Origin: Chloroflexota bacterium
GTDB taxonomy: Bacteria; Chloroflexota; Anaerolineae; Anaerolineales; Villigracilaceae
DNA length: 64,000 nucleotides
Direction: 5' to 3'
Assembly: GCA_016234485.1 (NCBI GenBank)
Contig: JACRBL010000029.1
Span: 248,001-312,000 of the forward strand
Made by a program: the position numbers and the translations under genes. The notes beneath the pieces are model-generated. The model ran no database searches, had not been told where the DNA came from, and saw only the letters and a program-made list of their open reading frames with translations. Below, piece by piece: positions 1-64,000 of the stretch (position 1 is the stretch's first letter; each line of letters opens with the position of its first letter).

Positions 1-2
1 TT

Positions 3-1019
3 GGCTTCCCGCCCGCCGACTATAAGTTGCCCTCCCTCGGCGACGTGAAAACCATTGTGTTGTTTGCCGATTTCGCCGATGTGCCAGGCGCGACAACGCC
101 AGAACAATTCTTCTCCGAATTTTCGCCCAACGCTGAAAATTTCTATTCCACCGTGTCCTATGGGCGCATGAATTGGATTCTCGAGCCGCACATGAAATGG
201 CTGAGACTGAGTCAGGACTCGGCCTACTATGGCGAAGCGATCCGTTCCTACGATGGACACCTGGAATTTATTCAGGAAGCGGTTCGCCTCGCGGACCCCG
301 AGGTGGATTTTTCCAGCGCGGACTCGGTCGTGGTGATGGTCCCGCCGGAGGCGACCGCGGTTGAATTTGGTCCCGCCCTGGGCGCCAATCCGGGTGAAGG
401 TTATTCAGCCGATGGCAAGGTCTTCTCGAACGGCGTAACGTCCGCCGCGGACTTTCCAAATTGGGGCTTCATCTGGCTCAATCACGAAAGCGGTCACACC
501 ATGGGCCTGCCCGACCTCTACGGCTACGATTGGGACGGCACGAATTACGATGACATTCATCGCTTTGTCGGCGGTTTCGGGGCGATGGGTTACACCGCCG
601 GGGACGCGATGGAGTTTTTCGCCTTCGAGCGCTGGCAACTGGGCTGGCTGGACGATAACCAGTTCGTCTGTCAATTGGATGCCGACCAGACCACGACTCT
701 CTCCGCCATTGAAATGGCAGGCGGTTTGAAGGCGGTGATCGTCCCCCTTGGAGTGAACCGCATCCTGGTCGTCGAATCGCGGCGGGCGCTGGGATATGAC
801 GAAAAGATATCCAAGGAAGGCGCGCTCGTCTACGTGGTGGATACAACCATCGCGTCGGGCTATGGGACCTTGGCCGTGTATCCCGTTTTGGACGGCGATC
901 CCTATCGCTATAAGTCCCCGCTGGCGGTGGGCGAATCCGTCACCGTGGAGGGCGTGACCGTCACCGTGATCGAAGCGACCGATCAAGGAGACACAGTGCA
1001 AGTGACTGTCGCAAAGTAA
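3..1019 (+). CDS. M6-type secreted metalloprotease, 5' end cut by window
   Basis: The reading frame is open to the left window edge (first full codon at 3), so this is the C-terminal 338 residues of a longer protein. It carries HESGHTMGLPD near window residue 160, the zinc-binding HExxHxxGxxD signature of the M6 (immune-inhibitor-A-like) peptidases, followed by a Gly/Tyr-rich stretch and a beta-rich tail. Such proteins are secreted endoproteases; the signal peptide would be outside the window. A TTG at 27 is only an internal codon. A strong hairpin terminator follows directly. Family assignment is good; substrate is unknown. Confidence 0.8.
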   Translation, partial: GFPPADYKLPSLGDVKTIVLFADFADVPGATTPEQFFSEFSPNAENFYSTVSYGRMNWILEPHMKWLRLSQDSAYYGEAIRSYDGHLEFIQEAVRLADPEVDFSSADSVVVMVPPEATAVEFGPALGANPGEGYSADGKVFSNGVTSAADFPNWGFIWLNHESGHTMGLPDLYGYDWDGTNYDDIHRFVGGFGAMGYTAGDAMEFFAFERWQLGWLDDNQFVCQLDADQTTTLSAIEMAGGLKAVIVPLGVNRILVVESRRALGYDEKISKEGALVYVVDTTIASGYGTLAVYPVLDGDPYRYKSPLAVGESVTVEGVTVTVIEATDQGDTVQVTVAK

Positions 1020-1025
1020 GACGTA

Positions 1026-1065
1026 AAGACTTCCGAGGTTTCGTTGACTTCGGAAGTCTTTTTTT
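1026..1065. terminator. Bidirectional intrinsic terminator
   Basis: An 11-bp perfect stem (1026-1036 with 1050-1060) is followed by a T run. It lies between the convergent protease and EamA transporter genes and can serve both. Confidence 0.9.
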
Positions 1066-1984
1066 ATTCCGTCTTATCGCCCCAGCGCAACAGGATGACT
1101 CCAGTGAAGACCATCACACTTCCGATCCACTGAATGGAATTGAGTTGTTCGCGAAGCAGGAAGTACGCCCAAATGGACGTGAGCGCGGGTTCGAGCGTGG
1201 CGATGAGATTTGCGACGGTGGGCGCGAGATAGCGGAGGCTGAGGGTGTAGAGTCCAAAGCCGCCGAGGGTGGGCGCGATGGCAAGGAAGATGAGAAAACC
1301 CCAGGCCGAGACGGAATCGCCGAGCCAGAGCATGTCGGAGAGGAGCAGCTTGCCGGAGAATCCGTCCACGGCGAGGTTGAAGAGCAGGAGGAAGAACGTG
1401 GCGATGGCGAAACTGTAGAGCAGGGCCGTCCACGAATCAATAGATTGGTCGGAGGCGCGCTTGCCTTCGAGATTGTAGAAGGCGAAGAAGAGTCCCGTGA
1501 ACAGGCCGAAGGTGATACCGAGCGGATTGACGCGCCAGTTGGCAAAGTCATGCGCGCCCGAGACGAGGAAGGTTCCAAGCAGACTCAAGACGATGGAGAG
1601 AATCTTGACGCGGTTGAAATTTTCCTTGAAGATGATCTTGCTTAAGATGGCCGTCATCGCGGGGGAGGAAAAGGCCAAAACGGTCGCGACCGCCGCCCCG
1701 TTGTATTGAACCGAAAACGTCCAGAGCGAGTTGAAAACCGCCAGCGTGAGTCCATATAAGACGAGGAATGTCCAATGCGAACGATCCAGATGAAAACGCG
1801 CGCGGCTGAACAACGCAAAGATGAGGGCGAGGCCGATCGAAAGGAAAAGGTCGCGCCAGAAGGCCAGCACGAGGGACGGAAGCGCGTAGGTCTTGCTGAG
1901 GTAACTGATGAGGATGCCCGTGAACGACCAGAGGACGGTGGCGGTGAGCGCGATGACGTAGCCGCGCGAGTAGGTTGATTTCAT
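1064..1984 (-). CDS. EamA/DMT-family transporter
   Basis: A 306-residue protein of about ten hydrophobic segments arranged as two EamA repeats, the layout of drug/metabolite transporters (RhaT/YdcZ-like exporters). The start at 1984 (MKSTYSRG) is chosen because GGAG lies six bases upstream; an upstream in-frame extension to 2119 has no ribosome site and no membrane character. Transported compound cannot be told. It is transcribed divergently from the small membrane protein at 2155. Confidence 0.85.
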   Translation of the reverse strand: MKSTYSRGYVIALTATVLWSFTGILISYLSKTYALPSLVLAFWRDLFLSIGLALIFALFSRARFHLDRSHWTFLVLYGLTLAVFNSLWTFSVQYNGAAVATVLAFSSPAMTAILSKIIFKENFNRVKILSIVLSLLGTFLVSGAHDFANWRVNPLGITFGLFTGLFFAFYNLEGKRASDQSIDSWTALLYSFAIATFFLLLFNLAVDGFSGKLLLSDMLWLGDSVSAWGFLIFLAIAPTLGGFGLYTLSLRYLAPTVANLIATLEPALTSIWAYFLLREQLNSIQWIGSVMVFTGVILLRWGDKTE

Positions 1985-2154
1985 GGAGACTCCGCAATGC
2001 GATGGATGGGCTGGCTGTCCGATTATACCGATGATATTTGGTCCGCCAAAAGCGCTACAATAATTTATGGGGAATCCGAAATTTTCAAATTTGGATAAGA
2101 CAAAATAACAACCTTCCACACTCGATCTCGTATTCTCAACAAGGAGAATCCAAA

Positions 2155-2544
2155 ATGTCCGAACAACCCCCCAAAACCACCCCTGTCATTGACCCCGCAA
2201 AGGCCGCGCTCAATAAAAATCTCGAAACCGCTTTCTGGGGACTCTTCCTCATCATGCTCGGCGGCCAGTTCCTGCTGAAAAATGTCAACCTGCCCGAAGG
2301 AATCTGGGACTTTGGCATTGGCCTGATTCTGCTCGGCCTGAACGCGGCGCGCTACTTCAACGGCCTCAAGATGAGCGGCTTCACCACCTTCCTCGGCGTC
2401 CTGGCCCTGGTCGGCGGCCTCGCTCAAATGCTCTTCAAATTCGACCTTGACGGCGCGCTCCTGCTCATCGTCCTCGGCGCGATGCTGATCCTTAAGCCGT
2501 GGTTCGATCAGAAAGGATTGTTTGGGAAAGCCGAACAGAGTTGA
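2155..2544 (+). CDS. Small four-helix membrane protein (DUF5668/LiaF-N-like)
   Basis: 129 residues starting MSEQPPK, with AAGGAG at 2141-2146 as ribosome site. A short polar head is followed by four hydrophobic segments and a charged tail that ends KPWFDQKGLFGKAEQS. The pattern resembles LiaF/DUF5668-type stress-response membrane proteins; no function can be assigned. Its last 27 codons recur as a stranded remnant at 11092-11175, so a second copy once existed. A hairpin with T run (about 2563-2595) follows. Confidence 0.7.
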   Translation: MSEQPPKTTPVIDPAKAALNKNLETAFWGLFLIMLGGQFLLKNVNLPEGIWDFGIGLILLGLNAARYFNGLKMSGFTTFLGVLALVGGLAQMLFKFDLDGALLLIVLGAMLILKPWFDQKGLFGKAEQS

Positions 2545-2562
2545 TGCTGACCCAATGAAAAA

Positions 2563-2596
2563 AGAAGCCCGACCGTTACAGGTCGGGCTTCTTTCT
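2563..2596. terminator. Hairpin terminator between converging genes
   Basis: Stem AGAAGCCCGACC/GGTCGGGCTTCT with a short loop and flanking A/T runs on both sides, between the membrane protein (+) and crtI (-). Confidence 0.85.
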
Positions 2597-4106
2597 ATAT
2601 TTCAGTGCGGATGTCTTCCAGAATCCTTTCGGCGGACAAACGCCCTGAAACCATCGCCGTAGGCAAGCCCGTGCCAGGATGTGTGCTGGCTCCCACGAAG
2701 TATAAGTTGTGATAACGCGCGTGACGATTGTGCGGACGGAAGTAGGCCAACTGCGTCAGCGTGTGCGAGAGCCCGTGCGTGGAGCCTTTCACCAGGTTGT
2801 AGCGCTTGCGCCAGGAAAGCGGCGTGTAGGTCATTTCAAACTTGATGTGCGATTCAACATCGTTGATTCCCAACGACGCCAGACGGCGGAAGACATGTTG
2901 ACGCGCCTCGTCTCGAATTGCGCCCCAATCTTGTCCACAGGATTGCTTCGCTTGCTCGCCATTCTCGCTCATGTGGCCGACAGGGACGATGGCAATCAAT
3001 GTATCCTGTCCACGCGGGGACATGGACGGGTCGAGTCGCGTCGGGGCGTGGACATAAAGGCTGGGGTTGGCGGGCAGGCCGAGGTCACGGATGATGCTCA
3101 CGAAGTTTTCGCGGTAATCGTCGGCGAGGAAGAGGGTGTGAGGGGTAAGAGTCTCGTAGGGTTTATCCATCCCCCAGAAAAAACTGATCACCGAGCAGGA
3201 GAATCGCTTGCGCGCCAGCTTTTTGTTCATCCCATCTTGTGGAAGTAGATTCTGATAAACGTACGGCAAGTCTGCATTTGCTAAAACAATATCGGCTTCG
3301 AGATAATTATTGTGTTCCAAGTTGACGCCGCGGACGTTGGTCCCGTTGACATCGATCTTTTCCACGGTCGTATCGAAGATAAATTCCACGCCCGCCTCAC
3401 GCGCAAGTTTCATCAATGCTTCAACGACGGAATACATCCCGCCGCGCGGATACCAGACGCCGTGCGCCAGTTCGGTGTATGACATGAGCGAAAACGTGGC
3501 GGGCGCCTCGAATGGGCTCAGCCCCATGTACACATCCTGAAATGTGAACGCGGCTTTCAGGCGTGGGTCATCGAAGTATGCCGACATGTTGCGATAGTGA
3601 TTCGCCAGTGGCTTGACCTGAACCAGAAGCGGCAAATTGCCGAGCGAGAAAAACTCGGCGGCGGTGCGAAAATTTCGGCGGACGAGTTTCTTCATGCCGA
3701 GATCGTAATGACGATGCCCTTCGGTCATGTAGCGCAGAAGCCCTTGAAAACTTCCCACCTCGAACGACTCAAGTTGCTCCTGCATGGATTTCATGTCTGA
3801 AGTGAGCGCGAGTTGACTGCCGTTGTCGAAGACCAGGTGATAGGTCGGGTCAACACGTTGCAATTCCAGCGCCTCACGCATGGATGTTCCCAACGCGCGG
3901 AACTCTGCTTCGTACAGCAACGGCATCACCAACAGGGTCGGTCCCGTATCAAAGTGATGACCGTCGCGGCTGATGCGATCACAACGGCCTCCCGGATGAT
4001 CGTTTTTCTCCACCACGGTCACGTTCAATCCGCGTTTGGCAAGGTGGGTCGCGGCGACAATTCCGCCCACGCCCGCGCCGATCACAAGCACAGATTTGGT
4101 TTTCAT
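2595..4106 (-). CDS. crtI: CrtI-type phytoene/carotenoid desaturase
   Basis: 503 residues. The N-terminus (VLVIGAGVGGIVAATHLA) is an FAD-binding Rossmann motif followed by VEKNDHPGGR, and the C-terminus has the GASTHPGTGLPTAM signature of bacterial phytoene desaturases and related carotenoid oxidases. Acts on C40 (or C30) polyenes at the membrane. Start 4106 overlaps the stop of crtB by four bases (ATGA), indicating translational coupling; the upstream extension to 4169 lies inside crtB. With crtB it would make lycopene-like carotenoids; no cyclase or other crt gene is nearby. The exact number of desaturations cannot be read from sequence. Confidence 0.9.
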   Translation of the reverse strand: MKTKSVLVIGAGVGGIVAATHLAKRGLNVTVVEKNDHPGGRCDRISRDGHHFDTGPTLLVMPLLYEAEFRALGTSMREALELQRVDPTYHLVFDNGSQLALTSDMKSMQEQLESFEVGSFQGLLRYMTEGHRHYDLGMKKLVRRNFRTAAEFFSLGNLPLLVQVKPLANHYRNMSAYFDDPRLKAAFTFQDVYMGLSPFEAPATFSLMSYTELAHGVWYPRGGMYSVVEALMKLAREAGVEFIFDTTVEKIDVNGTNVRGVNLEHNNYLEADIVLANADLPYVYQNLLPQDGMNKKLARKRFSCSVISFFWGMDKPYETLTPHTLFLADDYRENFVSIIRDLGLPANPSLYVHAPTRLDPSMSPRGQDTLIAIVPVGHMSENGEQAKQSCGQDWGAIRDEARQHVFRRLASLGINDVESHIKFEMTYTPLSWRKRYNLVKGSTHGLSHTLTQLAYFRPHNRHARYHNLYFVGASTHPGTGLPTAMVSGRLSAERILEDIRTEI

Positions 4107-5056
4107 GTTCTTCTTCCCGAACGCGTCGGCGCTGGCACAGGTTGAGGCGCAGCGCTTCCTCCGCGCCAATGCAGAGTGGATGCCAGCGCGAGCCGCGCCA
4201 TTTTCAAGCCTGTTTTCAAACTCTTTCGTTCATCGTACGCGGGACGCAAAACAAACTCTTCCCGCTCGATGGTGTCCAACAGCCATTCGAAACGCGCCAT
4301 GTACGCGTAACCCGCCAGCCTGCAACGCGGGTTTGCCACCCGATTGAGATAATCCCTGCCTGCCTCGAAATAGGATCGCGCCAATTGCACTCTGCCGCGC
4401 ACCCATGCCCGGTACGCATCGCTTCGCACATCCTGAGGCGTGACGTGGCTGGCCTCGAGAATCTCAAGCGGGATGTTGAAGTAGCCCGCTTGAACGTCAT
4501 CGAACGTATCGCGCAGCATGTGGGTGATGTGCGCGGCGGCCACGGCCAGCATGCGCGTCTCATCGCGCGGCGCGTAACAGTCATGCCCGATGAAATAGTG
4601 CATGGCCTCTGTCACCGCCACCGAGAGCCAGCGCGTGTACTGGTTCAATTCGCTTTGCGAGATCAGCCGTCCGCGGCGTTCCGCGTCAAACGCCATCACC
4701 GCCATCATGTTGAAAAGATACGAGCGCAGGCCGCTATTTTTCTCGGCATCGTTGCGGGTCAACTCGACGAGCATCTGCTCCTGCGGATTCACGTCTGCGA
4801 TGGATTCGCCGCGATAACATCGTTCGAGGAGCGACTTCTGCCGCTGGACAAATCCGCTTCTTTCCTCCTCCGCAGCGGACTCAACGTCGAGGCAGTCATC
4901 CACCCAACGGAAATACGCGTACGCTCGATACGCGTCCGCGACCCGCTCGCGGTCCACGAGGAAGCGGATCGTGTAAAACGTTTGACTGCTGGCGGCTTTT
5001 GTGATCGAAGCCGCCAGCAGGGGAGTGGATTTCAGGTTGGTATTCATCACAATCAC
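4103..5056 (-). CDS. crtB: Phytoene/squalene synthase family protein
   Basis: 317 residues from a GTG at 5056 (314 from the ATG at 5047, equally possible; neither has a clear ribosome site). Contains the two Asp-rich prenyl-diphosphate sites of trans-isoprenyl synthases: YFRWVDDCLDVE near residue 50 and LRDTFDDVQAGYFNIP near residue 185. Condenses two geranylgeranyl (or farnesyl) diphosphates into phytoene (or dehydrosqualene). First gene of the crtB-crtI operon, divergent from the response regulator at 5174. Confidence 0.88.
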   Translation of the reverse strand: MIVMNTNLKSTPLLAASITKAASSQTFYTIRFLVDRERVADAYRAYAYFRWVDDCLDVESAAEEERSGFVQRQKSLLERCYRGESIADVNPQEQMLVELTRNDAEKNSGLRSYLFNMMAVMAFDAERRGRLISQSELNQYTRWLSVAVTEAMHYFIGHDCYAPRDETRMLAVAAAHITHMLRDTFDDVQAGYFNIPLEILEASHVTPQDVRSDAYRAWVRGRVQLARSYFEAGRDYLNRVANPRCRLAGYAYMARFEWLLDTIEREEFVLRPAYDERKSLKTGLKMARLALASTLHWRGGSAAPQPVPAPTRSGRRT

Positions 5057-5173
5057 TTACGCAGGAATCCCTTTTGCGTTTCTACGCGGCACGGTTTTTG
5101 TGGGATTGATTCTGAGGAGAAAGGACAGGAGGTTTATAATCATCCCAAACCTGAATTGCAGAATCCTCTTCGG

Positions 5174-5887
5174 ATGGATGATATGAACGAAACTAACTCA
5201 ACCTCGGGGGAGAAAATCCGCGTCCTCATTGTGGATGACCACGCCATGGTGCGCCAGGGACTGCGAACCTTCCTGGAATTGCAGGACGCTTCGGCTCTGC
5301 CCATCGAAGTCGCGGGCGAGGCCGCCAACGGACGCGAAGCCGTCGAACTGGCGCGCCAAACCCAACCCGACATCGTCCTGCTCGACCTGGTCATGCCCGA
5401 AATGGACGGGTTGCAGGCCACGCCCAAGATCATCGAAGCCAGTCCAAACTCGCGCGTCATCATCCTGACCAGTTTCGGGGAAGAGGATAAAGTGTTGCCA
5501 GCTATTCGCGCGGGCGCGCAGGGGTATTTGCTCAAGGATATTCCGCCGACGGAATTAGTACAAGCCGTGCGCGAGGCGTATCAGGGCAAGGTGCAACTTC
5601 ATCCCGAAGTTGCCAAAAAATTGATGGCGGTCGCCGCCGCGAAGGAAATGCCAACCGTAACTCGTCCCGCGTCCAACTCCGATGACGGCTTGACCGAGCG
5701 CGAGCAGGAAGTGTTGCAACTCATCGCCGACGGAAAGAATAATCGCGAGATTGCCGAGAAACTCGTCATCAGTGAAAAGACGGTCAAGACGCACGTCAGC
5801 AACATCCTCGCCAAGTTGAATCTGGACGACCGTACGCAAGCCGCCATTTACGCCCTGCGCCGCGAAACCTCGCCAGACAGGAAATAA
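5174..5887 (+). CDS. NarL/FixJ-family response regulator
   Basis: 237 residues. Receiver domain with acidic pair (VDDHAMVRQG), phospho-acceptor Asp in VLLDLVMPEMDG and Lys in GYLLKD, then a LuxR-type helix-turn-helix (LTEREQEVLQLIADGKNNREIA). Start may be 5174 or the ATG at 5183; a long upstream extension is only antisense to crtB. The stop overlaps the next start by one base (TAATG), so it is co-translated with the kinase at 5887. DNA target unknown; being divergent from crtB, control of the carotenoid genes is possible but unproven. Confidence 0.92.
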   Translation: MDDMNETNSTSGEKIRVLIVDDHAMVRQGLRTFLELQDASALPIEVAGEAANGREAVELARQTQPDIVLLDLVMPEMDGLQATPKIIEASPNSRVIILTSFGEEDKVLPAIRAGAQGYLLKDIPPTELVQAVREAYQGKVQLHPEVAKKLMAVAAAKEMPTVTRPASNSDDGLTEREQEVLQLIADGKNNREIAEKLVISEKTVKTHVSNILAKLNLDDRTQAAIYALRRETSPDRK

Positions 5888-7059
5888 TGCGAACCGCAGG
5901 CGTCTATCTGATCGTCGCCGCGGTCGCCTTGCGCGGCGCGGGGTTCTTCTGGGGCAAGCCTGCGTTTGGCGCGGTGATGGGTCTGCTCGCGGTGTATGCA
6001 GCGATTCTGGTTGCCAAGACCTGGCTCATCCAACACACATCCTTTTCCTCCCGATATGCGCTAGCCGTCTACCTGCTTCTTCAAGCCGTCCTCACCGTCT
6101 GGTTGTTGGACGCCTCCACCTACGAGGATTTCTTCAACCTGCTTTTCATCCCTCTCAGTCTCGACGCGGTGGCTTTCTTTGGTCGGCGGGCTGGGTATGC
6201 GTGGATCATCGCCTTTGCAATCGCCATTCTCAGCGTCATGCAGTTTTCCGAGCAAGGCCAACTCTTTGGGCTGGCGATGGGGATATTGTACAGCGGCATT
6301 TGTTTCCTTTTCGGCGGCTATGCCTACCAGGTCTTGAAAGCCGAATCGGCGCGCGCGCAGAATCAAAACGCATTCACCGAATTGCAGATCGCCCATCGTC
6401 AACTTCAGGGATACGCCGACCAGGTGGCAAGCCTCGCGGTGGAACACGAACGCAATCGCCTCGCCCGTGACCTGCACGACTCGGTCACGCAGACGGTCTT
6501 CAGCATGAACCTCGCCTCCCAATCTGCCCGCCTCTTGCTGGACAGGGAAGCGGGTCGCGCCTCGGGACAGTTGCTTCGCCTCGAGGAACTCGCCGCGAAC
6601 GCCCTGCGCGAGATCCAATCTCTCGTCTCACAGTTAAAGCCGCGCTCTCTCACGGATGAAGGTTTACTCTCTTCCCTGCGACGCTTGGCGGATGAACGTC
6701 AATCGCGGGATGATTTACAGGTTACGTTGGAAATTGAAGGCGAGAAGATATTCTCCGAAGCGGAGACTCTGGGGCTGTATGCCATTGTCAACGAAGCATT
6801 GACCAACATCATCAAACATAGCGGGACGCGTGAAGCGACGGTTCGTCTGAAATTGAACGATAAAATTTCTTCGTTGGAAATCGAAGATCACGGAAAAGGA
6901 TTTGAGCCGCAAACAGTGTCCAATCAACGCGGACATTTGGGACTGGCGGGCATGTCCGAGCGGGCGCAGGAGATTGGGTGGAGGTTGTCGGTGGAGTCGG
7001 AAAAAGATCGGGGGACGAAAATCTCCGTGACGCAGAGTCCAGTTGGAGGTCGGGAATGA
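5887..7059 (+). CDS. HisKA_3-family sensor histidine kinase, membrane bound
   Basis: 390 residues. Five or so N-terminal membrane segments (no separate sensor domain), a short coiled coil, then the dimerisation helix with phospho-acceptor His197 in ERNRLARDLHDSV, and a complete HATPase_c domain (NEALTNIIKHSG N-box, DHGKGFEPQ G1, GLAGMSERA G2). Architecture matches LiaS/DesK-like NarL-partner kinases, probably sensing membrane state. Cognate to the regulator immediately upstream. Its stop overlaps the next gene by four bases (ATGA). Confidence 0.92.
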   Translation: MRTAGVYLIVAAVALRGAGFFWGKPAFGAVMGLLAVYAAILVAKTWLIQHTSFSSRYALAVYLLLQAVLTVWLLDASTYEDFFNLLFIPLSLDAVAFFGRRAGYAWIIAFAIAILSVMQFSEQGQLFGLAMGILYSGICFLFGGYAYQVLKAESARAQNQNAFTELQIAHRQLQGYADQVASLAVEHERNRLARDLHDSVTQTVFSMNLASQSARLLLDREAGRASGQLLRLEELAANALREIQSLVSQLKPRSLTDEGLLSSLRRLADERQSRDDLQVTLEIEGEKIFSEAETLGLYAIVNEALTNIIKHSGTREATVRLKLNDKISSLEIEDHGKGFEPQTVSNQRGHLGLAGMSERAQEIGWRLSVESEKDRGTKISVTQSPVGGRE

Positions 7060-7829
7060 AACGAGCAGGATATCAGGGAAGTTATCTGATCGGATTCATC
7101 GTTGTCGCGGTGGTCGCCGTCCGCACGTTGATCCATTTTCAGGGACAGCCCGCGTTGTTCGTTTTGATTCCGCTCCTCGTGTTGTACACGTTGCTGTATG
7201 GACTGGAGCCGTGGCTGTCGGGACGATTTCCGCACGCGCCATTATTCTACATTCCAGTGCAGGCAGTGACGGTGATCGTCATCACCAACCTGCGCCCGTA
7301 TACCGACATCACCTGCATGTTGTATATCCCGCTCAGTATTCAGGTGGTGCGCGCTTTTTCGCAACGGACGGCGGCAATCTGGATGGCCGCGCTTGTTGTC
7401 CTGCTAGCCGCAACTTTGATCATTGGACTAGGCTGGCTGGACGGGCTGGCGTTGATCCTGCTGTATTTGGCGGTTGGCGCGTTTTTGATCTCCTACGATT
7501 TTCTTGTTTCACAGACACAGGCCGATGAAGTCGAAAGCCAGCGCCTGCTCGCAGACTTGCAATTCGCGCACGCCAAATTGCAGGCCTATGCCGCGCAACA
7601 GGAGGAACTCGCGGCGGCGCGTGAACGCAACCGACTGGCGCGCGAACTGCACGACTCGGTCAGCCAGGCGATCTTCTCGATCACGCTCACATCGCAATCG
7701 GCGCGACTGCTTTTGGAACGCGATCCCGCCCGCGTCGCGGAACAAGTGGATCGCCTGCAAACGATGACCGAGCAAGCCCTGAGTCAGTTGCGCTCGTTGA
7801 TTGCGCAGTTGAGACCTCACAGATTTTGA
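7056..7829 (+). CDS. Truncated histidine kinase lacking the ATPase domain
   Basis: 257 residues, paralogous to the preceding kinase: membrane segments, coiled coil and the dimerisation/phosphotransfer helix with His199 in ERNRLARELHDSVSQ. The protein stops at QLRPHRF, just where the ATPase domain begins in its neighbour; the stop codon lies in the loop of a palindrome (7812-7844). Start 7056 has TTGGAGGT upstream and overlaps the preceding stop. It may be a decaying pseudogene, or a membrane-sensing partner that heterodimerises with the complete kinase. No ATPase remnant was found downstream. Confidence 0.8.
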   Translation: MKRAGYQGSYLIGFIVVAVVAVRTLIHFQGQPALFVLIPLLVLYTLLYGLEPWLSGRFPHAPLFYIPVQAVTVIVITNLRPYTDITCMLYIPLSIQVVRAFSQRTAAIWMAALVVLLAATLIIGLGWLDGLALILLYLAVGAFLISYDFLVSQTQADEVESQRLLADLQFAHAKLQAYAAQQEELAAARERNRLARELHDSVSQAIFSITLTSQSARLLLERDPARVAEQVDRLQTMTEQALSQLRSLIAQLRPHRF

Positions 7830-7848
7830 AACCCTGTGAGGTCTTTTT
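7812..7848 (+). terminator. Palindrome acting as intrinsic terminator, overlapping the truncated kinase end
   Basis: An 11-bp perfect stem (7812-7822 with 7834-7844) followed by TTTT. It resembles the CCTAACAGG/CCTGTTAGG palindrome in the pdh leader (43399-43431), so it may be an inserted dispersed repeat. Confidence 0.8.
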
Positions 7849-7864
7849 GGGGATCCTTTTTGTT

Positions 7865-7935
7865 TTACGACCTCCGATGTAGTCCTACATCTCAAGTCGT
7901 AGTCATTAAATCCGCCTTCGAATGCAGGGCGGATT
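7865..7935. repeat. Two further inverted repeats behind the truncated kinase
   Basis: One imperfect palindrome (7865-7902, arms TACGAC..GATGTAG and CTACATC..AGTCGTA) and one short one (AATCCGCC/GGCGGATT, 7909-7935). With the terminator before them they form three consecutive small palindromes. Confidence 0.7.
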
Positions 7936-8006
7936 CAGTCTCGCGCCAGATGTGTAAAAGAGGGGAAACGCGTATAGTGGGGACGAATTACGAAAAGGAA
8001 GTTCCC

Positions 8007-8228
8007 ATGAACACGCAAACTCTGACAACCCCCGTGATGCTCTGCAATTTTATTCTCGCTTCCGAAGAACCCATCTTCGCAAATACGCGCGATTACGGCT
8101 TCGACTTTGACGAAGAGGAGATCGGGCGCGAACTGCTCGCTCCGCTTCCCGCCGATCTTTTGCTCCCAGCCATCTCCGAAGCGGCCGCGGTCGAATTCGA
8201 GAAGGCCCTCCTCGCTTTCCTCTCCTAA
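8007..8228 (+). CDS. Small acidic protein of unknown function
   Basis: 73 residues, start supported by AAGGAA at 7995-8000. N-terminal half contains a Thr/Phe-rich strand-like part and a very acidic segment (DFDEEEIG); the C-terminal half is predicted helical and Leu/Ala-rich (LPADLLLPAISEAAAVEFEKAL). No family recognised. It lies ten bases before the single-domain receiver at 8239, suggesting co-transcription with it and the two acyltransferases. A regulatory or adaptor role is only a guess. Confidence 0.6.
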   Translation: MNTQTLTTPVMLCNFILASEEPIFANTRDYGFDFDEEEIGRELLAPLPADLLLPAISEAAAVEFEKALLAFLS

Positions 8229-8238
8229 CAGGCGCGAC

Positions 8239-8601
8239 ATGACCCTGAAACTTTTGCTTGCAGACGATGTGGACGAAGTTCGGCGCGACCTGCACACGCT
8301 GCTGTCCCTCTCCGATGAAATCGAAATCATCGGCGAGGCCGCCAACGGACTCGAAGCCGTGCGCCTGGCCGAGTCCCTCCGTCCCGACGCGATCCTGATG
8401 GATTTGGAAATGCCCCTCATGGATGGGTACGAAGCGACACGTCGGATCAAGGCAAGTTTCCCCGCCTGCAGAGTCGTCGCGTTGACCGTTCACGATTATG
8501 AGTCGGCGCGGACAAAAGCAATTCTGGCAGGCGTGGACGCCTTCCTCGTCAAAGGCGCGCCCGTGGAAACAATCGTTCAAACCATTTTGAAAAAGGAGTG
8601 A
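8239..8601 (+). CDS. Single-domain (CheY-like) response regulator
   Basis: 120 residues comprising only a receiver: acidic pair in LLLADDVDEV, phospho-Asp in AILMDLEMPLMDG, the switch Thr in VALTVHD and Lys in FLVKGAP. There is no output domain, so it would work through protein contact or as a phosphate sink. Sequence is closest in style to NarL receivers. Situated directly before acyltransferase 8605 (3-base gap), possibly serving the upstream kinase pair. Confidence 0.88.
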   Translation: MTLKLLLADDVDEVRRDLHTLLSLSDEIEIIGEAANGLEAVRLAESLRPDAILMDLEMPLMDGYEATRRIKASFPACRVVALTVHDYESARTKAILAGVDAFLVKGAPVETIVQTILKKE

Positions 8602-8604
8602 ATC

Positions 8605-9807
8605 ATGGTCGTTCAAGCTGTTCAACGTCGGTACGATCTCGACTGGCTGCGCGGTTTCGCCGTGTTTGCCATCTTCGCTTTGCATCACGCCACGCGATTT
8701 TTCGACACCGACGATTGGTTTATCAAGAATGCCACCACCTACCTGCCCATGCAGATCTGGCTGGAGTTCTGCACCAGTTGGGGCATGCCGCTGGTCCTGA
8801 TCATCTCGGGCGCCAGCGCCTTTCTTGCCCTGGAAAAAACCCGTCCAGGGAAATACGTGGGCGGTCTGTTCCTGCGCCTGCTCGTGCCGTTGATCGTCGG
8901 CATGTTCACCCACGTGGCTGTACATGTCTATCTGGAGAATCTGCAAGAGGGGAAATTCAGCGGTTCGTTCTTCGCCTTCTACCCGCACTACTTCGAAGGC
9001 ATGTACGGCTTCGGCGGCAACTTCGCCTGGATGGGATCGCACCTTTGGTATCTGGAACTGCTATTCATCGTTTCCCTGATCTACCTGCCGATGTTCCTCT
9101 GGTTTAAACGGACAGCCGTCGGTCAGCGCGTTTTGCAGGGCATGGGCGACCTGCTCGCAAATCCGTTCGCCGCCCCGCTCCTGGCGTTGCCCGCCATCCT
9201 GTTGATCCTGAATCTAAACGAGGCGGACGCGGGGAATACGTCTCTGGGAGGCTGGAGTCTTTTCATCTATCCGCTGTTCTACTTTGCTGGTTTTGTGATC
9301 CTCTCCAATGAGCGCCTGCAAAAAAATATCATTTGGATGCGCTGGATCCATTTGGCGATGGGACTAATCCTCTCCACTGCCTATCTTTTTGTTGAATTCC
9401 AGACCGTCGTTCCCTCCCTCTTTCCGGTGGCGGACCCTCTGGGGAAAACCTTGGATTGCTTCGTAGTGTGGTCGTGGCTTTTGGCAGTTCTCGGGTTTGG
9501 CATGAAACACCTCAACTTCACCAATCCCTTCCTGAAATATGCCAACGAAGCGACGCTTCCATTCTACATCCAGCACCAGACCGTGGTCATCTCCCTGGGC
9601 TTCTTCGTGGTGCAGTGGGCAATCCCCGACCTGTTGAAGTACGTGATCATCCTTGTCGTCTCTTTTGTTGCGATCATGGGCTTGTACGAGTTCGGCGTGC
9701 GGCGGTTTAACCTCATGCGTTTCCTGTTCGGGATGAAACTGCTGGCAAAGCCTGTTGGCCTTCGATCCAAGGAAACACAATTCAAGGAAGTGGCTCGAAC
9801 GATGTAA
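8605..9807 (+). CDS. Acyltransferase-3 family membrane protein
   Basis: 400 residues with about ten membrane segments. Starts with the family's cytosolic lead and first helix (RRYDLDWLRG...LHHATR), where Arg-Asp-x-x-x-Arg and His are typical of Acyl_transf_3/OpgC-like O-acyltransferases that modify surface polysaccharides or lipids. AAAGGAGTG just upstream is the ribosome site. Paralogous to the next gene. Acceptor molecule unknown. Confidence 0.85.
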   Translation: MVVQAVQRRYDLDWLRGFAVFAIFALHHATRFFDTDDWFIKNATTYLPMQIWLEFCTSWGMPLVLIISGASAFLALEKTRPGKYVGGLFLRLLVPLIVGMFTHVAVHVYLENLQEGKFSGSFFAFYPHYFEGMYGFGGNFAWMGSHLWYLELLFIVSLIYLPMFLWFKRTAVGQRVLQGMGDLLANPFAAPLLALPAILLILNLNEADAGNTSLGGWSLFIYPLFYFAGFVILSNERLQKNIIWMRWIHLAMGLILSTAYLFVEFQTVVPSLFPVADPLGKTLDCFVVWSWLLAVLGFGMKHLNFTNPFLKYANEATLPFYIQHQTVVISLGFFVVQWAIPDLLKYVIILVVSFVAIMGLYEFGVRRFNLMRFLFGMKLLAKPVGLRSKETQFKEVARTM

Positions 9808-9854
9808 ATCAAGATTGCGAATCAATGCGATTGCACCATTAATAGGAGTAAAAA

Positions 9855-11027
9855 ATGAACGACAAATCCATTCAACGAAGACACGATCTCGATTGGCTGC
9901 GTATGCTAGGCGTTTTGCTCGTGTTTGTCTATCACTCCAGCCGTCTCTACAACGTGGAAGACTGGAATGTAAAAAACAACATCTGGTATCCCTCGGTGGA
10001 ATTATGGAACCTGTTCGCCACATCGTTCATGATGCCGTTGATGTTTGTCATCTCGGGCGCCAGCCTGTTCTATGCCCTTGGGAAGGGCGGCTTCGGAAAA
10101 TTTCTCAAGGACAAAGTCCTGCGACTGCTGATCCCTCTGTTGGTGGGCGCGCTGACCCATCTCTCGCTTCAATCCTACTTGTGGGACAAAACGCACGGGC
10201 TGTTCAACGGGAACTACTTCCAGTATCTGCCACATTACTACCCCTCTTCGATCAATTGGTTCGGCGGACACCTATGGTATCTGTGGTATCTTTTCCTGTT
10301 CAGCCTCATGCTCTATCCGCTCTTCCGCTGGTTGAGGGGACGCGGACAGAATTTCCTGTCCAAACTCGGCGGCGGGCTGGCTCGGACTGGCGTGTTGTAT
10401 ATGCTGACAGTCCCTTTCATCGCGTTGTATGCGCTGATCGACGGCGATAGCCCCCTGATGGCATCCAATGGAGGCTACCCATACATTATGTATCTGTGGT
10501 TCGTTGTGTTGGGCTTCCTTATCACCTCCGATGCAAGAATCCAGGAAAAGATTCGGCTCTTGCGCTGGGTCTCGTTGATCGGTGGATTGGCGCTTTCGGC
10601 TGGCTTTGCCATCCTGTACAACCTGACCGCAGACAAAGAGACTATCTCAGCGGGCCTCGTTATCGCCGTGTTGATGCGCGTTTTAGGCGGTTGGCTTTCT
10701 GTCCTGGGGTTTCTGGGCATGGGCATGCAATACCTCACCGCTCACACACCTCGCTTGAATTATGCCAGCGAGGCTGTCCTGCCTTTCTACGTCTTGCATC
10801 AAACCATTCTGCTGGTGGTTGGATACTTCGTGTTGCAATGGGGATTGCCCGAAGCGCTGGAATGGGTGATTACTCTTGCGATCTCCTTTGTGGGCATCAT
10901 GGCGATCTACGAGTTCGCTGTGCGCCGCTTCAACCTGATGCGCTTCCTGTTCGGGATGAAACCGCTGATGAATTTCGCGCATCCGCAGAACGCTTCCGCG
11001 CCAGCAGAAACATCTCGGAGTCAATAA
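9855..11027 (+). CDS. Acyltransferase-3 family membrane protein, paralogue
   Basis: 390 residues, same layout as the preceding protein (RRHDLDWLRM...VYHSSRLYN at the N-terminus; shared C-terminal YEFAVRRFNLMRFLFGMK), showing a tandem duplication. TAGGAG lies before the ATG. Probably O-acylates a cell-surface glycan or lipid; the two paralogues may use different acceptors. Confidence 0.85.
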   Translation: MNDKSIQRRHDLDWLRMLGVLLVFVYHSSRLYNVEDWNVKNNIWYPSVELWNLFATSFMMPLMFVISGASLFYALGKGGFGKFLKDKVLRLLIPLLVGALTHLSLQSYLWDKTHGLFNGNYFQYLPHYYPSSINWFGGHLWYLWYLFLFSLMLYPLFRWLRGRGQNFLSKLGGGLARTGVLYMLTVPFIALYALIDGDSPLMASNGGYPYIMYLWFVVLGFLITSDARIQEKIRLLRWVSLIGGLALSAGFAILYNLTADKETISAGLVIAVLMRVLGGWLSVLGFLGMGMQYLTAHTPRLNYASEAVLPFYVLHQTILLVVGYFVLQWGLPEALEWVITLAISFVGIMAIYEFAVRRFNLMRFLFGMKPLMNFAHPQNASAPAETSRSQ

Positions 11028-11091
11028 TCCGCCATGTGGGATTGAGGTAGGCGCTTGCAAGGTGATTGCCTCATCCAAACCCATCTCAACC

Positions 11092-11175
11092 CTCTTCATC
11101 GTCCTCGGCGCGTACCTTATCCTCAAGCCGTGGTTCGATCAGAAGGGATTGTTTGGCAAGGCGGAACATTGCTGA
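11092..11175 (+). pseudogene. 3' remnant of a second copy of the small membrane protein
   Basis: Twenty-seven codons plus stop here encode LFIVLGAYLILKPWFDQKGL and on to KAEHC, nearly the same as the C-terminus of the protein at 2155-2544 (differences only at a few residues). The bases upstream (11028-11091) do not match the rest of that gene, and no full reading frame or ribosome site is present. It is the stranded end of a duplicated and deleted copy. Confidence 0.8.
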
Positions 11176-11193
11176 CCATTACTTGCCCGATTC

Positions 11194-11232
11194 AAAAGAG
11201 ACAGTCACCTTCAAGGTGACTGTCTCTTTTTC
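11194..11232. terminator. Intrinsic terminator
   Basis: Long stem AAAGAGACAGTCACCTT / AAGGTGACTGTCTCTTT with a very short loop and T run; between the acyltransferase operon (+) and the flavodoxin gene (-). Confidence 0.9.
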
Positions 11233-11233
11233 T

Positions 11234-11755
11234 TCACACCGAAAGAAGCGGCTTCAATTCCATCGCCCACTTGCGGATGGCATTCCAGTCGCGATGATCG
11301 CCTTCCTTCCAAACGCCAAACAACACGCTCAGGCGGAATCCCAACCTGTCTTTGAACGTGGGAACTTTGCGGATGTCCAATCCGCCCGCGAATAGACCCT
11401 CGCTGACCGGTCGAACGAGCGCCCGCACCGGGTCCAGCCACGACGCGACATGACTGCGATACTGCTCGCCGTTTTTCATCGCCAGCGTCATGCAAACCAA
11501 AAACGCCGCAAACCGTTTGCGCTTCAATTCGGTTTGATGGTCGCGGATCCAGTGCATCGCTTCGGGACGCCATGCCGCGCCGTTGATTCCACTTCCCGCC
11601 ACGATTGCATCATACGCGGACAGGTCTTTCACATCGCGCATCGGGAGCACATCCACGCGCGCGCCGCTTTCGGCGAGAGTCTTTCCAATGGCTTCTGCCA
11701 CGCCGACAGTCCAACCTGTGCGGCTGGTGTACGTCACAAGGATTTTGTTGTTCAT
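11234..11755 (-). CDS. Flavodoxin-domain protein (HemG-like)
   Basis: 173 residues beginning KILVTYTSRTGWT, the FMN phosphate-binding loop of flavodoxins, followed by DAIVAGSGINGAAW in the second flavin loop. The size and domain resemble HemG-type menaquinone-dependent protoporphyrinogen oxidase and similar flavodoxin-like proteins. ATG 11755 is preferred (AGGAAG eight bases upstream) over a GTG at 11764. Twelve bases downstream of the DUF4386-like gene, so probably in one operon with it. Confidence 0.8.
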   Translation of the reverse strand: MNNKILVTYTSRTGWTVGVAEAIGKTLAESGARVDVLPMRDVKDLSAYDAIVAGSGINGAAWRPEAMHWIRDHQTELKRKRFAAFLVCMTLAMKNGEQYRSHVASWLDPVRALVRPVSEGLFAGGLDIRKVPTFKDRLGFRLSVLFGVWKEGDHRDWNAIRKWAMELKPLLSV

Positions 11756-11767
11756 TGTATTCACTTC

Positions 11768-12493
11768 CTATCTGGCGAGTTGCAGAAGTCTGCGTGCAAG
11801 CAGGATCTGATAGGTGATGAGCAAAAATCCGCCGGGAGCGGAGATCATCACCGCTGTGGTGAATTGCGAAGGGACAAAAGCGGCGACGGTGAAAAAGACC
11901 AGCATCAATCCGAAGCCCGCGATTCCTAGCCACGCAGTGACCTTGCTGAAGATCCCGCCGCGCAGGAGCACGAACGCCATCATCAATGCGGCGGATTGGG
12001 TGAAGAGGAAACCCATGAACGTGCCGGGCGTCAGGTCTGCGCCTTGGGCGAGCAGGGCGCGTCCCGCCGCTTCGAGCAGGGGTTTTTGCGCTTCGCCTGC
12101 CAGCGCGTATTGACCGCTGAGCGCCAGCATCGAAAAGACGGTGTTGCTGGAGATGTAGATGGCTGTGCCCATCGCAAAAAGTACGAGGGACAGCGCGGCG
12201 AATGAAGGATGGTTTTTCCAGTGCAGGTTGCAGAGCGCAATGTAAAGCGGAATCCCCAAACTGAGAGTCAGGATGTTGAACAGCCCAAGATTTCCAAGCG
12301 CGCCCAGACGGTTGGACTGAAACAGCGCGAACCATTCGGTCACGTCAACCGCGCTGTTAACGCGTGTCTCGCCGCCCAGCATCGAAGTGACCGTGTCTGT
12401 CAACCCGACCAGCACAATCAGCAATGCCGCAACCGCGGCAAATTTGTAGAACGCTTTCCAGCGGACGTCGCCCGCTTCGGCCTTTTGTTGCAT
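11768..12493 (-). CDS. DUF4386-like integral membrane protein
   Basis: 241 residues with about six membrane segments and the spacing seen in DUF4386 proteins (a long first loop, a periplasmic loop after helix 2 and a C-terminal pair). Start 12493 has GAGGAGAGG upstream; an extension to 12589 is not supported. First gene of a pair with the flavodoxin-like protein. Function unknown; such proteins often sit with redox or stress genes. Confidence 0.7.
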   Translation of the reverse strand: MQQKAEAGDVRWKAFYKFAAVAALLIVLVGLTDTVTSMLGGETRVNSAVDVTEWFALFQSNRLGALGNLGLFNILTLSLGIPLYIALCNLHWKNHPSFAALSLVLFAMGTAIYISSNTVFSMLALSGQYALAGEAQKPLLEAAGRALLAQGADLTPGTFMGFLFTQSAALMMAFVLLRGGIFSKVTAWLGIAGFGLMLVFFTVAAFVPSQFTTAVMISAPGGFLLITYQILLARRLLQLAR

Positions 12494-12861
12494 GGGAACC
12501 TCTCCTCGAAAAAATCTGCCTCCCTCAAGGCAGTCGGGTGTAAATTCTACGCTTATGTCCAAATTACACAATTTACAATTGTCATACAATTAAGCGCTGA
12601 ATGTATAGGAAACGGATTGTAGGTTTCGTAGATTTGAGCCGCCTGGATTTGAATCCGACAGGCTCGGATTTGACCCCCATCCCGTCCTTTCCCTCGCGAA
12701 GCATCCTTTAGGACAAACGAAAGTACACGTTTGGGGGAAGGGGAACAGAAGGTAGGATGACAACAATCCTTCGCATCCAGACTGACGTTACACCCTCCCC
12801 CATTTCCGCTCTTTGAAATGGGGGAGGGTTGGGGAGGGGGTTTATGGTAAGATTCCCCTCG
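12494..12861. other. Repeat-filled intergenic region
   Basis: No gene seen. It holds a 45-bp dispersed repeat (12632-12676, second copy at 60566-60608), a small element TCGCGAAGCATCCTTTAGGA (12694-12713) that recurs in inverted form inside the tRNA pseudogene, and a C/G-rich inverted repeat (CCCTCCCCCATTTC / GAAATGGGGGAGGG, about 12790-12842). Confidence 0.75.
12632..12676 (+). repeat. Dispersed repeat, copy 1 (TTGAGC..GGCTCGGATTTG)
   Basis: Imperfect match to 60566-60608: both contain TTGAGC, GGATT, AATCCGA or ATTCCGA, and AGGCTCGGATTTG in the same order. Internally weakly palindromic. Confidence 0.7.
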
Positions 12862-13740
12862 ATGAAACTCAACCTCGCTTTAGCGCAAATTGCCACTCAC
12901 CTGGGGGACGTTGACTCCAACCTCGAGAAGCACCTCGACCTCATCAAGCAAGCCAAAGCCCAAAACACCGAACTGCTCGTCTTCCCCGAACTCTCTCTCA
13001 CGGGCTACGTCTTGCAAGACATCGTCCCCACCGTCGCGCATCATCCCACCAACGACGACCCCGTCTTCAAACACCTCCTCAAAGCCAGCCGCGACCTCGA
13101 CCTCGTGGTCGGCTTCGTAGACGAGGACTCCCGTCACCGCTTCTACATCGCCTCGGCCTACCTTTCGGGCGGGCGCGTCCTCCACATCCACCACAAAGTC
13201 TACCTGCCCACCTACGGCCTCTTCGACGAAGGCCGCTTCTTCGCCTGGGGCGACTCCATCCAGGCTTTCGACACCAAATTCGGACGCGTCGGACTGCTCA
13301 TCTGCGAAGACTTCTGGCACGCCTCGCCTCCGTACCTGCTCTGGCTCGACGGAGCCGACATCCTGCTTTTCTCATCGGCCTCTCCTGGCCGCGGTCTCAA
13401 TGACCACGAAAAACTCGAGTCCGCCCGCTGGGTGGAACGTGTCAACAAATCCTACGCCAGCCTCTTCACCACCTTTGTCGCGCACTCCAACCGCGTCGGC
13501 TACGAAGACGGACTCAACTTCTGGGGCGGCTCGACGATCTTTGATCCGCGCGGCGAACTGGTGACTCAAGCCCCCTACCAGACCGAAGCCCTCGTCGCTT
13601 CCTCCCTGGACCTCGGCCTGCTGAGGCGGACCCGCGCGCGTCTGCCCCTTCTGCGCGACGAGCGGACGGGTCTCGCGCACCGCGAACTGGGACGCATCAT
13701 CTCCTCCCGCGAGGGCGGTTGGAAGGGTCACAATGACTGA
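12862..13740 (+). CDS. Nitrilase-fold amidase, glutaminase partner of NadE
   Basis: 292 residues with the Glu-Lys-Cys triad of carbon-nitrogen hydrolases: VFPELSLTGY, HHKVYLPTYG and GLLICEDFWH. In glutamine-dependent NAD synthetases this domain releases ammonia and is fused N-terminally to NadE; here it is a separate gene next to nadE. Start may be 12862 (MKLNLALAQ) or the ATG at 12844, whose apparent ribosome site lies in a G-rich repeat. Its stop is embedded in ATGACTGA, overlapping an ATG (13733) that looks like the former nadE start. Confidence 0.85.
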   Translation: MKLNLALAQIATHLGDVDSNLEKHLDLIKQAKAQNTELLVFPELSLTGYVLQDIVPTVAHHPTNDDPVFKHLLKASRDLDLVVGFVDEDSRHRFYIASAYLSGGRVLHIHHKVYLPTYGLFDEGRFFAWGDSIQAFDTKFGRVGLLICEDFWHASPPYLLWLDGADILLFSSASPGRGLNDHEKLESARWVERVNKSYASLFTTFVAHSNRVGYEDGLNFWGGSTIFDPRGELVTQAPYQTEALVASSLDLGLLRRTRARLPLLRDERTGLAHRELGRIISSREGGWKGHND

Positions 13741-13903
13741 CCTGACCATCAACACTGTTTACGATCCGTCATTGCGAGCGTTCTTCCCTGGCGCCGCCCG
13801 CCAGGGCAGGTGTGCGAAGCAATCCCCTCCACGGCGCGGAGATTGCTTCGTCGGGGAGATCACCCTCCTCGCAATGGCGGGTAAGATTAGTGATTCGCAA
13901 TGA
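13733..13903 (+). pseudogene. 56-codon bridging reading frame made by repeat insertion at the nadE start
   Basis: Starts MTDLTINT, nearly the same as the true NadE N-terminus (MTSSDLTINT), then runs through a palindromic repeat element and ends in TGA that overlaps the nadE ATG by four bases. It overlaps the upstream amidase stop too. Most likely the original first codons of nadE cut off by the insertion; it might still serve translational coupling. A functional peptide is unlikely. Confidence 0.6.
13766..13880 (+). repeat. Palindromic GTCATTGCGAG element, copy a (with inner 29-bp element)
   Basis: Outer arms CCGTCATTGCGAG / CTCGCAATGGCGG and inner arms GAAGCAATC / GATTGCTTC. The left arm contains a 29-bp insert (13786-13814) identical to one in copy c. 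No coding capacity; non-autonomous MITE/REP-like. Confidence 0.85.
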
Positions 13904-14727
13904 CAAGTTCCGATCTCACCATCAACACCGACCTCGCCCGTCAGATTCTGACCGGATTTATCAAGTCCGAAATCACCCGCGTCGGATTCACCCGCGCCGT
14001 CGTCGGCCTCTCTGGCGGGATCGACTCCGCCCTCTCTTGCGTTCTCGCCGCCGAAGCCCTCGGAGCGGAAAACGTGCTGGCTGTCCGCATGCCCTACAAA
14101 GCCTCCAGCGCCGACTCGTTGGATCACGCTCAACTGTTGATTGACCAACTCGGAGTCCAGAGCGAGACGATTGAAATTACCGATATGGTTGACCCGTTGA
14201 TTAATCTCGACCCCGACATGTCGAAGACGCGCAAGGGCAATATTATGGCGCGCGCCCGCATGATCGTCTTGTATGACCGCTCCGAAGATTTCAAAGGGCT
14301 CGTGGTCGGCACCAGCAACAAGACCGAAATCCTGCTCGGCTACTCCACCCTGTGGGGCGACATGGCCTCCGCCCTCAACCCCATCGGCGACCTCTACAAG
14401 ACCCAAGTCCGCCAACTTTCGCGCGGCATGAACATCCCCGCGCCGATCATTGACAAGCCCCCGTCCGCCGACTTGTGGGCTGGCCAAACTGATGAAGATG
14501 AACTTGGTTTCACCTACGAGCAGGTTGACCATTTGCTCTACCTGCTCGTTGACCAGCGTTACCTGCCCGAAGAATGTGTGGAGGCTGGCTTCGACAAATC
14601 CTTCGTAGACAAGATCGTCACCCGCATCCGCCGCTTCCAATTCAAACGCATGATGCCCATCATCGCCAAAATCAGCAATCGCACCATCGGTTACGACTTT
14701 TTATATTTGCGCGATTGGGGAACTTAA
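13900..14727 (+). CDS. nadE: NAD+ synthetase, NadE domain
   Basis: 275 residues. The ATP-pyrophosphatase P-loop SGGIDSAL starts at residue 38; GTSNKTEILLGYST and NPIGDLYKTQV are typical of NadE. Adenylates nicotinate adenine dinucleotide and amidates it to NAD+. Ammonia is presumably fed by the neighbouring amidase. The start at 13900 overlaps the bridging frame's stop (ATGA); there is no Shine-Dalgarno. Length fits stand-alone NadE. Confidence 0.93.
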   Translation: MTSSDLTINTDLARQILTGFIKSEITRVGFTRAVVGLSGGIDSALSCVLAAEALGAENVLAVRMPYKASSADSLDHAQLLIDQLGVQSETIEITDMVDPLINLDPDMSKTRKGNIMARARMIVLYDRSEDFKGLVVGTSNKTEILLGYSTLWGDMASALNPIGDLYKTQVRQLSRGMNIPAPIIDKPPSADLWAGQTDEDELGFTYEQVDHLLYLLVDQRYLPEECVEAGFDKSFVDKIVTRIRRFQFKRMMPIIAKISNRTIGYDFLYLRDWGT

Positions 14728-14730
14728 ATC

Positions 14731-14813
14731 GGTGTCAGGTGCGAGGTGTCACGTGTCAAGTTGGCAAACTCGAATCCTGACACCTGAAACCTGGAACCTG
14801 AAACTTGAAACTT
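14731..14813 (+). repeat. Degenerate 7-8 bp-period repeat (ACCTGAA/GTGTCA type)
   Basis: Successive units such as GTGTCAGGT, GACACCTGAAACC, GGAACCTGAAAC, TTGAAACTT. The same motif family recurs at 62371-62400 and 63539-63602. The TTG start of the following gene lies inside it. Confidence 0.8.
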
Positions 14814-16052
14814 CACATCCCTCCCGCCCTCAAGCATTTTCGCTATCGCTATCTTTGGCTCGGCTTGTTAATCTCTGTTGCTGGCTCGCAAATGCAAAGC
14901 GCGGCCATCCATTGGCATATCCGCACTCTGACTGGCGAACCTGACCCTCTCGCATTGGGCGGAATCGGATTGGCGCGAATTTTGCCCGTCATTTTCTTTT
15001 CCATCATAGGTGGCGCGGTCGCGGACAATTACAATCGTCGCGCTATTCTTTTCATAACCCAATCCATCCTTGCTTTACAGGCTCTGGTCCTTGCCATCCT
15101 CACTTTTGGCGGACACATTGCCATCTGGCAAATCTATGTATTGACGGCCGTTCAGGCCGCGGCCATGGCTTTCGACCTGCCAGCAAGGCAATCTCTGGTG
15201 CCAAACCTGGTCCCGCGCGACGTGCTCCCTTCGGCCTTTGGGTTAAACACGATCGCTTTCAATGCTGGCGCCATCGGTGGACCATTATTGTTTGGGTTGA
15301 TTCCTGAAGGCAATATGGGGCTGGCTTACCTCCTCAATTCCATTTCTTTTTTGGCGGTTATCTTCGCGCTGATTTTTATGGGAAAGATTCCACAGGATGT
15401 GAATAAGGCGGGGGGGATTAACCTGCGAGCCATGTGGGACGGCGTCCGCTTTATTTTCTCTCGGCCATTGATCTCCTCAACCATGTTGATGGACTTTATT
15501 GCCACATTTTTTGCGTCGGCCAACACCATGCTCCCGATCGTTGCACAGGATATTTTGAAGGTTGGAAAGCCAGGATTCGCTTGGTTGACCTCAGCGCAGG
15601 CGATCGGCTCGGTAATGGCTGGAATTGTTGTTTCTCAGATTCCAAAATTACGTCGACAGGGATTGCTTTTCTTCGGAGCAGTTTTCGTTTTTGGCATAGC
15701 GACTATCCTTTTTGGGCTGGGCGCTTCGTTCGCGGTTGCCATGATAACTTTGTTCGTCATTGGCGCAGCTGACGCGGTTAGTACGGTTGTCCGCAACACC
15801 ATCCGCCAGTTGCAGACGCCCGATCACATCCGTGGGCGGATGACCAGCGTGAATCAGATTTTCTTCATGGGCGGCCCCCAATTGGGGGAGGTGGAGGCCG
15901 GGGTGGCCGCGGCCCTCTTCGGGGTTCCGTTTGCGATTGTCAGCGGCGGAATCGGCTGTATCCTCGGCATGGGACTCGTCGCCTGGAAATGGCCGCAACT
16001 GGTCACGTATGATTGGCACGAACCGCAACCCGCCGCTGCGACGGTTGATTAA
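14805..16052 (+). CDS. MFS exporter (EntS-like)
   Basis: 415 residues with about eleven to twelve membrane segments and the MFS loop GGAVADNYNRR between helices 2 and 3. Resembles EntS/MFS_3-type exporters (siderophore or drug efflux). A stop (14799-14801) lies directly upstream in frame and the first internal ATG would remove the first helix, so the start must be the TTG at 14805, which is part of a repeat. Substrate unknown. Confidence 0.85.
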   Translation: MKLHIPPALKHFRYRYLWLGLLISVAGSQMQSAAIHWHIRTLTGEPDPLALGGIGLARILPVIFFSIIGGAVADNYNRRAILFITQSILALQALVLAILTFGGHIAIWQIYVLTAVQAAAMAFDLPARQSLVPNLVPRDVLPSAFGLNTIAFNAGAIGGPLLFGLIPEGNMGLAYLLNSISFLAVIFALIFMGKIPQDVNKAGGINLRAMWDGVRFIFSRPLISSTMLMDFIATFFASANTMLPIVAQDILKVGKPGFAWLTSAQAIGSVMAGIVVSQIPKLRRQGLLFFGAVFVFGIATILFGLGASFAVAMITLFVIGAADAVSTVVRNTIRQLQTPDHIRGRMTSVNQIFFMGGPQLGEVEAGVAAALFGVPFAIVSGGIGCILGMGLVAWKWPQLVTYDWHEPQPAAATVD

Positions 16053-16102
16053 CGTCCTCCCTACAAGTCCCATACAATGCGGGTAGACGGTACTTTTGGC
16101 GG

Positions 16103-16131
16103 TTGACTTTGCCCGTGATTGTGGCTATACT
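16103..16131 (+). promoter_or_regulatory. Strong sigma-70-type promoter
   Basis: TTGACT (16103-16108), 17-base spacer, TATACT (16126-16131). Transcription would begin near 16138, followed by a 12-codon frame and a terminator hairpin before the zinc-finger gene. Confidence 0.75.
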
Positions 16132-16138
16132 GCGAACT

Positions 16139-16210
16139 ATGCGAGAGTTAACTTTTTTCAAGTCCCCTTTGTACTAAAAAGGCACGCGGCTATCCGCGTG
16201 CCTTTTTGTT
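16139..16210 (+). ncRNA. Possible short leader RNA or attenuator
   Basis: From the predicted start site a frame of 12 codons (MRELTFFKSPLY, 16139-16177) is followed at once by a perfect hairpin (AAAGGCACGCGG/CCGCGTGCCTTT, about 16178-16207) and T run. The product would be a roughly 70-nt RNA; read-through would express the SWIM protein. Alternatively the hairpin ends transcription from upstream. Not matched to a known RNA family. Confidence 0.4.
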
Positions 16211-16237
16211 TTCTCAAAAATTAAAAGGAGATAAAGT

Positions 16238-16480
16238 ATGGACTACGGAATGATCGGCAAGTTGGAAAAAGCAAAACGCTATGCGGAAGATCGCAAACGG
16301 TTTCGTTTCAACAAGTTCGATGTGACTTTCCACGGCGACAATAACGAACATAATGTCAGTTTTGAGAACGGCGTCTTCCACTGTGATTGCGAATTTTTTA
16401 TCACCCACAAACGTTGCGGTCACAGCATGGCGCTCGAAATCCTGCTCAAAGACATGATCGCGGTTCCCGAGCAGGCATAA
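16238..16480 (+). CDS. SWIM zinc-finger mini-protein
   Basis: 80 residues, start with AAAAGGAGAT seven bases upstream. The only recognisable domain is a SWIM-type finger, CDCEFFITHKRCGHSMALE (CxC-x(8)-CxH), near residues 48-66, preceded by a basic helical segment and a beta-rich part. SWIM fingers bind DNA or proteins; stand-alone versions are uncharacterised. Short terminator at 16500-16535 follows. Confidence 0.75.
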   Translation: MDYGMIGKLEKAKRYAEDRKRFRFNKFDVTFHGDNNEHNVSFENGVFHCDCEFFITHKRCGHSMALEILLKDMIAVPEQA

Positions 16481-16499
16481 CAGAATATCGTTCCCAACA

Positions 16500-16535
16500 A
16501 AAAAACTCCGCGCTCACGCGCGGAGTTTTTTTGTT
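16500..16535. terminator. Bidirectional intrinsic terminator
   Basis: AAAAAACTCCGCG / CGCGGAGTTTTTT stem between the converging SWIM gene and the secreted protein at 16548. Confidence 0.9.
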
Positions 16536-16547
16536 GGGAGGTTTCGT

Positions 16548-17234
16548 TTATGGAACGTAATACTCGATTTCGAGAACAGGCCTCAAGGCGCTGGCCGCGT
16601 TGCCGCTGTAGATCCCCACAAAGTCTGCGACTGCATTATTGTTATCGCCCAATTTGAAGTAGAGACGGAATTGCGTGGGTCCGCGTTTGTTCAGGTAGAT
16701 CCTGCCCGTCGCGTTTAATTTGGCCTTGTACCACCCGTTGACCGGCGTCCTGGCGAATGTGGCTACGACGGCTCGTCCAGCGGTAACTTGAAAATCGCTG
16801 GGCGTCAACGCCGATGTGCCGAAATACGGTTTTCGCATGTCCACATTCAGGGCTCCAAACGAAAGGAATGGATTGATTCCTCCAATTGCCTGGCGCCTGA
16901 TTTTAATCACCGCGCTGGCGATCACAGCCGTTGGCGGGATGGAGTAGCTGGCTGTATTGAAATGAAGAATGGCGACCGATTGTCTCTTTGCGACATCATC
17001 TCCAATTTTTATGACCGCCCCCGTCGCATTCACCGACCCGCCTACATTGGCGTTCTCGCTCAGTTCAAGAACCGAGCCATCAAATGTCCCAGCAGACTTG
17101 GGGTAGATGGGCGGATACCAATACGCAAACTCCGTTTTAGCCCCATAAGCGAGGGGAGCCTGGTTTGCCGCCACCGTGACAACCAGAACCACCACCAACA
17201 ACACGATTTCCACTTTTGATGATTTCAATTGCAT
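16548..17234 (-). CDS. Secreted beta-rich protein (DNRLRE-like)
   Basis: 228 residues. An N-terminal hydrophobic segment ending at about ANQAPLAYGA is a signal peptide. The rest is beta-rich, with repeated SVAILHFNT / AVIKIRR patterns and a C-terminal RPVLEIEYYVP, as in DNRLRE-domain exoproteins where the last strand motif is R-P-x-L-x-I/V-x-Y. Probably surface exposed. AGAGG lies close before the ATG. Function unknown. Confidence 0.65.
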   Translation of the reverse strand: MQLKSSKVEIVLLVVVLVVTVAANQAPLAYGAKTEFAYWYPPIYPKSAGTFDGSVLELSENANVGGSVNATGAVIKIGDDVAKRQSVAILHFNTASYSIPPTAVIASAVIKIRRQAIGGINPFLSFGALNVDMRKPYFGTSALTPSDFQVTAGRAVVATFARTPVNGWYKAKLNATGRIYLNKRGPTQFRLYFKLGDNNNAVADFVGIYSGNAASALRPVLEIEYYVP

Positions 17235-17304
17235 TCTCCTCTTGTACGTGGATTATTGTGAATTGTGTCGCTATTATACTTGCGGCAAGAACCACGTCAA
17301 CGGC

Positions 17305-19041
17305 CTATTTGGGTGAGCATCCCGTAACTCGGTAAAGGATGGTGGTCCCATCCGAGAACGCGGCCTCCACCCACGCGGACGTTGCCAATTGCGAATGGTT
17401 AAAACTGAATGGCGTTCCGCCCGCGTAAATAAAAATTTGCTTTCGACTCATCGAGCAAACTTCCAACATTGTAGTTTCGGAATTCCAATTCACATCAAAA
17501 TTAATCTTATTGGTATTACCATTCAACAAAGGCTCCAACCAGATGCCCGCGTCCGCGCCCATGATCTTCCCATCGCCCTCGAACGAAGAAATTAAGATGA
17601 GCGAATCGGGTGGGACGTTTTCCTCCATCCACGCGAAGGCCTGCCGATCTTCCTCCCTGAAATAGACGCAACACGGATTGGGCAACAGCGACCGCCCTCG
17701 GAAAAATATCAATGTAACCAGCAAACACAGCGCAACCCCCACGGACCGTTGAGCGGCCGCGCGCTTTGGCCAGCTTTTCATAACGCCGACAAATCCCGCG
17801 CCGCCCAGCGCGGCAAACGGAACGTAAAGCATCATCTCCAAAAATTGACGATCCAGCGGCGTTTGGATATTTTCGATCAAGAGTGGGGGAGCGATGGCGA
17901 TCAGCCAACAGCCGAGGATGTAAAAGAATGCGCCCACGGCCAGTCGCGGGAAAGAGCGAAACGCGAAAGGTAGAAGTACGATCCACGCTACGGCAGTGGG
18001 AATCGCGCTGTAAAAATCAAAAATAAGTTGGTGGATCGGCCAAAGCGAGATCAAAAAGAGAACCGAGAGCCGAACGGATGCAAAGAAACCCAATTCATCG
18101 GATGGAGCCAGTTTCTTTGACAGCAAATAAATGATTGCCGCCAAAAGCAAACAAACCAGAATCCGCGTATGCGCGAGCGTGATGCCCGCCAAAAGTCCAA
18201 GCGCGAGGACGATCCATGTCTTGTTTCGGGAATCCACGCGCAGGCCCTGTCCCAAAAAGGCCAGAACCGCGGGCGCAATCGCCAGCGCCCCCAGCGCGGG
18301 GAACTTCCCCCAATTCACCGCGAAGGCGGGCATGGCCCATCCCGTTGCGGCGATCAACCCGCCGAACAACGCCCCGTGGACATTTTTCGTCCACGCGTAA
18401 ACGAGCGCCACAACCGAAAGAGGCGCGATGGTCAGTAATAATTGTCCCACCAGCGAGATCGCGTTTTCGGGCGCTGTCCCTGTGATGGCAATCAGCCAGG
18501 CCGTCAGCCCATGAAACCCAAAGTGGTAATACTGCCCAAAGATATTGCCCAAGGATAAATTCGCCGCGCCCCCCTCCTCGGGTCGAATGAGACCGACAAC
18601 GATCTGGTAATGAATGGGGGAGTCGGAATACGAGGGGAGGAGAATATGCTTAAGGAAGGCCAGTCTTGCGACCAGAAGCGAGAACAGGGCAAGCGCCACT
18701 CCTGCCGCGCGCAGATTCCAGAGCGGTTTAAAATCGCCATCCCAAATCCCTTTGCCGATCACGAACAGCGAAAAAAGCAGAGGCAGAAAACTGGCAGGGA
18801 CAAAAAGCGGAGGAATAAAATAGCCCACCCAAATCAACAGATACGAGATTAGAAAAAGCGCCGCGCATCCGATGCTGAAACTGGAAAGGAATCGGATCCC
18901 CAAGTCCATTTCCTGTTTTCCGCCGCGCTTCAAAATGTAATGTCCCAGCCCAAACGATGTAAGAAAGAAAACGGCGATGCCCTCTTTATATACATCCAAC
19001 ACGGATAAGCCGTCGAGAATGAGACTCCACATGAAGTTCAT
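17305..19041 (-). CDS. Polytopic membrane protein, possible GT-C glycosyltransferase
   Basis: About 578 residues from the ATG at 19041; the frame extends to 19281 but that part overlaps the divergent gene at 19139 and is not membrane-like. At least twelve hydrophobic segments are followed by a soluble C-terminal part with FAWMEENVPPDSLILISS, a motif common at the start of the periplasmic region of GT-C (dolichol-phosphate-type) glycosyltransferases and DUF6541-like proteins. A catalytic Asp cannot be fixed by eye. Role in cell-envelope glycosylation is an inference. Confidence 0.6.
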   Translation of the reverse strand: MNFMWSLILDGLSVLDVYKEGIAVFFLTSFGLGHYILKRGGKQEMDLGIRFLSSFSIGCAALFLISYLLIWVGYFIPPLFVPASFLPLLFSLFVIGKGIWDGDFKPLWNLRAAGVALALFSLLVARLAFLKHILLPSYSDSPIHYQIVVGLIRPEEGGAANLSLGNIFGQYYHFGFHGLTAWLIAITGTAPENAISLVGQLLLTIAPLSVVALVYAWTKNVHGALFGGLIAATGWAMPAFAVNWGKFPALGALAIAPAVLAFLGQGLRVDSRNKTWIVLALGLLAGITLAHTRILVCLLLAAIIYLLSKKLAPSDELGFFASVRLSVLFLISLWPIHQLIFDFYSAIPTAVAWIVLLPFAFRSFPRLAVGAFFYILGCWLIAIAPPLLIENIQTPLDRQFLEMMLYVPFAALGGAGFVGVMKSWPKRAAAQRSVGVALCLLVTLIFFRGRSLLPNPCCVYFREEDRQAFAWMEENVPPDSLILISSFEGDGKIMGADAGIWLEPLLNGNTNKINFDVNWNSETTMLEVCSMSRKQIFIYAGGTPFSFNHSQLATSAWVEAAFSDGTTILYRVTGCSPK

Positions 19042-19126
19042 TATATCGCCACTGCAATAGCCCATCCGTCCCCTCTTCCATTTTTGCCACTTTTGCCAGC
19101 CTGATTTAAATTTAATCAAATTCGAG

Positions 19127-19132
19127 TACAAT
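19127..19132 (+). promoter_or_regulatory. -10 box six bases from the start codon (leaderless)
   Basis: TACAAT ends exactly six bases before the ATG at 19139, so position +1 would be the A of ATG. No clear -35 is seen. Confidence 0.6.
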
Positions 19133-19138
19133 TTTGCC

Positions 19139-20194
19139 ATGCAAAAAATTTCCCGCCGTGACTTTTTAAAGATGGGCGGCCTCGCGTTGGGGTCGCTGGC
19201 CTTCTCTCGATTCAACCCTCCCTTCGCGGATTTTAGCGGCTTCGACGATGCGTCCCTGTTGCGCGTTGCCACGACCTCCATCAGCGTCTACCGAGAGCCG
19301 AGCGACAAGAGCCAGATCGTCAGCACCTGGTATCGCGACGAACTCATCCATGCCTACGAGGAAGTCAAAGGCGTGGGCGGCGAGCCGAAACATAATCCCA
19401 TTTGGTATCGCGTCTGGGGCGGCTACATGCACCGCGCCCGCCTGCAAAAAGTGAAGATACTCTATAACAAGCCGCTCGAATCCCTGCCCGAAGGGACGCG
19501 CCAACTCGTGGAAATCAGCGTCCCGTACACGCAGGCGTATCACCTCTCCAAAACGTATGGCTGGAGCCCCAACCTGCGCCTCTACTACGAATCCGTCCAT
19601 TGGATTGACGGGATTCAGGAAGGCCCCGACGGGACGCCTTGGTACCGCGTGTTCGACGCTTCGGGGACATACTATGTTTCCGCGCGGGACGTGAAGTTGA
19701 TTCCCCATTCCGAGCTGGGACCCATCTCGCCCGAAGTCCCTCCCTCCGAAAAGCGCATCGAAGTCAACCTCACCATGCAAAAAGTGACCGCGCTCGAATA
19801 CGACAAGCCCGTTTTTGAAACCACCATCGCCTCGGGAGCGCCGTCTGCGCGCAAACCAGGGCAGATATCCACCGTCACGCCCATTGGCGACTTCCGCATC
19901 TTCGAGAAGAAACCCGCCGTCCACATGGGCAATGGCAACCTTGTGGCCGATATTGACGACTACGAATTGCCTGGCGTTTCGTGGGTGTTGTACTTCACCG
20001 AGCGCGGACACGCCTTCCACGGCACGTACTGGCATGACAATTTTGGAACGCCCATGAGCCACGGTTGCCTCAACATGCGCTCCTCCGAAGCGCGCTGGCT
20101 TTTCCGCTGGGCGCTTCCCGAGCACACAACCGAGGAACTCGCCACCAAACATGTCTTCCGCAATTACGGCACCGAAGTTAGGATTTTTTACTAA
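19139..20194 (+). CDS. Tat-exported L,D-transpeptidase (YkuD domain)
   Basis: 351 residues. N-terminus SRRDFLKMGGLALGSLAF is a twin-arginine signal. A middle SH3-like region (two repeats with YRVW..) precedes the YkuD catalytic domain, with His in GHAFHGTYWH and the nucleophile Cys310 in SHGCLNMRSSEARWLFRW. L,D-transpeptidases cross-link peptidoglycan (3-3) or attach proteins to it. The gene has no ribosome site but a -10 box at six bases. A paralogue sits at 33188-34297. Confidence 0.92.
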   Translation: MQKISRRDFLKMGGLALGSLAFSRFNPPFADFSGFDDASLLRVATTSISVYREPSDKSQIVSTWYRDELIHAYEEVKGVGGEPKHNPIWYRVWGGYMHRARLQKVKILYNKPLESLPEGTRQLVEISVPYTQAYHLSKTYGWSPNLRLYYESVHWIDGIQEGPDGTPWYRVFDASGTYYVSARDVKLIPHSELGPISPEVPPSEKRIEVNLTMQKVTALEYDKPVFETTIASGAPSARKPGQISTVTPIGDFRIFEKKPAVHMGNGNLVADIDDYELPGVSWVLYFTERGHAFHGTYWHDNFGTPMSHGCLNMRSSEARWLFRWALPEHTTEELATKHVFRNYGTEVRIFY

Positions 20195-20211
20195 AAACTT
20201 GTGTAAAAACA

Positions 20212-20275
20212 AGCTCCGTGCTTCGTCAGCAGTTGGACTGCTGACGGCTCGCAGTTCAACTGCTCGCGAGCTTTG
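20212..20275 (+). repeat. Dispersed palindrome pair (GCAGTT..ACTGC type), copy 1
   Basis: Two adjoining palindromes (CGTCAGCAGT/ACTGCTGACG and a GCTCGCAGTTCAACTGCTCGCGAGC block). Matches 31130-31182 in order and sequence. Confidence 0.75.
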
Positions 20276-20309
20276 AAAACAGGAAGTTATTCTTACACAG
20301 GTCTAACCC

Positions 20310-21557
20310 ATGCCCGAACTCACCTGGCCCGGCAAACGTCTCACTGAATCCACGCCCGCCTCGCTCATCACCGAGGCGGTCGTCTTTCCTCGCGGCCAGG
20401 GCTACCCGTCTGACCAGCCGCGCAACCGCCTCCTGCAAGGGGACAACCTCGCGGTGATGCGGAGCCTCCTGCCCGAATACGAAGGCCGCGTGGACTTGAT
20501 CTACGCCGACCCGCCATTTTTCACCAACCGAAAATTCCATGCCCGCATCGGCCGCGGCGAAGACTCGCGCAAACCCGAGCAGTGGAAACTGGCCGAAGGC
20601 TACCAAGACAATTGGGATGGACTCGACGCCTACCTCCAATTTTTATACGAACGCCTCGCGCTGATGACCCGCCTGCTCGCGCCAAACGGGACCTTGTACC
20701 TGCACCTCGACTGGCATGCCGATTCCTACGCCCGCGTCATCCTCGACGAATTGCTCGGCCCAGACTCCCTGCTCAACGAGATCATCTGGACCTATCACGG
20801 GCCGTCGCCGATCCGCACCGCTTTCAACCGCAAGCACGATACCATTCTCGCCTGCGTCAAAGGTCCGAAATACACCTTCAACGCGGATGCCGTGCGCGAA
20901 CCATACAACCCATCCACGGTGAAGACCTTTGCATCTTCATCCAAAGCGGGGTTTGGCAAAATCCCCAATTTGGCGCGCGGCAAAGTTCCTGAAGACTGGT
21001 GGTACATTCCCGTGGTGGCGCGCTTACACAACGAGCGCACGGGCTATCCCACCCAAAAGCCCGAAGCCTTGCTGGAGCGCATCATCCTCGCCTCCTCGAA
21101 TCCGGGCGACATGGTCGCGGACTTTTTCTGCGGGTCGGGGACGACTCCCCTCGTGGCCGCGCGGACGGGACGCCGTTTCCTCGCGGCCGACGAGACCTTC
21201 CGCGCCATCCACACGACCCGCAAGCGGCTGGCCGAAACCGACGCGTCTTTCACGCTCGAGCGCGTCTCCGCGCCCTCGATGCACTTTGCCTCCACCACCA
21301 TCCGCCGCGCCTCGGAAACGACATTCGACCTGCGCCTCTCCGACGAATCAATCCACCTCGGCAATAGCGCCGATGTGGATTATTGGGAGGCCGATCCTGA
21401 TTGGCATGGGAAAACCTTCCTAAGCGCCGACCAGGCCGCCCGTCCCGCGCGACGCGGGGAGATCCGCCGCGAGTTAAATATAAAAGTCGGGCGCAGGGTG
21501 TGCGTCCGACTCGTAACAGTTAAGGGGCAGCGCTTTCAGGTGGAGTTAAACGTCTAG
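20310..21557 (+). CDS. DNA (adenine or cytosine-N4) methyltransferase, orphan
   Basis: 415 residues. Motif IV YADPPFF (about residue 69) precedes motif I DFFCGSGTTPL (about residue 271), the permuted beta order of N6-adenine and N4-cytosine methyltransferases. Uses S-adenosylmethionine. A target-recognition region lies between them (residues 100-250). No restriction gene is adjacent, so it is likely an orphan regulator-type enzyme. Its last 12 bases overlap the converging regulator at 21546. Neighbouring ahcY recycles the S-adenosylhomocysteine it would make. Confidence 0.88.
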   Translation: MPELTWPGKRLTESTPASLITEAVVFPRGQGYPSDQPRNRLLQGDNLAVMRSLLPEYEGRVDLIYADPPFFTNRKFHARIGRGEDSRKPEQWKLAEGYQDNWDGLDAYLQFLYERLALMTRLLAPNGTLYLHLDWHADSYARVILDELLGPDSLLNEIIWTYHGPSPIRTAFNRKHDTILACVKGPKYTFNADAVREPYNPSTVKTFASSSKAGFGKIPNLARGKVPEDWWYIPVVARLHNERTGYPTQKPEALLERIILASSNPGDMVADFFCGSGTTPLVAARTGRRFLAADETFRAIHTTRKRLAETDASFTLERVSAPSMHFASTTIRRASETTFDLRLSDESIHLGNSADVDYWEADPDWHGKTFLSADQAARPARRGEIRRELNIKVGRRVCVRLVTVKGQRFQVELNV

Positions 21558-22202
21558 CCGATAGCCCACGCCGCGGATGGTCTTGAGGAAGCGGGGATTG
21601 GTCGGGTCAATCTCAATGGCGCGTCGCAACCAGGAGACGTGCACGTCGAGGGTGCGCGTGTCGCCCGTGTAGTTCGTATCCCAAACGCGTTTGAAAAGAG
21701 ATTCACGTTCCACCACTTCGCCATGATGGTCGAGCAAAATGCGGAGCAGGGTGATGAGCCGCGGCGTGAGTTTGGAACTCTTGCTCAGGCATTTCACGCG
21801 GCGTTTTTCCACATCGAGGCGGATGGGGCCGACGTGGATCACGTTCTTGCCATCGCTCGGCAACAGCGGCTTGATGCGGTTGGCGAGTTTTTGCGAGGTG
21901 AACGGGAGGACGAGCACGCTATCGGCCACGTCCTTTTCCACTTCCACATCGGACGTGATGACGAGGATGATGGGGAGTTTGGAATCTTTTTCGCGCAACG
22001 ATTGACAGATGCGCACCCCACTGCTTCGCAACGACGCGGCATTGACCACGGCCAGGTGCGGCGCGATCTTTTCGAGACGTTTGGCGGCTTCTCCGCCGCT
22101 CTGCACGATCACGACTTCAAATCCCTTCTTTTGCAAATCGGGAGCAAAGGAAGGGACTTCGGTGTGACGGCCTTCGATTAAAAGAATTTTTGCGTCTTTC
22201 AT
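21546..22202 (-). CDS. OmpR-type winged-helix regulator with degenerate receiver
   Basis: 218 residues from ATG 22202 (MKDAKILLIEGRH); a TTG at 22241 would add 13. The N-terminal fold follows a receiver, but the acidic pair is EG, the phospho-Asp position is Asn (LAVVNAASL) and the conserved Lys before Pro-Phe is Leu (VLVLPFTS). The C-terminal half is a normal Trans_reg_C winged helix (RLITLLRILLDHHGEVV..TLDVHVSWLRRAIE..IRGVGYRL). It is therefore probably phosphorylation-independent, like ChxR or NblR. No kinase is next to it. Confidence 0.85.
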   Translation of the reverse strand: MKDAKILLIEGRHTEVPSFAPDLQKKGFEVVIVQSGGEAAKRLEKIAPHLAVVNAASLRSSGVRICQSLREKDSKLPIILVITSDVEVEKDVADSVLVLPFTSQKLANRIKPLLPSDGKNVIHVGPIRLDVEKRRVKCLSKSSKLTPRLITLLRILLDHHGEVVERESLFKRVWDTNYTGDTRTLDVHVSWLRRAIEIDPTNPRFLKTIRGVGYRLDV

Positions 22203-22317
22203 GTCGGATTGGATAATTTCAAAAATTGATGTTTCCGCCAAACGGCGTTTTCTTTAACATTGAACGCCCGCATTATACACCAAATCTTAAAAAATCAATT
22301 TCATCCTTTGGTACTGT

Positions 22318-22385
22318 GTAGGTCGAATTGTCAATCCGACCTTTCCTGCTACGAAGCGCGCGGGTCGGAATACCATTCCGACCTA
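22318..22385 (+). repeat. Small GGTCGGAATNCCATTCCGACC palindromes
   Basis: Two related palindromes (GTAGGTCG..AATCCGACC at 22318-22343 and GGGTCGGAATACCATTCCGACC at about 22360-22385). Related copies at 37256-37275 and 38175-38230. Confidence 0.7.
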
Positions 22386-22396
22386 CGGTCTATAAG

Positions 22397-22425
22397 GCCT
22401 CGCGAAGTTATCCTCGCGAGGCCTC
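22397..22425 (-). terminator. Hairpin downstream of ahcY
   Basis: GGCCTCGCGA / TCGCGAGGCC stem downstream of ahcY on the minus strand, weak T run. Confidence 0.6.
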
Positions 22426-22433
22426 ATCATTTC

Positions 22434-22474
22434 ACTGTTCACTGATTACTGATCACTGAACACTGATCACTGAC
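22434..22474 (+). repeat. Degenerate tandem repeat (CACTGATTACTGATCACTGAAC type)
   Basis: Five or six 7-8 bp units of the form ACTG(A/T)TC / ACTGAAC just past the ahcY stop; same architecture as other loci, different motif. Confidence 0.8.
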
Positions 22475-23806
<1,332 letters not shown>

Positions 23807-23810
23807 CAAT

Positions 23811-24764
23811 TTATTTTAGTGCGTCCAACTTTCCTCGATCATCAAAATGCTCGCGGAATCGTTTGACAAATTGTTCGCGGGTATAGGAATGTGCTTGCGG
23901 CCCGCGCTGTTCGAGACAGTATACCGCGGCCAGCGACCCGATCTCGCCGCACAACTTCCAATCGAAGCCGTGGCTGTAACCCGTTAGGAAGCCGCCGCGG
24001 AAGGCATCGCCCACGCCCGTCGGGTCTACGATCTCTTCTTCAGGGACGGTGGGGATGTGGACCGCGTCGCCGCCAACGTACAGGTCGGCGCCGTCTTTGC
24101 CGCGCGTGATGACCAGAATCTTCACGTGTCCCAAAATCTGGTCGAGGCTCCAGCCCGTCTTCTTCGAGATCAGGCCAAATTCGTAATCGTTGCAGAACAG
24201 GAAGGTCGCGCCTTCCATGTCGCGCGCCAGTTCCGCGCCTTCGAGACGAAGAACCTGCTGGCTCGGATCGTACAAATACGGGATGTCCAACTCGCGGCAC
24301 TCGGCGGGGAATTTCATCATCGCGTCGGGCGCGCTCGGCGAGACCACCACGATATCGGGCTTCCTGTCCAACTCTTTCAGCGATTGCATGGCGGAATGTC
24401 CCATCGCCCCAGGGTAGAACGAGGCAATTTGGGCCGAGTCCCGATCGGTCGTCGCGAAAAATGAAGCGGTGAATACGCCAGGGACCACTTTCATCAGCGA
24501 GGTGTCCACGCCTTTTTCATCGAGCCAGGCGCGATAATCGCCGAAGTCTTCTCCCACGGTCGCCATCACGCGCGGACGTTCGCCGAGCAGGGCCATCGTG
24601 TACGCGATATTCGGCGCAATGCCGCCGCGTTGTTTTGACATCGAATCCACCAAAAACGAAAGGCTGATCGAAGCCAATCGCTCGGGCAGGATCTGTTCCC
24701 TGAACAGGCCAGGGAAGGTCATCAAATAATCGTAGGCAACCGAACCAGTGATGAGGGTATCCAT
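23811..24764 (-). CDS. PfkB-family kinase, possibly adenosine kinase
   Basis: 317 residues starting MDTLITGSVAYDYL, GGAG five bases upstream. PfkB signatures are present: GGIAPNIAYTMALLGE near residue 50 and the catalytic DPTGVGDAFRGGF near residue 260, with the Asp base in GVGD. Family members phosphorylate sugars or nucleosides. Being upstream of ahcY on the same strand makes adenosine a plausible substrate. The untranslated leader contains a terminator-like hairpin (24783-24804). Confidence 0.85.
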   Translation of the reverse strand: MDTLITGSVAYDYLMTFPGLFREQILPERLASISLSFLVDSMSKQRGGIAPNIAYTMALLGERPRVMATVGEDFGDYRAWLDEKGVDTSLMKVVPGVFTASFFATTDRDSAQIASFYPGAMGHSAMQSLKELDRKPDIVVVSPSAPDAMMKFPAECRELDIPYLYDPSQQVLRLEGAELARDMEGATFLFCNDYEFGLISKKTGWSLDQILGHVKILVITRGKDGADLYVGGDAVHIPTVPEEEIVDPTGVGDAFRGGFLTGYSHGFDWKLCGEIGSLAAVYCLEQRGPQAHSYTREQFVKRFREHFDDRGKLDALK

Positions 24765-24777
24765 CGTATCTCCGCAC

Positions 24778-24804
24778 AAAAAGACGCCCTCTTCGGAGAG
24801 CGTC
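24778..24804 (-). promoter_or_regulatory. Terminator-like hairpin in the kinase leader
   Basis: On the minus strand GACGCTCTC-CGAA-GAGGGCGTC is followed by TTTTT, 14 bases before the start codon. There is no minus-strand gene upstream, so it would act as an attenuator on this leader, if the promoter lies beyond it. Confidence 0.45.
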
Positions 24805-24860
24805 CTGTCAAACGGGCGAGAGTTTATCATGGAGGGAATGGATTGTAAAGGAATCGCGGG

Positions 24861-24889
24861 TTGACACGTCATTTCTTTGACGTTATAAG
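24861..24889 (+). promoter_or_regulatory. Consensus promoter giving a leaderless mRNA
   Basis: TTGACA (24861-24866), 17-base spacer, TATAAG (24884-24889), then six bases to the ATG at 24896; predicted +1 is the A of the start codon. Confidence 0.8.
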
Positions 24890-24895
24890 CGCTCC

Positions 24896-27322
24896 ATGAA
24901 ATTCTCTCGCATCATCCTGACCTTTGTGCTGGTCGCGGCGATATCGGCCTGTTCCTCCCTTTCGCCTCTTCCCCTCGGCCCGACGGCGACTGCCTCCGCG
25001 ACATTAACGCCCACGGTCACGCCCACCTTCACGCCCACTCCCACGCCCATTCCCGCCATCCGCATCGAAAGCGGCGACCGCGCCTTCTTTAATGGCGACT
25101 ACGACGCGGCCCGCGCCGAATATCAGCAAGCCTTCAACCAATCCCAGGACGCGGACACGCGCGCCGAATCGCTCTGGGGATTGGCGCGCACGGAATTCGA
25201 AGCAGGCGATTTGAACGCCGCCAATGCATTTCTCGAGCAATTGGTCCGCGAGCACCCCGATCATTTGCGCGCCGCGCAAGCCCATTTTTTGCTGGGTGAA
25301 TCCTACGGCGAGTTGAATCGCTTCGCGGACGCCGCGGCGCAGTATGGCGCGTACCTGTCGGCGCGGATCAACGTCATTGACGCGTACGCGCTCGAACGTC
25401 AGGGTGACGCGTATTTCAGCGCCGCGAATTACGTCGAAGCGCTCGCGTCCTATAACGCCGCGATGCACGCTCCCCGCCGCGACGTCGGCCTGGAGTTGCA
25501 GATCAAAATCGGACAGACCCGCGCCGCCCTCGGCGATTACGCCGGCGCGCTGACTCAATATGACGCCATCGCGCTTTCAGGCAATGACTTTATCAAAGCG
25601 CAGATGGATTATCTTTCTGGTTCCGCGCATAAACTTTTAGGCGAGACCGATAAGTCCCAGGCGCGCTTTTTGCACGCCGTTGAAAATTACCCCGTCTCCT
25701 ATTATTCCTATCTCAGCCTGGTTGAACTCGTGGACGCGGGCGCGCCCGTGAACGACCTCGACCGCGGCATCGTGGATTACTTCGCGGGGCAATACGATGT
25801 CGGCATTGTCGCGCTCGACCGTGTCATCGCCAACGGCCTCGACACCGACGGAACCGCGCGTTACTACCGCGCTCTCAGCCTCGTGAAGGCGGAACGTCAC
25901 AGCGAAGGCGCGGCGGAGTTTCGCTTCTTCATTGATAATTTTTCCACGCACCCGAAATGGGCGCTTGCCTGGTATGGCGATCTCGACTATCCCACCATCA
26001 CGCCTGGGCTGGCGTTCACGCAATACTATTACCTGAATCAGCACACACAGGCCGCGCAGACCCTGCGTGAGTTCGCATCCACCGCGGTTGCAAATTCGCT
26101 CACCATGGATTACCTCATGTTGGCGGCGCGCATCCTGGAACGCGATAGCCAACTGAACGACGCGGCCGTTCTGTGGGAGTCTGTCGCCGAGCAATTCGCG
26201 GGCGATACGCGCGCGAAGGATTCAGCCTTCCTGGCGGGCATCACTTTTTATCGCCTTGGCGATCAAGCGCGCGCCCGCTCCAACTTTGAAAGCAGTCTCA
26301 CCCTCGCCACCGACACAGACAGCCGCGCCCGCGCCTATCTGTGGATCGGCAAGACGCACGAAAAACTTGGCGATACCGTCAAAGCGCAGGAAGCGTGGAC
26401 ACAAGCCCAAAACCTGGACGCGACCACCTACTACAGCGTGCGCTCGCGCGACCTATTGACGGGACGCGCCATCTTCGAGCCCGCCTCTCGCGCGGACCTC
26501 GATGTGGACCTGGCCTCCGAGCGCGTCGCCGCCGCCGATTGGATGCGCCTGCGCTTCAGCCTTCCCGCCGACACCGACCTGAGCGGCCCAGGCGCGCTCG
26601 CCTCCGATCCGCGTTTCGTGCGCGGCACGGAATTTTGGAGTCTCGGTCTCTACGACGAAGCCCGTCTTGAATTTGAAGATTTACGCGATTTGGTCAGTTC
26701 CAGCCCCGCTGATTCATTTCGTCTTGCCAACTACCTGCTCGATCTTGGACTCTACCGTTCGGGCGTCACCGCCATCCGCCAGGTGTTGACCCTCGCGGGC
26801 TACGATGAACATTCCGCCTCGTTGCAGGTGGCCGATTATTTCAACCATGTTCGTTATGGATTGTATTTCCGCGAGTTGATTGAACCTGCCGCGCAACTGA
26901 ATCAATTCGATGCGCTCTTCCTGTTCAGCGTGATGAGGCAGGAAAGTCTCTACGAGGGATTCGTCCGCTCGAGCGCGGGCGCGCGTGGACTGATGCAGAT
27001 CATCCCCGAAACAGGCGCGGACGTGGCCTCGCGCATGGGCTGGCCGCTATCCTTCGAGCCGGATATGTTGTATCGTCCCATCGTCAGCGTGAAACTGGGG
27101 ACGTATTACCTTGCCAGCAATCGCGTCTACTTGAACGGCGATCTCTATGGCGCGCTGGCCGCCTACAACGCAGGCCCAGGTAACGCCCTCGCCTGGCAGG
27201 GCCTCGCGGGCGACGACCCCGATCTCTTCCTCGAAGTCGTCCGCCCCGAAGAGACGCGCAATTACATCCGCGGGATTTACGAGATTTACAATATTTATCG
27301 AACGCTGTATAGCCCATTGTAA
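24896..27322 (+). CDS. Lipoprotein soluble lytic transglycosylase with TPR repeats
   Basis: 808 residues. Lipobox near residue 19 (AISACSS), then a Thr/Pro-rich spacer (TPTFTPTPTP), a long series of TPR-like helical repeats (residues 55-600) and a C-terminal SLT domain with the catalytic Glu in MRQESLYEG, ARGLMQIIPETG and AAYNAGPGN. Cleaves peptidoglycan between MurNAc and GlcNAc outside the membrane. Layout resembles Slt70 with the superhelix replaced by TPRs. Preceded by an almost perfect promoter, no leader. Confidence 0.93.
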   Translation: MKFSRIILTFVLVAAISACSSLSPLPLGPTATASATLTPTVTPTFTPTPTPIPAIRIESGDRAFFNGDYDAARAEYQQAFNQSQDADTRAESLWGLARTEFEAGDLNAANAFLEQLVREHPDHLRAAQAHFLLGESYGELNRFADAAAQYGAYLSARINVIDAYALERQGDAYFSAANYVEALASYNAAMHAPRRDVGLELQIKIGQTRAALGDYAGALTQYDAIALSGNDFIKAQMDYLSGSAHKLLGETDKSQARFLHAVENYPVSYYSYLSLVELVDAGAPVNDLDRGIVDYFAGQYDVGIVALDRVIANGLDTDGTARYYRALSLVKAERHSEGAAEFRFFIDNFSTHPKWALAWYGDLDYPTITPGLAFTQYYYLNQHTQAAQTLREFASTAVANSLTMDYLMLAARILERDSQLNDAAVLWESVAEQFAGDTRAKDSAFLAGITFYRLGDQARARSNFESSLTLATDTDSRARAYLWIGKTHEKLGDTVKAQEAWTQAQNLDATTYYSVRSRDLLTGRAIFEPASRADLDVDLASERVAAADWMRLRFSLPADTDLSGPGALASDPRFVRGTEFWSLGLYDEARLEFEDLRDLVSSSPADSFRLANYLLDLGLYRSGVTAIRQVLTLAGYDEHSASLQVADYFNHVRYGLYFRELIEPAAQLNQFDALFLFSVMRQESLYEGFVRSSAGARGLMQIIPETGADVASRMGWPLSFEPDMLYRPIVSVKLGTYYLASNRVYLNGDLYGALAAYNAGPGNALAWQGLAGDDPDLFLEVVRPEETRNYIRGIYEIYNIYRTLYSPL

Positions 27323-27362
27323 AAAAAGTGACGGTCACTTCCAAAGTGACCGTCACTTTTTT
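27323..27362. terminator. Bidirectional intrinsic terminator
   Basis: AAAGTGACGGTCACTT / AAGTGACCGTCACTTT perfect stem between converging transglycosylase and aminotransferase genes. Confidence 0.92.
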
Positions 27363-28551
27363 ATCCTCCCGCCGCACGCAACGCTGCCGGGAGCAATCCC
27401 GCGGCCTCGCGCACCTGCTCGGTGGAACATGAAAACGCGAATCGGATATGACCCGCGCCCGCAGGACCAAACGCCGAACCGGGGGAGGAACCGACGCCCA
27501 CGCGGTCAATCAGGTAATTCGTCATGGACCAGTCGTCCGCCTTGCCCTGATAGCCAGGCCAATCTTCCTTGATCTTTGCCCACAAATAAAATGCACCGCC
27601 CGGTTTGAACGGTTCGAGATACGGCGACTCTTCCAGCGCGGCCAGCAACATATCGCGGCGTGACTGGTATTCCGCGGCCATCGTGCGCGTCGCGTCTTGC
27701 GGACCGTTGAGCGCGGCCGCCGCCCCGTACTGAGTCACCGAGTTGACGCCGTTGATCGTGCATCGCACCAGTTTCTTCAAGCGCTCCAGCAACAACTCAT
27801 CCGTCACCACGAGGTAGCCCATGCGGAGTCCGCTCATGGCGTAGGTCTTCGACATCGAGTAGACGCTGACCGTCCGTCTCTGCGCGGCGGGCAGTGAGCC
27901 GAGGCTGACGTGTTTCTGCCCATCGAAGATGACGTGCTCGTAGGCCTCGTCGCTGATCAGCGTCAGGTTGTGATTCGCCGCGATGGCCGCGATCCGCTCC
28001 AACGTCACGCGCGCAGCGACAGCTCCTGTCGGGTTGTGCGGCGTGTTGACGAAGATGGCGCGCGTCCGCGGGGTGATGGCCGCTTCGATTTCGTCGGGGT
28101 CATATCCATAGCCAGTTTCGGGATGCAGGCGTACTGGTATGGGAATCCCGCCGCCGAGACGGATGTTTTCGGCGATCTCCGTCCACATCGGATCGGGCAG
28201 GATTACTTCGTCGCCCGCTTCGAGCATGGCGCGGAAGAGGACGTAGAGGCCGTGCATCCCGCCGTTGGTGACGACGACTTGATCCGCGCTCGCGACGCCC
28301 AGGCCGTTTTCCTCGGTCACTTTTTTCAGGATGGCGTTTCGCAATAGGGGAATGCCCGTGGACGCGGTGTAATGCGTCTGGCCGTCGCGCAACGCCTTCT
28401 CCATTGCCTCGCGCACGTGCGCGGGGATGTCGAAGGACGGGTCGCCCGATTCAAGCCGAAGAATCTTTTTTCCTTTTGCCTGCATGTCGAGCAGACGGTC
28501 GCGCACTTGCACGATGGCGCCCAACGAAACCGAATCAACGATGTGAGACAT
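27361..28551 (-). CDS. Class I/II PLP-dependent aminotransferase
   Basis: 396 residues. Fold-type I signatures: the Tyr/Asn/Asp pockets (NTPHNPTGA, DEAYEHVIF) and the PLP lysine in YSMSKTYAMSGLRMGYLV. Closest in style to aspartate/aromatic aminotransferases (AspC/PatA-like). Start 28551 has GGAGG upstream. Amino-donor specificity cannot be told. Confidence 0.88.
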   Translation of the reverse strand: MSHIVDSVSLGAIVQVRDRLLDMQAKGKKILRLESGDPSFDIPAHVREAMEKALRDGQTHYTASTGIPLLRNAILKKVTEENGLGVASADQVVVTNGGMHGLYVLFRAMLEAGDEVILPDPMWTEIAENIRLGGGIPIPVRLHPETGYGYDPDEIEAAITPRTRAIFVNTPHNPTGAVAARVTLERIAAIAANHNLTLISDEAYEHVIFDGQKHVSLGSLPAAQRRTVSVYSMSKTYAMSGLRMGYLVVTDELLLERLKKLVRCTINGVNSVTQYGAAAALNGPQDATRTMAAEYQSRRDMLLAALEESPYLEPFKPGGAFYLWAKIKEDWPGYQGKADDWSMTNYLIDRVGVGSSPGSAFGPAGAGHIRFAFSCSTEQVREAAGLLPAALRAAGG

Positions 28552-28874
28552 GGCTACCTCCGTTTTCCTCAAGGCTGTAAAAAATTTTGCGGATTATCCC
28601 ACAATCAACTTGACAGTACAAGCGGGAATTTGAATTATGGATGGAAGCGATAAAAGTTCGCTCATGTGTAAAGAAACTGAGACACTGTCTCTGCGAGGAG
28701 GGTGATCTTCCCGACGAAGCAGTCTCCGCCCAGTGAAGGGGGTTGCTTCAGACGAACGAACACCGTCCTTGCAACGACAAGCACACCTTTTAAAGATGTG
28801 CCAACATTTCATCCCTTTTATCTCTTCCATCTGCAATTAATAAAAAAAACAGGCCGCATCAGCGGCCTGTCGTT
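28552..28874. other. Intergenic region with a degenerate repeat copy
   Basis: No gene seen. It contains a worn copy of the GTCATTGCGAG element (about 28683-28785, recognisable by TGCGAGGAGGGTGATCTTCC and CGACGAAGCAGTCTCC) and the terminator of the next minus-strand gene. Confidence 0.65.
28841..28870 (-). terminator. Intrinsic terminator of the yggS-T-U operon
   Basis: ACAGGCCGC / GCGGCCTGT stem followed on the minus strand by a run of seven to eight T. Confidence 0.88.
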
Positions 28875-29186
28875 TCAACTCAAATGTCCAACAATGCGGT
28901 TGTGAACTTCCTCCGCATCCATGTTGATGACGGAGATCAACTTGTCCCGTCCGCCTGCGCCTGCCACAATGTCTATGTGTGTTTTGGGCGCGCCCAGAAT
29001 CTCCGCGAGAAATTCCACCAACAGATCGTTGGCCTTGCCCTCGTGCGCGGGCGCGGTGAGATGGATCTTTATCGTGCCGTCGCTCATGATCTCCATCACC
29101 TCGTTGCGGCTGGCGCGCGGCGTCACACGCACCGCGATCGCGGCGCCTTTTTTTCCATCATGCAGGCGATACTGTCGTTTGGACAT
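28875..29186 (-). CDS. DUF167 protein (YggU)
   Basis: 103 residues with the DUF167 signature: AIAVRVTPRASRNEV, then TAPAHEGKANDLLVEFLAE. Function unknown; usually encoded with yggT and yggS. GAGG seven bases before the ATG. Two bases separate it from the yggT-like gene. Last gene of the operon. Confidence 0.9.
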   Translation of the reverse strand: MSKRQYRLHDGKKGAAIAVRVTPRASRNEVMEIMSDGTIKIHLTAPAHEGKANDLLVEFLAEILGAPKTHIDIVAGAGGRDKLISVINMDAEEVHNRIVGHLS

Positions 29187-29188
29187 GG

Positions 29189-29455
29189 CTACCTCAACGT
29201 GAACATAAGATTGACCAACGCGGATTGTAAAACAGAGATCAACAAAACCAAAATGATCGGGCTGATATCGAACATGCCGATCAACGGCACAGCGCGGCGG
29301 ATTGGATTAAGCAACGGCCCAACAATGCGTTCCAGCGTCTGCCGCACAGGATGATACGGATCCATGAAATAAGACAACGCGATGTGGACAATAATCAGCA
29401 GGATGAGCGCCGACGCTGAAAAATTGACAATGCGGATCAAAATATCAATTACCAA
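29189..29455 (-). CDS. YggT-family membrane protein
   Basis: 88 residues with two hydrophobic segments; NPIRRAVPLIGMFDISPIIL is the conserved YggT loop. Start is a TTG at 29455 with GAGG upstream. YggT proteins are linked to cell-division and osmotic functions (SepF/DivIVA neighbourhood in Gram-positives). Middle gene of the cluster. Confidence 0.88.
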   Translation of the reverse strand: MVIDILIRIVNFSASALILLIIVHIALSYFMDPYHPVRQTLERIVGPLLNPIRRAVPLIGMFDISPIILVLLISVLQSALVNLMFTLR

Positions 29456-29467
29456 AAGAACCTCGCT

Positions 29468-30196
29468 TCATTCTTGACGTTTGGGCGGACGCGGCCCCAC
29501 GATGGCCGTCCCCACGCGGACGAGGGTCGCGCCCTCCTCCACAGCCGCTACGAAATCCGCGCTGGTTCCCATCGAAAGTTCAGACCAGTCTGCGGCGGGG
29601 AAGTTTTGTTTAAAGAAATCGCGCAAGCGGCGCAATTTTTGAAAGTGCGGCCGCGTCTGTTCGGGGTCGTCAAACAACGGCGGCATCGTCATTAAACCGC
29701 GTATCGTCAAGCGCCGCAATTTTAACATCATATCAATTTCTGGGAGGAATTCATTCCAACGCGATTCGTCCGCCGCCTGCCAACCCGATTTGGTCTCCTC
29801 GCCGCCTACGTTGAACTCCAGCAAAACGGGCAGGGGGTTTTCCGCCGCGAAGCGTTCGAGACGATGGGCGAGTTTCAGGCTGTCGAGCGAGTGCATCAAC
29901 GCGAAGTTGGCGGGGATCAAATCCGCCTTGCGCGATTGGACGTGCCCGATCATGTGCCATTCCGCGTCGACTTTTCCGATGGCTTTGATTTTCTCCACCG
30001 CCTCTTCGGGATAATTCTCGCCCAGAATCTTCACGCCCGCTTCGAGCGCCGCTTCCACCACCTCGCGCGGCTGGGATTTGGTGACCACCACCAAACGCGC
30101 CGAACCAGCCGCGCGTCCCGCGCGCGTTTCCGCGGCGGTGATGCGTTCGAGGGTATGCAGATATCGTTCGCGGATGGAGGAGGAGAGGGAGGGCAT
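29468..30196 (-). CDS. PLP homeostasis protein (YggS/PLPBP family)
   Basis: 242 residues. Single TIM-barrel PLP protein: LVVVTKSQPREVVEAAL bears the PLP lysine, GENYPEEAVEKI, WHMIGHVQSRKAD and MGTSADFVAAVEEGATLVRVG are the conserved segments of YggS/PLPBP. It binds PLP without known catalysis and balances vitamin B6 and amino-acid pools. A -10 box TAGAAT lies six bases before the ATG; no ribosome site. Confidence 0.93.
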   Translation of the reverse strand: MPSLSSSIRERYLHTLERITAAETRAGRAAGSARLVVVTKSQPREVVEAALEAGVKILGENYPEEAVEKIKAIGKVDAEWHMIGHVQSRKADLIPANFALMHSLDSLKLAHRLERFAAENPLPVLLEFNVGGEETKSGWQAADESRWNEFLPEIDMMLKLRRLTIRGLMTMPPLFDDPEQTRPHFQKLRRLRDFFKQNFPAADWSELSMGTSADFVAAVEEGATLVRVGTAIVGPRPPKRQE

Positions 30197-30202
30197 GGGA
30201 TG

Positions 30203-30208
30203 ATTCTA
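30203..30208 (-). promoter_or_regulatory. -10 box six bases from the yggS start (leaderless)
   Basis: TAGAAT on the minus strand; +1 falls on the A of ATG (30196). The -35 position falls at the end of the adjacent palindromic repeat (ATGACG). Confidence 0.6.
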
Positions 30209-30223
30209 TCACCATCGTTTTAT

Positions 30224-30340
30224 CCGTCATTGCGAGGAGGGCGCTTTTCCCGACGAAGCAATCCCCTGGTCGTGGTGGGAGATTGCTTCGCACACCTGCC
30301 CTGGCGGGCGGCGCCAGGGCAGAACGCTCGCAATGACGGA
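30224..30340 (-). repeat. Palindromic GTCATTGCGAG element, copy c (with inner 29-bp element)
   Basis: Inverted relative to copy a and carrying the identical 29-bp inner element at 30291-30319 at the same place, so the two form a sub-family. Lies between yggS and the laccase-domain gene. Confidence 0.9.
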
Positions 30341-30342
30341 TG

Positions 30343-31116
30343 TTATAGTCCGATCAACGCGCCGAAGCGTCCCGTCTTTCCTTTTTCGGCGCGGTGCGAG
30401 AACCAGTCATCGAGATGGCAGGCGGTGCAGACTTCGGCGGCCTCGATATTTTCCACGCCTTCGGCTTCGAGTTGCAGGCGATTGGCCTTCCATAAATTGA
30501 GATGGAATTTCTCGCCGCGCGGCTCAAGCAGAGACTCGGCCTGCGCGCCGAACGAGGCGCGGAACTTCTCGGCCACGTCCGCGCCGACTTCGTAGTGATC
30601 GGGGCCTATGGATGGGCCGATGGCGGCGCGCACGTCGCGCGCGTCCACGCCGTAGCGTTCGCGCAGAGAAGCGAGCGCGGCGCGCGCCACGTTGCGAACC
30701 GTCCCCAGCCAGCCCGCGTGCGCGAGCGCGACGACTCCTTTTTTGGGATCGTGGAAGATGAGCGGCACGCAATCGGCGTAGCGCATGAAGAGGGTGACGC
30801 GCGGGTTGTCGGTGGTGATGATGTCGGCCTGGAGCGGCTTGAGGGCCAGGTCGCGCGGCGCGTAGGCGTGGACAACGTCCGTGCCGTGGACCAGCCAAAC
30901 GTCATGGATGGATGCGGGGTCGCGTCCGAGGGCGGAGAAGGATCGGATGCGATTCTCGCGCACGTGGACGATGTCATCTCCCACGCTTCCGCCGACGTTG
31001 AGCGAATCCCACGGCGCGGGGCTGACTCCACCCTGACGCGTGAAGACCGCGTGGGCGAGACCCGCGAGATTGTTGAAGGTGAAGTAGCGAAGTCCGTTGT
31101 TGTGTTGGAAGGGCAT
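30343..31116 (-). CDS. pgeF: Laccase-domain purine nucleosidase / peptidoglycan editing factor
   Basis: 257 residues of the YfiH/PgeF family: metal-binding YADCVPLIFHDP, ALAHAGWLGTVRN and CTACHLDDWFSHRAEKGKTG. Family members cleave purine nucleosides (LACC1-like) and remove mis-inserted Ser from muropeptides. Start 31116 (MPFQHNNGL) has no ribosome site; a dispersed palindrome (31130-31182) begins 14 bases upstream. Confidence 0.9.
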   Translation of the reverse strand: MPFQHNNGLRYFTFNNLAGLAHAVFTRQGGVSPAPWDSLNVGGSVGDDIVHVRENRIRSFSALGRDPASIHDVWLVHGTDVVHAYAPRDLALKPLQADIITTDNPRVTLFMRYADCVPLIFHDPKKGVVALAHAGWLGTVRNVARAALASLRERYGVDARDVRAAIGPSIGPDHYEVGADVAEKFRASFGAQAESLLEPRGEKFHLNLWKANRLQLEAEGVENIEAAEVCTACHLDDWFSHRAEKGKTGRFGALIGL

Positions 31117-31129
31117 GAGGGAATGCTGT

Positions 31130-31182
31130 TCGGATGCAGTTGCACTGCATCCTGCTCGCAGTGCAACTGCTCGCGAACTTTT
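31130..31182 (+). repeat. Dispersed palindrome pair (GCAGTT..ACTGC type), copy 2
   Basis: GGATGCAGTTGCACTGCATCC followed by CTGCTCGCAGTGCAACTGCTCGCGA-like block; second copy of 20212-20275. Confidence 0.78.
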
Positions 31183-32195
31183 TACTTGGCGACCGCGAAT
31201 TTTTTGATGAAGAACTGCCGCGTCTCGGCCATAGACTCTTCGATGTAGGGATAGGCGAACCAGGCGGTGCTGACGCCGAAGAGCAGACCTGTGAGGACAC
31301 GTAAGAAGGGCGTGGACTCGCGGTAGACCAGGAGGGAGTTGAGCCATTCAAAATTGAACTGGCTGAAGAGTTGTGAGAAGCCGTCGAAGCCGATGGGGCC
31401 GATACCGATCAGCAACCAGATCGCCCAATGCAGGGGACGGATGCGGCGGTTGGTCAGGCCGAAGACGAGACCGAAGAGGAGCAGACCAAAGTAGATGGCG
31501 ACGTCACGTTCGCACAGCGCTACCTTGTAGCCCGTGATTTCATCGCCGACATATCGGCGCGCCGCGAGTCGGTCGGGGCTGTAGGGGTCGCTTAAATTTT
31601 TCAGGCCAGAGACTTCATCGAAGGTTTTGAGATTCGAAAGTCCGGCTTCCGCCAACGGATAGACCGATTGCTCGCCGAAGAGGAAGAACGAGCGGAATCC
31701 GAATTGGTGGCAGAGCGGGCTATACATGGCATAAATGGCGCGGGCGGGCATTTCTGCGCCGACCTTCATCAACGATGGCGCGAGGAAGGGCAGACCCGCG
31801 TAGAGAAGCATGAAGAGGTTGAGCAGGAGCAGGTAGTGATTGGATATCCATCGCGAGACGCGGTCGGCTTTGGTGATTTCCTGCCCGCGGCGGACGCGCG
31901 CTTCGTAGTCCGATCCGCCGATTTTGTCCAGTTGGCCGCGGCGGTCGAGGGCCGCGCCGAGCGTCATCTGGAGTTGTTGGCGCGTGATGGGCGCGGAGAG
32001 CGTGTACGGCCCGATGTCGAGGACGGGGATGCGCGTCCCGTAGGATTTTTGGAGCGCGGGGTCGGAGTCGATATCCACTTCCGCGAGGCGATGGGGAAAT
32101 TCCGCTTCGAGGGAGGCGAGTTCCGCTTTGACTTCGTCGCAGAGTTTGCAATCTTTGCGGGTGTAGAGGGTGACGGTAAGCAAGAGGCGCTCCAT
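31182..32195 (-). CDS. Thioredoxin-fold (DUF836) and DUF2085 membrane fusion protein
   Basis: 337 residues. Residues 1-70 form a glutaredoxin-like DUF836 domain with CKLC (TVTLYTRKDCKLCDEVKAEL). After a short linker come three to four membrane segments with the DUF2085 signature SPLCHQFGFRSFFLFG and LCERDVAIYFGLLL. Start 32195 (MERLLL) has no ribosome site. Next to ccdA it may shuttle electrons across the membrane. Function unproven. Confidence 0.8.
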   Translation of the reverse strand: MERLLLTVTLYTRKDCKLCDEVKAELASLEAEFPHRLAEVDIDSDPALQKSYGTRIPVLDIGPYTLSAPITRQQLQMTLGAALDRRGQLDKIGGSDYEARVRRGQEITKADRVSRWISNHYLLLLNLFMLLYAGLPFLAPSLMKVGAEMPARAIYAMYSPLCHQFGFRSFFLFGEQSVYPLAEAGLSNLKTFDEVSGLKNLSDPYSPDRLAARRYVGDEITGYKVALCERDVAIYFGLLLFGLVFGLTNRRIRPLHWAIWLLIGIGPIGFDGFSQLFSQFNFEWLNSLLVYRESTPFLRVLTGLLFGVSTAWFAYPYIEESMAETRQFFIKKFAVAK

Positions 32196-32221
32196 GATTC
32201 GAGGGATGTTGCTGTTTGATT

Positions 32222-32310
32222 CCGTCATTGCGAGGAGGGTTCTCTTCCCGACGAAGCAATCTCCTGATCATGGTGAGGGATTGCTTCGCAACGAACGCTC
32301 GCAATGACGG
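32222..32310 (-). repeat. Palindromic GTCATTGCGAG element, copy d
   Basis: Same outer and inner arms as copy c but without the inner 29-bp element. Confidence 0.9.
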
Positions 32311-32342
32311 ATGGTTAGTGATGTTTGAACAGAAACTGTAAT

Positions 32343-33068
32343 TTACAAACCAAAATCAAACCAGAAGAATTGTCCGCGCTGGGCGATCAATTCGAATGTG
32401 CCGAGCAGAAGCATGGCGCCGACGATGATGAGGATGACGCCCATGCCGATCTCCACGTAGTGCATGACCTTGTTGTGCTTGCGGAGAATGTTGGAGACCC
32501 AGCCAATTCCCAACGCGGCGACGAGGAAGGGGATGGCAAGACCCGCCGAGTAGGAGGTCAATAGTTGCGCGCCGAGGACGAGACTCCCGCCGTTGAGCGC
32601 CAGCGTGAGGATCGCGCCCAGCACGGGACCGACGCACGGCGACCAGCCCGCCGAGAAGAACACGCCCATGAGCGCGGAGGAGAGGTAGCCCAATTTCTTG
32701 TCGGGCAGCGAGTGCACGCGCACATCATATTCGAGGAAGGGGATGCGAAACACGCCAATCATGTGCAGGCCAAAGATGATGACGACGATGCCGCCGATCT
32801 TCGCCAGCCAGAAGCGCAGGTCGTAGAGGAACGCGCCCGCGGCCGCGACCGCAAGACCGAGAACGATGAAGACCACGCTAAAGCCGAGCACGAAGGCCAG
32901 TCCGTGCGTGAAGGTGACCCAGCGGCTGTTTTCGCCGCCCTCGCCGCCGGCGGCGCGCCCGCCCAGGTAGCCGATGTAGGCTGGGACGAGCGAGAACACG
33001 CACGGAGAGAGGAAAGACGCGAGGCCTGCCAGGAAGGCGAGACCGACGGTGATGTTGGAGATGTCCAT
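32343..33068 (-). CDS. ccdA: CcdA/DsbD-type thiol-disulfide transporter
   Basis: 241 residues, six membrane segments. Conserved Cys in SFLSPCVFSLVP (helix 1) and in GWSPCVGPVLG (helix 4) are the redox pair of CcdA. Carries reducing equivalents from cytoplasmic thioredoxin to outside thiol proteins, for example cytochrome c maturation. AAGGA lies before the ATG. Followed on the minus strand by the thioredoxin-fold fusion gene. Confidence 0.93.
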   Translation of the reverse strand: MDISNITVGLAFLAGLASFLSPCVFSLVPAYIGYLGGRAAGGEGGENSRWVTFTHGLAFVLGFSVVFIVLGLAVAAAGAFLYDLRFWLAKIGGIVVIIFGLHMIGVFRIPFLEYDVRVHSLPDKKLGYLSSALMGVFFSAGWSPCVGPVLGAILTLALNGGSLVLGAQLLTSYSAGLAIPFLVAALGIGWVSNILRKHNKVMHYVEIGMGVILIIVGAMLLLGTFELIAQRGQFFWFDFGL

Positions 33069-33088
33069 GAGATTCCTTTATCACATTT

Positions 33089-33175
33089 CTTCATTGCGAG
33101 AAGGGCGTTCTTCCCGACGAAGCAATCTTGGTTGTGAGGTGAGATTGCGTCGCGAAGAGCGCTCGCAATGACGAG
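33089..33175 (-). repeat. Palindromic GTCATTGCGAG element, copy e
   Basis: Outer arms TCATTGCGAG / CTCGCAATGA; inner arms worn (GAAGCAATCTTGG). Between ccdA and the second L,D-transpeptidase. Confidence 0.85.
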
Positions 33176-33187
33176 GCATGAAATGGG

Positions 33188-34297
33188 TTAGATAAATTGC
33201 CTATAAGTCGTTGTGACCTTTGTACCCACATCGGGCCAGGTCAACTGCACTTCGGATTGTTTGAGCGTAACGTGCGGGTCGGTCCAGCGCCAGACCCACT
33301 TGGCATCCTGCGGAAGCAGGTTGATGCATCCGTGTGAGCGCGGCGTGCCGAAGGCATTGTGCCAAAACGCGCCGTGAATGGCGACGCCGCCCGTGGCGAT
33401 GAAGGTCGTCCACGGGACGGCGGGGGTGTCGTAGCCGGCCGCGTCGCCCTGCGCGTTCGCGCCCATCGCAATGGACGGCATCTTGCGCCAGGCGTACATA
33501 TCGCCGAGCGGCGTCTCGTAGGTGTCTTCGCCGATCTGCGCTTTGAGCAATCCCGTGGACACGCGGCAGAAAAAGACCTCCACGTTGCCCTCGAAACAGG
33601 AAAGCGTCTGATGGTTCACGTTGACCACGATGCGCTTCTGGGCGGGATCCACGCTGGCACTGATGGGCGCGACCTCCTCCTCGGTGATCGGTTTGAGCGC
33701 GGCCGCATCCACCCAGAACATATCGCCGTAGCCGTAGCCATGACCGAAGTCCTCGTTGAAGCGATAGTACGCGACGCCGTTCTCGTTTTTCACGCTGTCA
33801 ATCCACACCACCTGACCGTAATAAATGCGTGGATCCACGCCGCGTTCCAATTTAAATGTCTGCGCCCATGGCGCGCGCACGGGCGGGTTGGCGATGATCA
33901 AGTCCGCGTATGGCACGGTCACTTCGGCCCAAAAGCCAGGTTCGCCTGCGGGGACGGATTCGAGCGGCACATTGGGCAGGTTGCGGACAGGTTGCACATT
34001 GGGCGAGTAAACGAATCCCTGCGGCGTTTCCACCCAGCGCTGGTTGAACGTGTTCGGGTTGCGGACGGTGGCGACCGTCTCGCGATTCCATTCCACGATC
34101 TGGTCTTCAAACAGCCGGCCGATCACGGGCGCGTTAATGTTGGGTTGCGAGAACACATCGGTGGCGAACAAAATTCGCCCCAGCCGCTCTGCCGCGGGGA
34201 AGGGCGGCAGTCCCAGTTTTTCAAAGGGACGCAACGCCAGCGCGCCGAGTCCGAGTCCAGCCATTTTTAGAAAATCACGTCGCGAAAGTTTTGACAT
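33188..34297 (-). CDS. Tat-exported L,D-transpeptidase (YkuD domain), second copy
   Basis: 369 residues. Twin-arginine signal LSRRDFLKMAGLGLGALAL, a middle region with WVETPQGFVYSPNVQPV and a C-terminal YkuD domain with the catalytic His/Cys pair in VAIHGAFWHNAFGTPRSHGC (Cys324). Same arrangement as 19139-20194 but clearly diverged. Likely makes 3-3 peptidoglycan cross-links or anchors proteins. No ribosome site; the promoter was not found. Confidence 0.92.
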   Translation of the reverse strand: MSKLSRRDFLKMAGLGLGALALRPFEKLGLPPFPAAERLGRILFATDVFSQPNINAPVIGRLFEDQIVEWNRETVATVRNPNTFNQRWVETPQGFVYSPNVQPVRNLPNVPLESVPAGEPGFWAEVTVPYADLIIANPPVRAPWAQTFKLERGVDPRIYYGQVVWIDSVKNENGVAYYRFNEDFGHGYGYGDMFWVDAAALKPITEEEVAPISASVDPAQKRIVVNVNHQTLSCFEGNVEVFFCRVSTGLLKAQIGEDTYETPLGDMYAWRKMPSIAMGANAQGDAAGYDTPAVPWTTFIATGGVAIHGAFWHNAFGTPRSHGCINLLPQDAKWVWRWTDPHVTLKQSEVQLTWPDVGTKVTTTYRQFI

Positions 34298-34383
34298 TGT
34301 TCAACCACGGATGAAAGGGATGAAAAAGATTTGGCAAGGATAATCGCAAAGAGGGGGAGCGTCAACGGGTGGGTGAGTTGACC

Positions 34384-35043
34384 TTAATCTTTGAAGAAGG
34401 ACTCCAACGCCCGCAAACAATCCGCGCTGACCTTGTGTCCCACCTCCGCTTCGCAATACGTGACGTGCGCGCCCGCCTGCTCGAGCAGAGACATCGAAGC
34501 CCGCGCGCGGTCAATCGGCACCAGGTTATCCTGCGTCCCATGCGTCACGAAAACGGGTTTGCCCGAAAGCGGTTTTTTCGCCACGATCTCCTCCATGCCC
34601 GAGGGCATGAACCCCGCCAAAATCGCGGCCTTGCGGATTCTGTCTGGATGCAGGCACGCGATCACATTCGACAACGCCGCGCCCTGACTGAAGCCCATCA
34701 CATCGAACTGCCTCGCGTCAATCGGACCTCGCGCGGCGTACGCGTCCACGAGCCGAATCAGCGCCTCAGCCGACTCGCAAAAATCGTCGAGGCTGGGGCG
34801 CCCAAACGAGTCCGCGCGAGGCGGGCGCCAGGAGTAGCCTCCCTGCGGCGCGAGGTGGAGTCCGCGCGGGGCGAGGATCAGCGTATCGGTCGGGAAGTTG
34901 CGAGCGAAGACCCAGGTGGAGTTCTCGTCGCCCGTCCAGCCGTGGAGCATGAGCAGGACGCGCGCGGGAGTCTGCGATGGAGTCCGCACGCGCAGAGTCC
35001 AATTTTCAAAAGTTTCGAGGGAGGCGTTATTTGCGGCCAGCAC
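34384..35043 (-). CDS. Alpha/beta-hydrolase esterase (carboxylesterase type)
   Basis: 219 residues from GTG 35043; longer versions run into the preceding gene. Nucleophile Ser in DVMGFSQGAALSNVI, Asp in THGTQDNLVPI, His in CEAEVGHKVS: the order and spacing of Abhydrolase_2 carboxylesterases/phospholipases. LLMLHGWTGDEN contains the oxyanion-hole His-Gly. The start overlaps the preceding small gene by 17 bases. Substrate unknown. Confidence 0.85.
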   Translation of the reverse strand: MLAANNASLETFENWTLRVRTPSQTPARVLLMLHGWTGDENSTWVFARNFPTDTLILAPRGLHLAPQGGYSWRPPRADSFGRPSLDDFCESAEALIRLVDAYAARGPIDARQFDVMGFSQGAALSNVIACLHPDRIRKAAILAGFMPSGMEEIVAKKPLSGKPVFVTHGTQDNLVPIDRARASMSLLEQAGAHVTYCEAEVGHKVSADCLRALESFFKD

Positions 35044-35254
35044 GTTTAAGAATCCAATCCATGACGAAGAAAATTCCGATGATGAGGACGATGGGCAGAA
35101 GCCCCGCCAGCAGACAGACGATGCCCAGCCCAGCGCCGCCCGCGCCATATCTCCACCAGATCAATCCCCCGCCGACGACGAAGAGAATCAACAACGCGCC
35201 GATGATGAGTCGGCGGTCGGTTTGTTTGGAGTAGTTTCGTAAATCTCGTTTCAT
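35027..35254 (-). CDS. Small two-helix membrane protein
   Basis: 75 residues from ATG 35254: a basic N-terminus (MKRDLRNYSKQTDRRL), two hydrophobic segments and a short basic tail. No family recognised. Overlaps the esterase start, so co-translated. A GTG at 35260 is an alternative start. Confidence 0.6.
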   Translation of the reverse strand: MKRDLRNYSKQTDRRLIIGALLILFVVGGGLIWWRYGAGGAGLGIVCLLAGLLPIVLIIGIFFVMDWILKRAGRK

Positions 35255-35269
35255 TATCACTCACAGTCC

Positions 35270-35390
35270 TGAGCGGAGCCGCTGATCTTTGGCGGCGAAG
35301 TCGAAGGACGGGGGTCTCAAACTAATGGTTGTTTTCTGCTTATCTGCCCTTCGACTTCGCTCACGGCTTGCGTTCGCTCCGCTCAGGGCG
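35270..35390. repeat. Large inverted repeat (GAGCGGAGCC / CTTCGACTTCGCTC type)
   Basis: Arms CCTGAGCGGAGC..GCGAAGTCGAAGG and CCTTCGACTTCGC..GCTCCGCTCAGG separated by about 45 bases. A typical dispersed element; no coding. Confidence 0.75.
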
Positions 35391-35397
35391 ATGGGGT

Positions 35398-36009
35398 TTA
35401 CCTAACAGTAGACCAAACCACGAGCAGAATACTTACGTCCGCGGCCATGTGGAAGAGAGTGGCCGCGAGCATGGACTGTTCGACGCGATCCACCTGTCTC
35501 CACAGCCAGCCAGAGAGCGCCAGGACGATCAGGGCAAACGCCAGCCAAAACGTCGGAAGGAAAGGCGCGAGAACGACGAGGTGAAATCCGCCAAATACAA
35601 CGTCGTGGACAATCGGGCGTTTGGCCGCGCTTCCCAGCCAGCCGCGCCAGTAAATCTCCTCCAGCCACGGGTTGACCAGCGCGCCGTATGCGATAAACAG
35701 CGGCCAACCTTTTGGGGTGATTCCCCATTCGAGCAGGGCTTCGCCCAGTGACGCGGAGAAATTAAGGAACGGCCAAAGAAAATAGAGAAGCGCTCCTGCC
35801 GAACATCCCGCCAACCCGAAAAGCGCCACTTTCCAAATCGGCGCATCCGTGCGGAATGCTGCGCGTCCAGGCCAGGCCTTAGCCAGAGTCACCAGCGCGA
35901 TGATCCCCGCGTGATAAAGGAAGATGGCAACCCATCCGCTGTGGAAAACGTACAGTCCCAGCCAGACAGCGAGGTAGGGCATGACCAGCCCGATAAAATA
36001 CAAAGCCAA
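35398..36009 (-). CDS. CPBP-family intramembrane metalloprotease
   Basis: 203 residues, about six membrane segments. Motifs of the CPBP (Abi) family: EEIYWRG (EExxxR), FGGFH (FxxxH) and HMAAD (HxxxD), near residues 117, 141 and 188. Such proteins include type II CAAX protease-like enzymes and bacteriocin-immunity proteins. Start 36009 lies directly next to the stop of the patatin gene, so they are coupled; target unknown. Confidence 0.85.
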   Translation of the reverse strand: MALYFIGLVMPYLAVWLGLYVFHSGWVAIFLYHAGIIALVTLAKAWPGRAAFRTDAPIWKVALFGLAGCSAGALLYFLWPFLNFSASLGEALLEWGITPKGWPLFIAYGALVNPWLEEIYWRGWLGSAAKRPIVHDVVFGGFHLVVLAPFLPTFWLAFALIVLALSGWLWRQVDRVEQSMLAATLFHMAADVSILLVVWSTVR

Positions 36010-36882
36010 TTATTTCATTCCTATTTTTCGCGCGAATTTCGCAGGCCAGGCCGTGACGCGTTTCAGCTCGGGCAAAACCGCGTCTACGGCGGCTTCGCCC
36101 AGTTTCGCCACCTCATGCACATCCACTTTATCGAGCAGTTGGATGTGGGTGACGGCAGGGCGGATAATGACCTCGGGATCGTCGGCTTCGAGTTGAAGTT
36201 CCGCCATTTGACGGTTGCCGATGTCCACGGCTTGCAGGAAGATATCGAAAGCCTGGGCGGGTCGCATGCGGGTGATGCGCCGCACGAGGATGTGTGGGAT
36301 GTAGGGGATGTTCACTTCCATCGTGCGCGTCGGTTCGCCGACGGGGGACGTCAGCACGACCGCGACGACGGGCAGGCCGGGCGCGAGCATCCGTGCCACC
36401 TGCACAGGGACGGGGTCGAGCGTGCCGCCGTCCACCAATTCCCAATCTTGAATTTTGCGCGGCGGGAAAATGCCAGGCAGGGCAATCGTCGCGAGCAGCG
36501 CGTCGCGCACGAGTCCCTCGGTGAGGATCACCTCGCGCGCCGATTTCAAGTCCACGCCTGTCAGCGCGCAGGGGAGGTGGAGATCGTCGAAGGTGGCCGC
36601 GCCAAACGCATCGTCGAAGAGTTTGGACGCGCCCGCCAGTCCGAGCAGGGAGGGGCCGTCGCCCGCGGCATGTCCGTAGAGGCGGTTCTGGTCCACGCCC
36701 GCGAATAATTCTTCGATCTGGTCGGGCGTTTTTCCGAAAGCGTACATTGAGGCGACGATGCCGCCGAAACTCGTCCCTGCCACGGCGCGAACGCGAAAGC
36801 CCTCCGCTTCCAGTTTTCGCAACACGCCGATGTGAGCATTGCCTTTCGCTCCGCCGCCGCCAAGCGCAAGTGTGATGTCCAT
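36010..36882 (-). CDS. Patatin-like phospholipase
   Basis: 290 residues. LALGGGGAKGNAHIGVLR (oxyanion hole and first strand), the nucleophile elbow GTSFGG near residue 40 and the catalytic Asp in LVDGGTLDPVP near residue 155 make a complete Ser-Asp dyad. Hydrolyses membrane lipids. GGAGAG is the ribosome site. Upstream of the CPBP protease gene in one transcript. Confidence 0.9.
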   Translation of the reverse strand: MDITLALGGGGAKGNAHIGVLRKLEAEGFRVRAVAGTSFGGIVASMYAFGKTPDQIEELFAGVDQNRLYGHAAGDGPSLLGLAGASKLFDDAFGAATFDDLHLPCALTGVDLKSAREVILTEGLVRDALLATIALPGIFPPRKIQDWELVDGGTLDPVPVQVARMLAPGLPVVAVVLTSPVGEPTRTMEVNIPYIPHILVRRITRMRPAQAFDIFLQAVDIGNRQMAELQLEADDPEVIIRPAVTHIQLLDKVDVHEVAKLGEAAVDAVLPELKRVTAWPAKFARKIGMK

Positions 36883-37019
36883 GTCTCTCCAGTTTGTTTG
36901 AGGTGTTGTCGTTTGAGATTGTACCTGTTTTTGTGATTGGCAGCGTGACAGTCATTTCCAAAAAATTCTGCTTGACGCTCCTCTGGATGGGTGGTAAACT
37001 CTGCGGGCTTTCAAACCGA

Positions 37020-37091
37020 TGCGGGGTAGAGCAGTGGCAGCTCGTCGGGCTCATAACCCGGAGGTCGCAGGTTCGAGTCCTGCCCCCGCTA
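37020..37091 (+). tRNA. Initiator tRNA-Met (CAT)
   Basis: Full cloverleaf: D-stem GAGC/GCTC, anticodon CAT at 37052-37054, T-stem GCAGG/CCTGC with TTCGAGT loop, 7-bp acceptor from 37020. The 1-72 pair is mismatched (T/T) and the anticodon stem has three consecutive G-C pairs (GGG/CCC), the two hallmarks of the initiator tRNA. CCA is not encoded. A terminator follows. Confidence 0.95.
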
Positions 37092-37102
37092 CCTGATTGA
37101 AA

Positions 37103-37124
37103 AGACGCCGAGAGGCGTCTTTTT
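37103..37124 (+). terminator. Terminator after tRNA-fMet
   Basis: AGACGCC-GAGA-GGCGTCT stem plus TTTT. Repeated almost exactly at 37225-37246. Confidence 0.88.
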
Positions 37125-37144
37125 GATTTCTAGATCAAGCGTTT

Positions 37145-37212
37145 GTCGGGTTCATAACCCGGAGGTCGCAGGTTTCCTAAAGGACGCTACGCAGCGAGTC
37201 CTGCCCCCGCTA
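37145..37212 (+). pseudogene. Partial tRNA-Met duplicate with a 20-bp insertion
   Basis: Copies the anticodon arm (one change), variable loop, T-arm and acceptor 3' half of the tRNA above, but its 5' half is missing. The T-loop is split by 20 bases (37175-37194) that match, inverted, a small element at 12694-12713. The copy continues into a copy of the terminator. Cannot fold into a tRNA. Confidence 0.85.
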
Positions 37213-37224
37213 CCTGATTGAAAA

Positions 37225-37246
37225 GACGCCGAGAGGCGTTTTTTTG
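37225..37246 (+). terminator. Duplicated terminator behind the tRNA pseudogene
   Basis: GACGCC-GAGA-GGCGTT plus T run; part of the same duplication as the tRNA fragment. Confidence 0.8.
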
Positions 37247-37268
37247 ATTCACGGTATTGGGCGGATTG

Positions 37269-38162
37269 TCAATCCGCCTTCCCCAACTCCACGTTCATCA
37301 TCTTTTCCAGCGCCTTCACCAATCCATGATTCCCATCGCCGCCGAGACCTTGCGATTGTAGCGTGCGATACATCTGAAAGACCATGCCCGTCGCGATCAG
37401 CGGAATCCCCATCGCGTCCGCGGCTTCCAGTACGAGACGCAAATCTTTCTGTTGCAAGTCAATCGTGAAGCCAGGGCGGAAGTCGCGCACGATCATCTGC
37501 GGGCCGCGGTTGGCGAGCATCCACGAACCAGCCGCGCCGCCTTTCACGGCATCTATCGTTTTAGCGAGATCGAGTCCGCCTGCCTGCGCGAAGAGAAGCG
37601 CCTCGCTGGCCGCGAGTTGATTGACCACCACCAGAATCTGATTCACCAGTTTCGCCATCTGCCCCGCGCCCTGCGCGCCGACGTGCGTGATCGTCTTTCC
37701 GTACGCCTGCAAGATCGGCATGGCGCGTTCGAAGTCCGCGGCCTCGCCGCCGACCATGATGGACAGGATGCCCTTCGCCGCGCCCTCGCTCCCGCCGCTG
37801 ACGGGTGCATCCAAATACGCGACGCCCTGCGCGTTGAGTCGCTTCGCCATCTCGACCGTTTTCTGCGGGCTGATCGTGCTGTGATCGACCACCAGCGCGC
37901 CAGGTTTCACTCCCGCGCTGATGCCGTTCTCGCCAAACAGAACCGCCTCCACGTCAGGCGTATCGCTGACGCAGACGAGAATCACGTCGCAGTGCGCGGC
38001 CAATTCCGCGGGCGATGACGCGGTCTGCGCGCCTGCCGCGGCGAACTCGTCCATGCGCGCCGCGGTGCGATTCCATACCGTCACTTTATGTCCCGCTTTC
38101 AGCAGGTTGTTCGTCATCCCGCGTCCCATGATGCCGAGGCCGATAAATCCGATTTGAGTCAT
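37269..38162 (-). CDS. 3-Hydroxyisobutyrate dehydrogenase-like reductase
   Basis: 297 residues. N-terminal NAD(P)-binding FIGLGIMGRGMTNNLLKAGH, substrate motif LDAPVSGGSEGA and the catalytic Lys region GAGQMAKLVNQ. Matches the beta-hydroxyacid dehydrogenase family (hydroxyisobutyrate, tartronate-semialdehyde). AAGGAG before the ATG at 38162. Substrate uncertain. Confidence 0.9.
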   Translation of the reverse strand: MTQIGFIGLGIMGRGMTNNLLKAGHKVTVWNRTAARMDEFAAAGAQTASSPAELAAHCDVILVCVSDTPDVEAVLFGENGISAGVKPGALVVDHSTISPQKTVEMAKRLNAQGVAYLDAPVSGGSEGAAKGILSIMVGGEAADFERAMPILQAYGKTITHVGAQGAGQMAKLVNQILVVVNQLAASEALLFAQAGGLDLAKTIDAVKGGAAGSWMLANRGPQMIVRDFRPGFTIDLQQKDLRLVLEAADAMGIPLIATGMVFQMYRTLQSQGLGGDGNHGLVKALEKMMNVELGKAD

Positions 38163-38174
38163 GTTGTCTCCTTG

Positions 38175-38230
38175 TGTGGGGCGGAATGGCATCACCGCAC
38201 CTGCGGTTCGGTGCAGGTGTCCGCCCTACG
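38175..38230 (+). repeat. Small palindrome interrupted by another element
   Basis: GTGGGGCGGAATGGCAT and TCCGCCCTAC form one palindromic repeat of the GGCGGAATGGCATTCCGCC type; a second element (38193-38219, CACCGCACCTGCGG..) sits inside it. A relative of the inner element occurs at about 58377-58412. Confidence 0.7.
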
Positions 38231-38242
38231 GAATGCGCCGAT

Positions 38243-38248
38243 TATAAT
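38243..38248 (+). promoter_or_regulatory. -10 box six bases from the start (leaderless)
   Basis: TATAAT exactly six bases before the ATG at 38255. No good -35 seen. Confidence 0.65.
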
Positions 38249-38254
38249 GGACGC

Positions 38255-39040
38255 ATGGAACTAAGCATCTCCCTCGCCCAAATAGACATTCGCTTTGGCG
38301 AACCCGCCGCCAACTTCGAAACCGTCACGCGCATGACGGAGGAAGCCAGACGACGCGGCTCAGACTTGGTCCTCTTCCCAGAACTTTGGTCCACAGCCTA
38401 CGACTTGACCAACGCCTCGCGCTACGCGTCCAATCTGACCTCTGGCCTGTTCGCCGATCTATCAGCCCTCGCCAAGCGGACGGGGATCTTCCTTCTCGGT
38501 TCCACGATATCCCTCCTGGGTGAAAATAAATTTGGCAACACGCTGACCGTCTTCGCGCCCGACGGGACTCTGCTGGCGGACTATTCCAAAATCCACCTGT
38601 TCCGTTTAATGGACGAGCATCAGCATTTGACCGCGGGCGACCAACCCGTGACGATCGATCTCCCTTCGGGTCGTGCGGGACTGGCGATCTGCTACGACCT
38701 GCGCTTCCCCGAACTCTTCCGCGGCTACGCCCTCGCAGGCGCGGAGATGACCTTCCTGCCCGCCGAATGGCCGAACCCGCGCCTCGTCCACTGGCAGACG
38801 CTGGTTCGTGCGCGAGCGATCGAGAACCAGATGTTCATGTTCGCGTGTAATCGCGTCGGAAAGGATCCTCGCAACGAATTTTTCGGCCATTCGATGGCGG
38901 TGGATCCCTGGGGTGAAATATTAGCGGAAGGTGGGGAAGGGGAAGAGTTAATTACGTTGACAGTGGATTTATCGAAGGTGGAGGAAGCGCGACGCAGAAT
39001 TCCCATTTTGAGCGATCGGCGTGCGGAGAGTTATTGGTAA
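38255..39040 (+). CDS. Nitrilase-superfamily amidase
   Basis: 261 residues with Glu in LVLFPELWS, Lys in DYSKIHLFRL and Cys in GLAICYDLRFPELFRGY, the complete triad of carbon-nitrogen hydrolases (omega-amidase/YafV-like clan by motif). Cleaves non-peptide C-N amides such as 2-oxoglutaramate; substrate uncertain. Stand-alone, leaderless, divergent from the dehydrogenase gene. Confidence 0.88.
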   Translation: MELSISLAQIDIRFGEPAANFETVTRMTEEARRRGSDLVLFPELWSTAYDLTNASRYASNLTSGLFADLSALAKRTGIFLLGSTISLLGENKFGNTLTVFAPDGTLLADYSKIHLFRLMDEHQHLTAGDQPVTIDLPSGRAGLAICYDLRFPELFRGYALAGAEMTFLPAEWPNPRLVHWQTLVRARAIENQMFMFACNRVGKDPRNEFFGHSMAVDPWGEILAEGGEGEELITLTVDLSKVEEARRRIPILSDRRAESYW

Positions 39041-39042
39041 TT

Positions 39043-39132
39043 CCGTCATTGCGAGCGTTTGTTGCGAAGCAATCCCCGCCGCCACGACCACGAGATTGCT
39101 TGTCGGGAAGAACGCCCTCCTCGCAATGACGG
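39043..39132 (+). repeat. Palindromic GTCATTGCGAG element, copy f
   Basis: Same arms as the others, without the inner 29-bp element; between the nitrilase stop and the next gene's stop. Confidence 0.9.
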
Positions 39133-39141
39133 TGGTGTCTG

Positions 39142-39924
39142 TTACCACGCGCAATCGGGACAGGTGCTGATGCCCGAAGATTTTCCCACGCTTTTATACA
39201 TCGTCACGGACGTGAACGGTTCGCCGAGAATGCCATCGTGGATGGCCCACGAGCGCAGGCGGATGCTATCCGCCGCGTTGGGTTGGCGGAAGGGAGTCGA
39301 GCTATCCAGCCGCGGGAGAAGATCGCCGTCCGTGGAAAATCCCTTGTGGATGCGATCCATAAAGCGGCGGCCTTCCTGATAGGTGAAGCCGTGACGCTCG
39401 AAGATGACGGCGTTGTGATAATAGAGGGGTTCGACGAAGTAAATTTCGTGTCCGAGATATTTGACAAACTTTTCAAAAGTAGCCATTGCTTCGTGGAGCA
39501 TGCTCAGCCCGCGGCGCACCTGCCCTGGCGTGAGGCCGTTTGAAAGCGCGGCCGCCTCGGCGTCCAGGTTGCGGCGAAGCGTCCCAAATTTGGTGGTCAG
39601 GCCATCGGGGGTCACGTCCACGTTGAAACGCGGCGAGTCGGGGTCGTTCATGATGTAGAGCAAAATGTGGATTTGCCCGTTGAGCGTGTCGGTGAGGTGG
39701 CCGTAGAGGATGGGGTCGGGAAAGCGCTCCTCGTGAAAGAGCGAGAGTTCCACGTCGCTGGAGCCGGGCGCGAATTTAAATTGCGTGAAGGCTTTGATGC
39801 GCTGGGAATCAATATCGGGAAGTTTGAAGCGTTCGATCAAGCCGCGCGGCACAACGCGCATATAGATGGCGCGCTTCTCGTCTTCGGGGAGTTTGTTGAT
39901 ACTGCCGATGGTGCTTAGTTTCAT
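39142..39924 (-). CDS. Conserved hypothetical protein
   Basis: 260 residues. No recognised family. Mixed alpha/beta protein with a polar N-terminus (STIGSINKLPEDEKRAIYMRV), a central RRNLDAEAAALSNGL and a segment NAVIFERHGFTYQEGRRFMD that recalls the end of GNAT acetyltransferases, but the acetyl-CoA loop is not evident. Ends with Cys-x-x-Cys (CPDCAW), possibly metal binding. No ribosome site; CAAAAT lies close before the ATG. Confidence 0.6.
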   Translation of the reverse strand: MKLSTIGSINKLPEDEKRAIYMRVVPRGLIERFKLPDIDSQRIKAFTQFKFAPGSSDVELSLFHEERFPDPILYGHLTDTLNGQIHILLYIMNDPDSPRFNVDVTPDGLTTKFGTLRRNLDAEAAALSNGLTPGQVRRGLSMLHEAMATFEKFVKYLGHEIYFVEPLYYHNAVIFERHGFTYQEGRRFMDRIHKGFSTDGDLLPRLDSSTPFRQPNAADSIRLRSWAIHDGILGEPFTSVTMYKSVGKSSGISTCPDCAW

Positions 39925-39944
39925 AGTTATTTTGTCGCATGGTC

Positions 39945-40058
39945 TGCTGATCGCGTAGTCTGGTAGTCGCTTGGTCTTGTGGTCGGGTTGTCACACGGTA
40001 GTGAGTTTATTGACCACGCGACTATTCGACTAGGTGACGAACTGACTATCCGACTACA
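39945..40058. repeat. Degenerate repeat (GTAGTCTGGTAGTCGCTTGGTC type) with inverted half
   Basis: Two stretches of 7-8 bp units: GTAGTC, TGGTAGTC, TTGGTC, TGTGGTC and GACTATTCGACTAG, GACGAAC, TGACTATCC, GACTACAAG. The halves are complementary to each other. Same architecture as other degenerate loci. Confidence 0.75.
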
Positions 40059-40061
40059 AGA

Positions 40062-40517
40062 CTACCTAACTCTTGATTCGCGATCCGAGTCGCGTTGCGC
40101 GTCGCGCTGAGCGATGACCGCGCGTTTGTCGTGTAGTTTTTTGCCGCGGGCGAGGGCGATCTCGATCTTGGCGCGCCCCTCTTTAAGATAGACGCGCGTC
40201 GGGACTATGGTCATGCCCTTTTGACGGACGGAGGTGAACAGTTCGCGGATCTCGCGTTTGTTGAGGAGCAGGCGGCGCGGGCGCACGGGATCGTGGTTGT
40301 AGCGGCTGGCCTGTTCATAGGGCGCGATGTGCGCGCCGCGCAGCCAGGCCTGACCCGCGTCAATCTCGATGTACGATTCCATCAGGCTCATTTGTCCCGC
40401 GCGGATGGACTTGATCTCGGAGCCTTGCAGAGATAATCCCGCCTCGAATGTCTCCAGCAAAAAATATTCAAACCCAGCCTTGCGGTTGGTGGCTACGACT
40501 TTGATTTCTTCGGTCAC
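40062..40517 (-). CDS. smpB: SsrA-binding protein SmpB
   Basis: 151 residues. Signature GLSLQGSEIKSIRAGQMSL and LNKREIRELF followed by the basic disordered tail, typical SmpB length. Binds tmRNA and delivers it to stalled ribosomes. Start is a GTG with TACAAT six bases before it, so no leader. The ssrA gene is not in the window. The last codons run into the degenerate repeat region. Confidence 0.96.
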   Translation of the reverse strand: MTEEIKVVATNRKAGFEYFLLETFEAGLSLQGSEIKSIRAGQMSLMESYIEIDAGQAWLRGAHIAPYEQASRYNHDPVRPRRLLLNKREIRELFTSVRQKGMTIVPTRVYLKEGRAKIEIALARGKKLHDKRAVIAQRDAQRDSDRESRVR

Positions 40518-40523
40518 AAAATG

Positions 40524-40529
40524 ATTGTA
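40524..40529 (-). promoter_or_regulatory. -10 box six bases from the smpB start (leaderless)
   Basis: TACAAT on the minus strand; +1 coincides with the G of GTG at 40517. Confidence 0.65.
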
Positions 40530-40636
40530 ACATGATTGCCCGCATGCCTATCGAAAACAAAAAATAACCGCGAAGCACGCAAAGTTTTTTTCTTCTTCGC
40601 GCACTTTGCGGGCTGGGCGGTTAAATTATCTGTAAA

Positions 40637-41146
40637 TCAGAATCTCAAATACCGTGCAACCGCCATGAGAATGGCCGCGGCGAGCAGGGAATGGGCGTTG
40701 ATCGCGGAGATCATCTTTTGGCGTTTCACCAGCGCGGTCATCTGCTCCTGCTGATCGGGCGTGGGCGCGCCTTTGAATTGCGCCGCCAGTTTTGCCATGG
40801 CCGCGCCGCCGCGTGGGATCATCATGCCCGCGCCGAATCCGATCAACGCGAAGAACGCGCCGATGCCGAACCCGATGCCTGGGCCAGCCACCATCCAGTC
40901 GGACGTGAAACCAGCCGAGTCGATCCAATAGAGGATGAAACCTGCGAGGATGGTGGCGAGCGCGGCAATGGTCATCATGCGGCTGAATTTTGTCTGCGTC
41001 AGCAAATGCCCCATGAATTTCTGTCCCGCCTCGGCGGTGGACATGATGGTCGGCGTGATGAAGAAGGCCATTGCCAGCGCGCCGCCCACCCAAAAGATTC
41101 CGCCCAATATGTGCAACAAACGGAGTACCAGTAAAACGAAGTCCAT
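40637..41146 (-). CDS. Four-helix membrane protein (DUF2269-like)
   Basis: 169 residues, four to five hydrophobic segments, with a conserved first helix LRLLHILGGIFWVGG that carries an intramembrane His, as in DUF2269 and CopD-related proteins. AAGGAG lies before the ATG. A His-containing membrane protein of this style may handle haem or copper; not shown. Confidence 0.65.
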   Translation of the reverse strand: MDFVLLVLRLLHILGGIFWVGGALAMAFFITPTIMSTAEAGQKFMGHLLTQTKFSRMMTIAALATILAGFILYWIDSAGFTSDWMVAGPGIGFGIGAFFALIGFGAGMMIPRGGAAMAKLAAQFKGAPTPDQQEQMTALVKRQKMISAINAHSLLAAAILMAVARYLRF

Positions 41147-41203
41147 TTCATTCTCCTTGACGATAAGATTTGATTGACATAACCCGAAAACTCGGGAAAC
41201 GAT

Positions 41204-41680
41204 TCAAGTGGACGCCGCGAAATTTCCCGTCTGCGCTTCGGGCAAAAGTTTCAACAAATCGTCGCGCTTCATGATGATGCCCGTGTTGGACATGCCCGAT
41301 CCCATCGAAATTTCCTCGTGGACAAGAACGCTCGCGTCAATCAGGACGGGGAGCGGGCGCGGCAATCCGATGGGCGCTACCGTCCCGACGCGGTAACCCG
41401 TGGCCGCGATCACTTCGTCCGCGTCGGCCATCGTCAGCCGCGACTGACCGAAATGGGCGCGCAAGGCAGGCCACGAGATTTGCGCCGCGCCCGCCATCAG
41501 CGCTATCGCGAAGCGTCCCTCCGCGAGACGGAAGACGATTGAGCGGATCACCTGCGCGGGGACTTGTCCACGCTCCGCCGCGGCCTGCTCAAGCGAAGTG
41601 ACCTGTCCGGTGTGACGGAAGACGCGATGCGGGATTCCAAGTTCAGTCAATTTTTGAGAGACGGGGGGAGTGTCGGGCAT
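41204..41680 (-). CDS. YbaK/EbsC-family aminoacyl-tRNA deacylase
   Basis: 158 residues; GQVTSLEQAAAERGQVPAQV, IVFRL, then GYRVGTVAPIGLPRPLPVLID match the YbaK/ProX fold. Removes wrongly attached amino acids (Cys-tRNAPro by YbaK). The conserved Lys of YbaK cannot be assigned with certainty by eye. Confidence 0.88.
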   Translation of the reverse strand: MPDTPPVSQKLTELGIPHRVFRHTGQVTSLEQAAAERGQVPAQVIRSIVFRLAEGRFAIALMAGAAQISWPALRAHFGQSRLTMADADEVIAATGYRVGTVAPIGLPRPLPVLIDASVLVHEEISMGSGMSNTGIIMKRDDLLKLLPEAQTGNFAAST

Positions 41681-41690
41681 GGGGAATGAG

Positions 41691-41750
41691 TAGGGGGAGG
41701 CACGGACTCGAACGTCTCCGACATTCGATATCCAAAGTCAGAGACTTTGG
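41691..41750 (-). other. Doubtful tRNA-like fragment with inverted repeat
   Basis: Minus strand reads GACTTTGGATATCG, then GTTCGAGTCCGTGCCTCCCC, recalling a tRNA-Gln 3' half, but stems do not pair and there is no 5' half. It also includes the inverted repeat CCAAAGTC/GACTTTGG. Listed only because it fills the gap before the HEAT gene. Confidence 0.25.
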
Positions 41751-41759
41751 AGTCCGATT

Positions 41760-42914
41760 TCATTTCCGAATTGTTTTCGCCAGCGTTTCCAGCGCTTCGC
41801 GCGCCAGCATCGAAAATTCGCGGTCGTTGCGGTCGGCGGCGAGGGGGTTGAGGATTTCGAGCGCGCGCGGGTGGCGCGAAACTTTGAGGGCGAAGATGGC
41901 GTGCTTCTGCACCTGACGGTCGGGATCGCGCAGGCCGTACGCGATGAGTTCGATGGCGCGCGGGTCGCGGACGAGTCCCAGCCCCGTGAGCGCGTGGATG
42001 CGGATGCTTGATTCGGAGGCGCGCAGGGCTTCGTCAAAAATCTCCAGGCTGGCCGCGCCGAACAGTCCCAGCGCAGAGGCGGCCTGCTCGCCCACATCCA
42101 CGTGAAAATCGTAGAGCGCCATGCCGAGCGGTTCGATGGCGCGCGGGTCGCGGATCATGCCGAGGATGGAGGCGGCGTTCTTTCGCACCGCGCCTTCGGG
42201 GTGGCGTAGCGCCTGGATGAGCGGCTCCACCGCGTCGGCGCTGAACGAAGCGAGCGCCTCGGTCAATGGGGCGGCGGCGTTATCCTGACGTTCGTACCAC
42301 CAGAACGAATCCTGCAACGCCTCGATGAGATAGGGAATCGTTTGCGGGTTCCTGCTTTCGGACATGGCGCTCGCCACAACTTGACGCACTTCGATCTGCG
42401 GGTCTTCGAGCAACACGTCGGAGAGCGGGACGAGCCAGCGCGGGTCTTGGAATTTGACCACCGCAGACGCGGCCGCCATGCGGACGATGTTTTCCTTGTC
42501 TTTGAGAAGTTGAATTAGGAGGGAAAGCGATTGCGCGTCGCCGATTTTGGCGAGGGCCGCGGCGGCTCGGGCGCGGACGGTGAAAAATTCGCCGCGCGCG
42601 GCCGAGGTCAGGGCGGGGAGCGAGGCGGGGTTGCGCGTCTCGCCGAGGACGTCCGCGACGTGCATCCGCACTTCGGGGTGCGCGGACGCGAGCGCCTGGC
42701 TGAGACGCGGAATGGCGGGCGCGCCGATCTGGACGAGGATCTGCTTCGCGAGCGGGCGGAGAGTCGCGTCGGCGCTGATCGCGTCGAGGAGGCCATCCAC
42801 CGCGGCAGGTCCGAGGCGAACGAGTTCCTGCACGGCCTGCGCGTGCTTGGCGGAATCCTTCAGTTGGGCGATCCACTTTTTCGAGTCGTCTTTTTTTCCG
42901 AGTAGCCAGTCCAT
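41760..42914 (-). CDS. HEAT-repeat protein
   Basis: 384 residues made almost wholly of about ten 31-residue HEAT (PBS-lyase-like) repeats, each with a consensus such as DPRAIEPLGMALYD / RKNAASILGMIRDPRAIEPL. Forms an alpha-solenoid scaffold. A short charged head (LLGKKDDSKKWIAQ) precedes the repeats. Partner unknown. TAAAAT six bases before the ATG; no ribosome site. Confidence 0.88.
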   Translation of the reverse strand: MDWLLGKKDDSKKWIAQLKDSAKHAQAVQELVRLGPAAVDGLLDAISADATLRPLAKQILVQIGAPAIPRLSQALASAHPEVRMHVADVLGETRNPASLPALTSAARGEFFTVRARAAAALAKIGDAQSLSLLIQLLKDKENIVRMAAASAVVKFQDPRWLVPLSDVLLEDPQIEVRQVVASAMSESRNPQTIPYLIEALQDSFWWYERQDNAAAPLTEALASFSADAVEPLIQALRHPEGAVRKNAASILGMIRDPRAIEPLGMALYDFHVDVGEQAASALGLFGAASLEIFDEALRASESSIRIHALTGLGLVRDPRAIELIAYGLRDPDRQVQKHAIFALKVSRHPRALEILNPLAADRNDREFSMLAREALETLAKTIRK

Positions 42915-42920
42915 GCGTCT

Positions 42921-42926
42921 ATTTTA
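42921..42926 (-). promoter_or_regulatory. -10 box six bases from the HEAT gene (leaderless)
   Basis: TAAAAT on the minus strand; +1 is the A of ATG at 42914. The preceding terminator stem of the small gene upstream leaves little room for a -35. Confidence 0.6.
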
Positions 42927-42940
42927 CTCTTAAAAGAGAA

Positions 42941-42970
42941 GACCCCCGCGAACGGGGGTCTTTGTGGATG
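42941..42970 (-). terminator. Intrinsic terminator of the small membrane gene
   Basis: GACCCCCG-TTCG-CGGGGGTC stem on the minus strand followed by TTCTCTTTT. Confidence 0.85.
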
Positions 42971-42984
42971 TGGGAAGATTGAAC

Positions 42985-43155
42985 TTAGAGACCTTTGACG
43001 AGCAGGCCGAGTACGAGCAGAACAAAACCGAGGAACAAAAGCCAGAAGGCGGCAATGGGGATTGCGGTGAAAATACCCAGATGGCTGAGCAAACCAAACA
43101 CGCCAAGAGCCACGGCAATCCCAAAGGTAACCATTTTTGGGGGGGTGAGTTTCAT
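42985..43155 (-). CDS. Small two-helix membrane protein
   Basis: 56 residues from ATG 43155 (AAGGAG nine bases upstream): two hydrophobic segments (MVTFGIAVALGVFGLLSHLG and FWLLFLGFVLLVLGLLVKGL). No family recognised. The longer frame up to 43203 is unlikely because the ribosome site supports 43155. Own terminator follows. Confidence 0.7.
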   Translation of the reverse strand: MKLTPPKMVTFGIAVALGVFGLLSHLGIFTAIPIAAFWLLFLGFVLLVLGLLVKGL

Positions 43156-43447
43156 TTGCATTCTCCTTGAATGAGTAGATGGCTTGTGGGTTCCCACACC
43201 CACTACTTATAACACGTATTGTAGTGACAAGTTTCATTATCACAAGTCATTTATATGGCCGGTTTTGACTCTCACAAATTCTCAGGTTTGGCAAAATATG
43301 ACCGTAATGGTGCGAAATTGGACTATAATGCCGTCCGACGAATTGAGAAAGCACAACGCCGGGGTTTCCCCGGTGTTATTTTGCCTGAATTTATCCAAAA
43401 ACCTAACAGGTCTCCGAGACCTGTTAGGTTTCATCAGCGGAGAGATA
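43156..43447 (+). promoter_or_regulatory. Leader of the pyruvate-dehydrogenase operon with two hairpins
   Basis: No gene seen. It has TATAAT at 43324-43329, a GC-rich hairpin (43355-43377) followed by ATTTT, and a long palindrome (43399-43431, AACCTAACAGGTCTC / GAGACCTGTTAGGTT). If transcription starts near 43336 the mRNA carries both structures before pdhA; the first could act as attenuator. Confidence 0.5.
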
Positions 43448-44404
43448 ATGAAGAAAGAACAATTGCTCGACTTGTATTACCAGATGGTACTCATCCGTCG
43501 CGTGGAAGAGCGCGGCGCGGAGTTGTACCAGGCTGGCAAGATCGGCGGCTTCATGCACCTGTACATCGGACAGGAAGCCGTTTCGACTGGACTGATCGCG
43601 GCGCGCGAAATGCGTGACCGCGTGATCACCGCATATCGCGACCACGGCGTGGCGATCAACTGCGGACTTTCGGCGGACGCGGTCATGGCGGAGTTGCTCG
43701 GCAAGGCGACGGGTATGTCGAGGGGCAAGGGCGGCTCGATGCACATGGCCGACACCGAAAAGAACATGTGGGGCGGTCACGCCATCGTGGGCGGACACCT
43801 GCCCATCGCGGCGGGCTTTGCGCTTGGCGATCAATACGCCAAGAATGACAACGTCACCATCTGCATGTTCGGCGACGGCGCGACCAACATCGGTTACTTC
43901 CACGAAGCGTTGAATCTGGCAAAGACGTGGGGACTGCGCGTGTTGTGGGTCTGCGAAAACAATCAATACGGCATGGGGACGAGTGTGGAGCGCGCCTCGG
44001 CTGTGGATGAAATCCGTCAGAAAGCCGAAGGCTACGGCATGAAGAACAGCGCCGTGGACGGCATGGACGTGATGAAGGTCTACGAAGCGGCGAAGGACGC
44101 GATGGACTACGTTCGCAAGGAAGGACAGCCGTACCTGCTGGAGATCAACACGTATCGTTTCCGCGGTCACTCGATGGGCGATCCCGAACGCTACCGCAAA
44201 GCCGAAGAAGTGAAGAAGTGGCAGGAAAGCGATCCCATCGGCATCTTCAACAAATATTTGTTGGATAAAAAGGTCGCGACCCGTAAGGCGTTGGACGAAA
44301 TCGAAGCCCGCGTGGAAGAGGAAGTGGCGAAGGCGGTTGAGTTTGCAGAGACTTCGCCCGAACCCGCGTTGAGCGAGTTGTTTACGAATGTGTATGCGGA
44401 ATAA
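43448..44404 (+). CDS. pdhA: 2-oxoacid dehydrogenase E1 component, alpha subunit
   Basis: 318 residues starting MKKEQLLDLYYQM; GGAG lies six bases before. Thiamine-diphosphate motif FGDGATNIGYFHEALNLA...CENNQ (GDGx~26NN) and GMSRGKGGSMH, HLPIAAGFALG. Closest in style to pyruvate or acetoin dehydrogenase E1 alpha. First gene of a three-gene operon, then 72 bases of degenerate repeat before pdhB. No E3 gene in the window. Confidence 0.9.
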   Translation: MKKEQLLDLYYQMVLIRRVEERGAELYQAGKIGGFMHLYIGQEAVSTGLIAAREMRDRVITAYRDHGVAINCGLSADAVMAELLGKATGMSRGKGGSMHMADTEKNMWGGHAIVGGHLPIAAGFALGDQYAKNDNVTICMFGDGATNIGYFHEALNLAKTWGLRVLWVCENNQYGMGTSVERASAVDEIRQKAEGYGMKNSAVDGMDVMKVYEAAKDAMDYVRKEGQPYLLEINTYRFRGHSMGDPERYRKAEEVKKWQESDPIGIFNKYLLDKKVATRKALDEIEARVEEEVAKAVEFAETSPEPALSELFTNVYAE

Positions 44405-44462
44405 GAGCGATACTCGATAATTCGATATTCGGCAACAGAATATCGAATCTCGACTATCGAAT
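44405..44462 (+). repeat. Degenerate repeat (TCGATATTCGGCAACAGAATATCG type)
   Basis: Units of ACTCGATAATTCG, GATATTCGG, GAATATCGAATC, TCGACTATCG; same motif as 23755-23806, here between pdhA and pdhB. Confidence 0.8.
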
Positions 44463-44476
44463 AATGAGGAATTCAC

Positions 44477-45451
44477 ATGACCAAAATCACAATGCGCGAG
44501 GCGATCTCGCAAGCTCTTATGGAAGAAATGGACCGCGACCCCGCCGTCTTTATTATGGGCGAGGAGGTCGGTGTGTGGGGCGGCACGTATGCCGTCACTA
44601 AAGGATTTTTTGACAAGTACGGCGCGGACCGCGTGAAGGATACGCCTATCGCGGAAAACGCGATCATCGGCGCGGCCATCGGCGCCGCGATGGTGGGACA
44701 ACGTCCCATCGCGGAACTGATGACGATCAACTTCGCCTTCTCGGCGATGGACTACATCGTCAACCAGGCCGCCAAGTTACGCTACATGTTCGGCGGACAG
44801 TTCATGCTCCCGCTGGTTATTCGCGCCGTCGGCGGCGGTGGACGTCAACTGGGCGCGACGCACTCGCAGACTCCCGACGCGATCTTCGCGCATTTCCCTG
44901 GCCTGAAAGTGGTCAGTCCCGGCACGCCCGAAGATGCGAAAGGATTGCTCAAGTCCGCCATCCGTTCGAATGACCCGATCCTGTTCATCGAGCACGCCAC
45001 GATGTACCAAGTCCGCGGCGAAGTGCCAGACGGCGAGTACACCATCCCGATCGGCAAATCCAAAGTGCAACGTGCGGGCAAAGACCTGACCATCGTCACC
45101 TATTGCAAGGGTCTCGAACTCTCGATGAAGGCCGCCGAAGAACTCGCACAGCAAGGCATCGAAGCCGAGATCGTTGACCTGCGCACGCTCCGTCCGCTCG
45201 ACATGGAGCCTGTGCTAGAGTCGTTCAAGAAAACCAATCGCGCCATCGTCGTTGAGGAAGGTTGGAAGTCCTATGGCGTTGGCAGTGAAATTGTCAGTCG
45301 CATTTACGAGGAAGCCTTCGATTACGTCGACGCGCCGATCATCCGCGTGGCGCAAAAAGAAGTCCCGCTTCCGTACAACCGCACGCTCGAACAAGCCGCC
45401 CTCCCGCAAGTGCACGACATCGTCGCCGCGGCAAAGGAGGTTTTGAAATAA
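44477..45451 (+). CDS. pdhB: 2-oxoacid dehydrogenase E1 component, beta subunit
   Basis: 324 residues; GAGGAA is the ribosome site. Transketolase-type beta subunit with GEEVGVWGGTYAVTKGF, DTPIAENAIIGAAIGAAM and HEAGRQLGATHSQ-like loop (GGGGRQLGATHSQ), and the C-terminal VDLRTLRPLDMEPVLES. The stop overlaps pdhC by one base. Confidence 0.93.
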   Translation: MTKITMREAISQALMEEMDRDPAVFIMGEEVGVWGGTYAVTKGFFDKYGADRVKDTPIAENAIIGAAIGAAMVGQRPIAELMTINFAFSAMDYIVNQAAKLRYMFGGQFMLPLVIRAVGGGGRQLGATHSQTPDAIFAHFPGLKVVSPGTPEDAKGLLKSAIRSNDPILFIEHATMYQVRGEVPDGEYTIPIGKSKVQRAGKDLTIVTYCKGLELSMKAAEELAQQGIEAEIVDLRTLRPLDMEPVLESFKKTNRAIVVEEGWKSYGVGSEIVSRIYEEAFDYVDAPIIRVAQKEVPLPYNRTLEQAALPQVHDIVAAAKEVLK

Positions 45452-46704
45452 TGGCTGAAACAATCTCCATGCCCAAACTTGGCTTCGACATGGCCGAGGG
45501 CCTCCTCGTCCGCTGGGTGAAGCAGGTAGGCGAAACGATCAACAAAGGCGACGTTCTCGCCGAGATCGAAACCGACAAAGCGACGGTGGAAGTTGAATCG
45601 TCTGCTAGTGGTATCGTGTTGCAACACATCGTTGACCAGGGGACGATGGTTCCCGTCAACGCGCCGATTGCGGTGGTTGGAAATGCTGGGGAAAAAGTGG
45701 ACGCGCCTGCGGCGACTTCGTCGAACGTCGAAGGTCAAACGTCGAACGATGAACGTTTAACGTTAAACGTTCCGACTCCGCCTGTAGCGGACTCTGTTTC
45801 TCAGGCCGTCGCGTCCGTTTCCGCGGGGGCTGTGAAGGCGAGTCCGCTGGCGAAGAAGATGGCGAAAGACAACAATGTCAATCTTGCCTCCGTCCAAGGC
45901 ACAGGACCAGGTGGACGCGTAGTGCGCAAGGATATTGAAGCGGCGTTGACTGCCAGTCAAACGTTTAACGTTCAACGATCAACGACACCCGTCCCCTCGA
46001 CACCCGTCACTGTTACGCAAGAAGACAAGATCATTCAAACGACAAAGTTACGCCAAGCCATCGGACGCCGTTTGGTTGAATCGAAAAACACCATCCCGCA
46101 CTTCTACGTGACGCACGAGTACAAGATGGATGCGTTGATGGACATGCGCAAGCAGATCAACGCCTTCCTTGGCGACAATGAAAAAGTGTCGGTCAACGAC
46201 TTCATCGTCAAAGCCGTGGCGTTGACGTTGCGCCAGTTCCCGAACTTGAACGCGACCATCAAGGGCAATGAGGTGATTCAGTTTGGTCACGTCAACGTCG
46301 GCGTGGCAGTGACTGTCCCTGGAGGGCTGATGACCGTCGTCGTGAAAGACGCGGACGCGAAGTCCCTGCGCCAGATTTCGGGGGAGGTCAAGGCCATGGC
46401 TGGCCGCGCCCGCGAGGGGAAGGTCAAGACCGAGGATGTGGACGGCTCCACGTTCTCCACGTCCAATCTTGGGATGTACGATGTGGACGAATTCATCGCC
46501 ATTATCAATCCACCCGAGGCCGCGATTTTGGCGATTGGCTCGGCAAAGGAAATGCCTGTGGTGGAGGGCGGTCAAATCAAGGTGGGATGGAGACTGAAAG
46601 CCACAATCTCCGTTGACCACCGCGTCAGTGACGGCGCGGAGGCGGCGCAGTTCATGCAGAAACTGGCCGATTTCTTGGAAAACCCGGTCAGGATGTTGGT
46701 GTAA
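45451..46704 (+). CDS. pdhC: Dihydrolipoamide acyltransferase (E2)
   Basis: 417 residues: lipoyl domain (residues 1-77, lysine in EIETDKATVEVE), linker, peripheral-subunit-binding domain (about 130-165, SPLAKKMAKDNNV..GRVVRKDIEAAL) and catalytic domain with SVDHRVSDGAEAAQFM, whose His/Asp are the active residues. AAAGGAGG precedes the start. Two linker stretches (about residues 90-108 and 169-178) are encoded by degenerate short repeats (45719-45773, 45957-45986). The 3' end recurs at 48195-48293. Confidence 0.93.
   Translation: MAETISMPKLGFDMAEGLLVRWVKQVGETINKGDVLAEIETDKATVEVESSASGIVLQHIVDQGTMVPVNAPIAVVGNAGEKVDAPAATSSNVEGQTSNDERLTLNVPTPPVADSVSQAVASVSAGAVKASPLAKKMAKDNNVNLASVQGTGPGGRVVRKDIEAALTASQTFNVQRSTTPVPSTPVTVTQEDKIIQTTKLRQAIGRRLVESKNTIPHFYVTHEYKMDALMDMRKQINAFLGDNEKVSVNDFIVKAVALTLRQFPNLNATIKGNEVIQFGHVNVGVAVTVPGGLMTVVVKDADAKSLRQISGEVKAMAGRAREGKVKTEDVDGSTFSTSNLGMYDVDEFIAIINPPEAAILAIGSAKEMPVVEGGQIKVGWRLKATISVDHRVSDGAEAAQFMQKLADFLENPVRMLV
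45719..45773 (+). repeat. Degenerate repeat inside the E2 linker, part 1
   Basis: Units GAACGTCGAAGGTC, AAACGTCGAACG, ATGAACGTTTAACG, TTAAACGTT in frame with pdhC. Confidence 0.8.
45957..45986 (+). repeat. Degenerate repeat inside the E2 linker, part 2
   Basis: Same motif (CAAACGTTTAACG, TTCAACGATCAACGA) after the subunit-binding domain, also in frame. Confidence 0.75.
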
Positions 46705-46750
46705 AAAAACGCAGCCCCCGAGTTTTCCAAAAACTCGGGGGCTGCGTTTC
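46704..46750. terminator. Strong bidirectional terminator
   Basis: AACGCAGCCCCCGAGTTTT / AAAACTCGGGGGCTGCGTT perfect stem between the converging pdhC and SDR genes. Confidence 0.92.
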
Positions 46751-46754
46751 CATG

Positions 46755-47480
46755 TCACAATCCGCTTCGCATGATTCTATCTGCCAATTCGGGCAGGTAG
46801 TGATGAATAAAAACCAGCAATTTCGTCCTGCCAATTGCCATCTCATATTTGTCGTTTTGAAAACCGCTCCAGAATTCCTGGGCTAATGTTTCAGGGGAAA
46901 TTTTCCCCTTTCCCCGTCCTTGTGTCATGGCTGTATCCACAATTGGGGGAATGATTTCAAAAACCTTAATATTTGAATCTTCGAGTTGCCAGCGCAGGGA
47001 CTTGGTAAACAAATGAAGCCCGGCCTTGCTTCCACAATAGACCGGGGCGCTTTGTTTTGGAACGATCCCCAGACCCGATGAGACGTTCACAATCGCTGCC
47101 GTTTGTTTGGTCATAAGATGCGGGAGCATTAATTTAATCAATAGAAGCGGCCCAATCAAATTGGTTTGCAATTCATTTTTGATGTAATCCAGGGGAATGG
47201 CTGAATCCGTAAAATCATAATTAAATTGCACTCCCGCGTTGTTGATCAAAATATTCACATCAGTAAACCGATGCGCCAACTGTTCAACATCCTCAAAGCG
47301 ACTCATATCCGCCGTATGTGCGATAATCTTTGGAAAAACCGCCTGAACTTGCGCAAGTTTTTCCCGATCCCTGCCTGTGACAATTACACGGTTGTCCTTG
47401 CCCATAAATTTTTTGGCAAGCGCCAGGCCTATGCCTGACGCTCCCCCAGTTATTAAAACAGTGTTGTTTGAGGTATTCAT
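46755..47480 (-). CDS. SDR-family oxidoreductase (DltE-like)
   Basis: 241 residues: TGGASGIGLALAKKF cofactor motif, NILINNAGVQ, and active site YCGSKAG with Ser in NVSSGLG. Closest in style to DltE-like classical SDRs that use NAD(P)H. GGAG precedes the ATG. Visibly poorer in G/C than the surrounding genes, as is the neighbouring Crp gene, pointing to recent transfer. Substrate unknown. Confidence 0.85.
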   Translation of the reverse strand: MNTSNNTVLITGGASGIGLALAKKFMGKDNRVIVTGRDREKLAQVQAVFPKIIAHTADMSRFEDVEQLAHRFTDVNILINNAGVQFNYDFTDSAIPLDYIKNELQTNLIGPLLLIKLMLPHLMTKQTAAIVNVSSGLGIVPKQSAPVYCGSKAGLHLFTKSLRWQLEDSNIKVFEIIPPIVDTAMTQGRGKGKISPETLAQEFWSGFQNDKYEMAIGRTKLLVFIHHYLPELADRIMRSGL

Positions 47481-47528
47481 TCTTTCTCCAGGAGATTGAT
47501 TTATCCTCCCAGAATACCATTGACTTTT

Positions 47529-48140
47529 TTAATCATCATTATCACAGGATAAGGATTTTCGCAGCCTGGCTCGAATTCGGCTCAACGTGACAGGGGTAAT
47601 TCCCAAATATGACGCGATCAGATGCTGTTTGATTCGGCTCTCCATACCCGGATATTCGTCTTTGAATTTCATGTAACGGGTCTGGGCGTCATCAAGAAGC
47701 AAAGAGCTTTCCCGTTTCTCTTTCTTCATGAATAACCGTTCCGCGATGGTACGATTTACTTTCTGCCAGCACAAAGATTCGGCTGTAACTGCCTGGTATT
47801 CTTCATAATTTGCAATCAACAACCGGGAGTCTTCAAGAGCCTGGATAAAAAGTTTTGACGGCTCCTTATTAAGAAGCGCGGTATAGGCGGCAATCATATC
47901 TCCTTCAACGCAGAAGGACTTGGTGAATTCGAAACCAGACTCTGAAATATAGTACAGTCGTAGAATTCCTGAAACTACGAAAGCCAAAGTTGTTGGAATT
48001 TCACCCGCGCTAATTAGAAATTGGTTCTTCTGGAGTTTGGATGTATGGAAAACATCCAACACCTTTTCAATTTCTGCGTTTGGAATATCTGTGCTAAATT
48101 GTAAAAACGAGATTAAGGATTTCTGTTCTTGAGAATACAT
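47529..48140 (-). CDS. Crp/Fnr-family transcription regulator
   Basis: 203 residues: cyclic-nucleotide-binding beta-barrel (residues 25-125, FVVSGILRLYYISESGFEFTKSF) and C-terminal helix-turn-helix (LIASYLGITPVTLSRIRARL). No Cys cluster for iron-sulfur. Style is that of Bacteroidota Crp-like regulators paired with SDR genes. TAGAAT nine bases before the ATG. Adjacent to the SDR gene, which it may control. Confidence 0.85.
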   Translation of the reverse strand: MYSQEQKSLISFLQFSTDIPNAEIEKVLDVFHTSKLQKNQFLISAGEIPTTLAFVVSGILRLYYISESGFEFTKSFCVEGDMIAAYTALLNKEPSKLFIQALEDSRLLIANYEEYQAVTAESLCWQKVNRTIAERLFMKKEKRESSLLLDDAQTRYMKFKDEYPGMESRIKQHLIASYLGITPVTLSRIRARLRKSLSCDNDD

Positions 48141-48194
48141 GGCGGTTGAATTCTATCTTACTTTTACCACCCTGATCGGAACAGACACCAACTT

Positions 48195-48293
48195 AAATTG
48201 ACCACCGCGTCAATGACGGGGCGGAGGCGGCGCAGCGCGAAGCGTGCAAAAGATGGCGGAGTTTTTGGAAAACCCCGTCAGAATGTTGGTGTA
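48195..48293 (+). pseudogene. Copy of the 3' end of pdhC
   Basis: Starts TTGACCACCGCGTCAATGACGGGGCG, aligns to 46611-46704 (about 80 percent by eye) and ends with the same GTCAGAATGTTGGTGTAG. A small insertion CGCGAAGC-like puts the two parts in different frames. The following hairpin (48308-48340, AACTCCGAGTTTT/AAAACTCGGAGTT) copies the pdhC terminator too. Confidence 0.8.
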
Positions 48294-48307
48294 GGAACAT
48301 GTAAACT

Positions 48308-48340
48308 CCGAGTTTTGTGAAAAACTCGGAGTTTTAGTTA
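48308..48340 (+). terminator. Intrinsic terminator (copied with pdhC 3' end)
   Basis: AAACTCCGAGTTTT / AAAACTCGGAGTTTT stem. Confidence 0.8.
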
Positions 48341-48343
48341 TGC

Positions 48344-48349
48344 TATACT
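48344..48349 (+). promoter_or_regulatory. -10 box six bases from the start (leaderless)
   Basis: TATACT exactly six bases before the ATG at 48356. Confidence 0.65.
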
Positions 48350-48355
48350 TAACGC

Positions 48356-48565
48356 ATGGATGAGTATGAGTTCCCAAGATTGGACAAAACCGTCATCTCG
48401 ATTGTCTCTTCATTTGAAGAAGCCGACAGACAGGATGAAGAGTATTGGCTATCCCGAACACCCATTGAGCGTTTGCAACACATGGAACTTTTGAGGAGGA
48501 TTAATTATGGCTATGATTCTTCTGCCCGACTTCAAAGAGTTCTTGAAATTGCTGAACGAGAATGA
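48356..48565 (+). CDS. Putative antitoxin-like small protein
   Basis: 69 residues, acidic and helical (MDEYEFPRLDKTVISIVSSF), with a conserved-looking RTPIERLQHMELLRRINYGYDS segment that ends near the overlap with the next gene. No family named. It overlaps the nucleotidyltransferase by 59 bases; small proteins of this kind (SPxxRL..E..R..NYG) regularly precede such nucleotidyltransferases. Leaderless promoter. Antitoxin role is inferred from the pairing only. Confidence 0.6.
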   Translation: MDEYEFPRLDKTVISIVSSFEEADRQDEEYWLSRTPIERLQHMELLRRINYGYDSSARLQRVLEIAERE

Positions 48566-48971
48566 TGTTCGTTACCTTCTGATCGGGGGATATGCGGTCG
48601 GCTATCACGGTTATCCTCGCGCAACAGAAGACATGGATATATGGATCGCCATTCATCCAGAAAATGCCGCTAATATTGTGTTTGCCCTGAAAGCCTTTGG
48701 ATTAGACGACCCGACTTTAAAACCCGAACTCTTCCTGCAAAAGCCAAAAATCATCCGTATGGGTTTTCCTCCCTTGCGGTTGGAAATCACCACATCCATT
48801 TCAGGCGTTGAGTTTGACGAGTGTTATCAAACGCGAATCGTGGACAAAATGGATGGAGTGGAAGTGAACTTGATCGATCTCGAAAACCTGAAAAAGAACA
48901 AGAAAGCCAGCGGCAGGCCAAAAGACTTGGTTGATCTCCAAAAATTACAGCACAAAAAAACTGGCCGTTAA
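48507..48971 (+). CDS. Nucleotidyltransferase (DUF6036/AbiEii-like), putative toxin
   Basis: 154 residues; AGGAGG lies eight bases before the ATG. Nucleotidyltransferase-fold motif YLLIGGYAVGYHGYPRATEDMDIWI: GG followed by the metal-binding D-x-D (DMDIW). The C-terminal GRPKDLVDLQKLQ is typical of these proteins. Resembles AbiEii/MenT-type toxins that modify tRNAs or proteins by nucleotide transfer, but other NTases share the fold. Together with the preceding gene it is a toxin-antitoxin candidate. Confidence 0.75.
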   Translation: MAMILLPDFKEFLKLLNENDVRYLLIGGYAVGYHGYPRATEDMDIWIAIHPENAANIVFALKAFGLDDPTLKPELFLQKPKIIRMGFPPLRLEITTSISGVEFDECYQTRIVDKMDGVEVNLIDLENLKKNKKASGRPKDLVDLQKLQHKKTGR

Positions 48972-48988
48972 ATGTTGACGTAAAAACC

Positions 48989-49022
48989 AAACATCCGAAG
49001 TCTCCAAGACTTCGGATGTTTT
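48989..49022 (+). terminator. Intrinsic terminator
   Basis: ACATCCGAAGTCT / AGACTTCGGATGT stem plus T run behind the nucleotidyltransferase. Confidence 0.88.
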
Positions 49023-49108
49023 TATTCCGATACTTAATCTCCGAATTGGTGTTTCATCTCTCGATGAGGGACATCCCTCTCAAAATCCAATACCATAGGA
49101 GAACCGCC

Positions 49109-49993
49109 ATGCAAGAGAGTGTCATTTCAAACGTAATCCTACCGCTCGCCATTGCCATCATCATGGTGACGTTGGGGATGACTCTGACCTTCGCCGATTT
49201 TCGACGCATCGCCACCCAGCCCAAGCCGGTATTGATCGGCCTGTTCTGCCAGATGGTGTTGCTGCCCCTGCTTGGTTTTGCAGTGGCAGGCATCTTCGGG
49301 CTGACTGCGGTGTACGCCATCAGCCTCATCCTGCTGGCGGTCTCGCCGGATGGCGCGACCTCGAACCTGATTATCCACGCGGGGGACGGCGACCGCGCCC
49401 TCGGCATCACGTTGACCGCCATCACCAACATGCTGGCGTTCCTCACCATTCCCTTTGGCTTGGGAATCGCCTATTCGCTCTACGGAACTGGCGCGCTTGA
49501 CATCAACTTCCCGGTGGTGGACACGATGATTCAGGTCGCGGTCATCACTTTGATTCCCACCTTGATCGGCATGGGCATCCGCATGTGGAAGCCGGAGTTT
49601 GCCGAGAATAGCAAGCGCTGGTCGAAGACCTTCGCCACCGTCTTTCTCTTCCTGGTAATCCTCGCGCTCATTGTCCAGAACTGGGACGTGATCGTGCGCG
49701 ACGGTCCTCGCTTTGCCCCAGCCTTCATCGTTCTCAATGTCGCGTCCTTGATCGTGGGATATTACGTCCCCAAGTTGCTTGGGATTGATTACGTGCAGTC
49801 CATGACCATTGCCATCGAAACAGGTCTGCAAAATTCTACGGTCTCGATCACCGTTGCCATCACATTGCTGAACAACAACGAGATGGCGGTTATCCCAGGC
49901 TTGTACGCCATTTGGATGTACGTGACTGGGTTCGCGCTGGCCTACTGGATGACGCGGCGAGCATCCAGTCTTGCGCGGGCGGCAGCATCGTAA
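49109..49993 (+). CDS. BASS-family sodium-coupled transporter
   Basis: 294 residues, nine to ten membrane segments. Motifs of the bile-acid:sodium symporter family: LLAVSPDGATSNLI (helix 4) and SMTIAIETGLQNSTVSITVA (helix 9, with the Na+-site E-x-G-x-Q). Transports organic anions such as pantothenate, pyruvate or bile-acid-like compounds; substrate open. AGGAGA is the ribosome site; the longer frame to 49016 lies over the terminator. Confidence 0.9.
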   Translation: MQESVISNVILPLAIAIIMVTLGMTLTFADFRRIATQPKPVLIGLFCQMVLLPLLGFAVAGIFGLTAVYAISLILLAVSPDGATSNLIIHAGDGDRALGITLTAITNMLAFLTIPFGLGIAYSLYGTGALDINFPVVDTMIQVAVITLIPTLIGMGIRMWKPEFAENSKRWSKTFATVFLFLVILALIVQNWDVIVRDGPRFAPAFIVLNVASLIVGYYVPKLLGIDYVQSMTIAIETGLQNSTVSITVAITLLNNNEMAVIPGLYAIWMYVTGFALAYWMTRRASSLARAAAS

Positions 49994-50019
49994 TATTTTT
50001 TGGAAAGATGATTTGAACA

Positions 50020-50055
50020 GGCTTCCGAAGTCTCATGGATTTCGGAAGCCTGTTG
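50020..50055 (+). terminator. Intrinsic terminator after the BASS gene
   Basis: CAGGCTTCCGAA / TTCGGAAGCCTG stem followed by TTGGTTT. Confidence 0.8.
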
Positions 50056-50104
50056 GTTTAATGCCATGTCAGCTCGTGGTCGGGGTAAATCTTCAACTCA
50101 AAAT

Positions 50105-52024
50105 TTATTCGCCGCCATATTCAAACGCGCCAACATCGGGCGCAGCGCCAGCGTAGGAATCGTTGACGCCTGAGATGACCGCCCCGCGGTCAATGTTTGG
50201 ACTCGAGGGTTGGAGGGTGAAGTCGCCGCCGAGCGCGTTGACGAATCCAGGCGCGGACTCGTGTCCGTTACATTCGAGTCCCGTCGCGGCGCAGAGTTGG
50301 GACATGGTCTGGTAGGCGATGTTCTCCCATTTGAAATGAGCGCCCGCCGCGCCGCGCGTGGTGTACCAGTTGTTGAAATTCCAGGCGTTGCCCGTCGAGC
50401 CAGTGACGGTCTCCTCGAAGGCGTAGCCGTTGCCTTGAAAGATGTTGTTGCGCATCGTGGAATTTTTCGTCCACGTGATGAGGCTCATGGCGTTGAGTCC
50501 CGTTGCGTTCGTCCAACTGGTGTTGTGATAAATGAACAGCGCGCCATCGGGTTGTAGCGCCCACTTGATGCTCGTACTCGTGAAGTTGGTAAACGTGTTG
50601 CGAATGACCCACGCGGGTCCTTGCGTGATGGGCGCGTTGGAGAAGCCGACCAGTATCGTGTCCACGCGGTTATTGCGAAAGCGCTGGTTCACGCACGCGC
50701 CCTCGGGTTCGAGCGCGTCGTCGCTGATGTGATGAATGGCGTTGTTGTAGATGTCCGCGTCGAACGCGACCGCGGGATTCTCGATGGCCGCCGAGGCCGA
50801 CGTCCCAGTGTAGATTCCGTTGAAGAGATGATGAATCACGTTGTCGCGCACGATCGCGCCGATGTGTCCGCGCAGGACGATGCCCGTCCCCTCCATCGTG
50901 CTTCCCTTCACAGCCTTCCACGGCCATTCGTTCACGGGCGGGTCGTAAATCTCGTTCAGTTCGATGCGCGTGTCGTTGCCCTGCGTCGCCGTCCCGTTCC
51001 AGTTGATGTACACGCCCAATTGCATGTGGTGGATTTTATTTTTGCGGATGACGATGTGCGACGCGTTGAGCGCACACACGCCGCATCCATCCGTGCGGAG
51101 GCCGTAAAAGCGCATCTCGAATCCTTCGATCCAGATCCAGTGACGCGCGTTGATGTCGAACGCGTGATTTAATTTCGGAGCCTGCCAGGAATGATTCTTC
51201 GGGTCGTCCAAATTGCGGACGTAAAGTCTGCCAGCGCTCGCCTCGTAAAACCAGCCCTCGTTCATCGCCACGCCTTGATGACCGACGCCCTGTTTCAGCC
51301 CCGCCAGCGTGTCGTAGTTGTAGAAGCGTTTTCCGTCACGCGCGAGATAAGCGATGGAACGATTGAGTTTATAGAACCAGACTTTGTTCGTGGTCGTGGA
51401 TGCCCAATTTCCCGTCAGCGTTTCCGATCCATCCAAGATCGCGGCGTTGCCCTCCGCCTTCACTTGAATCCAATTTTTGCTTGCCCCAGAAATTGGGAAC
51501 GTGACCGCCTCGCGATAGACGCCATCGGCCACCAGCACTTGCGTCCCAGCCACGGCATGATTGACTCCCTCCTGGATGGTTCGATACGGCGCCGAGGCGG
51601 ACCCATCCCCTCCGGGCGGCGCGTCGTCATCTACGTAGATGGCGGACGCGGCGGCGTAGGGCAAGTCCACCGCCTGCGTCGTCGCCGAGCGGACGAGGGT
51701 GTTCGTCCCGTCCGTCACTTTGACGTGATAGATGGTGGAAGGGGAGAGATTGAACAGGCTTCCAATCAACCGTCCATCGCTGATGCGCGTCATTGGATGC
51801 GCGGCGCGCCAGATCGTCTCGCCCTTTTTGCGGTAGAGCAGAGTCGCGGACGCGGGCAGGTTTTCCCCCGTCAGCGCCACGCCGATGGTTTCGATATTGG
51901 GATAGAGTTTTAACAGGGTGAAGGCCGTCGCTTTTGGCGTAGCATGGACGGATGAAAACGGACTGATGAGCGCGAGCAAAAGCGTGACGCGTCCGATCCA
52001 GCATAGAAATTTTGAGAATTTCAT
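50105..52024 (-). CDS. Secreted right-handed beta-helix protein
   Basis: 639 residues from ATG 52024 (AAGGAG upstream). Signal peptide to about SSVHA, an N-terminal Ig-like domain, then a right-handed parallel beta-helix (YRTIQEGVNHAVAGTQVLVADGVY opens it, with HIVIRKNKIHHMQLGVYINW, RDNVIHHLFNGIYTG rungs) and a conserved C-terminal ATGLECNGHESAPGFVN..PNIDRGAVISG. This fold occurs in pectate-lyase-like enzymes and surface adhesins; no catalytic residues can be assigned. Paralogue at 54848-56860. Confidence 0.8.
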   Translation of the reverse strand: MKFSKFLCWIGRVTLLLALISPFSSVHATPKATAFTLLKLYPNIETIGVALTGENLPASATLLYRKKGETIWRAAHPMTRISDGRLIGSLFNLSPSTIYHVKVTDGTNTLVRSATTQAVDLPYAAASAIYVDDDAPPGGDGSASAPYRTIQEGVNHAVAGTQVLVADGVYREAVTFPISGASKNWIQVKAEGNAAILDGSETLTGNWASTTTNKVWFYKLNRSIAYLARDGKRFYNYDTLAGLKQGVGHQGVAMNEGWFYEASAGRLYVRNLDDPKNHSWQAPKLNHAFDINARHWIWIEGFEMRFYGLRTDGCGVCALNASHIVIRKNKIHHMQLGVYINWNGTATQGNDTRIELNEIYDPPVNEWPWKAVKGSTMEGTGIVLRGHIGAIVRDNVIHHLFNGIYTGTSASAAIENPAVAFDADIYNNAIHHISDDALEPEGACVNQRFRNNRVDTILVGFSNAPITQGPAWVIRNTFTNFTSTSIKWALQPDGALFIYHNTSWTNATGLNAMSLITWTKNSTMRNNIFQGNGYAFEETVTGSTGNAWNFNNWYTTRGAAGAHFKWENIAYQTMSQLCAATGLECNGHESAPGFVNALGGDFTLQPSSPNIDRGAVISGVNDSYAGAAPDVGAFEYGGE

Positions 52025-52099
52025 GGCAACGCTCCTTTGAATAGACACTGCCACTGTTCATCATACACCCGCTGGGGAAAAATGCAATTGCAGGTATCG

Positions 52100-52190
52100 C
52101 GTCATTGCGAGGGCGTACTCGCCCGAAGCAATCTCCTTCATAGCGCGGGGATTGCTTCGTCGGGAAGGTCGCCCTCCTCGCAATGACGGA
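52100..52190 (+). repeat. Palindromic GTCATTGCGAG element, copy g
   Basis: Arms GTCATTGCGAGGGCG..GAAGCAATC and GATTGCTTCGTCGGG..CTCGCAATGAC. Between the beta-helix start and the MFS stop. Confidence 0.9.
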
Positions 52191-52217
52191 ATCTAATTGT
52201 GTTGATACGATAACAAG

Positions 52218-53558
52218 TTACTTCACCTGATCATGGTCGGGATGAATATCTTCGAGGTTGCGGACGGTGGGGAAGAAGAGGAACGTGAGCAGAACCGTCA
52301 GCATGTACGCGACACCCGTCAGCAAATATTGAACCGCCATCCCGGAGCCAGGACTCGTCCCGACGAGAGGGCCGAACCAAGCCGCCAGCCACGAATCGGC
52401 CTGCATGGCAGGTTCCGTCACATAGTCTGCGAGCAGACCCGCCAGGATGGGCGTGATGGGTCCCACCGACCAGGCGATCATCCGCCGCGCCGAGAAGACG
52501 CGTCCCTGCACGTCGGGCGCGACCTTCGACTGCCAGATGGCCTGACTTGCGCCGTTGGTGAAGACGGGGAAGATCGAGCCGAGCACGCCCGCCACGATCC
52601 AGATGGGAAGCGAGCGTCCGAGGCCGAAGACGACGAGGACGAAGAGTCCCGTCAGCGCTTCGCCGATGAAGATGCTGGTCATGCGTCGTTTGAATCCGCC
52701 CCACAAACTGACGAGCAGTCCGCCGATGACCGCGCCGACCGCAGAGGCGGATTGCGCCGCGCCGAGGATGACGCTGTTGTTATCGGTGCGCGAGAGGATG
52801 AAGGGCGTGAACAGGTTGGCCGAAAGCCCGATGATGAAGTTGAGAACAATGAAGAAGGTGAGAAGCCCCAACAGGCCGCGGCGCGCGAAGATGTATTTGA
52901 ATCCGAAGACCGCCTCTTTGAAGATGCTCCCTTCGCCCGCTTTGCCTTCCTCGCTTTTGACGGGTTGCGGAATGTGGACGACCGTCAGCGCGAAGATGGC
53001 GAGGAAGAAGGTGACCACGTCAATGGTCAGGATGCCCGTGAGGCGGATGATGGGGAGCAGGATGCCCGCCAGGATCGGCGCGAGGATCCCAGGCGCGGAC
53101 TCCACCAGCGACATCATCCCGTTGGTGCGGCTGTAATGTTCTTTGGGAACCATCGTGCTGATCGCGGCGGAGTAGGCAGGCCACTGAAAGGTGTTGCCCA
53201 ACCCGTTGACGACCGAGGCGACGATCAGGTGCCAGAGTTGGAGTTCGCCAAAGGCATGGATGAGCAAAATGCCAAACGTGGCGGTGACCGCGGTCAGGTC
53301 GCTGACCATCATCATCAGTTTGCGGTTGTGACGATCCACCATCACGCCCGCGATGGGCGAGAGCAAAAGGAAGGGGACGATGAAGGCCATGCTGATGACG
53401 CCGAGCGCGGTGGCGCTGCCTGTCTTTTCATACGCCCAGATGGTGAGCGCGAACTGCGTCATGGTCGAGGCCAGCACGGAGATCAGTTGTCCCGACCAGA
53501 CGATGGTGAATCCAAACATTCCGCTGGGACGATTGGTGGGGGAGGGGGAGGAGGTCAT
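52218..53558 (-). CDS. MFS transporter (DHA3/EntS-like)
   Basis: 446 residues, twelve membrane segments, with the MFS loop GVMVDRHNRKLMMM after helix 2 and a C-terminal charged tail. Family type resembles macrolide or siderophore exporters. A complete promoter (CTGACA, 18 bases, TATAAT) lies on the minus strand upstream. Divergent from the lipoprotein at 53711. Substrate unknown. Confidence 0.88.
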   Translation of the reverse strand: MTSSPSPTNRPSGMFGFTIVWSGQLISVLASTMTQFALTIWAYEKTGSATALGVISMAFIVPFLLLSPIAGVMVDRHNRKLMMMVSDLTAVTATFGILLIHAFGELQLWHLIVASVVNGLGNTFQWPAYSAAISTMVPKEHYSRTNGMMSLVESAPGILAPILAGILLPIIRLTGILTIDVVTFFLAIFALTVVHIPQPVKSEEGKAGEGSIFKEAVFGFKYIFARRGLLGLLTFFIVLNFIIGLSANLFTPFILSRTDNNSVILGAAQSASAVGAVIGGLLVSLWGGFKRRMTSIFIGEALTGLFVLVVFGLGRSLPIWIVAGVLGSIFPVFTNGASQAIWQSKVAPDVQGRVFSARRMIAWSVGPITPILAGLLADYVTEPAMQADSWLAAWFGPLVGTSPGSGMAVQYLLTGVAYMLTVLLTFLFFPTVRNLEDIHPDHDQVK

Positions 53559-53590
53559 GGGGAGGCTTTCGGGAGGGAGGAGGTGAGGCG

Positions 53591-53620
53591 ATTATACCTT
53601 TTGCCATTTTTGCTTGTCAG
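53591..53620 (-). promoter_or_regulatory. Sigma-70-type promoter of the MFS gene
   Basis: CTGACA (53615-53620), 18-base spacer, TATAAT (53591-53596) on the minus strand; leader about 26 bases. Confidence 0.7.
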
Positions 53621-53657
53621 CCGAGATATTGAACTCTTCGCGCCGAGATAACCGTTG

Positions 53658-53663
53658 TATAAT
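53658..53663 (+). promoter_or_regulatory. -10 box of the lipoprotein gene
   Basis: TATAAT 48 bases upstream of the ATG at 53711. No clear -35. GGGAG is the possible ribosome site. Confidence 0.5.
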
Positions 53664-53710
53664 TTTGCTGGGACGCTAATTACAAACTTGGAAGGGAGCG
53701 TTGTAATCCA

Positions 53711-54712
53711 ATGCGAAAATCAATTTCAATCCTAATCATTGCGATGTTCTTGCTTTCCGCCTGTGGGACTCAGGCGGTCGTTGATTCTTCGGCGACGCCT
53801 GTTCCTGTTCCTACTTCTACGATTGTTAGGTTCACCCGAACGCCTGGGATCTCTCCTTCGCGAACTCCGATGCAACAGGAACCTACAGATCAACCTTCGC
53901 GCACGCCTCAACCAACAGCGACAGATTTCCCCACTTCACCTGCTTGGGCGACACTTGTGAGTCTGGGCGAAAAATTCCCTGAATTAAAATCCGCCTGGAG
54001 AAAAGAAATTTCTCCCGATGGTCACTGGGCTGCGTTTTCTGATTATACAAAAAATGGTGGCATACTTCACTTAATAGAGATAAACGGCGGTCAACGATGG
54101 GATATTACTTACTACGAACATAGCATTAATGTTTGTCGGCCTGATTGTGGCGCACAAATGGGTTCCGTTGGTATTGATCATTGGTCGAAAAATAAAACGC
54201 ACCTTTACGTAATACCTTACCCTGAATGGGATGGACCAGGGCTTTGGTTCACGACTGGAGGTGCAACCTTGATACGATTCAATCTGACCGATGGAAGTTG
54301 GGTGGATATGAATATAGGAGAGTCTTGGTCTTTTTCTGAAGATGAAGGATATTTGGTCTATTTCGCCCAAGAAAAACCCGAGATACGCCTTCGTTCACTG
54401 CTCTATGATTCGGAATACGTGATTCGTCTTCCAGAAAAATTTGAAAGCCTTGGGCGATTTGTTTGGTCTCCCGATAATACGCAATTTGCTTTTACGGCGA
54501 CGTATGGGGAATGGTACGATGGAAAAATAGGTTTCTCTTCTTACGTGTTTGACACGAAAGACCTTTCATTAAGGACTTTATTTGAAGACGATTTGCGTTT
54601 CTTATACACAGTTGCCTGGACAGAAAATGAAAAAATCACTCTCAACCAGTTTAATGAAGAAAATGTTTATTATTACGATTTGACAACAAATGAAATTATC
54701 CCCGCTCCGTGA
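53711..54712 (+). CDS. Lipoprotein with a partial TolB/WD-like propeller
   Basis: 333 residues. Lipobox at MFLLSACGT, a long Thr/Pro/Ser spacer (to residue 75), then beta-strand repeats of the type SPDGHWAAFSDYT and FVWSPDNTQFAFTATY typical of six-bladed propellers. Surface-exposed protein of unknown function. Flanked by paralogous beta-helix proteins. Notably AT-richer at the 3' end than its neighbours. Confidence 0.7.
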   Translation: MRKSISILIIAMFLLSACGTQAVVDSSATPVPVPTSTIVRFTRTPGISPSRTPMQQEPTDQPSRTPQPTATDFPTSPAWATLVSLGEKFPELKSAWRKEISPDGHWAAFSDYTKNGGILHLIEINGGQRWDITYYEHSINVCRPDCGAQMGSVGIDHWSKNKTHLYVIPYPEWDGPGLWFTTGGATLIRFNLTDGSWVDMNIGESWSFSEDEGYLVYFAQEKPEIRLRSLLYDSEYVIRLPEKFESLGRFVWSPDNTQFAFTATYGEWYDGKIGFSSYVFDTKDLSLRTLFEDDLRFLYTVAWTENEKITLNQFNEENVYYYDLTTNEIIPAP

Positions 54713-54847
54713 CATTACAGCCCGAAGTAAGGCGACTTTCATTCAGGATCAATGGTCAGCGGATTTTTAAACGGATAGCGGAGGGAGTCGCCCATCCGCT
54801 TATCCGCTTGGCGAAGCCATTCGCTGACCACCCCCTCGTTTTGCAAA

Positions 54848-56860
54848 CTATTCCCCCCCATACTCAAACGCCCCAACATCAGGCGCGCTCCCGACATAAT
54901 CCTCATTGATTCCCAAAATCACCACGCCTGCGTCCACATTCGGGCTGGTGGACATCAGCGTGAAATCACCTCCGAGCGGATTCACAAACCCAGGCGGGGA
55001 CTCGTGGCCGTGACATTCCAATCCCGTCGCGGCGCAGAGCAGGGACATGCTCAGGTAGTCCACCGTCTCCCAGCGGAAGTGGGGGAGCGAGGCGTCGCGG
55101 GCGGTGTGCCAGTTGTCGTAGTCCCAGTCCATGCCTGTGGAGCCGTACCAGGATTCTTCGAAGGCGAAGCCATTTCCTTGAAAGATGTTGTTTCGCATCA
55201 CCGTATTGAATCCGATGGTGATCATGCTCATGGCGTTCAATTCGGGCGCGTTCGTGTAAAAGGTGTTGTGATACAGGAACACCACGCCATCAGGGTTGCG
55301 CGACCATTTGACGCTCGTGCTGGTGAAGTTAGTGAACAGGTTTCGAATCACCCACGTGGGACCCTGCGTGACGGGCGCGTTGGAGAACCCGACCAGCATC
55401 GTGTCCATGCGGTTGTCGCGGAAGCGATGGTTCACGCAGGCGCCTTCGGGTTCAAGCGCGTCGTCGCTGATGTGATCCATCGTGTTGTCGTAGATGTCCG
55501 CGTCGCGGGCGATTTCGGGGTTTTCGATGCCAGCCGTCGTGCCTGTGTAAATGCCGTTGAAAAAATTGTGGATATAGTTGCCGCGCACGATCGCGCCGAC
55601 ATGCCCGCGCACGATGATGCCCGTCCCTTCCATGTACGTCCCTTTGACAGCGTCCCAATCCAATTCATCCACGCCTGGGTCGGAGATTTCGTTAAATTCG
55701 ATTCGCGTGTCATTGCCCTGCTCGGCGCTTCCCTCCCAATTGGCGTAAATGCCAACTTGCAGGTTGTGGATGCGATTCTTTCGGATCACGACATGAGATG
55801 CGTTCATCGCGCATATGCCACAGCCGCCACCTTTGCTCCCAAAGAAACCGACCTCGAATCCTTCGATCCAGATCCAATCGCGGCCGTCCACAACGAATGC
55901 GCGGTCGAGAACGCCTGCCTGCCAGATATGGAGCGATGGGTCGTCCATGCTTTTAACGTAAAGCCAGTCGCCTTTTGTGTCGTGGAACCAGCCCTCGTTC
56001 ACGGTCGCTTTTCCAGCCCCGCGGCTTCGCAGAAGCGCTTTCATGTCATTGAAACGATAAAAACGTTTCCCGTCGCGCGCTACATACCCAATGTTGTCGG
56101 GAACTTTGATGGACCAGACCTGCGTGGCTCGCTCCAAAACAGACCATTCGCCCGCGATGGTTTTTGAGCCATCAATGAAAGCGTTATCTCCCGCGGCCTT
56201 CACCTGGATCCACTGTCCCTGCGCGCCCGAATTAGGGAAGGTGATTTCCTCGTGATAGACGCCATCGGCCACCAGCACTTGCGTCCCTGCGGCGGCGCGG
56301 TTCACGCCCTCTTGAATGGTCTGGAACGGCGCTGCCTCGGAGCCATCTCCGCCCGCGGGCGCGCTGGCGTTCACGTGGATGATCGTCTGCGGCGAGAACG
56401 TCAACGCTTCGGGCTGTGTTATCAACACGCCGCTGATCTCGGACGACTCGCTCGTCACTTTGACAAAATATTTTGTGGACTCTCTCAGCCCAAACAGACT
56501 CCCGACTAACCGACCGTCATCTATCTGAATCATTGGATGCCCCTCGCGCCAATCCGCATCCATGCTGGACCGATAGAGGAGGGACGCGTTTTTGGGCAGG
56601 TTTTCTCCGCTGACGTAGACTCCCGCGGTCTCGATGTTCGCGACGAACTCGATCCGCGCCGACGCGAACGCGCCGCTGGGACTCGTCAGCGTGGGATCGG
56701 CTGGAGGGGGCGTGTCCGCTAAAAGGTCAGGGAGAGGCGACGCGGGGGCGAGGGTCGGGCTGGGGAGGAGAGTCGAATCCACGAGCGGAGTCGGAGTCGG
56801 GCTGGCGCAGTTGGTCAACAAAAGTGTAGCGAGGATGGGGAGGAGGCGGGCGGTTTTCAT
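54848..56860 (-). CDS. Right-handed beta-helix lipoprotein, paralogue
   Basis: 670 residues. Lipobox near residue 18 (LLLTNCAS) with a Pro/Thr spacer, then the same domain order as 50105-52024: an Ig-like domain (ENLPKNASLLYRSSMDADW), the beta-helix opener FQTIQEGVNRAAAGTQVLVA, rungs and the ATGLECHGHESPPGFVNPL end. Sequence is close to its paralogue over its whole length; the lipid anchor differs. TATAGT seven bases before the ATG. Could be an extracellular glycan-binding or degrading protein. Confidence 0.8.
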   Translation of the reverse strand: MKTARLLPILATLLLTNCASPTPTPLVDSTLLPSPTLAPASPLPDLLADTPPPADPTLTSPSGAFASARIEFVANIETAGVYVSGENLPKNASLLYRSSMDADWREGHPMIQIDDGRLVGSLFGLRESTKYFVKVTSESSEISGVLITQPEALTFSPQTIIHVNASAPAGGDGSEAAPFQTIQEGVNRAAAGTQVLVADGVYHEEITFPNSGAQGQWIQVKAAGDNAFIDGSKTIAGEWSVLERATQVWSIKVPDNIGYVARDGKRFYRFNDMKALLRSRGAGKATVNEGWFHDTKGDWLYVKSMDDPSLHIWQAGVLDRAFVVDGRDWIWIEGFEVGFFGSKGGGCGICAMNASHVVIRKNRIHNLQVGIYANWEGSAEQGNDTRIEFNEISDPGVDELDWDAVKGTYMEGTGIIVRGHVGAIVRGNYIHNFFNGIYTGTTAGIENPEIARDADIYDNTMDHISDDALEPEGACVNHRFRDNRMDTMLVGFSNAPVTQGPTWVIRNLFTNFTSTSVKWSRNPDGVVFLYHNTFYTNAPELNAMSMITIGFNTVMRNNIFQGNGFAFEESWYGSTGMDWDYDNWHTARDASLPHFRWETVDYLSMSLLCAATGLECHGHESPPGFVNPLGGDFTLMSTSPNVDAGVVILGINEDYVGSAPDVGAFEYGGE

Positions 56861-57040
56861 TGGGCGAACTATATCATTCGGCGTTAAAAAATCAATCCCT
56901 CGCTGGGGGCGAGGGAAATCTCCCCTAATAAATCAGGGGAGAACGCCTCTGACCGCTTTCTGCCAAACTCTCTACAATTTGAGCATATCAAAATAGGATG
57001 TTTACCGAAAGGCATCCGCAAAATTAAAGAGGAGTTTGCA

Positions 57041-58195
57041 ATGAAACGCATCACTACGATTTTGTCCATCATTATGGCCGCGTCCATGTTCCTTGCGGCT
57101 TGCGCGCCCGCCGCGACGCCCGTCCCCACCGAAGAACCCGTCGTCCCCACCGAGACGGTCGCGCCCACCTTACCGCCCACCCCTGAGTGGACTGGTCCCG
57201 AAGGCGCTCTCGTGGCCGTGATGGCCGATTCCGCCCCGACCCTCGACGGTGTCGCGGACGACGCGGCCTGGGCCAACGCCGAAGAGATCGTCATCGAAGT
57301 CAAGAGCGGCTTCAATGGCTATTCTACCGAAGTTCACCTGAAAGCCATCTACACCGAAGACAGCATCTACTTCCTGATGACCTATGCCGACCCGACCGAA
57401 TCCTGGTTCCGCTCGCCGTGGCAGAAGCAGGAAGATGGCACGTGGAAACAGATCAAGGATCCCGATGACAAGGGCGGCGACAACAACCTGTATTACGAAG
57501 ACAAGTTTGCTTTCATCTGGCCGATCAACAACAGCATCGTGGACTTCGAGACCAAGGGTTGCGACACCGCCTGCCACGTGGCCGATGGTACGGGCAAGCC
57601 CTTCGGCAATAAATTCACGGCTGGCGAAGGTCAACTGGGCGACATCTGGCACTGGAAATCCATCCGCAACCTCGGACAGATTGACGATCAGTATCTGGAT
57701 TGGACTGCCTACGACGCCGAGAAGTCCAAAGAGGCTGGCCGCAAGAGCGACCCGAAGGACTCCGGCGGCTACAGCGACAACTTTGCCTCCATGCCCGACC
57801 CCGCCGACGCCACCAAGACCGTAGCCGACAAGAGCAAGCCTGGCTTCACTTCCGCCAGCATTGACGGCACAACCGCCGCCCCCGGCTTCATCCTCGATAG
57901 CGAAAAGGTCGCCCTCGATCAGGCCGCCCTCGACGCTCTGGCTGTTGGTTCCTACATCCCCGGCATCGTCAAGAGCCAGATTGTCGGCGACCGCGGCAAC
58001 ATCTCCGCTGGTTGGAAGTATGCCGATGGCATGTGGACAATCGAGTTTGGCCGCCTGCTGAATACCGGCTCCGAGTTCGACGTGCAATTCTCCGACCTGA
58101 CCGCCCTGTACTACTTCGGCGTGGCCGTGTTCGAGAACGCCCAGGTTCGCCATGCCTTCCAGAAGGGCGCCTCGGTGTTGGTTTTCAAACCGTAA
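57041..58195 (+). CDS. Ethylbenzene-dehydrogenase-like (EB_dh) haem-binding lipoprotein
   Basis: 384 residues. Lipobox AASMFLAACAP, Pro/Thr spacer, then an EB_dh domain: DSAPTLDGVADDAAWANAE, YEDKFAFIWPI and KGCDTACHVADG. The latter is CxxxCH, the haem-like site usual in these domains, not the CxxCH of ordinary cytochromes c. AAAGAGGAG before the ATG. May bind haem or work as an electron-carrying subunit; no molybdoenzyme gene is near. Confidence 0.75.
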   Translation: MKRITTILSIIMAASMFLAACAPAATPVPTEEPVVPTETVAPTLPPTPEWTGPEGALVAVMADSAPTLDGVADDAAWANAEEIVIEVKSGFNGYSTEVHLKAIYTEDSIYFLMTYADPTESWFRSPWQKQEDGTWKQIKDPDDKGGDNNLYYEDKFAFIWPINNSIVDFETKGCDTACHVADGTGKPFGNKFTAGEGQLGDIWHWKSIRNLGQIDDQYLDWTAYDAEKSKEAGRKSDPKDSGGYSDNFASMPDPADATKTVADKSKPGFTSASIDGTTAAPGFILDSEKVALDQAALDALAVGSYIPGIVKSQIVGDRGNISAGWKYADGMWTIEFGRLLNTGSEFDVQFSDLTALYYFGVAVFENAQVRHAFQKGASVLVFKP

Positions 58196-58221
58196 CAGAT
58201 TTTTTCTCCTCCATAGTGCAA

Positions 58222-58251
58222 GAAAGGCCGGGCGTCACAGCCCGGCCTTTC
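58222..58251 (+). terminator. Intrinsic terminator
   Basis: GAAAGGCCGGGC / GCCCGGCCTTTC stem, loop about six bases. Confidence 0.88.
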
Positions 58252-58269
58252 CATTTAGGTTCTCCCGGA

Positions 58270-58450
58270 TTTGGAGGAAAAGAGCATAAACACGAAGGAC
58301 ACAAAGTGTCACAAAGGGAAAAGACCTCTTGATTTTTCGGGCTTTTCCTTCGTTGCCTTCCCTGGCGCCGCCCGCCACACTTGCACCGCACTGCGTTTGG
58401 TGCAGTGCAGGTGGGGCAGGTGTGTGCACCTTTGTGTTTAAAAGGTTTTC
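58270..58450. repeat. Nested repeats (three levels)
   Basis: Outer short-period repeat (CGAAGGACACAAAGTGTCACAAAGGG .. CCTTTGTGTTTAAAAGG), inside it the 29-bp element CCCTGGCGCCGCCCGCC..GGGCAGGTGTG (58360-58424) and inside that a third palindrome (58377-58412, TTGCACCGCACTGCG / GGTGCAGTGCAGG). Confidence 0.75.
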
Positions 58451-58468
58451 CTGAAAATGGATGAATCC

Positions 58469-59134
58469 TTACTCTTTCCCCATCTTCTCAAACAAATGAT
58501 GCTCGTACGCGTAGGCGGCCAGTTCGATGCGGTTATTCAAATGCAACTTCTCAAACATGGCGCCGATGTAATTTCCCACGGTCTTTTCGCTCAAATTAAG
58601 CAGGCTGGCGATCTCGGCATTGGTCTTGCCGCGCGCCAATGGGACCAGCACATCCATCTCGCGGTTGGTGAGGTCGCGGAATGCGTCTTCGTCCGCTTTG
58701 CGTTCGGCCTCGCGGACGCGCAAAAGCAGGCGCGCGGTCGTGGCTGGGTCGAGAACCGATTCGCCTCGCGCTGCGGCTTGAATCGCCCGCAGGAGATCGT
58801 CCGTTTCCACCTGTTTTAGCACATAGCCCACCGCGCCCGCGCGAATGGCGAGCGCCACCAGTTCATCGTCCGCGAAGGAGGTGAGCATCACCACTTTGCT
58901 GGATGGAAACTTCTTCGTGATCTGGCGCGTGGCTTCGATGCCGCCTTCGCCAGGCAGGCGAATGTCCATCAGCGTTACGTCGGGTTGCAGGGCTTCCACG
59001 GCTTTCACGGCCTCGCCCGCCGCGCTGGCCTCGCCGATCACTTCCATATCGGGCTGGTCGTTCAGCAGGGTCGTCAGGCCAAGTCGGACGATGGCGTGAT
59101 CGTCCACGAGCAGGATGCGGATTTTCTTTGTCAT
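58469..59134 (-). CDS. NarL-type response regulator
   Basis: 221 residues from ATG 59134 (MTKKIRILLVDDHAI). Receiver: VDD pair, phospho-Asp in VTLMDIRLPGEGG, Thr in MLTSF, Lys in YVLKQV. LuxR HTH in LTNREMDVLVPLARGKTNAE and NLSEKTVGNYIGAMF. Start overlaps the kinase stop by four bases. Second two-component pair of the window, transcribed convergently to the EB_dh gene, whose control it might serve. Confidence 0.93.
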   Translation of the reverse strand: MTKKIRILLVDDHAIVRLGLTTLLNDQPDMEVIGEASAAGEAVKAVEALQPDVTLMDIRLPGEGGIEATRQITKKFPSSKVVMLTSFADDELVALAIRAGAVGYVLKQVETDDLLRAIQAAARGESVLDPATTARLLLRVREAERKADEDAFRDLTNREMDVLVPLARGKTNAEIASLLNLSEKTVGNYIGAMFEKLHLNNRIELAAYAYEHHLFEKMGKE

Positions 59135-60525
59135 TGCTGATCCACCCACGGAATCACGAGCGTCACTTCCGTGCCTTTGCTGGTTTCAAATTCGATCGTT
59201 CCATTCAACAGGCGGGCGCGATCACGCATGTTGCTCAGGCCGTATCCCTGTTTGGCGCTGGGGGAGATGCCCACGCCGTCGTCCTTGATGGCGATGCGTA
59301 AATGTTCGCCCTCGTCGCGCGCGGAGATGTGGACGCGTTGCGCCTGTGCGTGCCGCACCGTGTTTGATAGCGCCTCGTTGACGATGGCCGCCACGTGACT
59401 CGAGCGCATGGGCGAGAGGTTTTTCTGACCCGGCAATTGAATATCGAGCGTGATGCCGATCATCGAGTTGTAGTGCGGATCGTCCGAAAGACGCGTCAAG
59501 AGGACGGGCAGCGGGTCGGCCACCTTCGGGGTGGATTCGTGCAATTCGGCCAGATTCCGCCTCAGGTCCGCGATGGAATCGTTGATGACCACCACGGCGC
59601 GCTTGAGACGTTTGTCAAACTCGCTTTCGGGAGCGGCCAGGCGCGCGGCGGATTCCACCAGCAGTCCGGCGGTGTACACTTTTTGGATCGCGCCGTCGTG
59701 CAGTTCACGCGCCAGGCGTTCATGGTCAGCGTTGAGGATCTGTTGTTGTTCCAGTTCTTCGATGCGGCGCTGGGTTTCCACGTCGAAGATTTCCAGCGCG
59801 CGGATGATGGCGTATGCGACGATCGCCGCGACCGCCGAACGGAAAACCCAGGGCGGGATTCCAATTGCTTCTGTAAACGTGGTTGTGTTGAGAATATTGC
59901 CAGGAAAAAAATGGACAGGCGGCGGAATGATTCCAGCCAGCCAGGCGTAGATGGCAAGCGAGATTCCGGCGATTTGAAAAGTCTGAATGATCTTGGGGAC
60001 GTTTAGGGGGCGAATGCGCTTCATGGTATGCACACGCAGGCCATAGGCCGCGAGCAGTCCGCCAGGAAAACCGATGAAGTAACGGGCGAGCGCGTTGGCA
60101 GTATGTCGCCATAAATATTCATCTGTAAATCGCGGGAGGAGGATGAAACTCACGCCCAGCCATGTCAGAAAAAAAATCGCCGCCAGCCATTGGCGTTGAT
60201 TCCCGCGCGGGCGGAGGACGGTCAACCCGAATTGAAGCAGGCAGGTGAACGAAATCGCCAGCAGAATCAGGTGGATTCGGTAAAGGGTTTGCATGATGGC
60301 GGAATTGAGATACTCGGCCTGGATGGGTATGAACAGGTCGCCCCATTCAAAAAAGCCGTGCGTGATGCCAAAGGCCGCCAGCCAGCGCAGACTGCGCGCC
60401 AGCTCCAGCCGCGAGGAACGCCGCGTTTGCAGGATGATGGCGAAGCCAAGAATGAAGAATACCAACCCATAAACGAAAAGGATGATTTCGTGGTTGATCT
60501 CGAAAAATTCAGAGAGGCTGATCAT
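59131..60525 (-). CDS. HisKA_3 histidine kinase with 7-8 membrane segments
   Basis: 464 residues. N-terminal membrane region of about eight segments (a 7TM-DISM/MASE-like sensor), a linker coiled coil, phospho-acceptor His in HERLARELHDGAIQKVYT and a full ATPase domain (NEALSNTVRHAQ, KDDGVGISPS, GYGLSNMRDRARL). Partner of the following regulator. TACAAT lies ten bases before the ATG. Confidence 0.9.
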   Translation of the reverse strand: MISLSEFFEINHEIILFVYGLVFFILGFAIILQTRRSSRLELARSLRWLAAFGITHGFFEWGDLFIPIQAEYLNSAIMQTLYRIHLILLAISFTCLLQFGLTVLRPRGNQRQWLAAIFFLTWLGVSFILLPRFTDEYLWRHTANALARYFIGFPGGLLAAYGLRVHTMKRIRPLNVPKIIQTFQIAGISLAIYAWLAGIIPPPVHFFPGNILNTTTFTEAIGIPPWVFRSAVAAIVAYAIIRALEIFDVETQRRIEELEQQQILNADHERLARELHDGAIQKVYTAGLLVESAARLAAPESEFDKRLKRAVVVINDSIADLRRNLAELHESTPKVADPLPVLLTRLSDDPHYNSMIGITLDIQLPGQKNLSPMRSSHVAAIVNEALSNTVRHAQAQRVHISARDEGEHLRIAIKDDGVGISPSAKQGYGLSNMRDRARLLNGTIEFETSKGTEVTLVIPWVDQQ

Positions 60526-60565
60526 GGTGGGCGGTATTGTAGCATGGAGGTTGTTGCGCCGCCTA

Positions 60566-60608
60566 TTTTGAGCGGCTCAGATTGGATTCCGATAGGCTCG
60601 GATTTGCC
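60566..60608 (+). repeat. Dispersed repeat, copy 2 (TTGAGC..GGCTCGGATTTG)
   Basis: Matches 12632-12676; sits in the kinase promoter region. Confidence 0.7.
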
Positions 60609-60727
60609 TTCCACCCTGCCCTTCTCTTGGAACAGTGGCTTTGGAGCGGAAAGCGCCAGGCGGGATATAATCCACTCGCCAGCCAGCAACAAATTTCGAT
60701 ACCTAAACGCGAAGACTTAATTTCCCC

Positions 60728-61498
60728 ATGGCCCTCCGCATTCTCAACGGTTTCACCAAATCGCTTCCGTGGCCGCCGTATAAAAAAATTGGCGCGGTCT
60801 GTTTGCTGGCCGAGACGAGCGACGGCCTTCTGCTTGTGGACTCTGGCATAGGCTTGCAGGATTATCACCGTCCCTCGCGCATGATGCGCGATTTTATGAA
60901 CGTGATGCAAGCCATCCGCGACCCTGAGATTGCCATCGTCCGCCAACTGGCGCGGCTGGGATACAAACCCGCAGACGTGCGTCACATCGTTCTCACGCAT
61001 CTGCATCTTGATCACGCCGGCGGTCTGCCCGATTTTCCAAACGCGATGGTGCATGTCTTTCAGCGCGAGTTTCAAGCGTGGAAACATCCGCGTAAATTGT
61101 TTGAAATCCCATACGATAAATCTCACTTCGCGCACGGCCCACGCTGGAGCTTTCATCAACTGGAGGGGGAGAAGTGGTGCGGTTTTGACGCCGTCCGCCT
61201 CGCGGGACTCGAACCCGAAGTCTGGCTGGTTCCGCTCCCCGGCCACACATCGGGGCATTGCGGCGTCGCGCTCCAAACCGAAACGGGTTGGATTTTCCAA
61301 TGTGGCGATGCGGTCCCCGTCAATTTGGATCTTCGCCCTGGCATGGTTCTGTTTTACCGTCCCACCATCGGCGCAAATGTCCCGCGCTTGAAAGCCTTCG
61401 CCAAAGCGCATCCCGAAGTCCGCATGATCGCGGGGCATATGGATTTGGATTTTTTTCTAGAAGGAGGTCTCTCCCGTAATCAGCGGGAAAGAACCTAA
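60728..61498 (+). CDS. Metallo-beta-lactamase-fold hydrolase
   Basis: 256 residues: HLHLDHAGGLPDF (HxHxDH), His in LPGHTSGHCGV and Asp in FQCGDAVPVN are the zinc ligands. The LPxFP signature recalls N-acyl-homoserine-lactonase/RNase-Z-like quenching lactonases but substrate is open. The last residues (LEGGLSRNQRERT) run into a CACAAAGGACACAAAG repeat. CTTAAT six bases before the ATG (weak leaderless box). Next gene is a paralogue. Confidence 0.85.
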   Translation: MALRILNGFTKSLPWPPYKKIGAVCLLAETSDGLLLVDSGIGLQDYHRPSRMMRDFMNVMQAIRDPEIAIVRQLARLGYKPADVRHIVLTHLHLDHAGGLPDFPNAMVHVFQREFQAWKHPRKLFEIPYDKSHFAHGPRWSFHQLEGEKWCGFDAVRLAGLEPEVWLVPLPGHTSGHCGVALQTETGWIFQCGDAVPVNLDLRPGMVLFYRPTIGANVPRLKAFAKAHPEVRMIAGHMDLDFFLEGGLSRNQRERT

Positions 61499-61597
61499 CC
61501 ACAAAGGACACAAAGTACACAAAGGGGGAAAAGGGATAAATTTTACAGGCGGTTTTCCTTAGTGACCTTAGTGTCCTTTGTGGTTAAAAGGTTTTAA
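61495..61597 (+). repeat. Degenerate repeat (ACCACAAAGGACACAAAGTACACAAAGG type), inverted halves
   Basis: Direct half at 61498-61535 and complementary half CCTTAGTGACCTTAGTGTCC TTTGTGGTT at 61556-61585. Same motif as in 58270-58330 and 40555-40600. Confidence 0.78.
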
Positions 61598-61626
61598 AAA
61601 CGGTAGAACCAAAAGGAGAAAATACT

Positions 61627-62373
61627 ATGACCATCCACCTGATGAATTGCTTCACCGACAACGCCCGCTGGCCGAGCAATATGAAAACGGGCATGGTTTG
61701 TCTCTTGATCGAATCCGAGCAGGGATTGATTCTCGTGGACACAGGTCTTGGTACTCGGGACTATTCCGACCCCACCTGGTTTACTCAATTCTTCCGCGTC
61801 ATCACGGTCATGCCATTCGATGTGAACGAGGCCGCGCTCAACCGCATCCGCGCGCTGGGATTCGATCCCGCGGACGTGAAGCACATCATCCTCACGCACA
61901 TGCACTTCGATCACTGCGGCGGCCTGCCCGATTTTCCGCACGCGCAGGTCCACGTTCACAAACGTGAGTACGACGCCTTCACAGGGAAAAGTTTCAATTG
62001 GAAAAATGCCGCATACATTCCACGCAACCTGGCGCACAAGCCCGAACTAACGCTTTACGAAACGATCGACTCGAAATGGTTCGATTTCGATGCCATTCGC
62101 CTGCCCTTCTCGCCCGAAATATATTTCATTCCCCTCTTCGGCCACTCGGCAGGACATTGCGGCGTCGTCATTAAAACCAACGATGGCTGGTTCCTCCACG
62201 CAGGCGACTCGTCTGCCGTCTACAACGACACGACCCCCAAATGGCTCATCCACCTCGTCCTCGGTCCCCATGATGCGCGCCTCAGAAAATTCAAACAAGA
62301 TCACCCCGAAGTCCTAATCACCAACAGCCACATGTTTCCCGAATTCTTCGATCAACATTCCACCATCTCCTGA
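61627..62373 (+). CDS. Metallo-beta-lactamase-fold hydrolase, paralogue
   Basis: 248 residues: HMHFDHCGGLPDFPHAQVHV, GHSAGHCGVVIKTND and HAGDSSAVYND are the zinc motifs. Closely related to the gene before, a tandem duplication. AAAAGGAGAAAA precedes the ATG. Repeat units follow the stop and lead into the next gene. Confidence 0.88.
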   Translation: MTIHLMNCFTDNARWPSNMKTGMVCLLIESEQGLILVDTGLGTRDYSDPTWFTQFFRVITVMPFDVNEAALNRIRALGFDPADVKHIILTHMHFDHCGGLPDFPHAQVHVHKREYDAFTGKSFNWKNAAYIPRNLAHKPELTLYETIDSKWFDFDAIRLPFSPEIYFIPLFGHSAGHCGVVIKTNDGWFLHAGDSSAVYNDTTPKWLIHLVLGPHDARLRKFKQDHPEVLITNSHMFPEFFDQHSTIS

Positions 62374-62400
62374 CACCTGAAACGTGACACTTGAAACTTG
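62371..62400 (+). repeat. Degenerate repeat (GACACCTGAAACGTGACACTTGAAACTT)
   Basis: Same motif as 14731-14813; overlaps the stop of one gene and ends just before the start of the next. Confidence 0.8.
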
Positions 62401-62406
62401 GCTTCC

Positions 62407-63555
62407 ATGTACCTCCTCATCGAATTCCTTGACGAACTCGTCTTCGGCGTGGGCGAAACCGCCTGGCCGCTCATCCGCGACGACCTCCATCTGAACTACA
62501 CCCAGATCGGCTTGCTCCTCAGCGTCCCTGGCATCATCGCCGCCTTCATCGAACCCTTCATCGGCATCCTCGGCGACGTGTGGAAGCGCCGCGCCCTCAT
62601 CCTTGCGGGCGGCGTCTTCTTCACGCTCTCCCTCGTTTTCACAGCCATCAGCCACTCTTTCCTCTTTCTTCTTTTCTCTTTCATTCTTTTCTTCCCCATG
62701 TCGGGCGCGTTCGTCTCCCTCTCCCAAGCCTCGCTGATGGACTCCGCCCCCGACCGCCACGAACAAAACATGGCGCGCTGGACCTTCGCTGGCTCGCTCG
62801 GCGTTCTCACTGGACCTCTCCTGCTCGGACTCTTCATCTACCTCGGACTTGGCTGGCGCGGGACGTACGCCCTCCTCGCCGCGTTGTCGACCCTCATCCT
62901 GATCCTCGCCTTTCGCCGCGTCCCGCCCGATCGCGCGCCGGCCGCGGCGTTTCCATCTTTTCGCGCCGTCCTCGAAGGATTCCGCGCGGCCTTCTCGGCC
63001 CTCAAACGCCGCGAAATCTGGCGCTGGCTGCTCCTGCTCGAATTCGCCGACCTGATGATGGACGTGCTTCTCAGTTTCCTCGCCCTCTACTTCGTGGACG
63101 TGGCGCTGGTCAGCGAATCGCAGGCCGGCATCGCGGTCACCTTCTGGCTGGCTCTCGGCCTCTTCACCGACTTTGCTTTCATCCCCTTCATTGACCGCCA
63201 GCCGAACAGCATAAAATTCCTGCGTCTCACCGCGGCCGCGCAACTCATCTTCTTCCCACTCTTTCTCCTCATCCCAGGCTTCCTCCCCAAACTCGCGGTC
63301 ATCGTGCTCGTCAATTTTTGCAATACGGGCTGGTATCCTATCTTGCAGGGACGGTTATACTCAGCCCTCCCAGGCCAATCCGCCAGCCTCATGGCAATCG
63401 GCGCGGTCACCACTCCGCTCGCCAAAGCGCTCCCTCTCCTCATCGGCTTCCTCGCCGACCAATTCGGCCTTGGAATCGCGATGTGGATTCTCCTCCTCGG
63501 CCCAATCGCGCTCCTCATCGGTCTTCCTCGCCGCAACCTGACACCTGACACCTGA
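62407..63555 (+). CDS. MFS transporter
   Basis: 382 residues, eleven to twelve membrane segments, with GILGDVWKRRALILAGG (MFS loop 2-3). A TTG at 62398 inside the repeat is an alternative start. The C-terminus ends NLTPDT, where the last codons and the stop lie in a degenerate repeat (63539-). Family placement otherwise unspecific. Confidence 0.85.
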   Translation: MYLLIEFLDELVFGVGETAWPLIRDDLHLNYTQIGLLLSVPGIIAAFIEPFIGILGDVWKRRALILAGGVFFTLSLVFTAISHSFLFLLFSFILFFPMSGAFVSLSQASLMDSAPDRHEQNMARWTFAGSLGVLTGPLLLGLFIYLGLGWRGTYALLAALSTLILILAFRRVPPDRAPAAAFPSFRAVLEGFRAAFSALKRREIWRWLLLLEFADLMMDVLLSFLALYFVDVALVSESQAGIAVTFWLALGLFTDFAFIPFIDRQPNSIKFLRLTAAAQLIFFPLFLLIPGFLPKLAVIVLVNFCNTGWYPILQGRLYSALPGQSASLMAIGAVTTPLAKALPLLIGFLADQFGLGIAMWILLLGPIALLIGLPRRNLTPDT

Positions 63556-63602
63556 CACGTGAAACTTGAAACTTGGAATCTGAAACTTGACACCTGAAAC
63601 CT
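63539..63602 (+). repeat. Degenerate repeat (CTGACACCTGACACCTGACACG type)
   Basis: Covers the MFS stop, the spacer and the hemW TTG start; motif as at 14731 and 62371. Confidence 0.82.
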
Positions 63603-64000
63603 CGATCTACCTCCACATCCCCTTCTGCACCCACCGCTGCGCCTACTGCGACTTCAACACCTACGCGGGCCAGGAATCCCTGATTCCCGCCTACGTTGAC
63701 GCGTTAATCCATGAAATTGAATTTATCGGAAGGCAACTTTCCAACCTTTCAACCTTCAACATTCCAACGGTATTTTTTGGCGGCGGGACTCCCTCGCTTC
63801 TTTCCGGACCTCAGCTGGCCGCGGTCATGGACGCGTTACGCGCCGCCTTCGCGTTCTCCTCCGACCTCGAAGCCACCATCGAAGCCAACCCTGGCACAAC
63901 CTCGGCCGATTTCCTCCATCAAATTCGCGCGGCGGGCATCAACCGCCTCTCCTTCGGCGTCCAATCTGCCAATGTGGACGAACTCCACATGCTCGAACGC
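63587..64000 (+). CDS. hemW: HemW-like radical SAM protein, 3' end outside window
   Basis: 138 codons visible. After a TTG start within the repeat (LTPETSIYLH..) comes IPFCTHRCAYCDFNTYAG, the CxxxCxxC radical-SAM iron-sulfur site, then FFGGGTPSLLS and EANPGTTSADFL, all typical of HemW (former HemN-like). HemW inserts haem into proteins. Residues 48-60 (about 63729-63768) are coded by another degenerate short repeat (CCAACCTTTCAACCTTCAAC). Confidence 0.85.
   Translation, partial: MTPETSIYLHIPFCTHRCAYCDFNTYAGQESLIPAYVDALIHEIEFIGRQLSNLSTFNIPTVFFGGGTPSLLSGPQLAAVMDALRAAFAFSSDLEATIEANPGTTSADFLHQIRAAGINRLSFGVQSANVDELHMLER

Follow-up and report, generated by a model that had tools for sequence, protein, structure and literature searches.

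Heptamer repeats are a familiar feature of cyanobacterial genomes, where they are called STRR, and longer, conserved palindromic elements repeated in frame within protein genes are known from Rickettsia. Other heptameric systems have been described mainly as single words. The P6b stem of the Nostoc trnL intron is built of heptamers belonging to two classes, TDNGATT and NNTGAGT, with free positions (PMC4476775). TAACTGA repeats, described as a single strict word, are dispersed in Beggiatoaceae, Cyanobacteria, and Bacteroidetes; of 170 sets, one included an inverted case (MacGregor, 2015, PMC4679880). The GGGAATC repeats of Xanthomonas and the GGGGAYT repeats of Nostoc include 70 and 75 convergent paired sites, in a study that also cites the heptanucleotides of Calothrix (Rehm, 2015, PMC4692102), and Chloroflexus aurantiacus carries 22 (GATAGRA)n satellites of a single word (PMC6749651). 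The idea that the footprint of the polymerase favours a period of 7 is credited to Mrazek 2007 (PMC4679880; PMC4692102). In the available portions of these reports, heptamer repeats are mostly treated one word at a time, with TAACTGA, GGGAATC, and the Nostoc trnL P6b stem as precedents, and slippage is the usual account of their origin.

We analysed a 64,000-nucleotide stretch of a Chloroflexota genome (the window), in which an initial annotation had described degenerate repeats of 7–8 bp period with a different motif at every locus. Short degenerate arrays do lie at or beside the positions it gave, as follows.

14732..14813: two-armed, word E; left arm of the GGTGTCA type 14732–14758, right arm of the TGAMACC type 14778–14813
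22431..22473: one-directional, word A (ACTGATN), six units
23764..23806: two-armed, word B, degenerate; left arm 23764–23785, right arm 23786–23806
39942..40066: two-armed, words of about 8 bases; left arm of the GTAGTCKG type 39942–39992, right arm of the CGACTA type 40012–40066
40566..40622: two-armed, variant 9-base word; left arm 40566–40584, right arm 40604–40622
44407..44463: two-armed, word B, in the E1-alpha/E1-beta spacer, most of which it takes up; left arm 44407–44431, right arm 44438–44463
45719..45771, + strand: word C (AACGTTN), within the first E2 linker and in frame (ORF 45451–46704)
45960..45985, + strand: word C again, as a second in-frame array of the E2 linker, ahead of the catalytic domain
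58288..58439: two-armed, 9-base word ACACAAAGG, long loop; left arm 58288–58317, right arm 58427–58439
61497..61585: two-armed, 9-base word ACACAAAGG; left arm 61497–61525, right arm 61557–61585
62369..62401, + strand: one-directional, word E, at the start of ORF 62398–63555 (MFS family)
63535..63602, + strand: one-directional, word E, spanning the end of ORF 62398–63555
63734..63768, + strand: CAACCTT type, 7–8 bases, in frame within a reading frame with the motif YLHIPFC

Two facing arms are present at seven of the loci noted before, at 14731, 23755, 39945, 40555, 44405, 58270, and 61495, where they had been overlooked.

The supposed excess of seven-base periodicity over chance is real, both in the window and in 816,355 bases (18% of the genome) scanned at a score of at least 14. 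In the window, four arrays pass a strict lag-7 test and none do so in 50 third-order Markov simulations, while the other lags from 4 to 30 yield no arrays except at lag 12, which is one coding repeat (24999–25057), and at lag 14, which recovers three of the lag-7 arrays. The larger scan returned 43 arrays at lag 7, six at lag 6, three at lag 8, one at lag 9, eight at lag 14, and none at lags 5 and 10; one simulated genome contained none at lag 7. The ACAAAGG loci, including the variant GCGAAGCACGCAAAG at 40555, have a period of 9, and the array at 39945 has one of about 8/16.

The genome reuses a limited set of words, and each repeat family is a word of 7–9 bases with fixed and free bases, such as the fixed core and free position of ACTGATN. 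The 13 loci noted in the window fall into seven motif groups that recur elsewhere in the genome, which contradicts a different motif at every locus; the view of a single class that follows common rules while using many motifs stands, but the motifs are not locus-specific. Of the pairs that 52 arrays can form, 44 have an identical word in common, where 20 letter shuffles gave a mean of 3.3 and never more than 7, and word A has 183 matches in the genome against 0 for reversed controls. Words shared between loci rule out unrelated local motifs. Self-complementarity of the units as the rule choosing the words was weighed by hand only and dropped. Word D was likewise dropped as a cross-phylum word, with matches in 13 of 31 named genomes: its top counts outside the Chloroflexota MAGs, 23 and 19, are from two cyanobacteria with a reversed control of 0, the listed matches in one of these represent another word, TAGGCAA, and one further cyanobacterium gave 0 for word D and 20 for the reversed control.

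The arms of the two-armed elements show a fixed head-to-head polarity. Across the bacterial family, facing arms run W-> <-W in 63 cases and the opposite way in 4, a count in which the orientation is partly taken from the same DNA. Out of sample, word A keeps this polarity by 24:0 in named genomes from several phyla (27:2 in a looser count at named loci) and by 106:1 in viral contigs. The arrangement is that of interstitial telomere-like repeats, word D excepted, which breaks it in three of nine cases. By a hand count on the ten words with facing pairs, the left arm has more G than C in six, at least as much in one, equal amounts in three, and less in none. At free positions the two arms agree about as often as independent arms would, or somewhat more often, even though comparison at the best offset favours agreement; position 7 of word D lies clearly above independence (11/14 versus 0.38). 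Templating of one arm from the other was rejected on these levels of agreement.

Arrays are placed between genes, frequently as two facing arms, and also within genes: 28 of 62 fall within crude ORFs, and in-gene arrays keep the reading frame and occupy loops and linkers of proteins where inserts are tolerated. Both in-frame arrays reported for the E2 linker are confirmed, and so is the array within the reading frame that the initial annotation named HemW, known here by its YLHIPFC motif alone. PriA loops are longer where arrays occur. Arrays also contain candidate TTG starts of two genes, in line with what had been proposed: the right arm of 14732..14813 holds the TTG opening ORF 14805–16052 (MFS family), which is mechanically the first start in that ORF, and the YLHIPFC frame opens at 63584 with a sole ATG/GTG/TTG before the motif, the TTG at 63587, inside an array. 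The last codons of ORF 62398–63555 come from the array 63535..63602. Annotators should be aware that peptides like QYAIRNTQY or VERLTLNVQ are translated repeat DNA.

At equivalent sites, such as the E1-alpha/E1-beta spacer, the E2 linker, and the PriA loops, the word frequently differs between related species or is missing altogether. Had the arrays been carried by relatives unchanged and under purifying selection, the view of the initial annotation would have been undermined; instead, they appear, vanish, and swap words, although at 63535 the word itself persists with different units in G002, G005, G006, and G007. At 62369, the same word E occupies the equivalent place in G002, G005, and G007. 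The E1-alpha/E1-beta spacer is two-armed in 14 of 20 genomes, with six different words as judged by eye, whereas the spacer is without an element in three genomes and has one of another kind in three more. Arrays occur in 14 of 20 E2 genes and in 14 of 30 priA genes, among them a GGGAATN array in the priA of G001. Array density varies about tenfold between relatives of like G+C, and the congener G003 is almost array-free, so that a gene or condition responsible can be sought. Among the genomes with measured density, G003 and G014 are array-poor and G000, G001, G002, G005, G006, and G023 are array-rich.

Our preferred reading, which we hold tentatively and at somewhat less than even chance, is that the arrays are STRR-like dispersed words deposited by a word-specific, strand-polar process. 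Something seems to copy the word rather than the array, in one strand direction. Such word-specific copying would transmit the core of a word and not any particular array, and the polarity would arise if the process, starting from either side of a site, kept to a single strand direction. The arrays would later gain, lose, and vary units, and would persist where insertion is near neutral. We take most of them to be selfish or by-product DNA and not regulators; some spacer hairpins may have been co-opted in mRNA. The lexicon, the polarity, the exchange of words, and the lack of neighbour copying at the freest bases together make the origin testable.

It is less probable, and on balance unlikely, that each word spread as a small non-autonomous hairpin element, which moved whole, subsequently decayed in its loop, free bases, and units, and inherited its polarity from one founder per word. 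Dispersal and polarity would both be accounted for, and whole elements that look copied as units, with similar loops, were encountered elsewhere: in the MAG G233, an element of ~220 bases enclosing a word-D hairpin is present in 17 copies in 91.9 kb chosen for hits, and in the Mu-like phage contig L288 loops recur. In this genome, however, the loops look unrelated by eye, and so are the flanks, in which no more than 15–23 bases are common to different arrays. Eight of the 13 flank matches join neighbouring arrays with overlapping flanks and the other five span 15–23 bases. A copied cassette was rejected here on these matches, which agrees with the earlier statement that no single spreading element is involved. 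Where RAYT-linked REP/REPIN sequences share a conserved palindrome, the arrays share the word alone. Decay alone would not be expected to leave fixed cores, and one-directional arrays are common, 38 of the 62 having no flanking or internal inverted arm at the threshold. Y1 transposases are found in 36 of 37 genomes, array-rich and array-poor alike. None of Y1 transposase, reverse transcriptase, Ku, and MutS follows array richness, and no enzyme or template behind the arrays was found among these candidates. An E2-based plasmid search returned only hits below 60% identity.

Polymerase slippage, in which a chance heptamer pair expands locally, the footprint of the enzyme favours a period of 7, and the units then decay by point mutation, would explain the dominance of that period, and arrays of word A in other named genomes do look slippage-grown, with adjacent units agreeing at 0.71 versus 0.37. 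In this bacterial family, adjacent units agree at the freest positions in 214 of 569 comparisons (0.376), compared with 0.380 after shuffling, and slippage alone is therefore insufficient. Some local copying does occur, since in words A, C, and D neighbours agree at positions that are less free (0.72 versus 0.62 at position 6 of ACTGATN). Slippage should leave motifs unrelated between loci and does not predict the shared lexicon, the fixed polarity, or the position-specific conservation; we regard it as improbable. Of the slippage- or template-driven origin proposed earlier, simple slippage thus finds no support in this family, and a template-driven origin is possible.

Selected RNA hairpins, by which spacer stems are kept in mRNA for processing, stability, or operon stoichiometry with any sequence tolerated that pairs, have a similarly small chance of being the explanation. 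The recurrence of two-armed elements with six words in the same E1-alpha/E1-beta spacer speaks for them, as does the Nostoc trnL P6b stem, which swaps between its two heptamer classes (PMC4476775). Five of the six two-armed window loci that were folded (58270 was left out) are more stable than shuffles, with z of −3.5 (14732..14813), −3.9 (39942..40066), −3.7 (40566..40622), −4.9 (44407..44463), and −5.3 (61497..61585), and the sixth, at 23755, is no better than shuffles (z −0.5). The one-directional array at 22426 also folds better than shuffles (z −4.0), and those at 62369, 63534, and 45719 do not. Yet six of the 20 spacers lack such an element or have another kind, nearly half of the arrays lie inside genes, free positions pair scarcely more often than independent arms would, the congener G003 nearly does without arrays, and pairing needs no fixed polarity. 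At the gathering threshold, Rfam matched only a tRNA in the window, and in seven 20-kb stretches only one rRNA piece and two tRNAs, which discards a known RNA family as the identity of the arrays.

Least probable of all is an end addition resembling telomere fusion, in which each 3′ end at a break receives word repeats before the two are joined: W-> <-W would follow by nature, the arms would be independent and the flanks unrelated, loose templating would give the free bases, and left arms are never poorer in G than in C, but no break site was seen, Ku is absent from 36 of 37 genomes, and the reverse transcriptase expected of a telomerase-type agent (RVT_1, Pfam) gave no match in array-bearing G008, G010, and G022 and is present in array-poor G003 and G014. 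A bolder guess, to which we would give only a small chance, is that many bacteria have a hidden activity that draws on a few templates to write short words on the two exposed 3′ ends where DNA is broken or stalled, and then joins these ends, so that head-to-head arms comparable to fused telomeres are left. If so, the template would set the word, loose templating the free bases, and the direction of synthesis the polarity, and ACTGATN, whose polarity is the same in several phyla, would be the mark of a template that is widely shared.

Returning to word-specific, strand-polar deposition, the arrays resemble STRR in being short tandem heptamers dispersed above the chance level, with one word per array and degenerate positions. 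Like Rickettsia palindromic elements, they are inserted in frame in protein genes, but they are word arrays, 20–70 bases in length, without a fixed sequence, and no one conserved sequence was found among them. With STRR and the Nostoc P6b stem, as far as the latter is described in the available text, they have in common heptamers with free positions, a stem made up of them, and sites where one class has taken the place of another (PMC4476775), whereas here many words and many sites, including protein loops, are found per genome, and neighbours are not copied at the freest positions. TAACTGA corresponds to our word A, ACTGATN with N = A (PMC4679880); in contrast to the strict word in the portion of that report at hand, N is free here, arms frequently face each other, and several words occur side by side. 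GGGAATC and GGGGAYT are also heptamers with free positions and convergent polarity, comparable to GGGAATN in the priA of G001, but the accessible part of that study deals with one G-rich word, mostly intergenic and discussed as a quadruplex former, and reports no word exchange (PMC4692102). The (GATAGRA)n satellites, scattered heptamers with a free base, come from the same phylum as this genome, and arms, word exchange, and protein inserts, all three of which we observe, are unmentioned in the available description (PMC6749651). The bacterial family studied here combines a whole lexicon with a facing polarity that is fixed, word exchange at individual sites, and inserts in core proteins.

Tandem Repeats Finder, together with a scan of lags, recovered the degenerate tandem arrays of short units listed for the window in the initial annotation. 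With a stringent cutoff, the window (G000:C8:248001-312000; G000 is its own 4.46-Mb draft genome in 68 contigs, and other G numbers denote compared genomes) contains four lag-7 arrays versus none in 50 simulations. The genome is inferred to belong to Chloroflexota, probably Anaerolineales: a contig from a MAG labelled Chloroflexi bacterium aligns with G000 over 801 bases at 81%, and one labelled Anaerolineales aligns with the family member G014 at 72-80%. Over 816,355 bases, the periodicity excess presupposed by that annotation amounts to 60, 43, 25, and 15 lag-7 arrays at scores 12, 14, 16, and 18, against 2, 0, 0, and 0 in one simulated genome; lag 8 gives 9, 3, 2, and 1. Multiples of three and seven also turn up, e.g., six arrays at lag 6, eight at lag 14, and five at lag 24 at score 14. 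The window additionally holds a CTCTTTC-type array with a 7/14-base period (62655-62686, within the ORF 62398-63555), absent from the first list, and an ACGCCC-type coding repeat of period 12 (24999-25057), unrelated to the array class.

We clustered the consensus words of 52 lag-7 arrays, allowing at most one difference from the group centre, and obtained groups around AATACGC (11), ACTGATC (9), AATATCG (8), AACGTTC (5), and AAACCTG (4), in addition to ten smaller ones. Identical words occur in 44 of the 1326 pairs, whereas 20 letter shuffles averaged 3.3 such pairs and never exceeded 7. The earlier view that every locus has a different motif is therefore refuted; the genome uses a lexicon of recurring words. 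Allowing at most three mismatches, 21-mers of word A (ACTGATN) match G000 at 183 places (reversed control, 0), and a phylum-wide sample of 151 genomes yields some match in 25; among the 31 genomes tested, word D belongs mainly to Chloroflexota. The family (G000 and relatives) supplied 213 distinct lag-7 arrays, and those near one of nine words were cut into units. Word A, represented by 48 arrays with 255 units, has the core ACTG fixed at 95-98%, A at position 5 in 77%, T at position 6 in 82%, and a variable position 7 (C.51, A.18, G.16, T.16).

Many arrays are two-armed. An inverted partner lies within 70 bases of 13 of the 62 arrays of period 7-9 in G000, at a threshold that 1.7% of control comparisons also reach; a further 11 contain both arms, or a near-palindromic word, internally. 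From the family DNA we listed 38 elements with complementary arms, a few of which are one-directional arrays pairing with themselves. For eleven words with opposite arms at most 60 bases apart, we counted 63 head-to-head pairs (W-> <-W) versus four of the opposite polarity (<-W W->; three of word D, one of word B), or 46 versus 2 at a stricter threshold, a count partly circular because word orientation was taken from the same DNA. With the orientation of word A set beforehand, head-to-head pairs prevailed 24 to 0 in 20 named loci from cyanobacteria, Planctomycetota, Verrucomicrobia, Flavobacterium, Desulfobacca and other Deltaproteobacteria, Pyrinomonadaceae, and Chloroflexi. Viral pieces, 35 of which carry the facing form, gave 106 to 1, many contigs probably being related; looser counts were 27 to 2 for the named loci and 79 to 0 for the viral pieces. 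The arms are not simple copies of each other. At free positions they agree about as often as independent arms would, or somewhat more often, for word A position 7 (17/30 vs 0.43), word H position 7 (8/15 vs 0.51), and word B position 5 (18/25 vs 0.57), and clearly more often for word D position 7 (11/14 vs 0.38). Anabaena azotica (L223) pairs a CAGTGAA run in one arm with an ACTGATA run in the other.

Crude ORF calls place 28 of the 62 arrays within genes, 21 on the edge of a gene, and 13 in intergenic DNA; peptides read from coding arrays include VERLTLNVQ, QYAIRNTQY, and SVINDQSSVISG. The priA gene, identified by its Pfam PriA domains, contains four arrays, each of another word. Lag-7 density at score 13 is 6.4 per 100 kb in G000 and 5.0 in G002 versus 0.7 in the congener G003 (138,923 bases), which has zero word A matches, and 0.5 in G014 (220,000 bases), all at a G+C content of 0.54-0.57; G023 reached 16.4 in a biased sample.

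The same sites carry other words in relatives. Among 20 genomes (G000 and 19 others; G006 lacks the region), we read a two-armed element in the E1-alpha/E1-beta spacer of 14, the two-armed calls being our own reading.

Words in the E1-alpha/E1-beta spacer
ATATTCG: G000, G031, G036
ACACAAAGG: G001, G014
AGAGAAC: G002, G007, G010
GTAMACAG: G005, G030
ACTGATN: G022, G023, G033
GACGATG: G035

Of the 20 spacers read, those of G003, G011, and G025 have no element, and those of G020 (L066), G013 (L067), and G017 (L077) have other, longer repeat elements. Likewise, 14 of 20 E2 genes (G000 and 19 others) carry a lag-7 or lag-8 array of varied words at score 12, and none at that score was found in G003, G011, G014, G020, G025, and G035. 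In 14 of 30 genomes, priA carries one or more arrays at score 11, and three loops hold different words among congeners: loop 1 is common to G000 and G001, loop 2 reads TCGCCAA in G000, AACCTTC in G001, GCTCTCC in G002 and G007, and CAGTCTC and CAATTAC in G004, and the third is shorter in the array-free G005 and G014. At the 63535 locus, word E (GGTGTCA/TGAMACC type) is retained with differing units in G002, G005, G006, and G007, the last truncated by a contig end, and an 8-base array adjoins it in G005; the gene had no match in G001 and G003 and only a partial one in G004. These four comparisons, of the kind proposed initially, indicate that arrays are gained, lost, and exchanged, with some persisting.

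The ACTGATN pattern matches at least 114 stretches of species genomes covering at least 10 phyla, as assigned by us from names, and other repeats within these stretches are likewise mostly of lag 7. The viral contig L288 (IMGVR_UViG_3300025506_000008), encoding a Phage_Mu_Gam protein, has 25 lag-7 arrays in 11.5 of its 21.9 kb, many being facing CAGTNAT/ACTGATN hairpins with similar loops. G233 (Anaerolineae MAG T2_metabat1_scaf2bin.155, L394-L400) has a dispersed element of ~220 bases enclosing a two-armed word D hairpin, with 17 copies in 91.9 kb chosen for hits; Rfam gave no match to it in the two pieces searched (L394, L398). Separately, an Acido-Lenti-1 RNA match above the gathering score lies at L212:2473-2518, minus strand.

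The description of the class as dispersed, lineage-dependent, polar degenerate words is firm, whereas any process behind it is tentative. Word-specific, strand-polar deposition by a putative agent would account for most of the facts. With arrays gathered by core alone and free positions picked after the profiles were seen, adjacent units of six words in the family agree at the freest positions in 214/569 cases (0.376), versus 0.380 with units shuffled among arrays (p 0.61), and those of five words in G000 alone in 100/242 (0.413 vs 0.412), so that slippage, one of the two origins suggested initially, does not by itself fit the G000 family. Contrary to this, neighbours agree at the less-free positions 5 and 6 of word A (0.54 vs 0.48; 0.72 vs 0.62) and word C (0.84 vs 0.75; 0.89 vs 0.66) and position 6 of word D (0.85 vs 0.78). 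Word A arrays elsewhere look slippage-grown because adjacent units agree in 615/864 cases (0.71 vs 0.37) in 114 named stretches, retrieved with a pattern fixing ACTGAT in four units and leaving N free, and in 809/1226 (0.66 vs 0.31) in viral pieces.

Telomere-fusion-like end addition, the boldest surviving reading, is very improbable as the origin of the arrays. Across 37 genomes, candidate factors do not follow array richness: Y1 transposase occurs in 36, MutS_I in 35, RVT_1 in 23 (missing in the array-bearing G008, G010, and G022, found in the array-poor G003 and G014), and Ku in one, and the RVT_1 and Ku results oppose end addition in its simplest form. A copied cassette does not fit G000, where, consistent with the initial rejection of a single spreading element, array flanks have at most 15-23 bases in common and loops of family elements appear unrelated by eye. 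G233 shows whole-element copying, which the Mu-like contig L288 also suggests.

A literature search conducted mostly outside the subscription literature found neither a multi-word lexicon of this kind nor word exchange at many sites. Heptamers are described as the commonest long simple repeats, credited to Mrazek 2007 (PMC4679880; PMC4692102), and the systems reported are TAACTGA repeats (PMC4679880), GGGAATC repeats, including 70 and 75 paired sites in convergent orientation (PMC4692102), the P6b stem of Nostoc trnL (PMC4476775), and (GATAGRA)n in Chloroflexus (PMC6749651).
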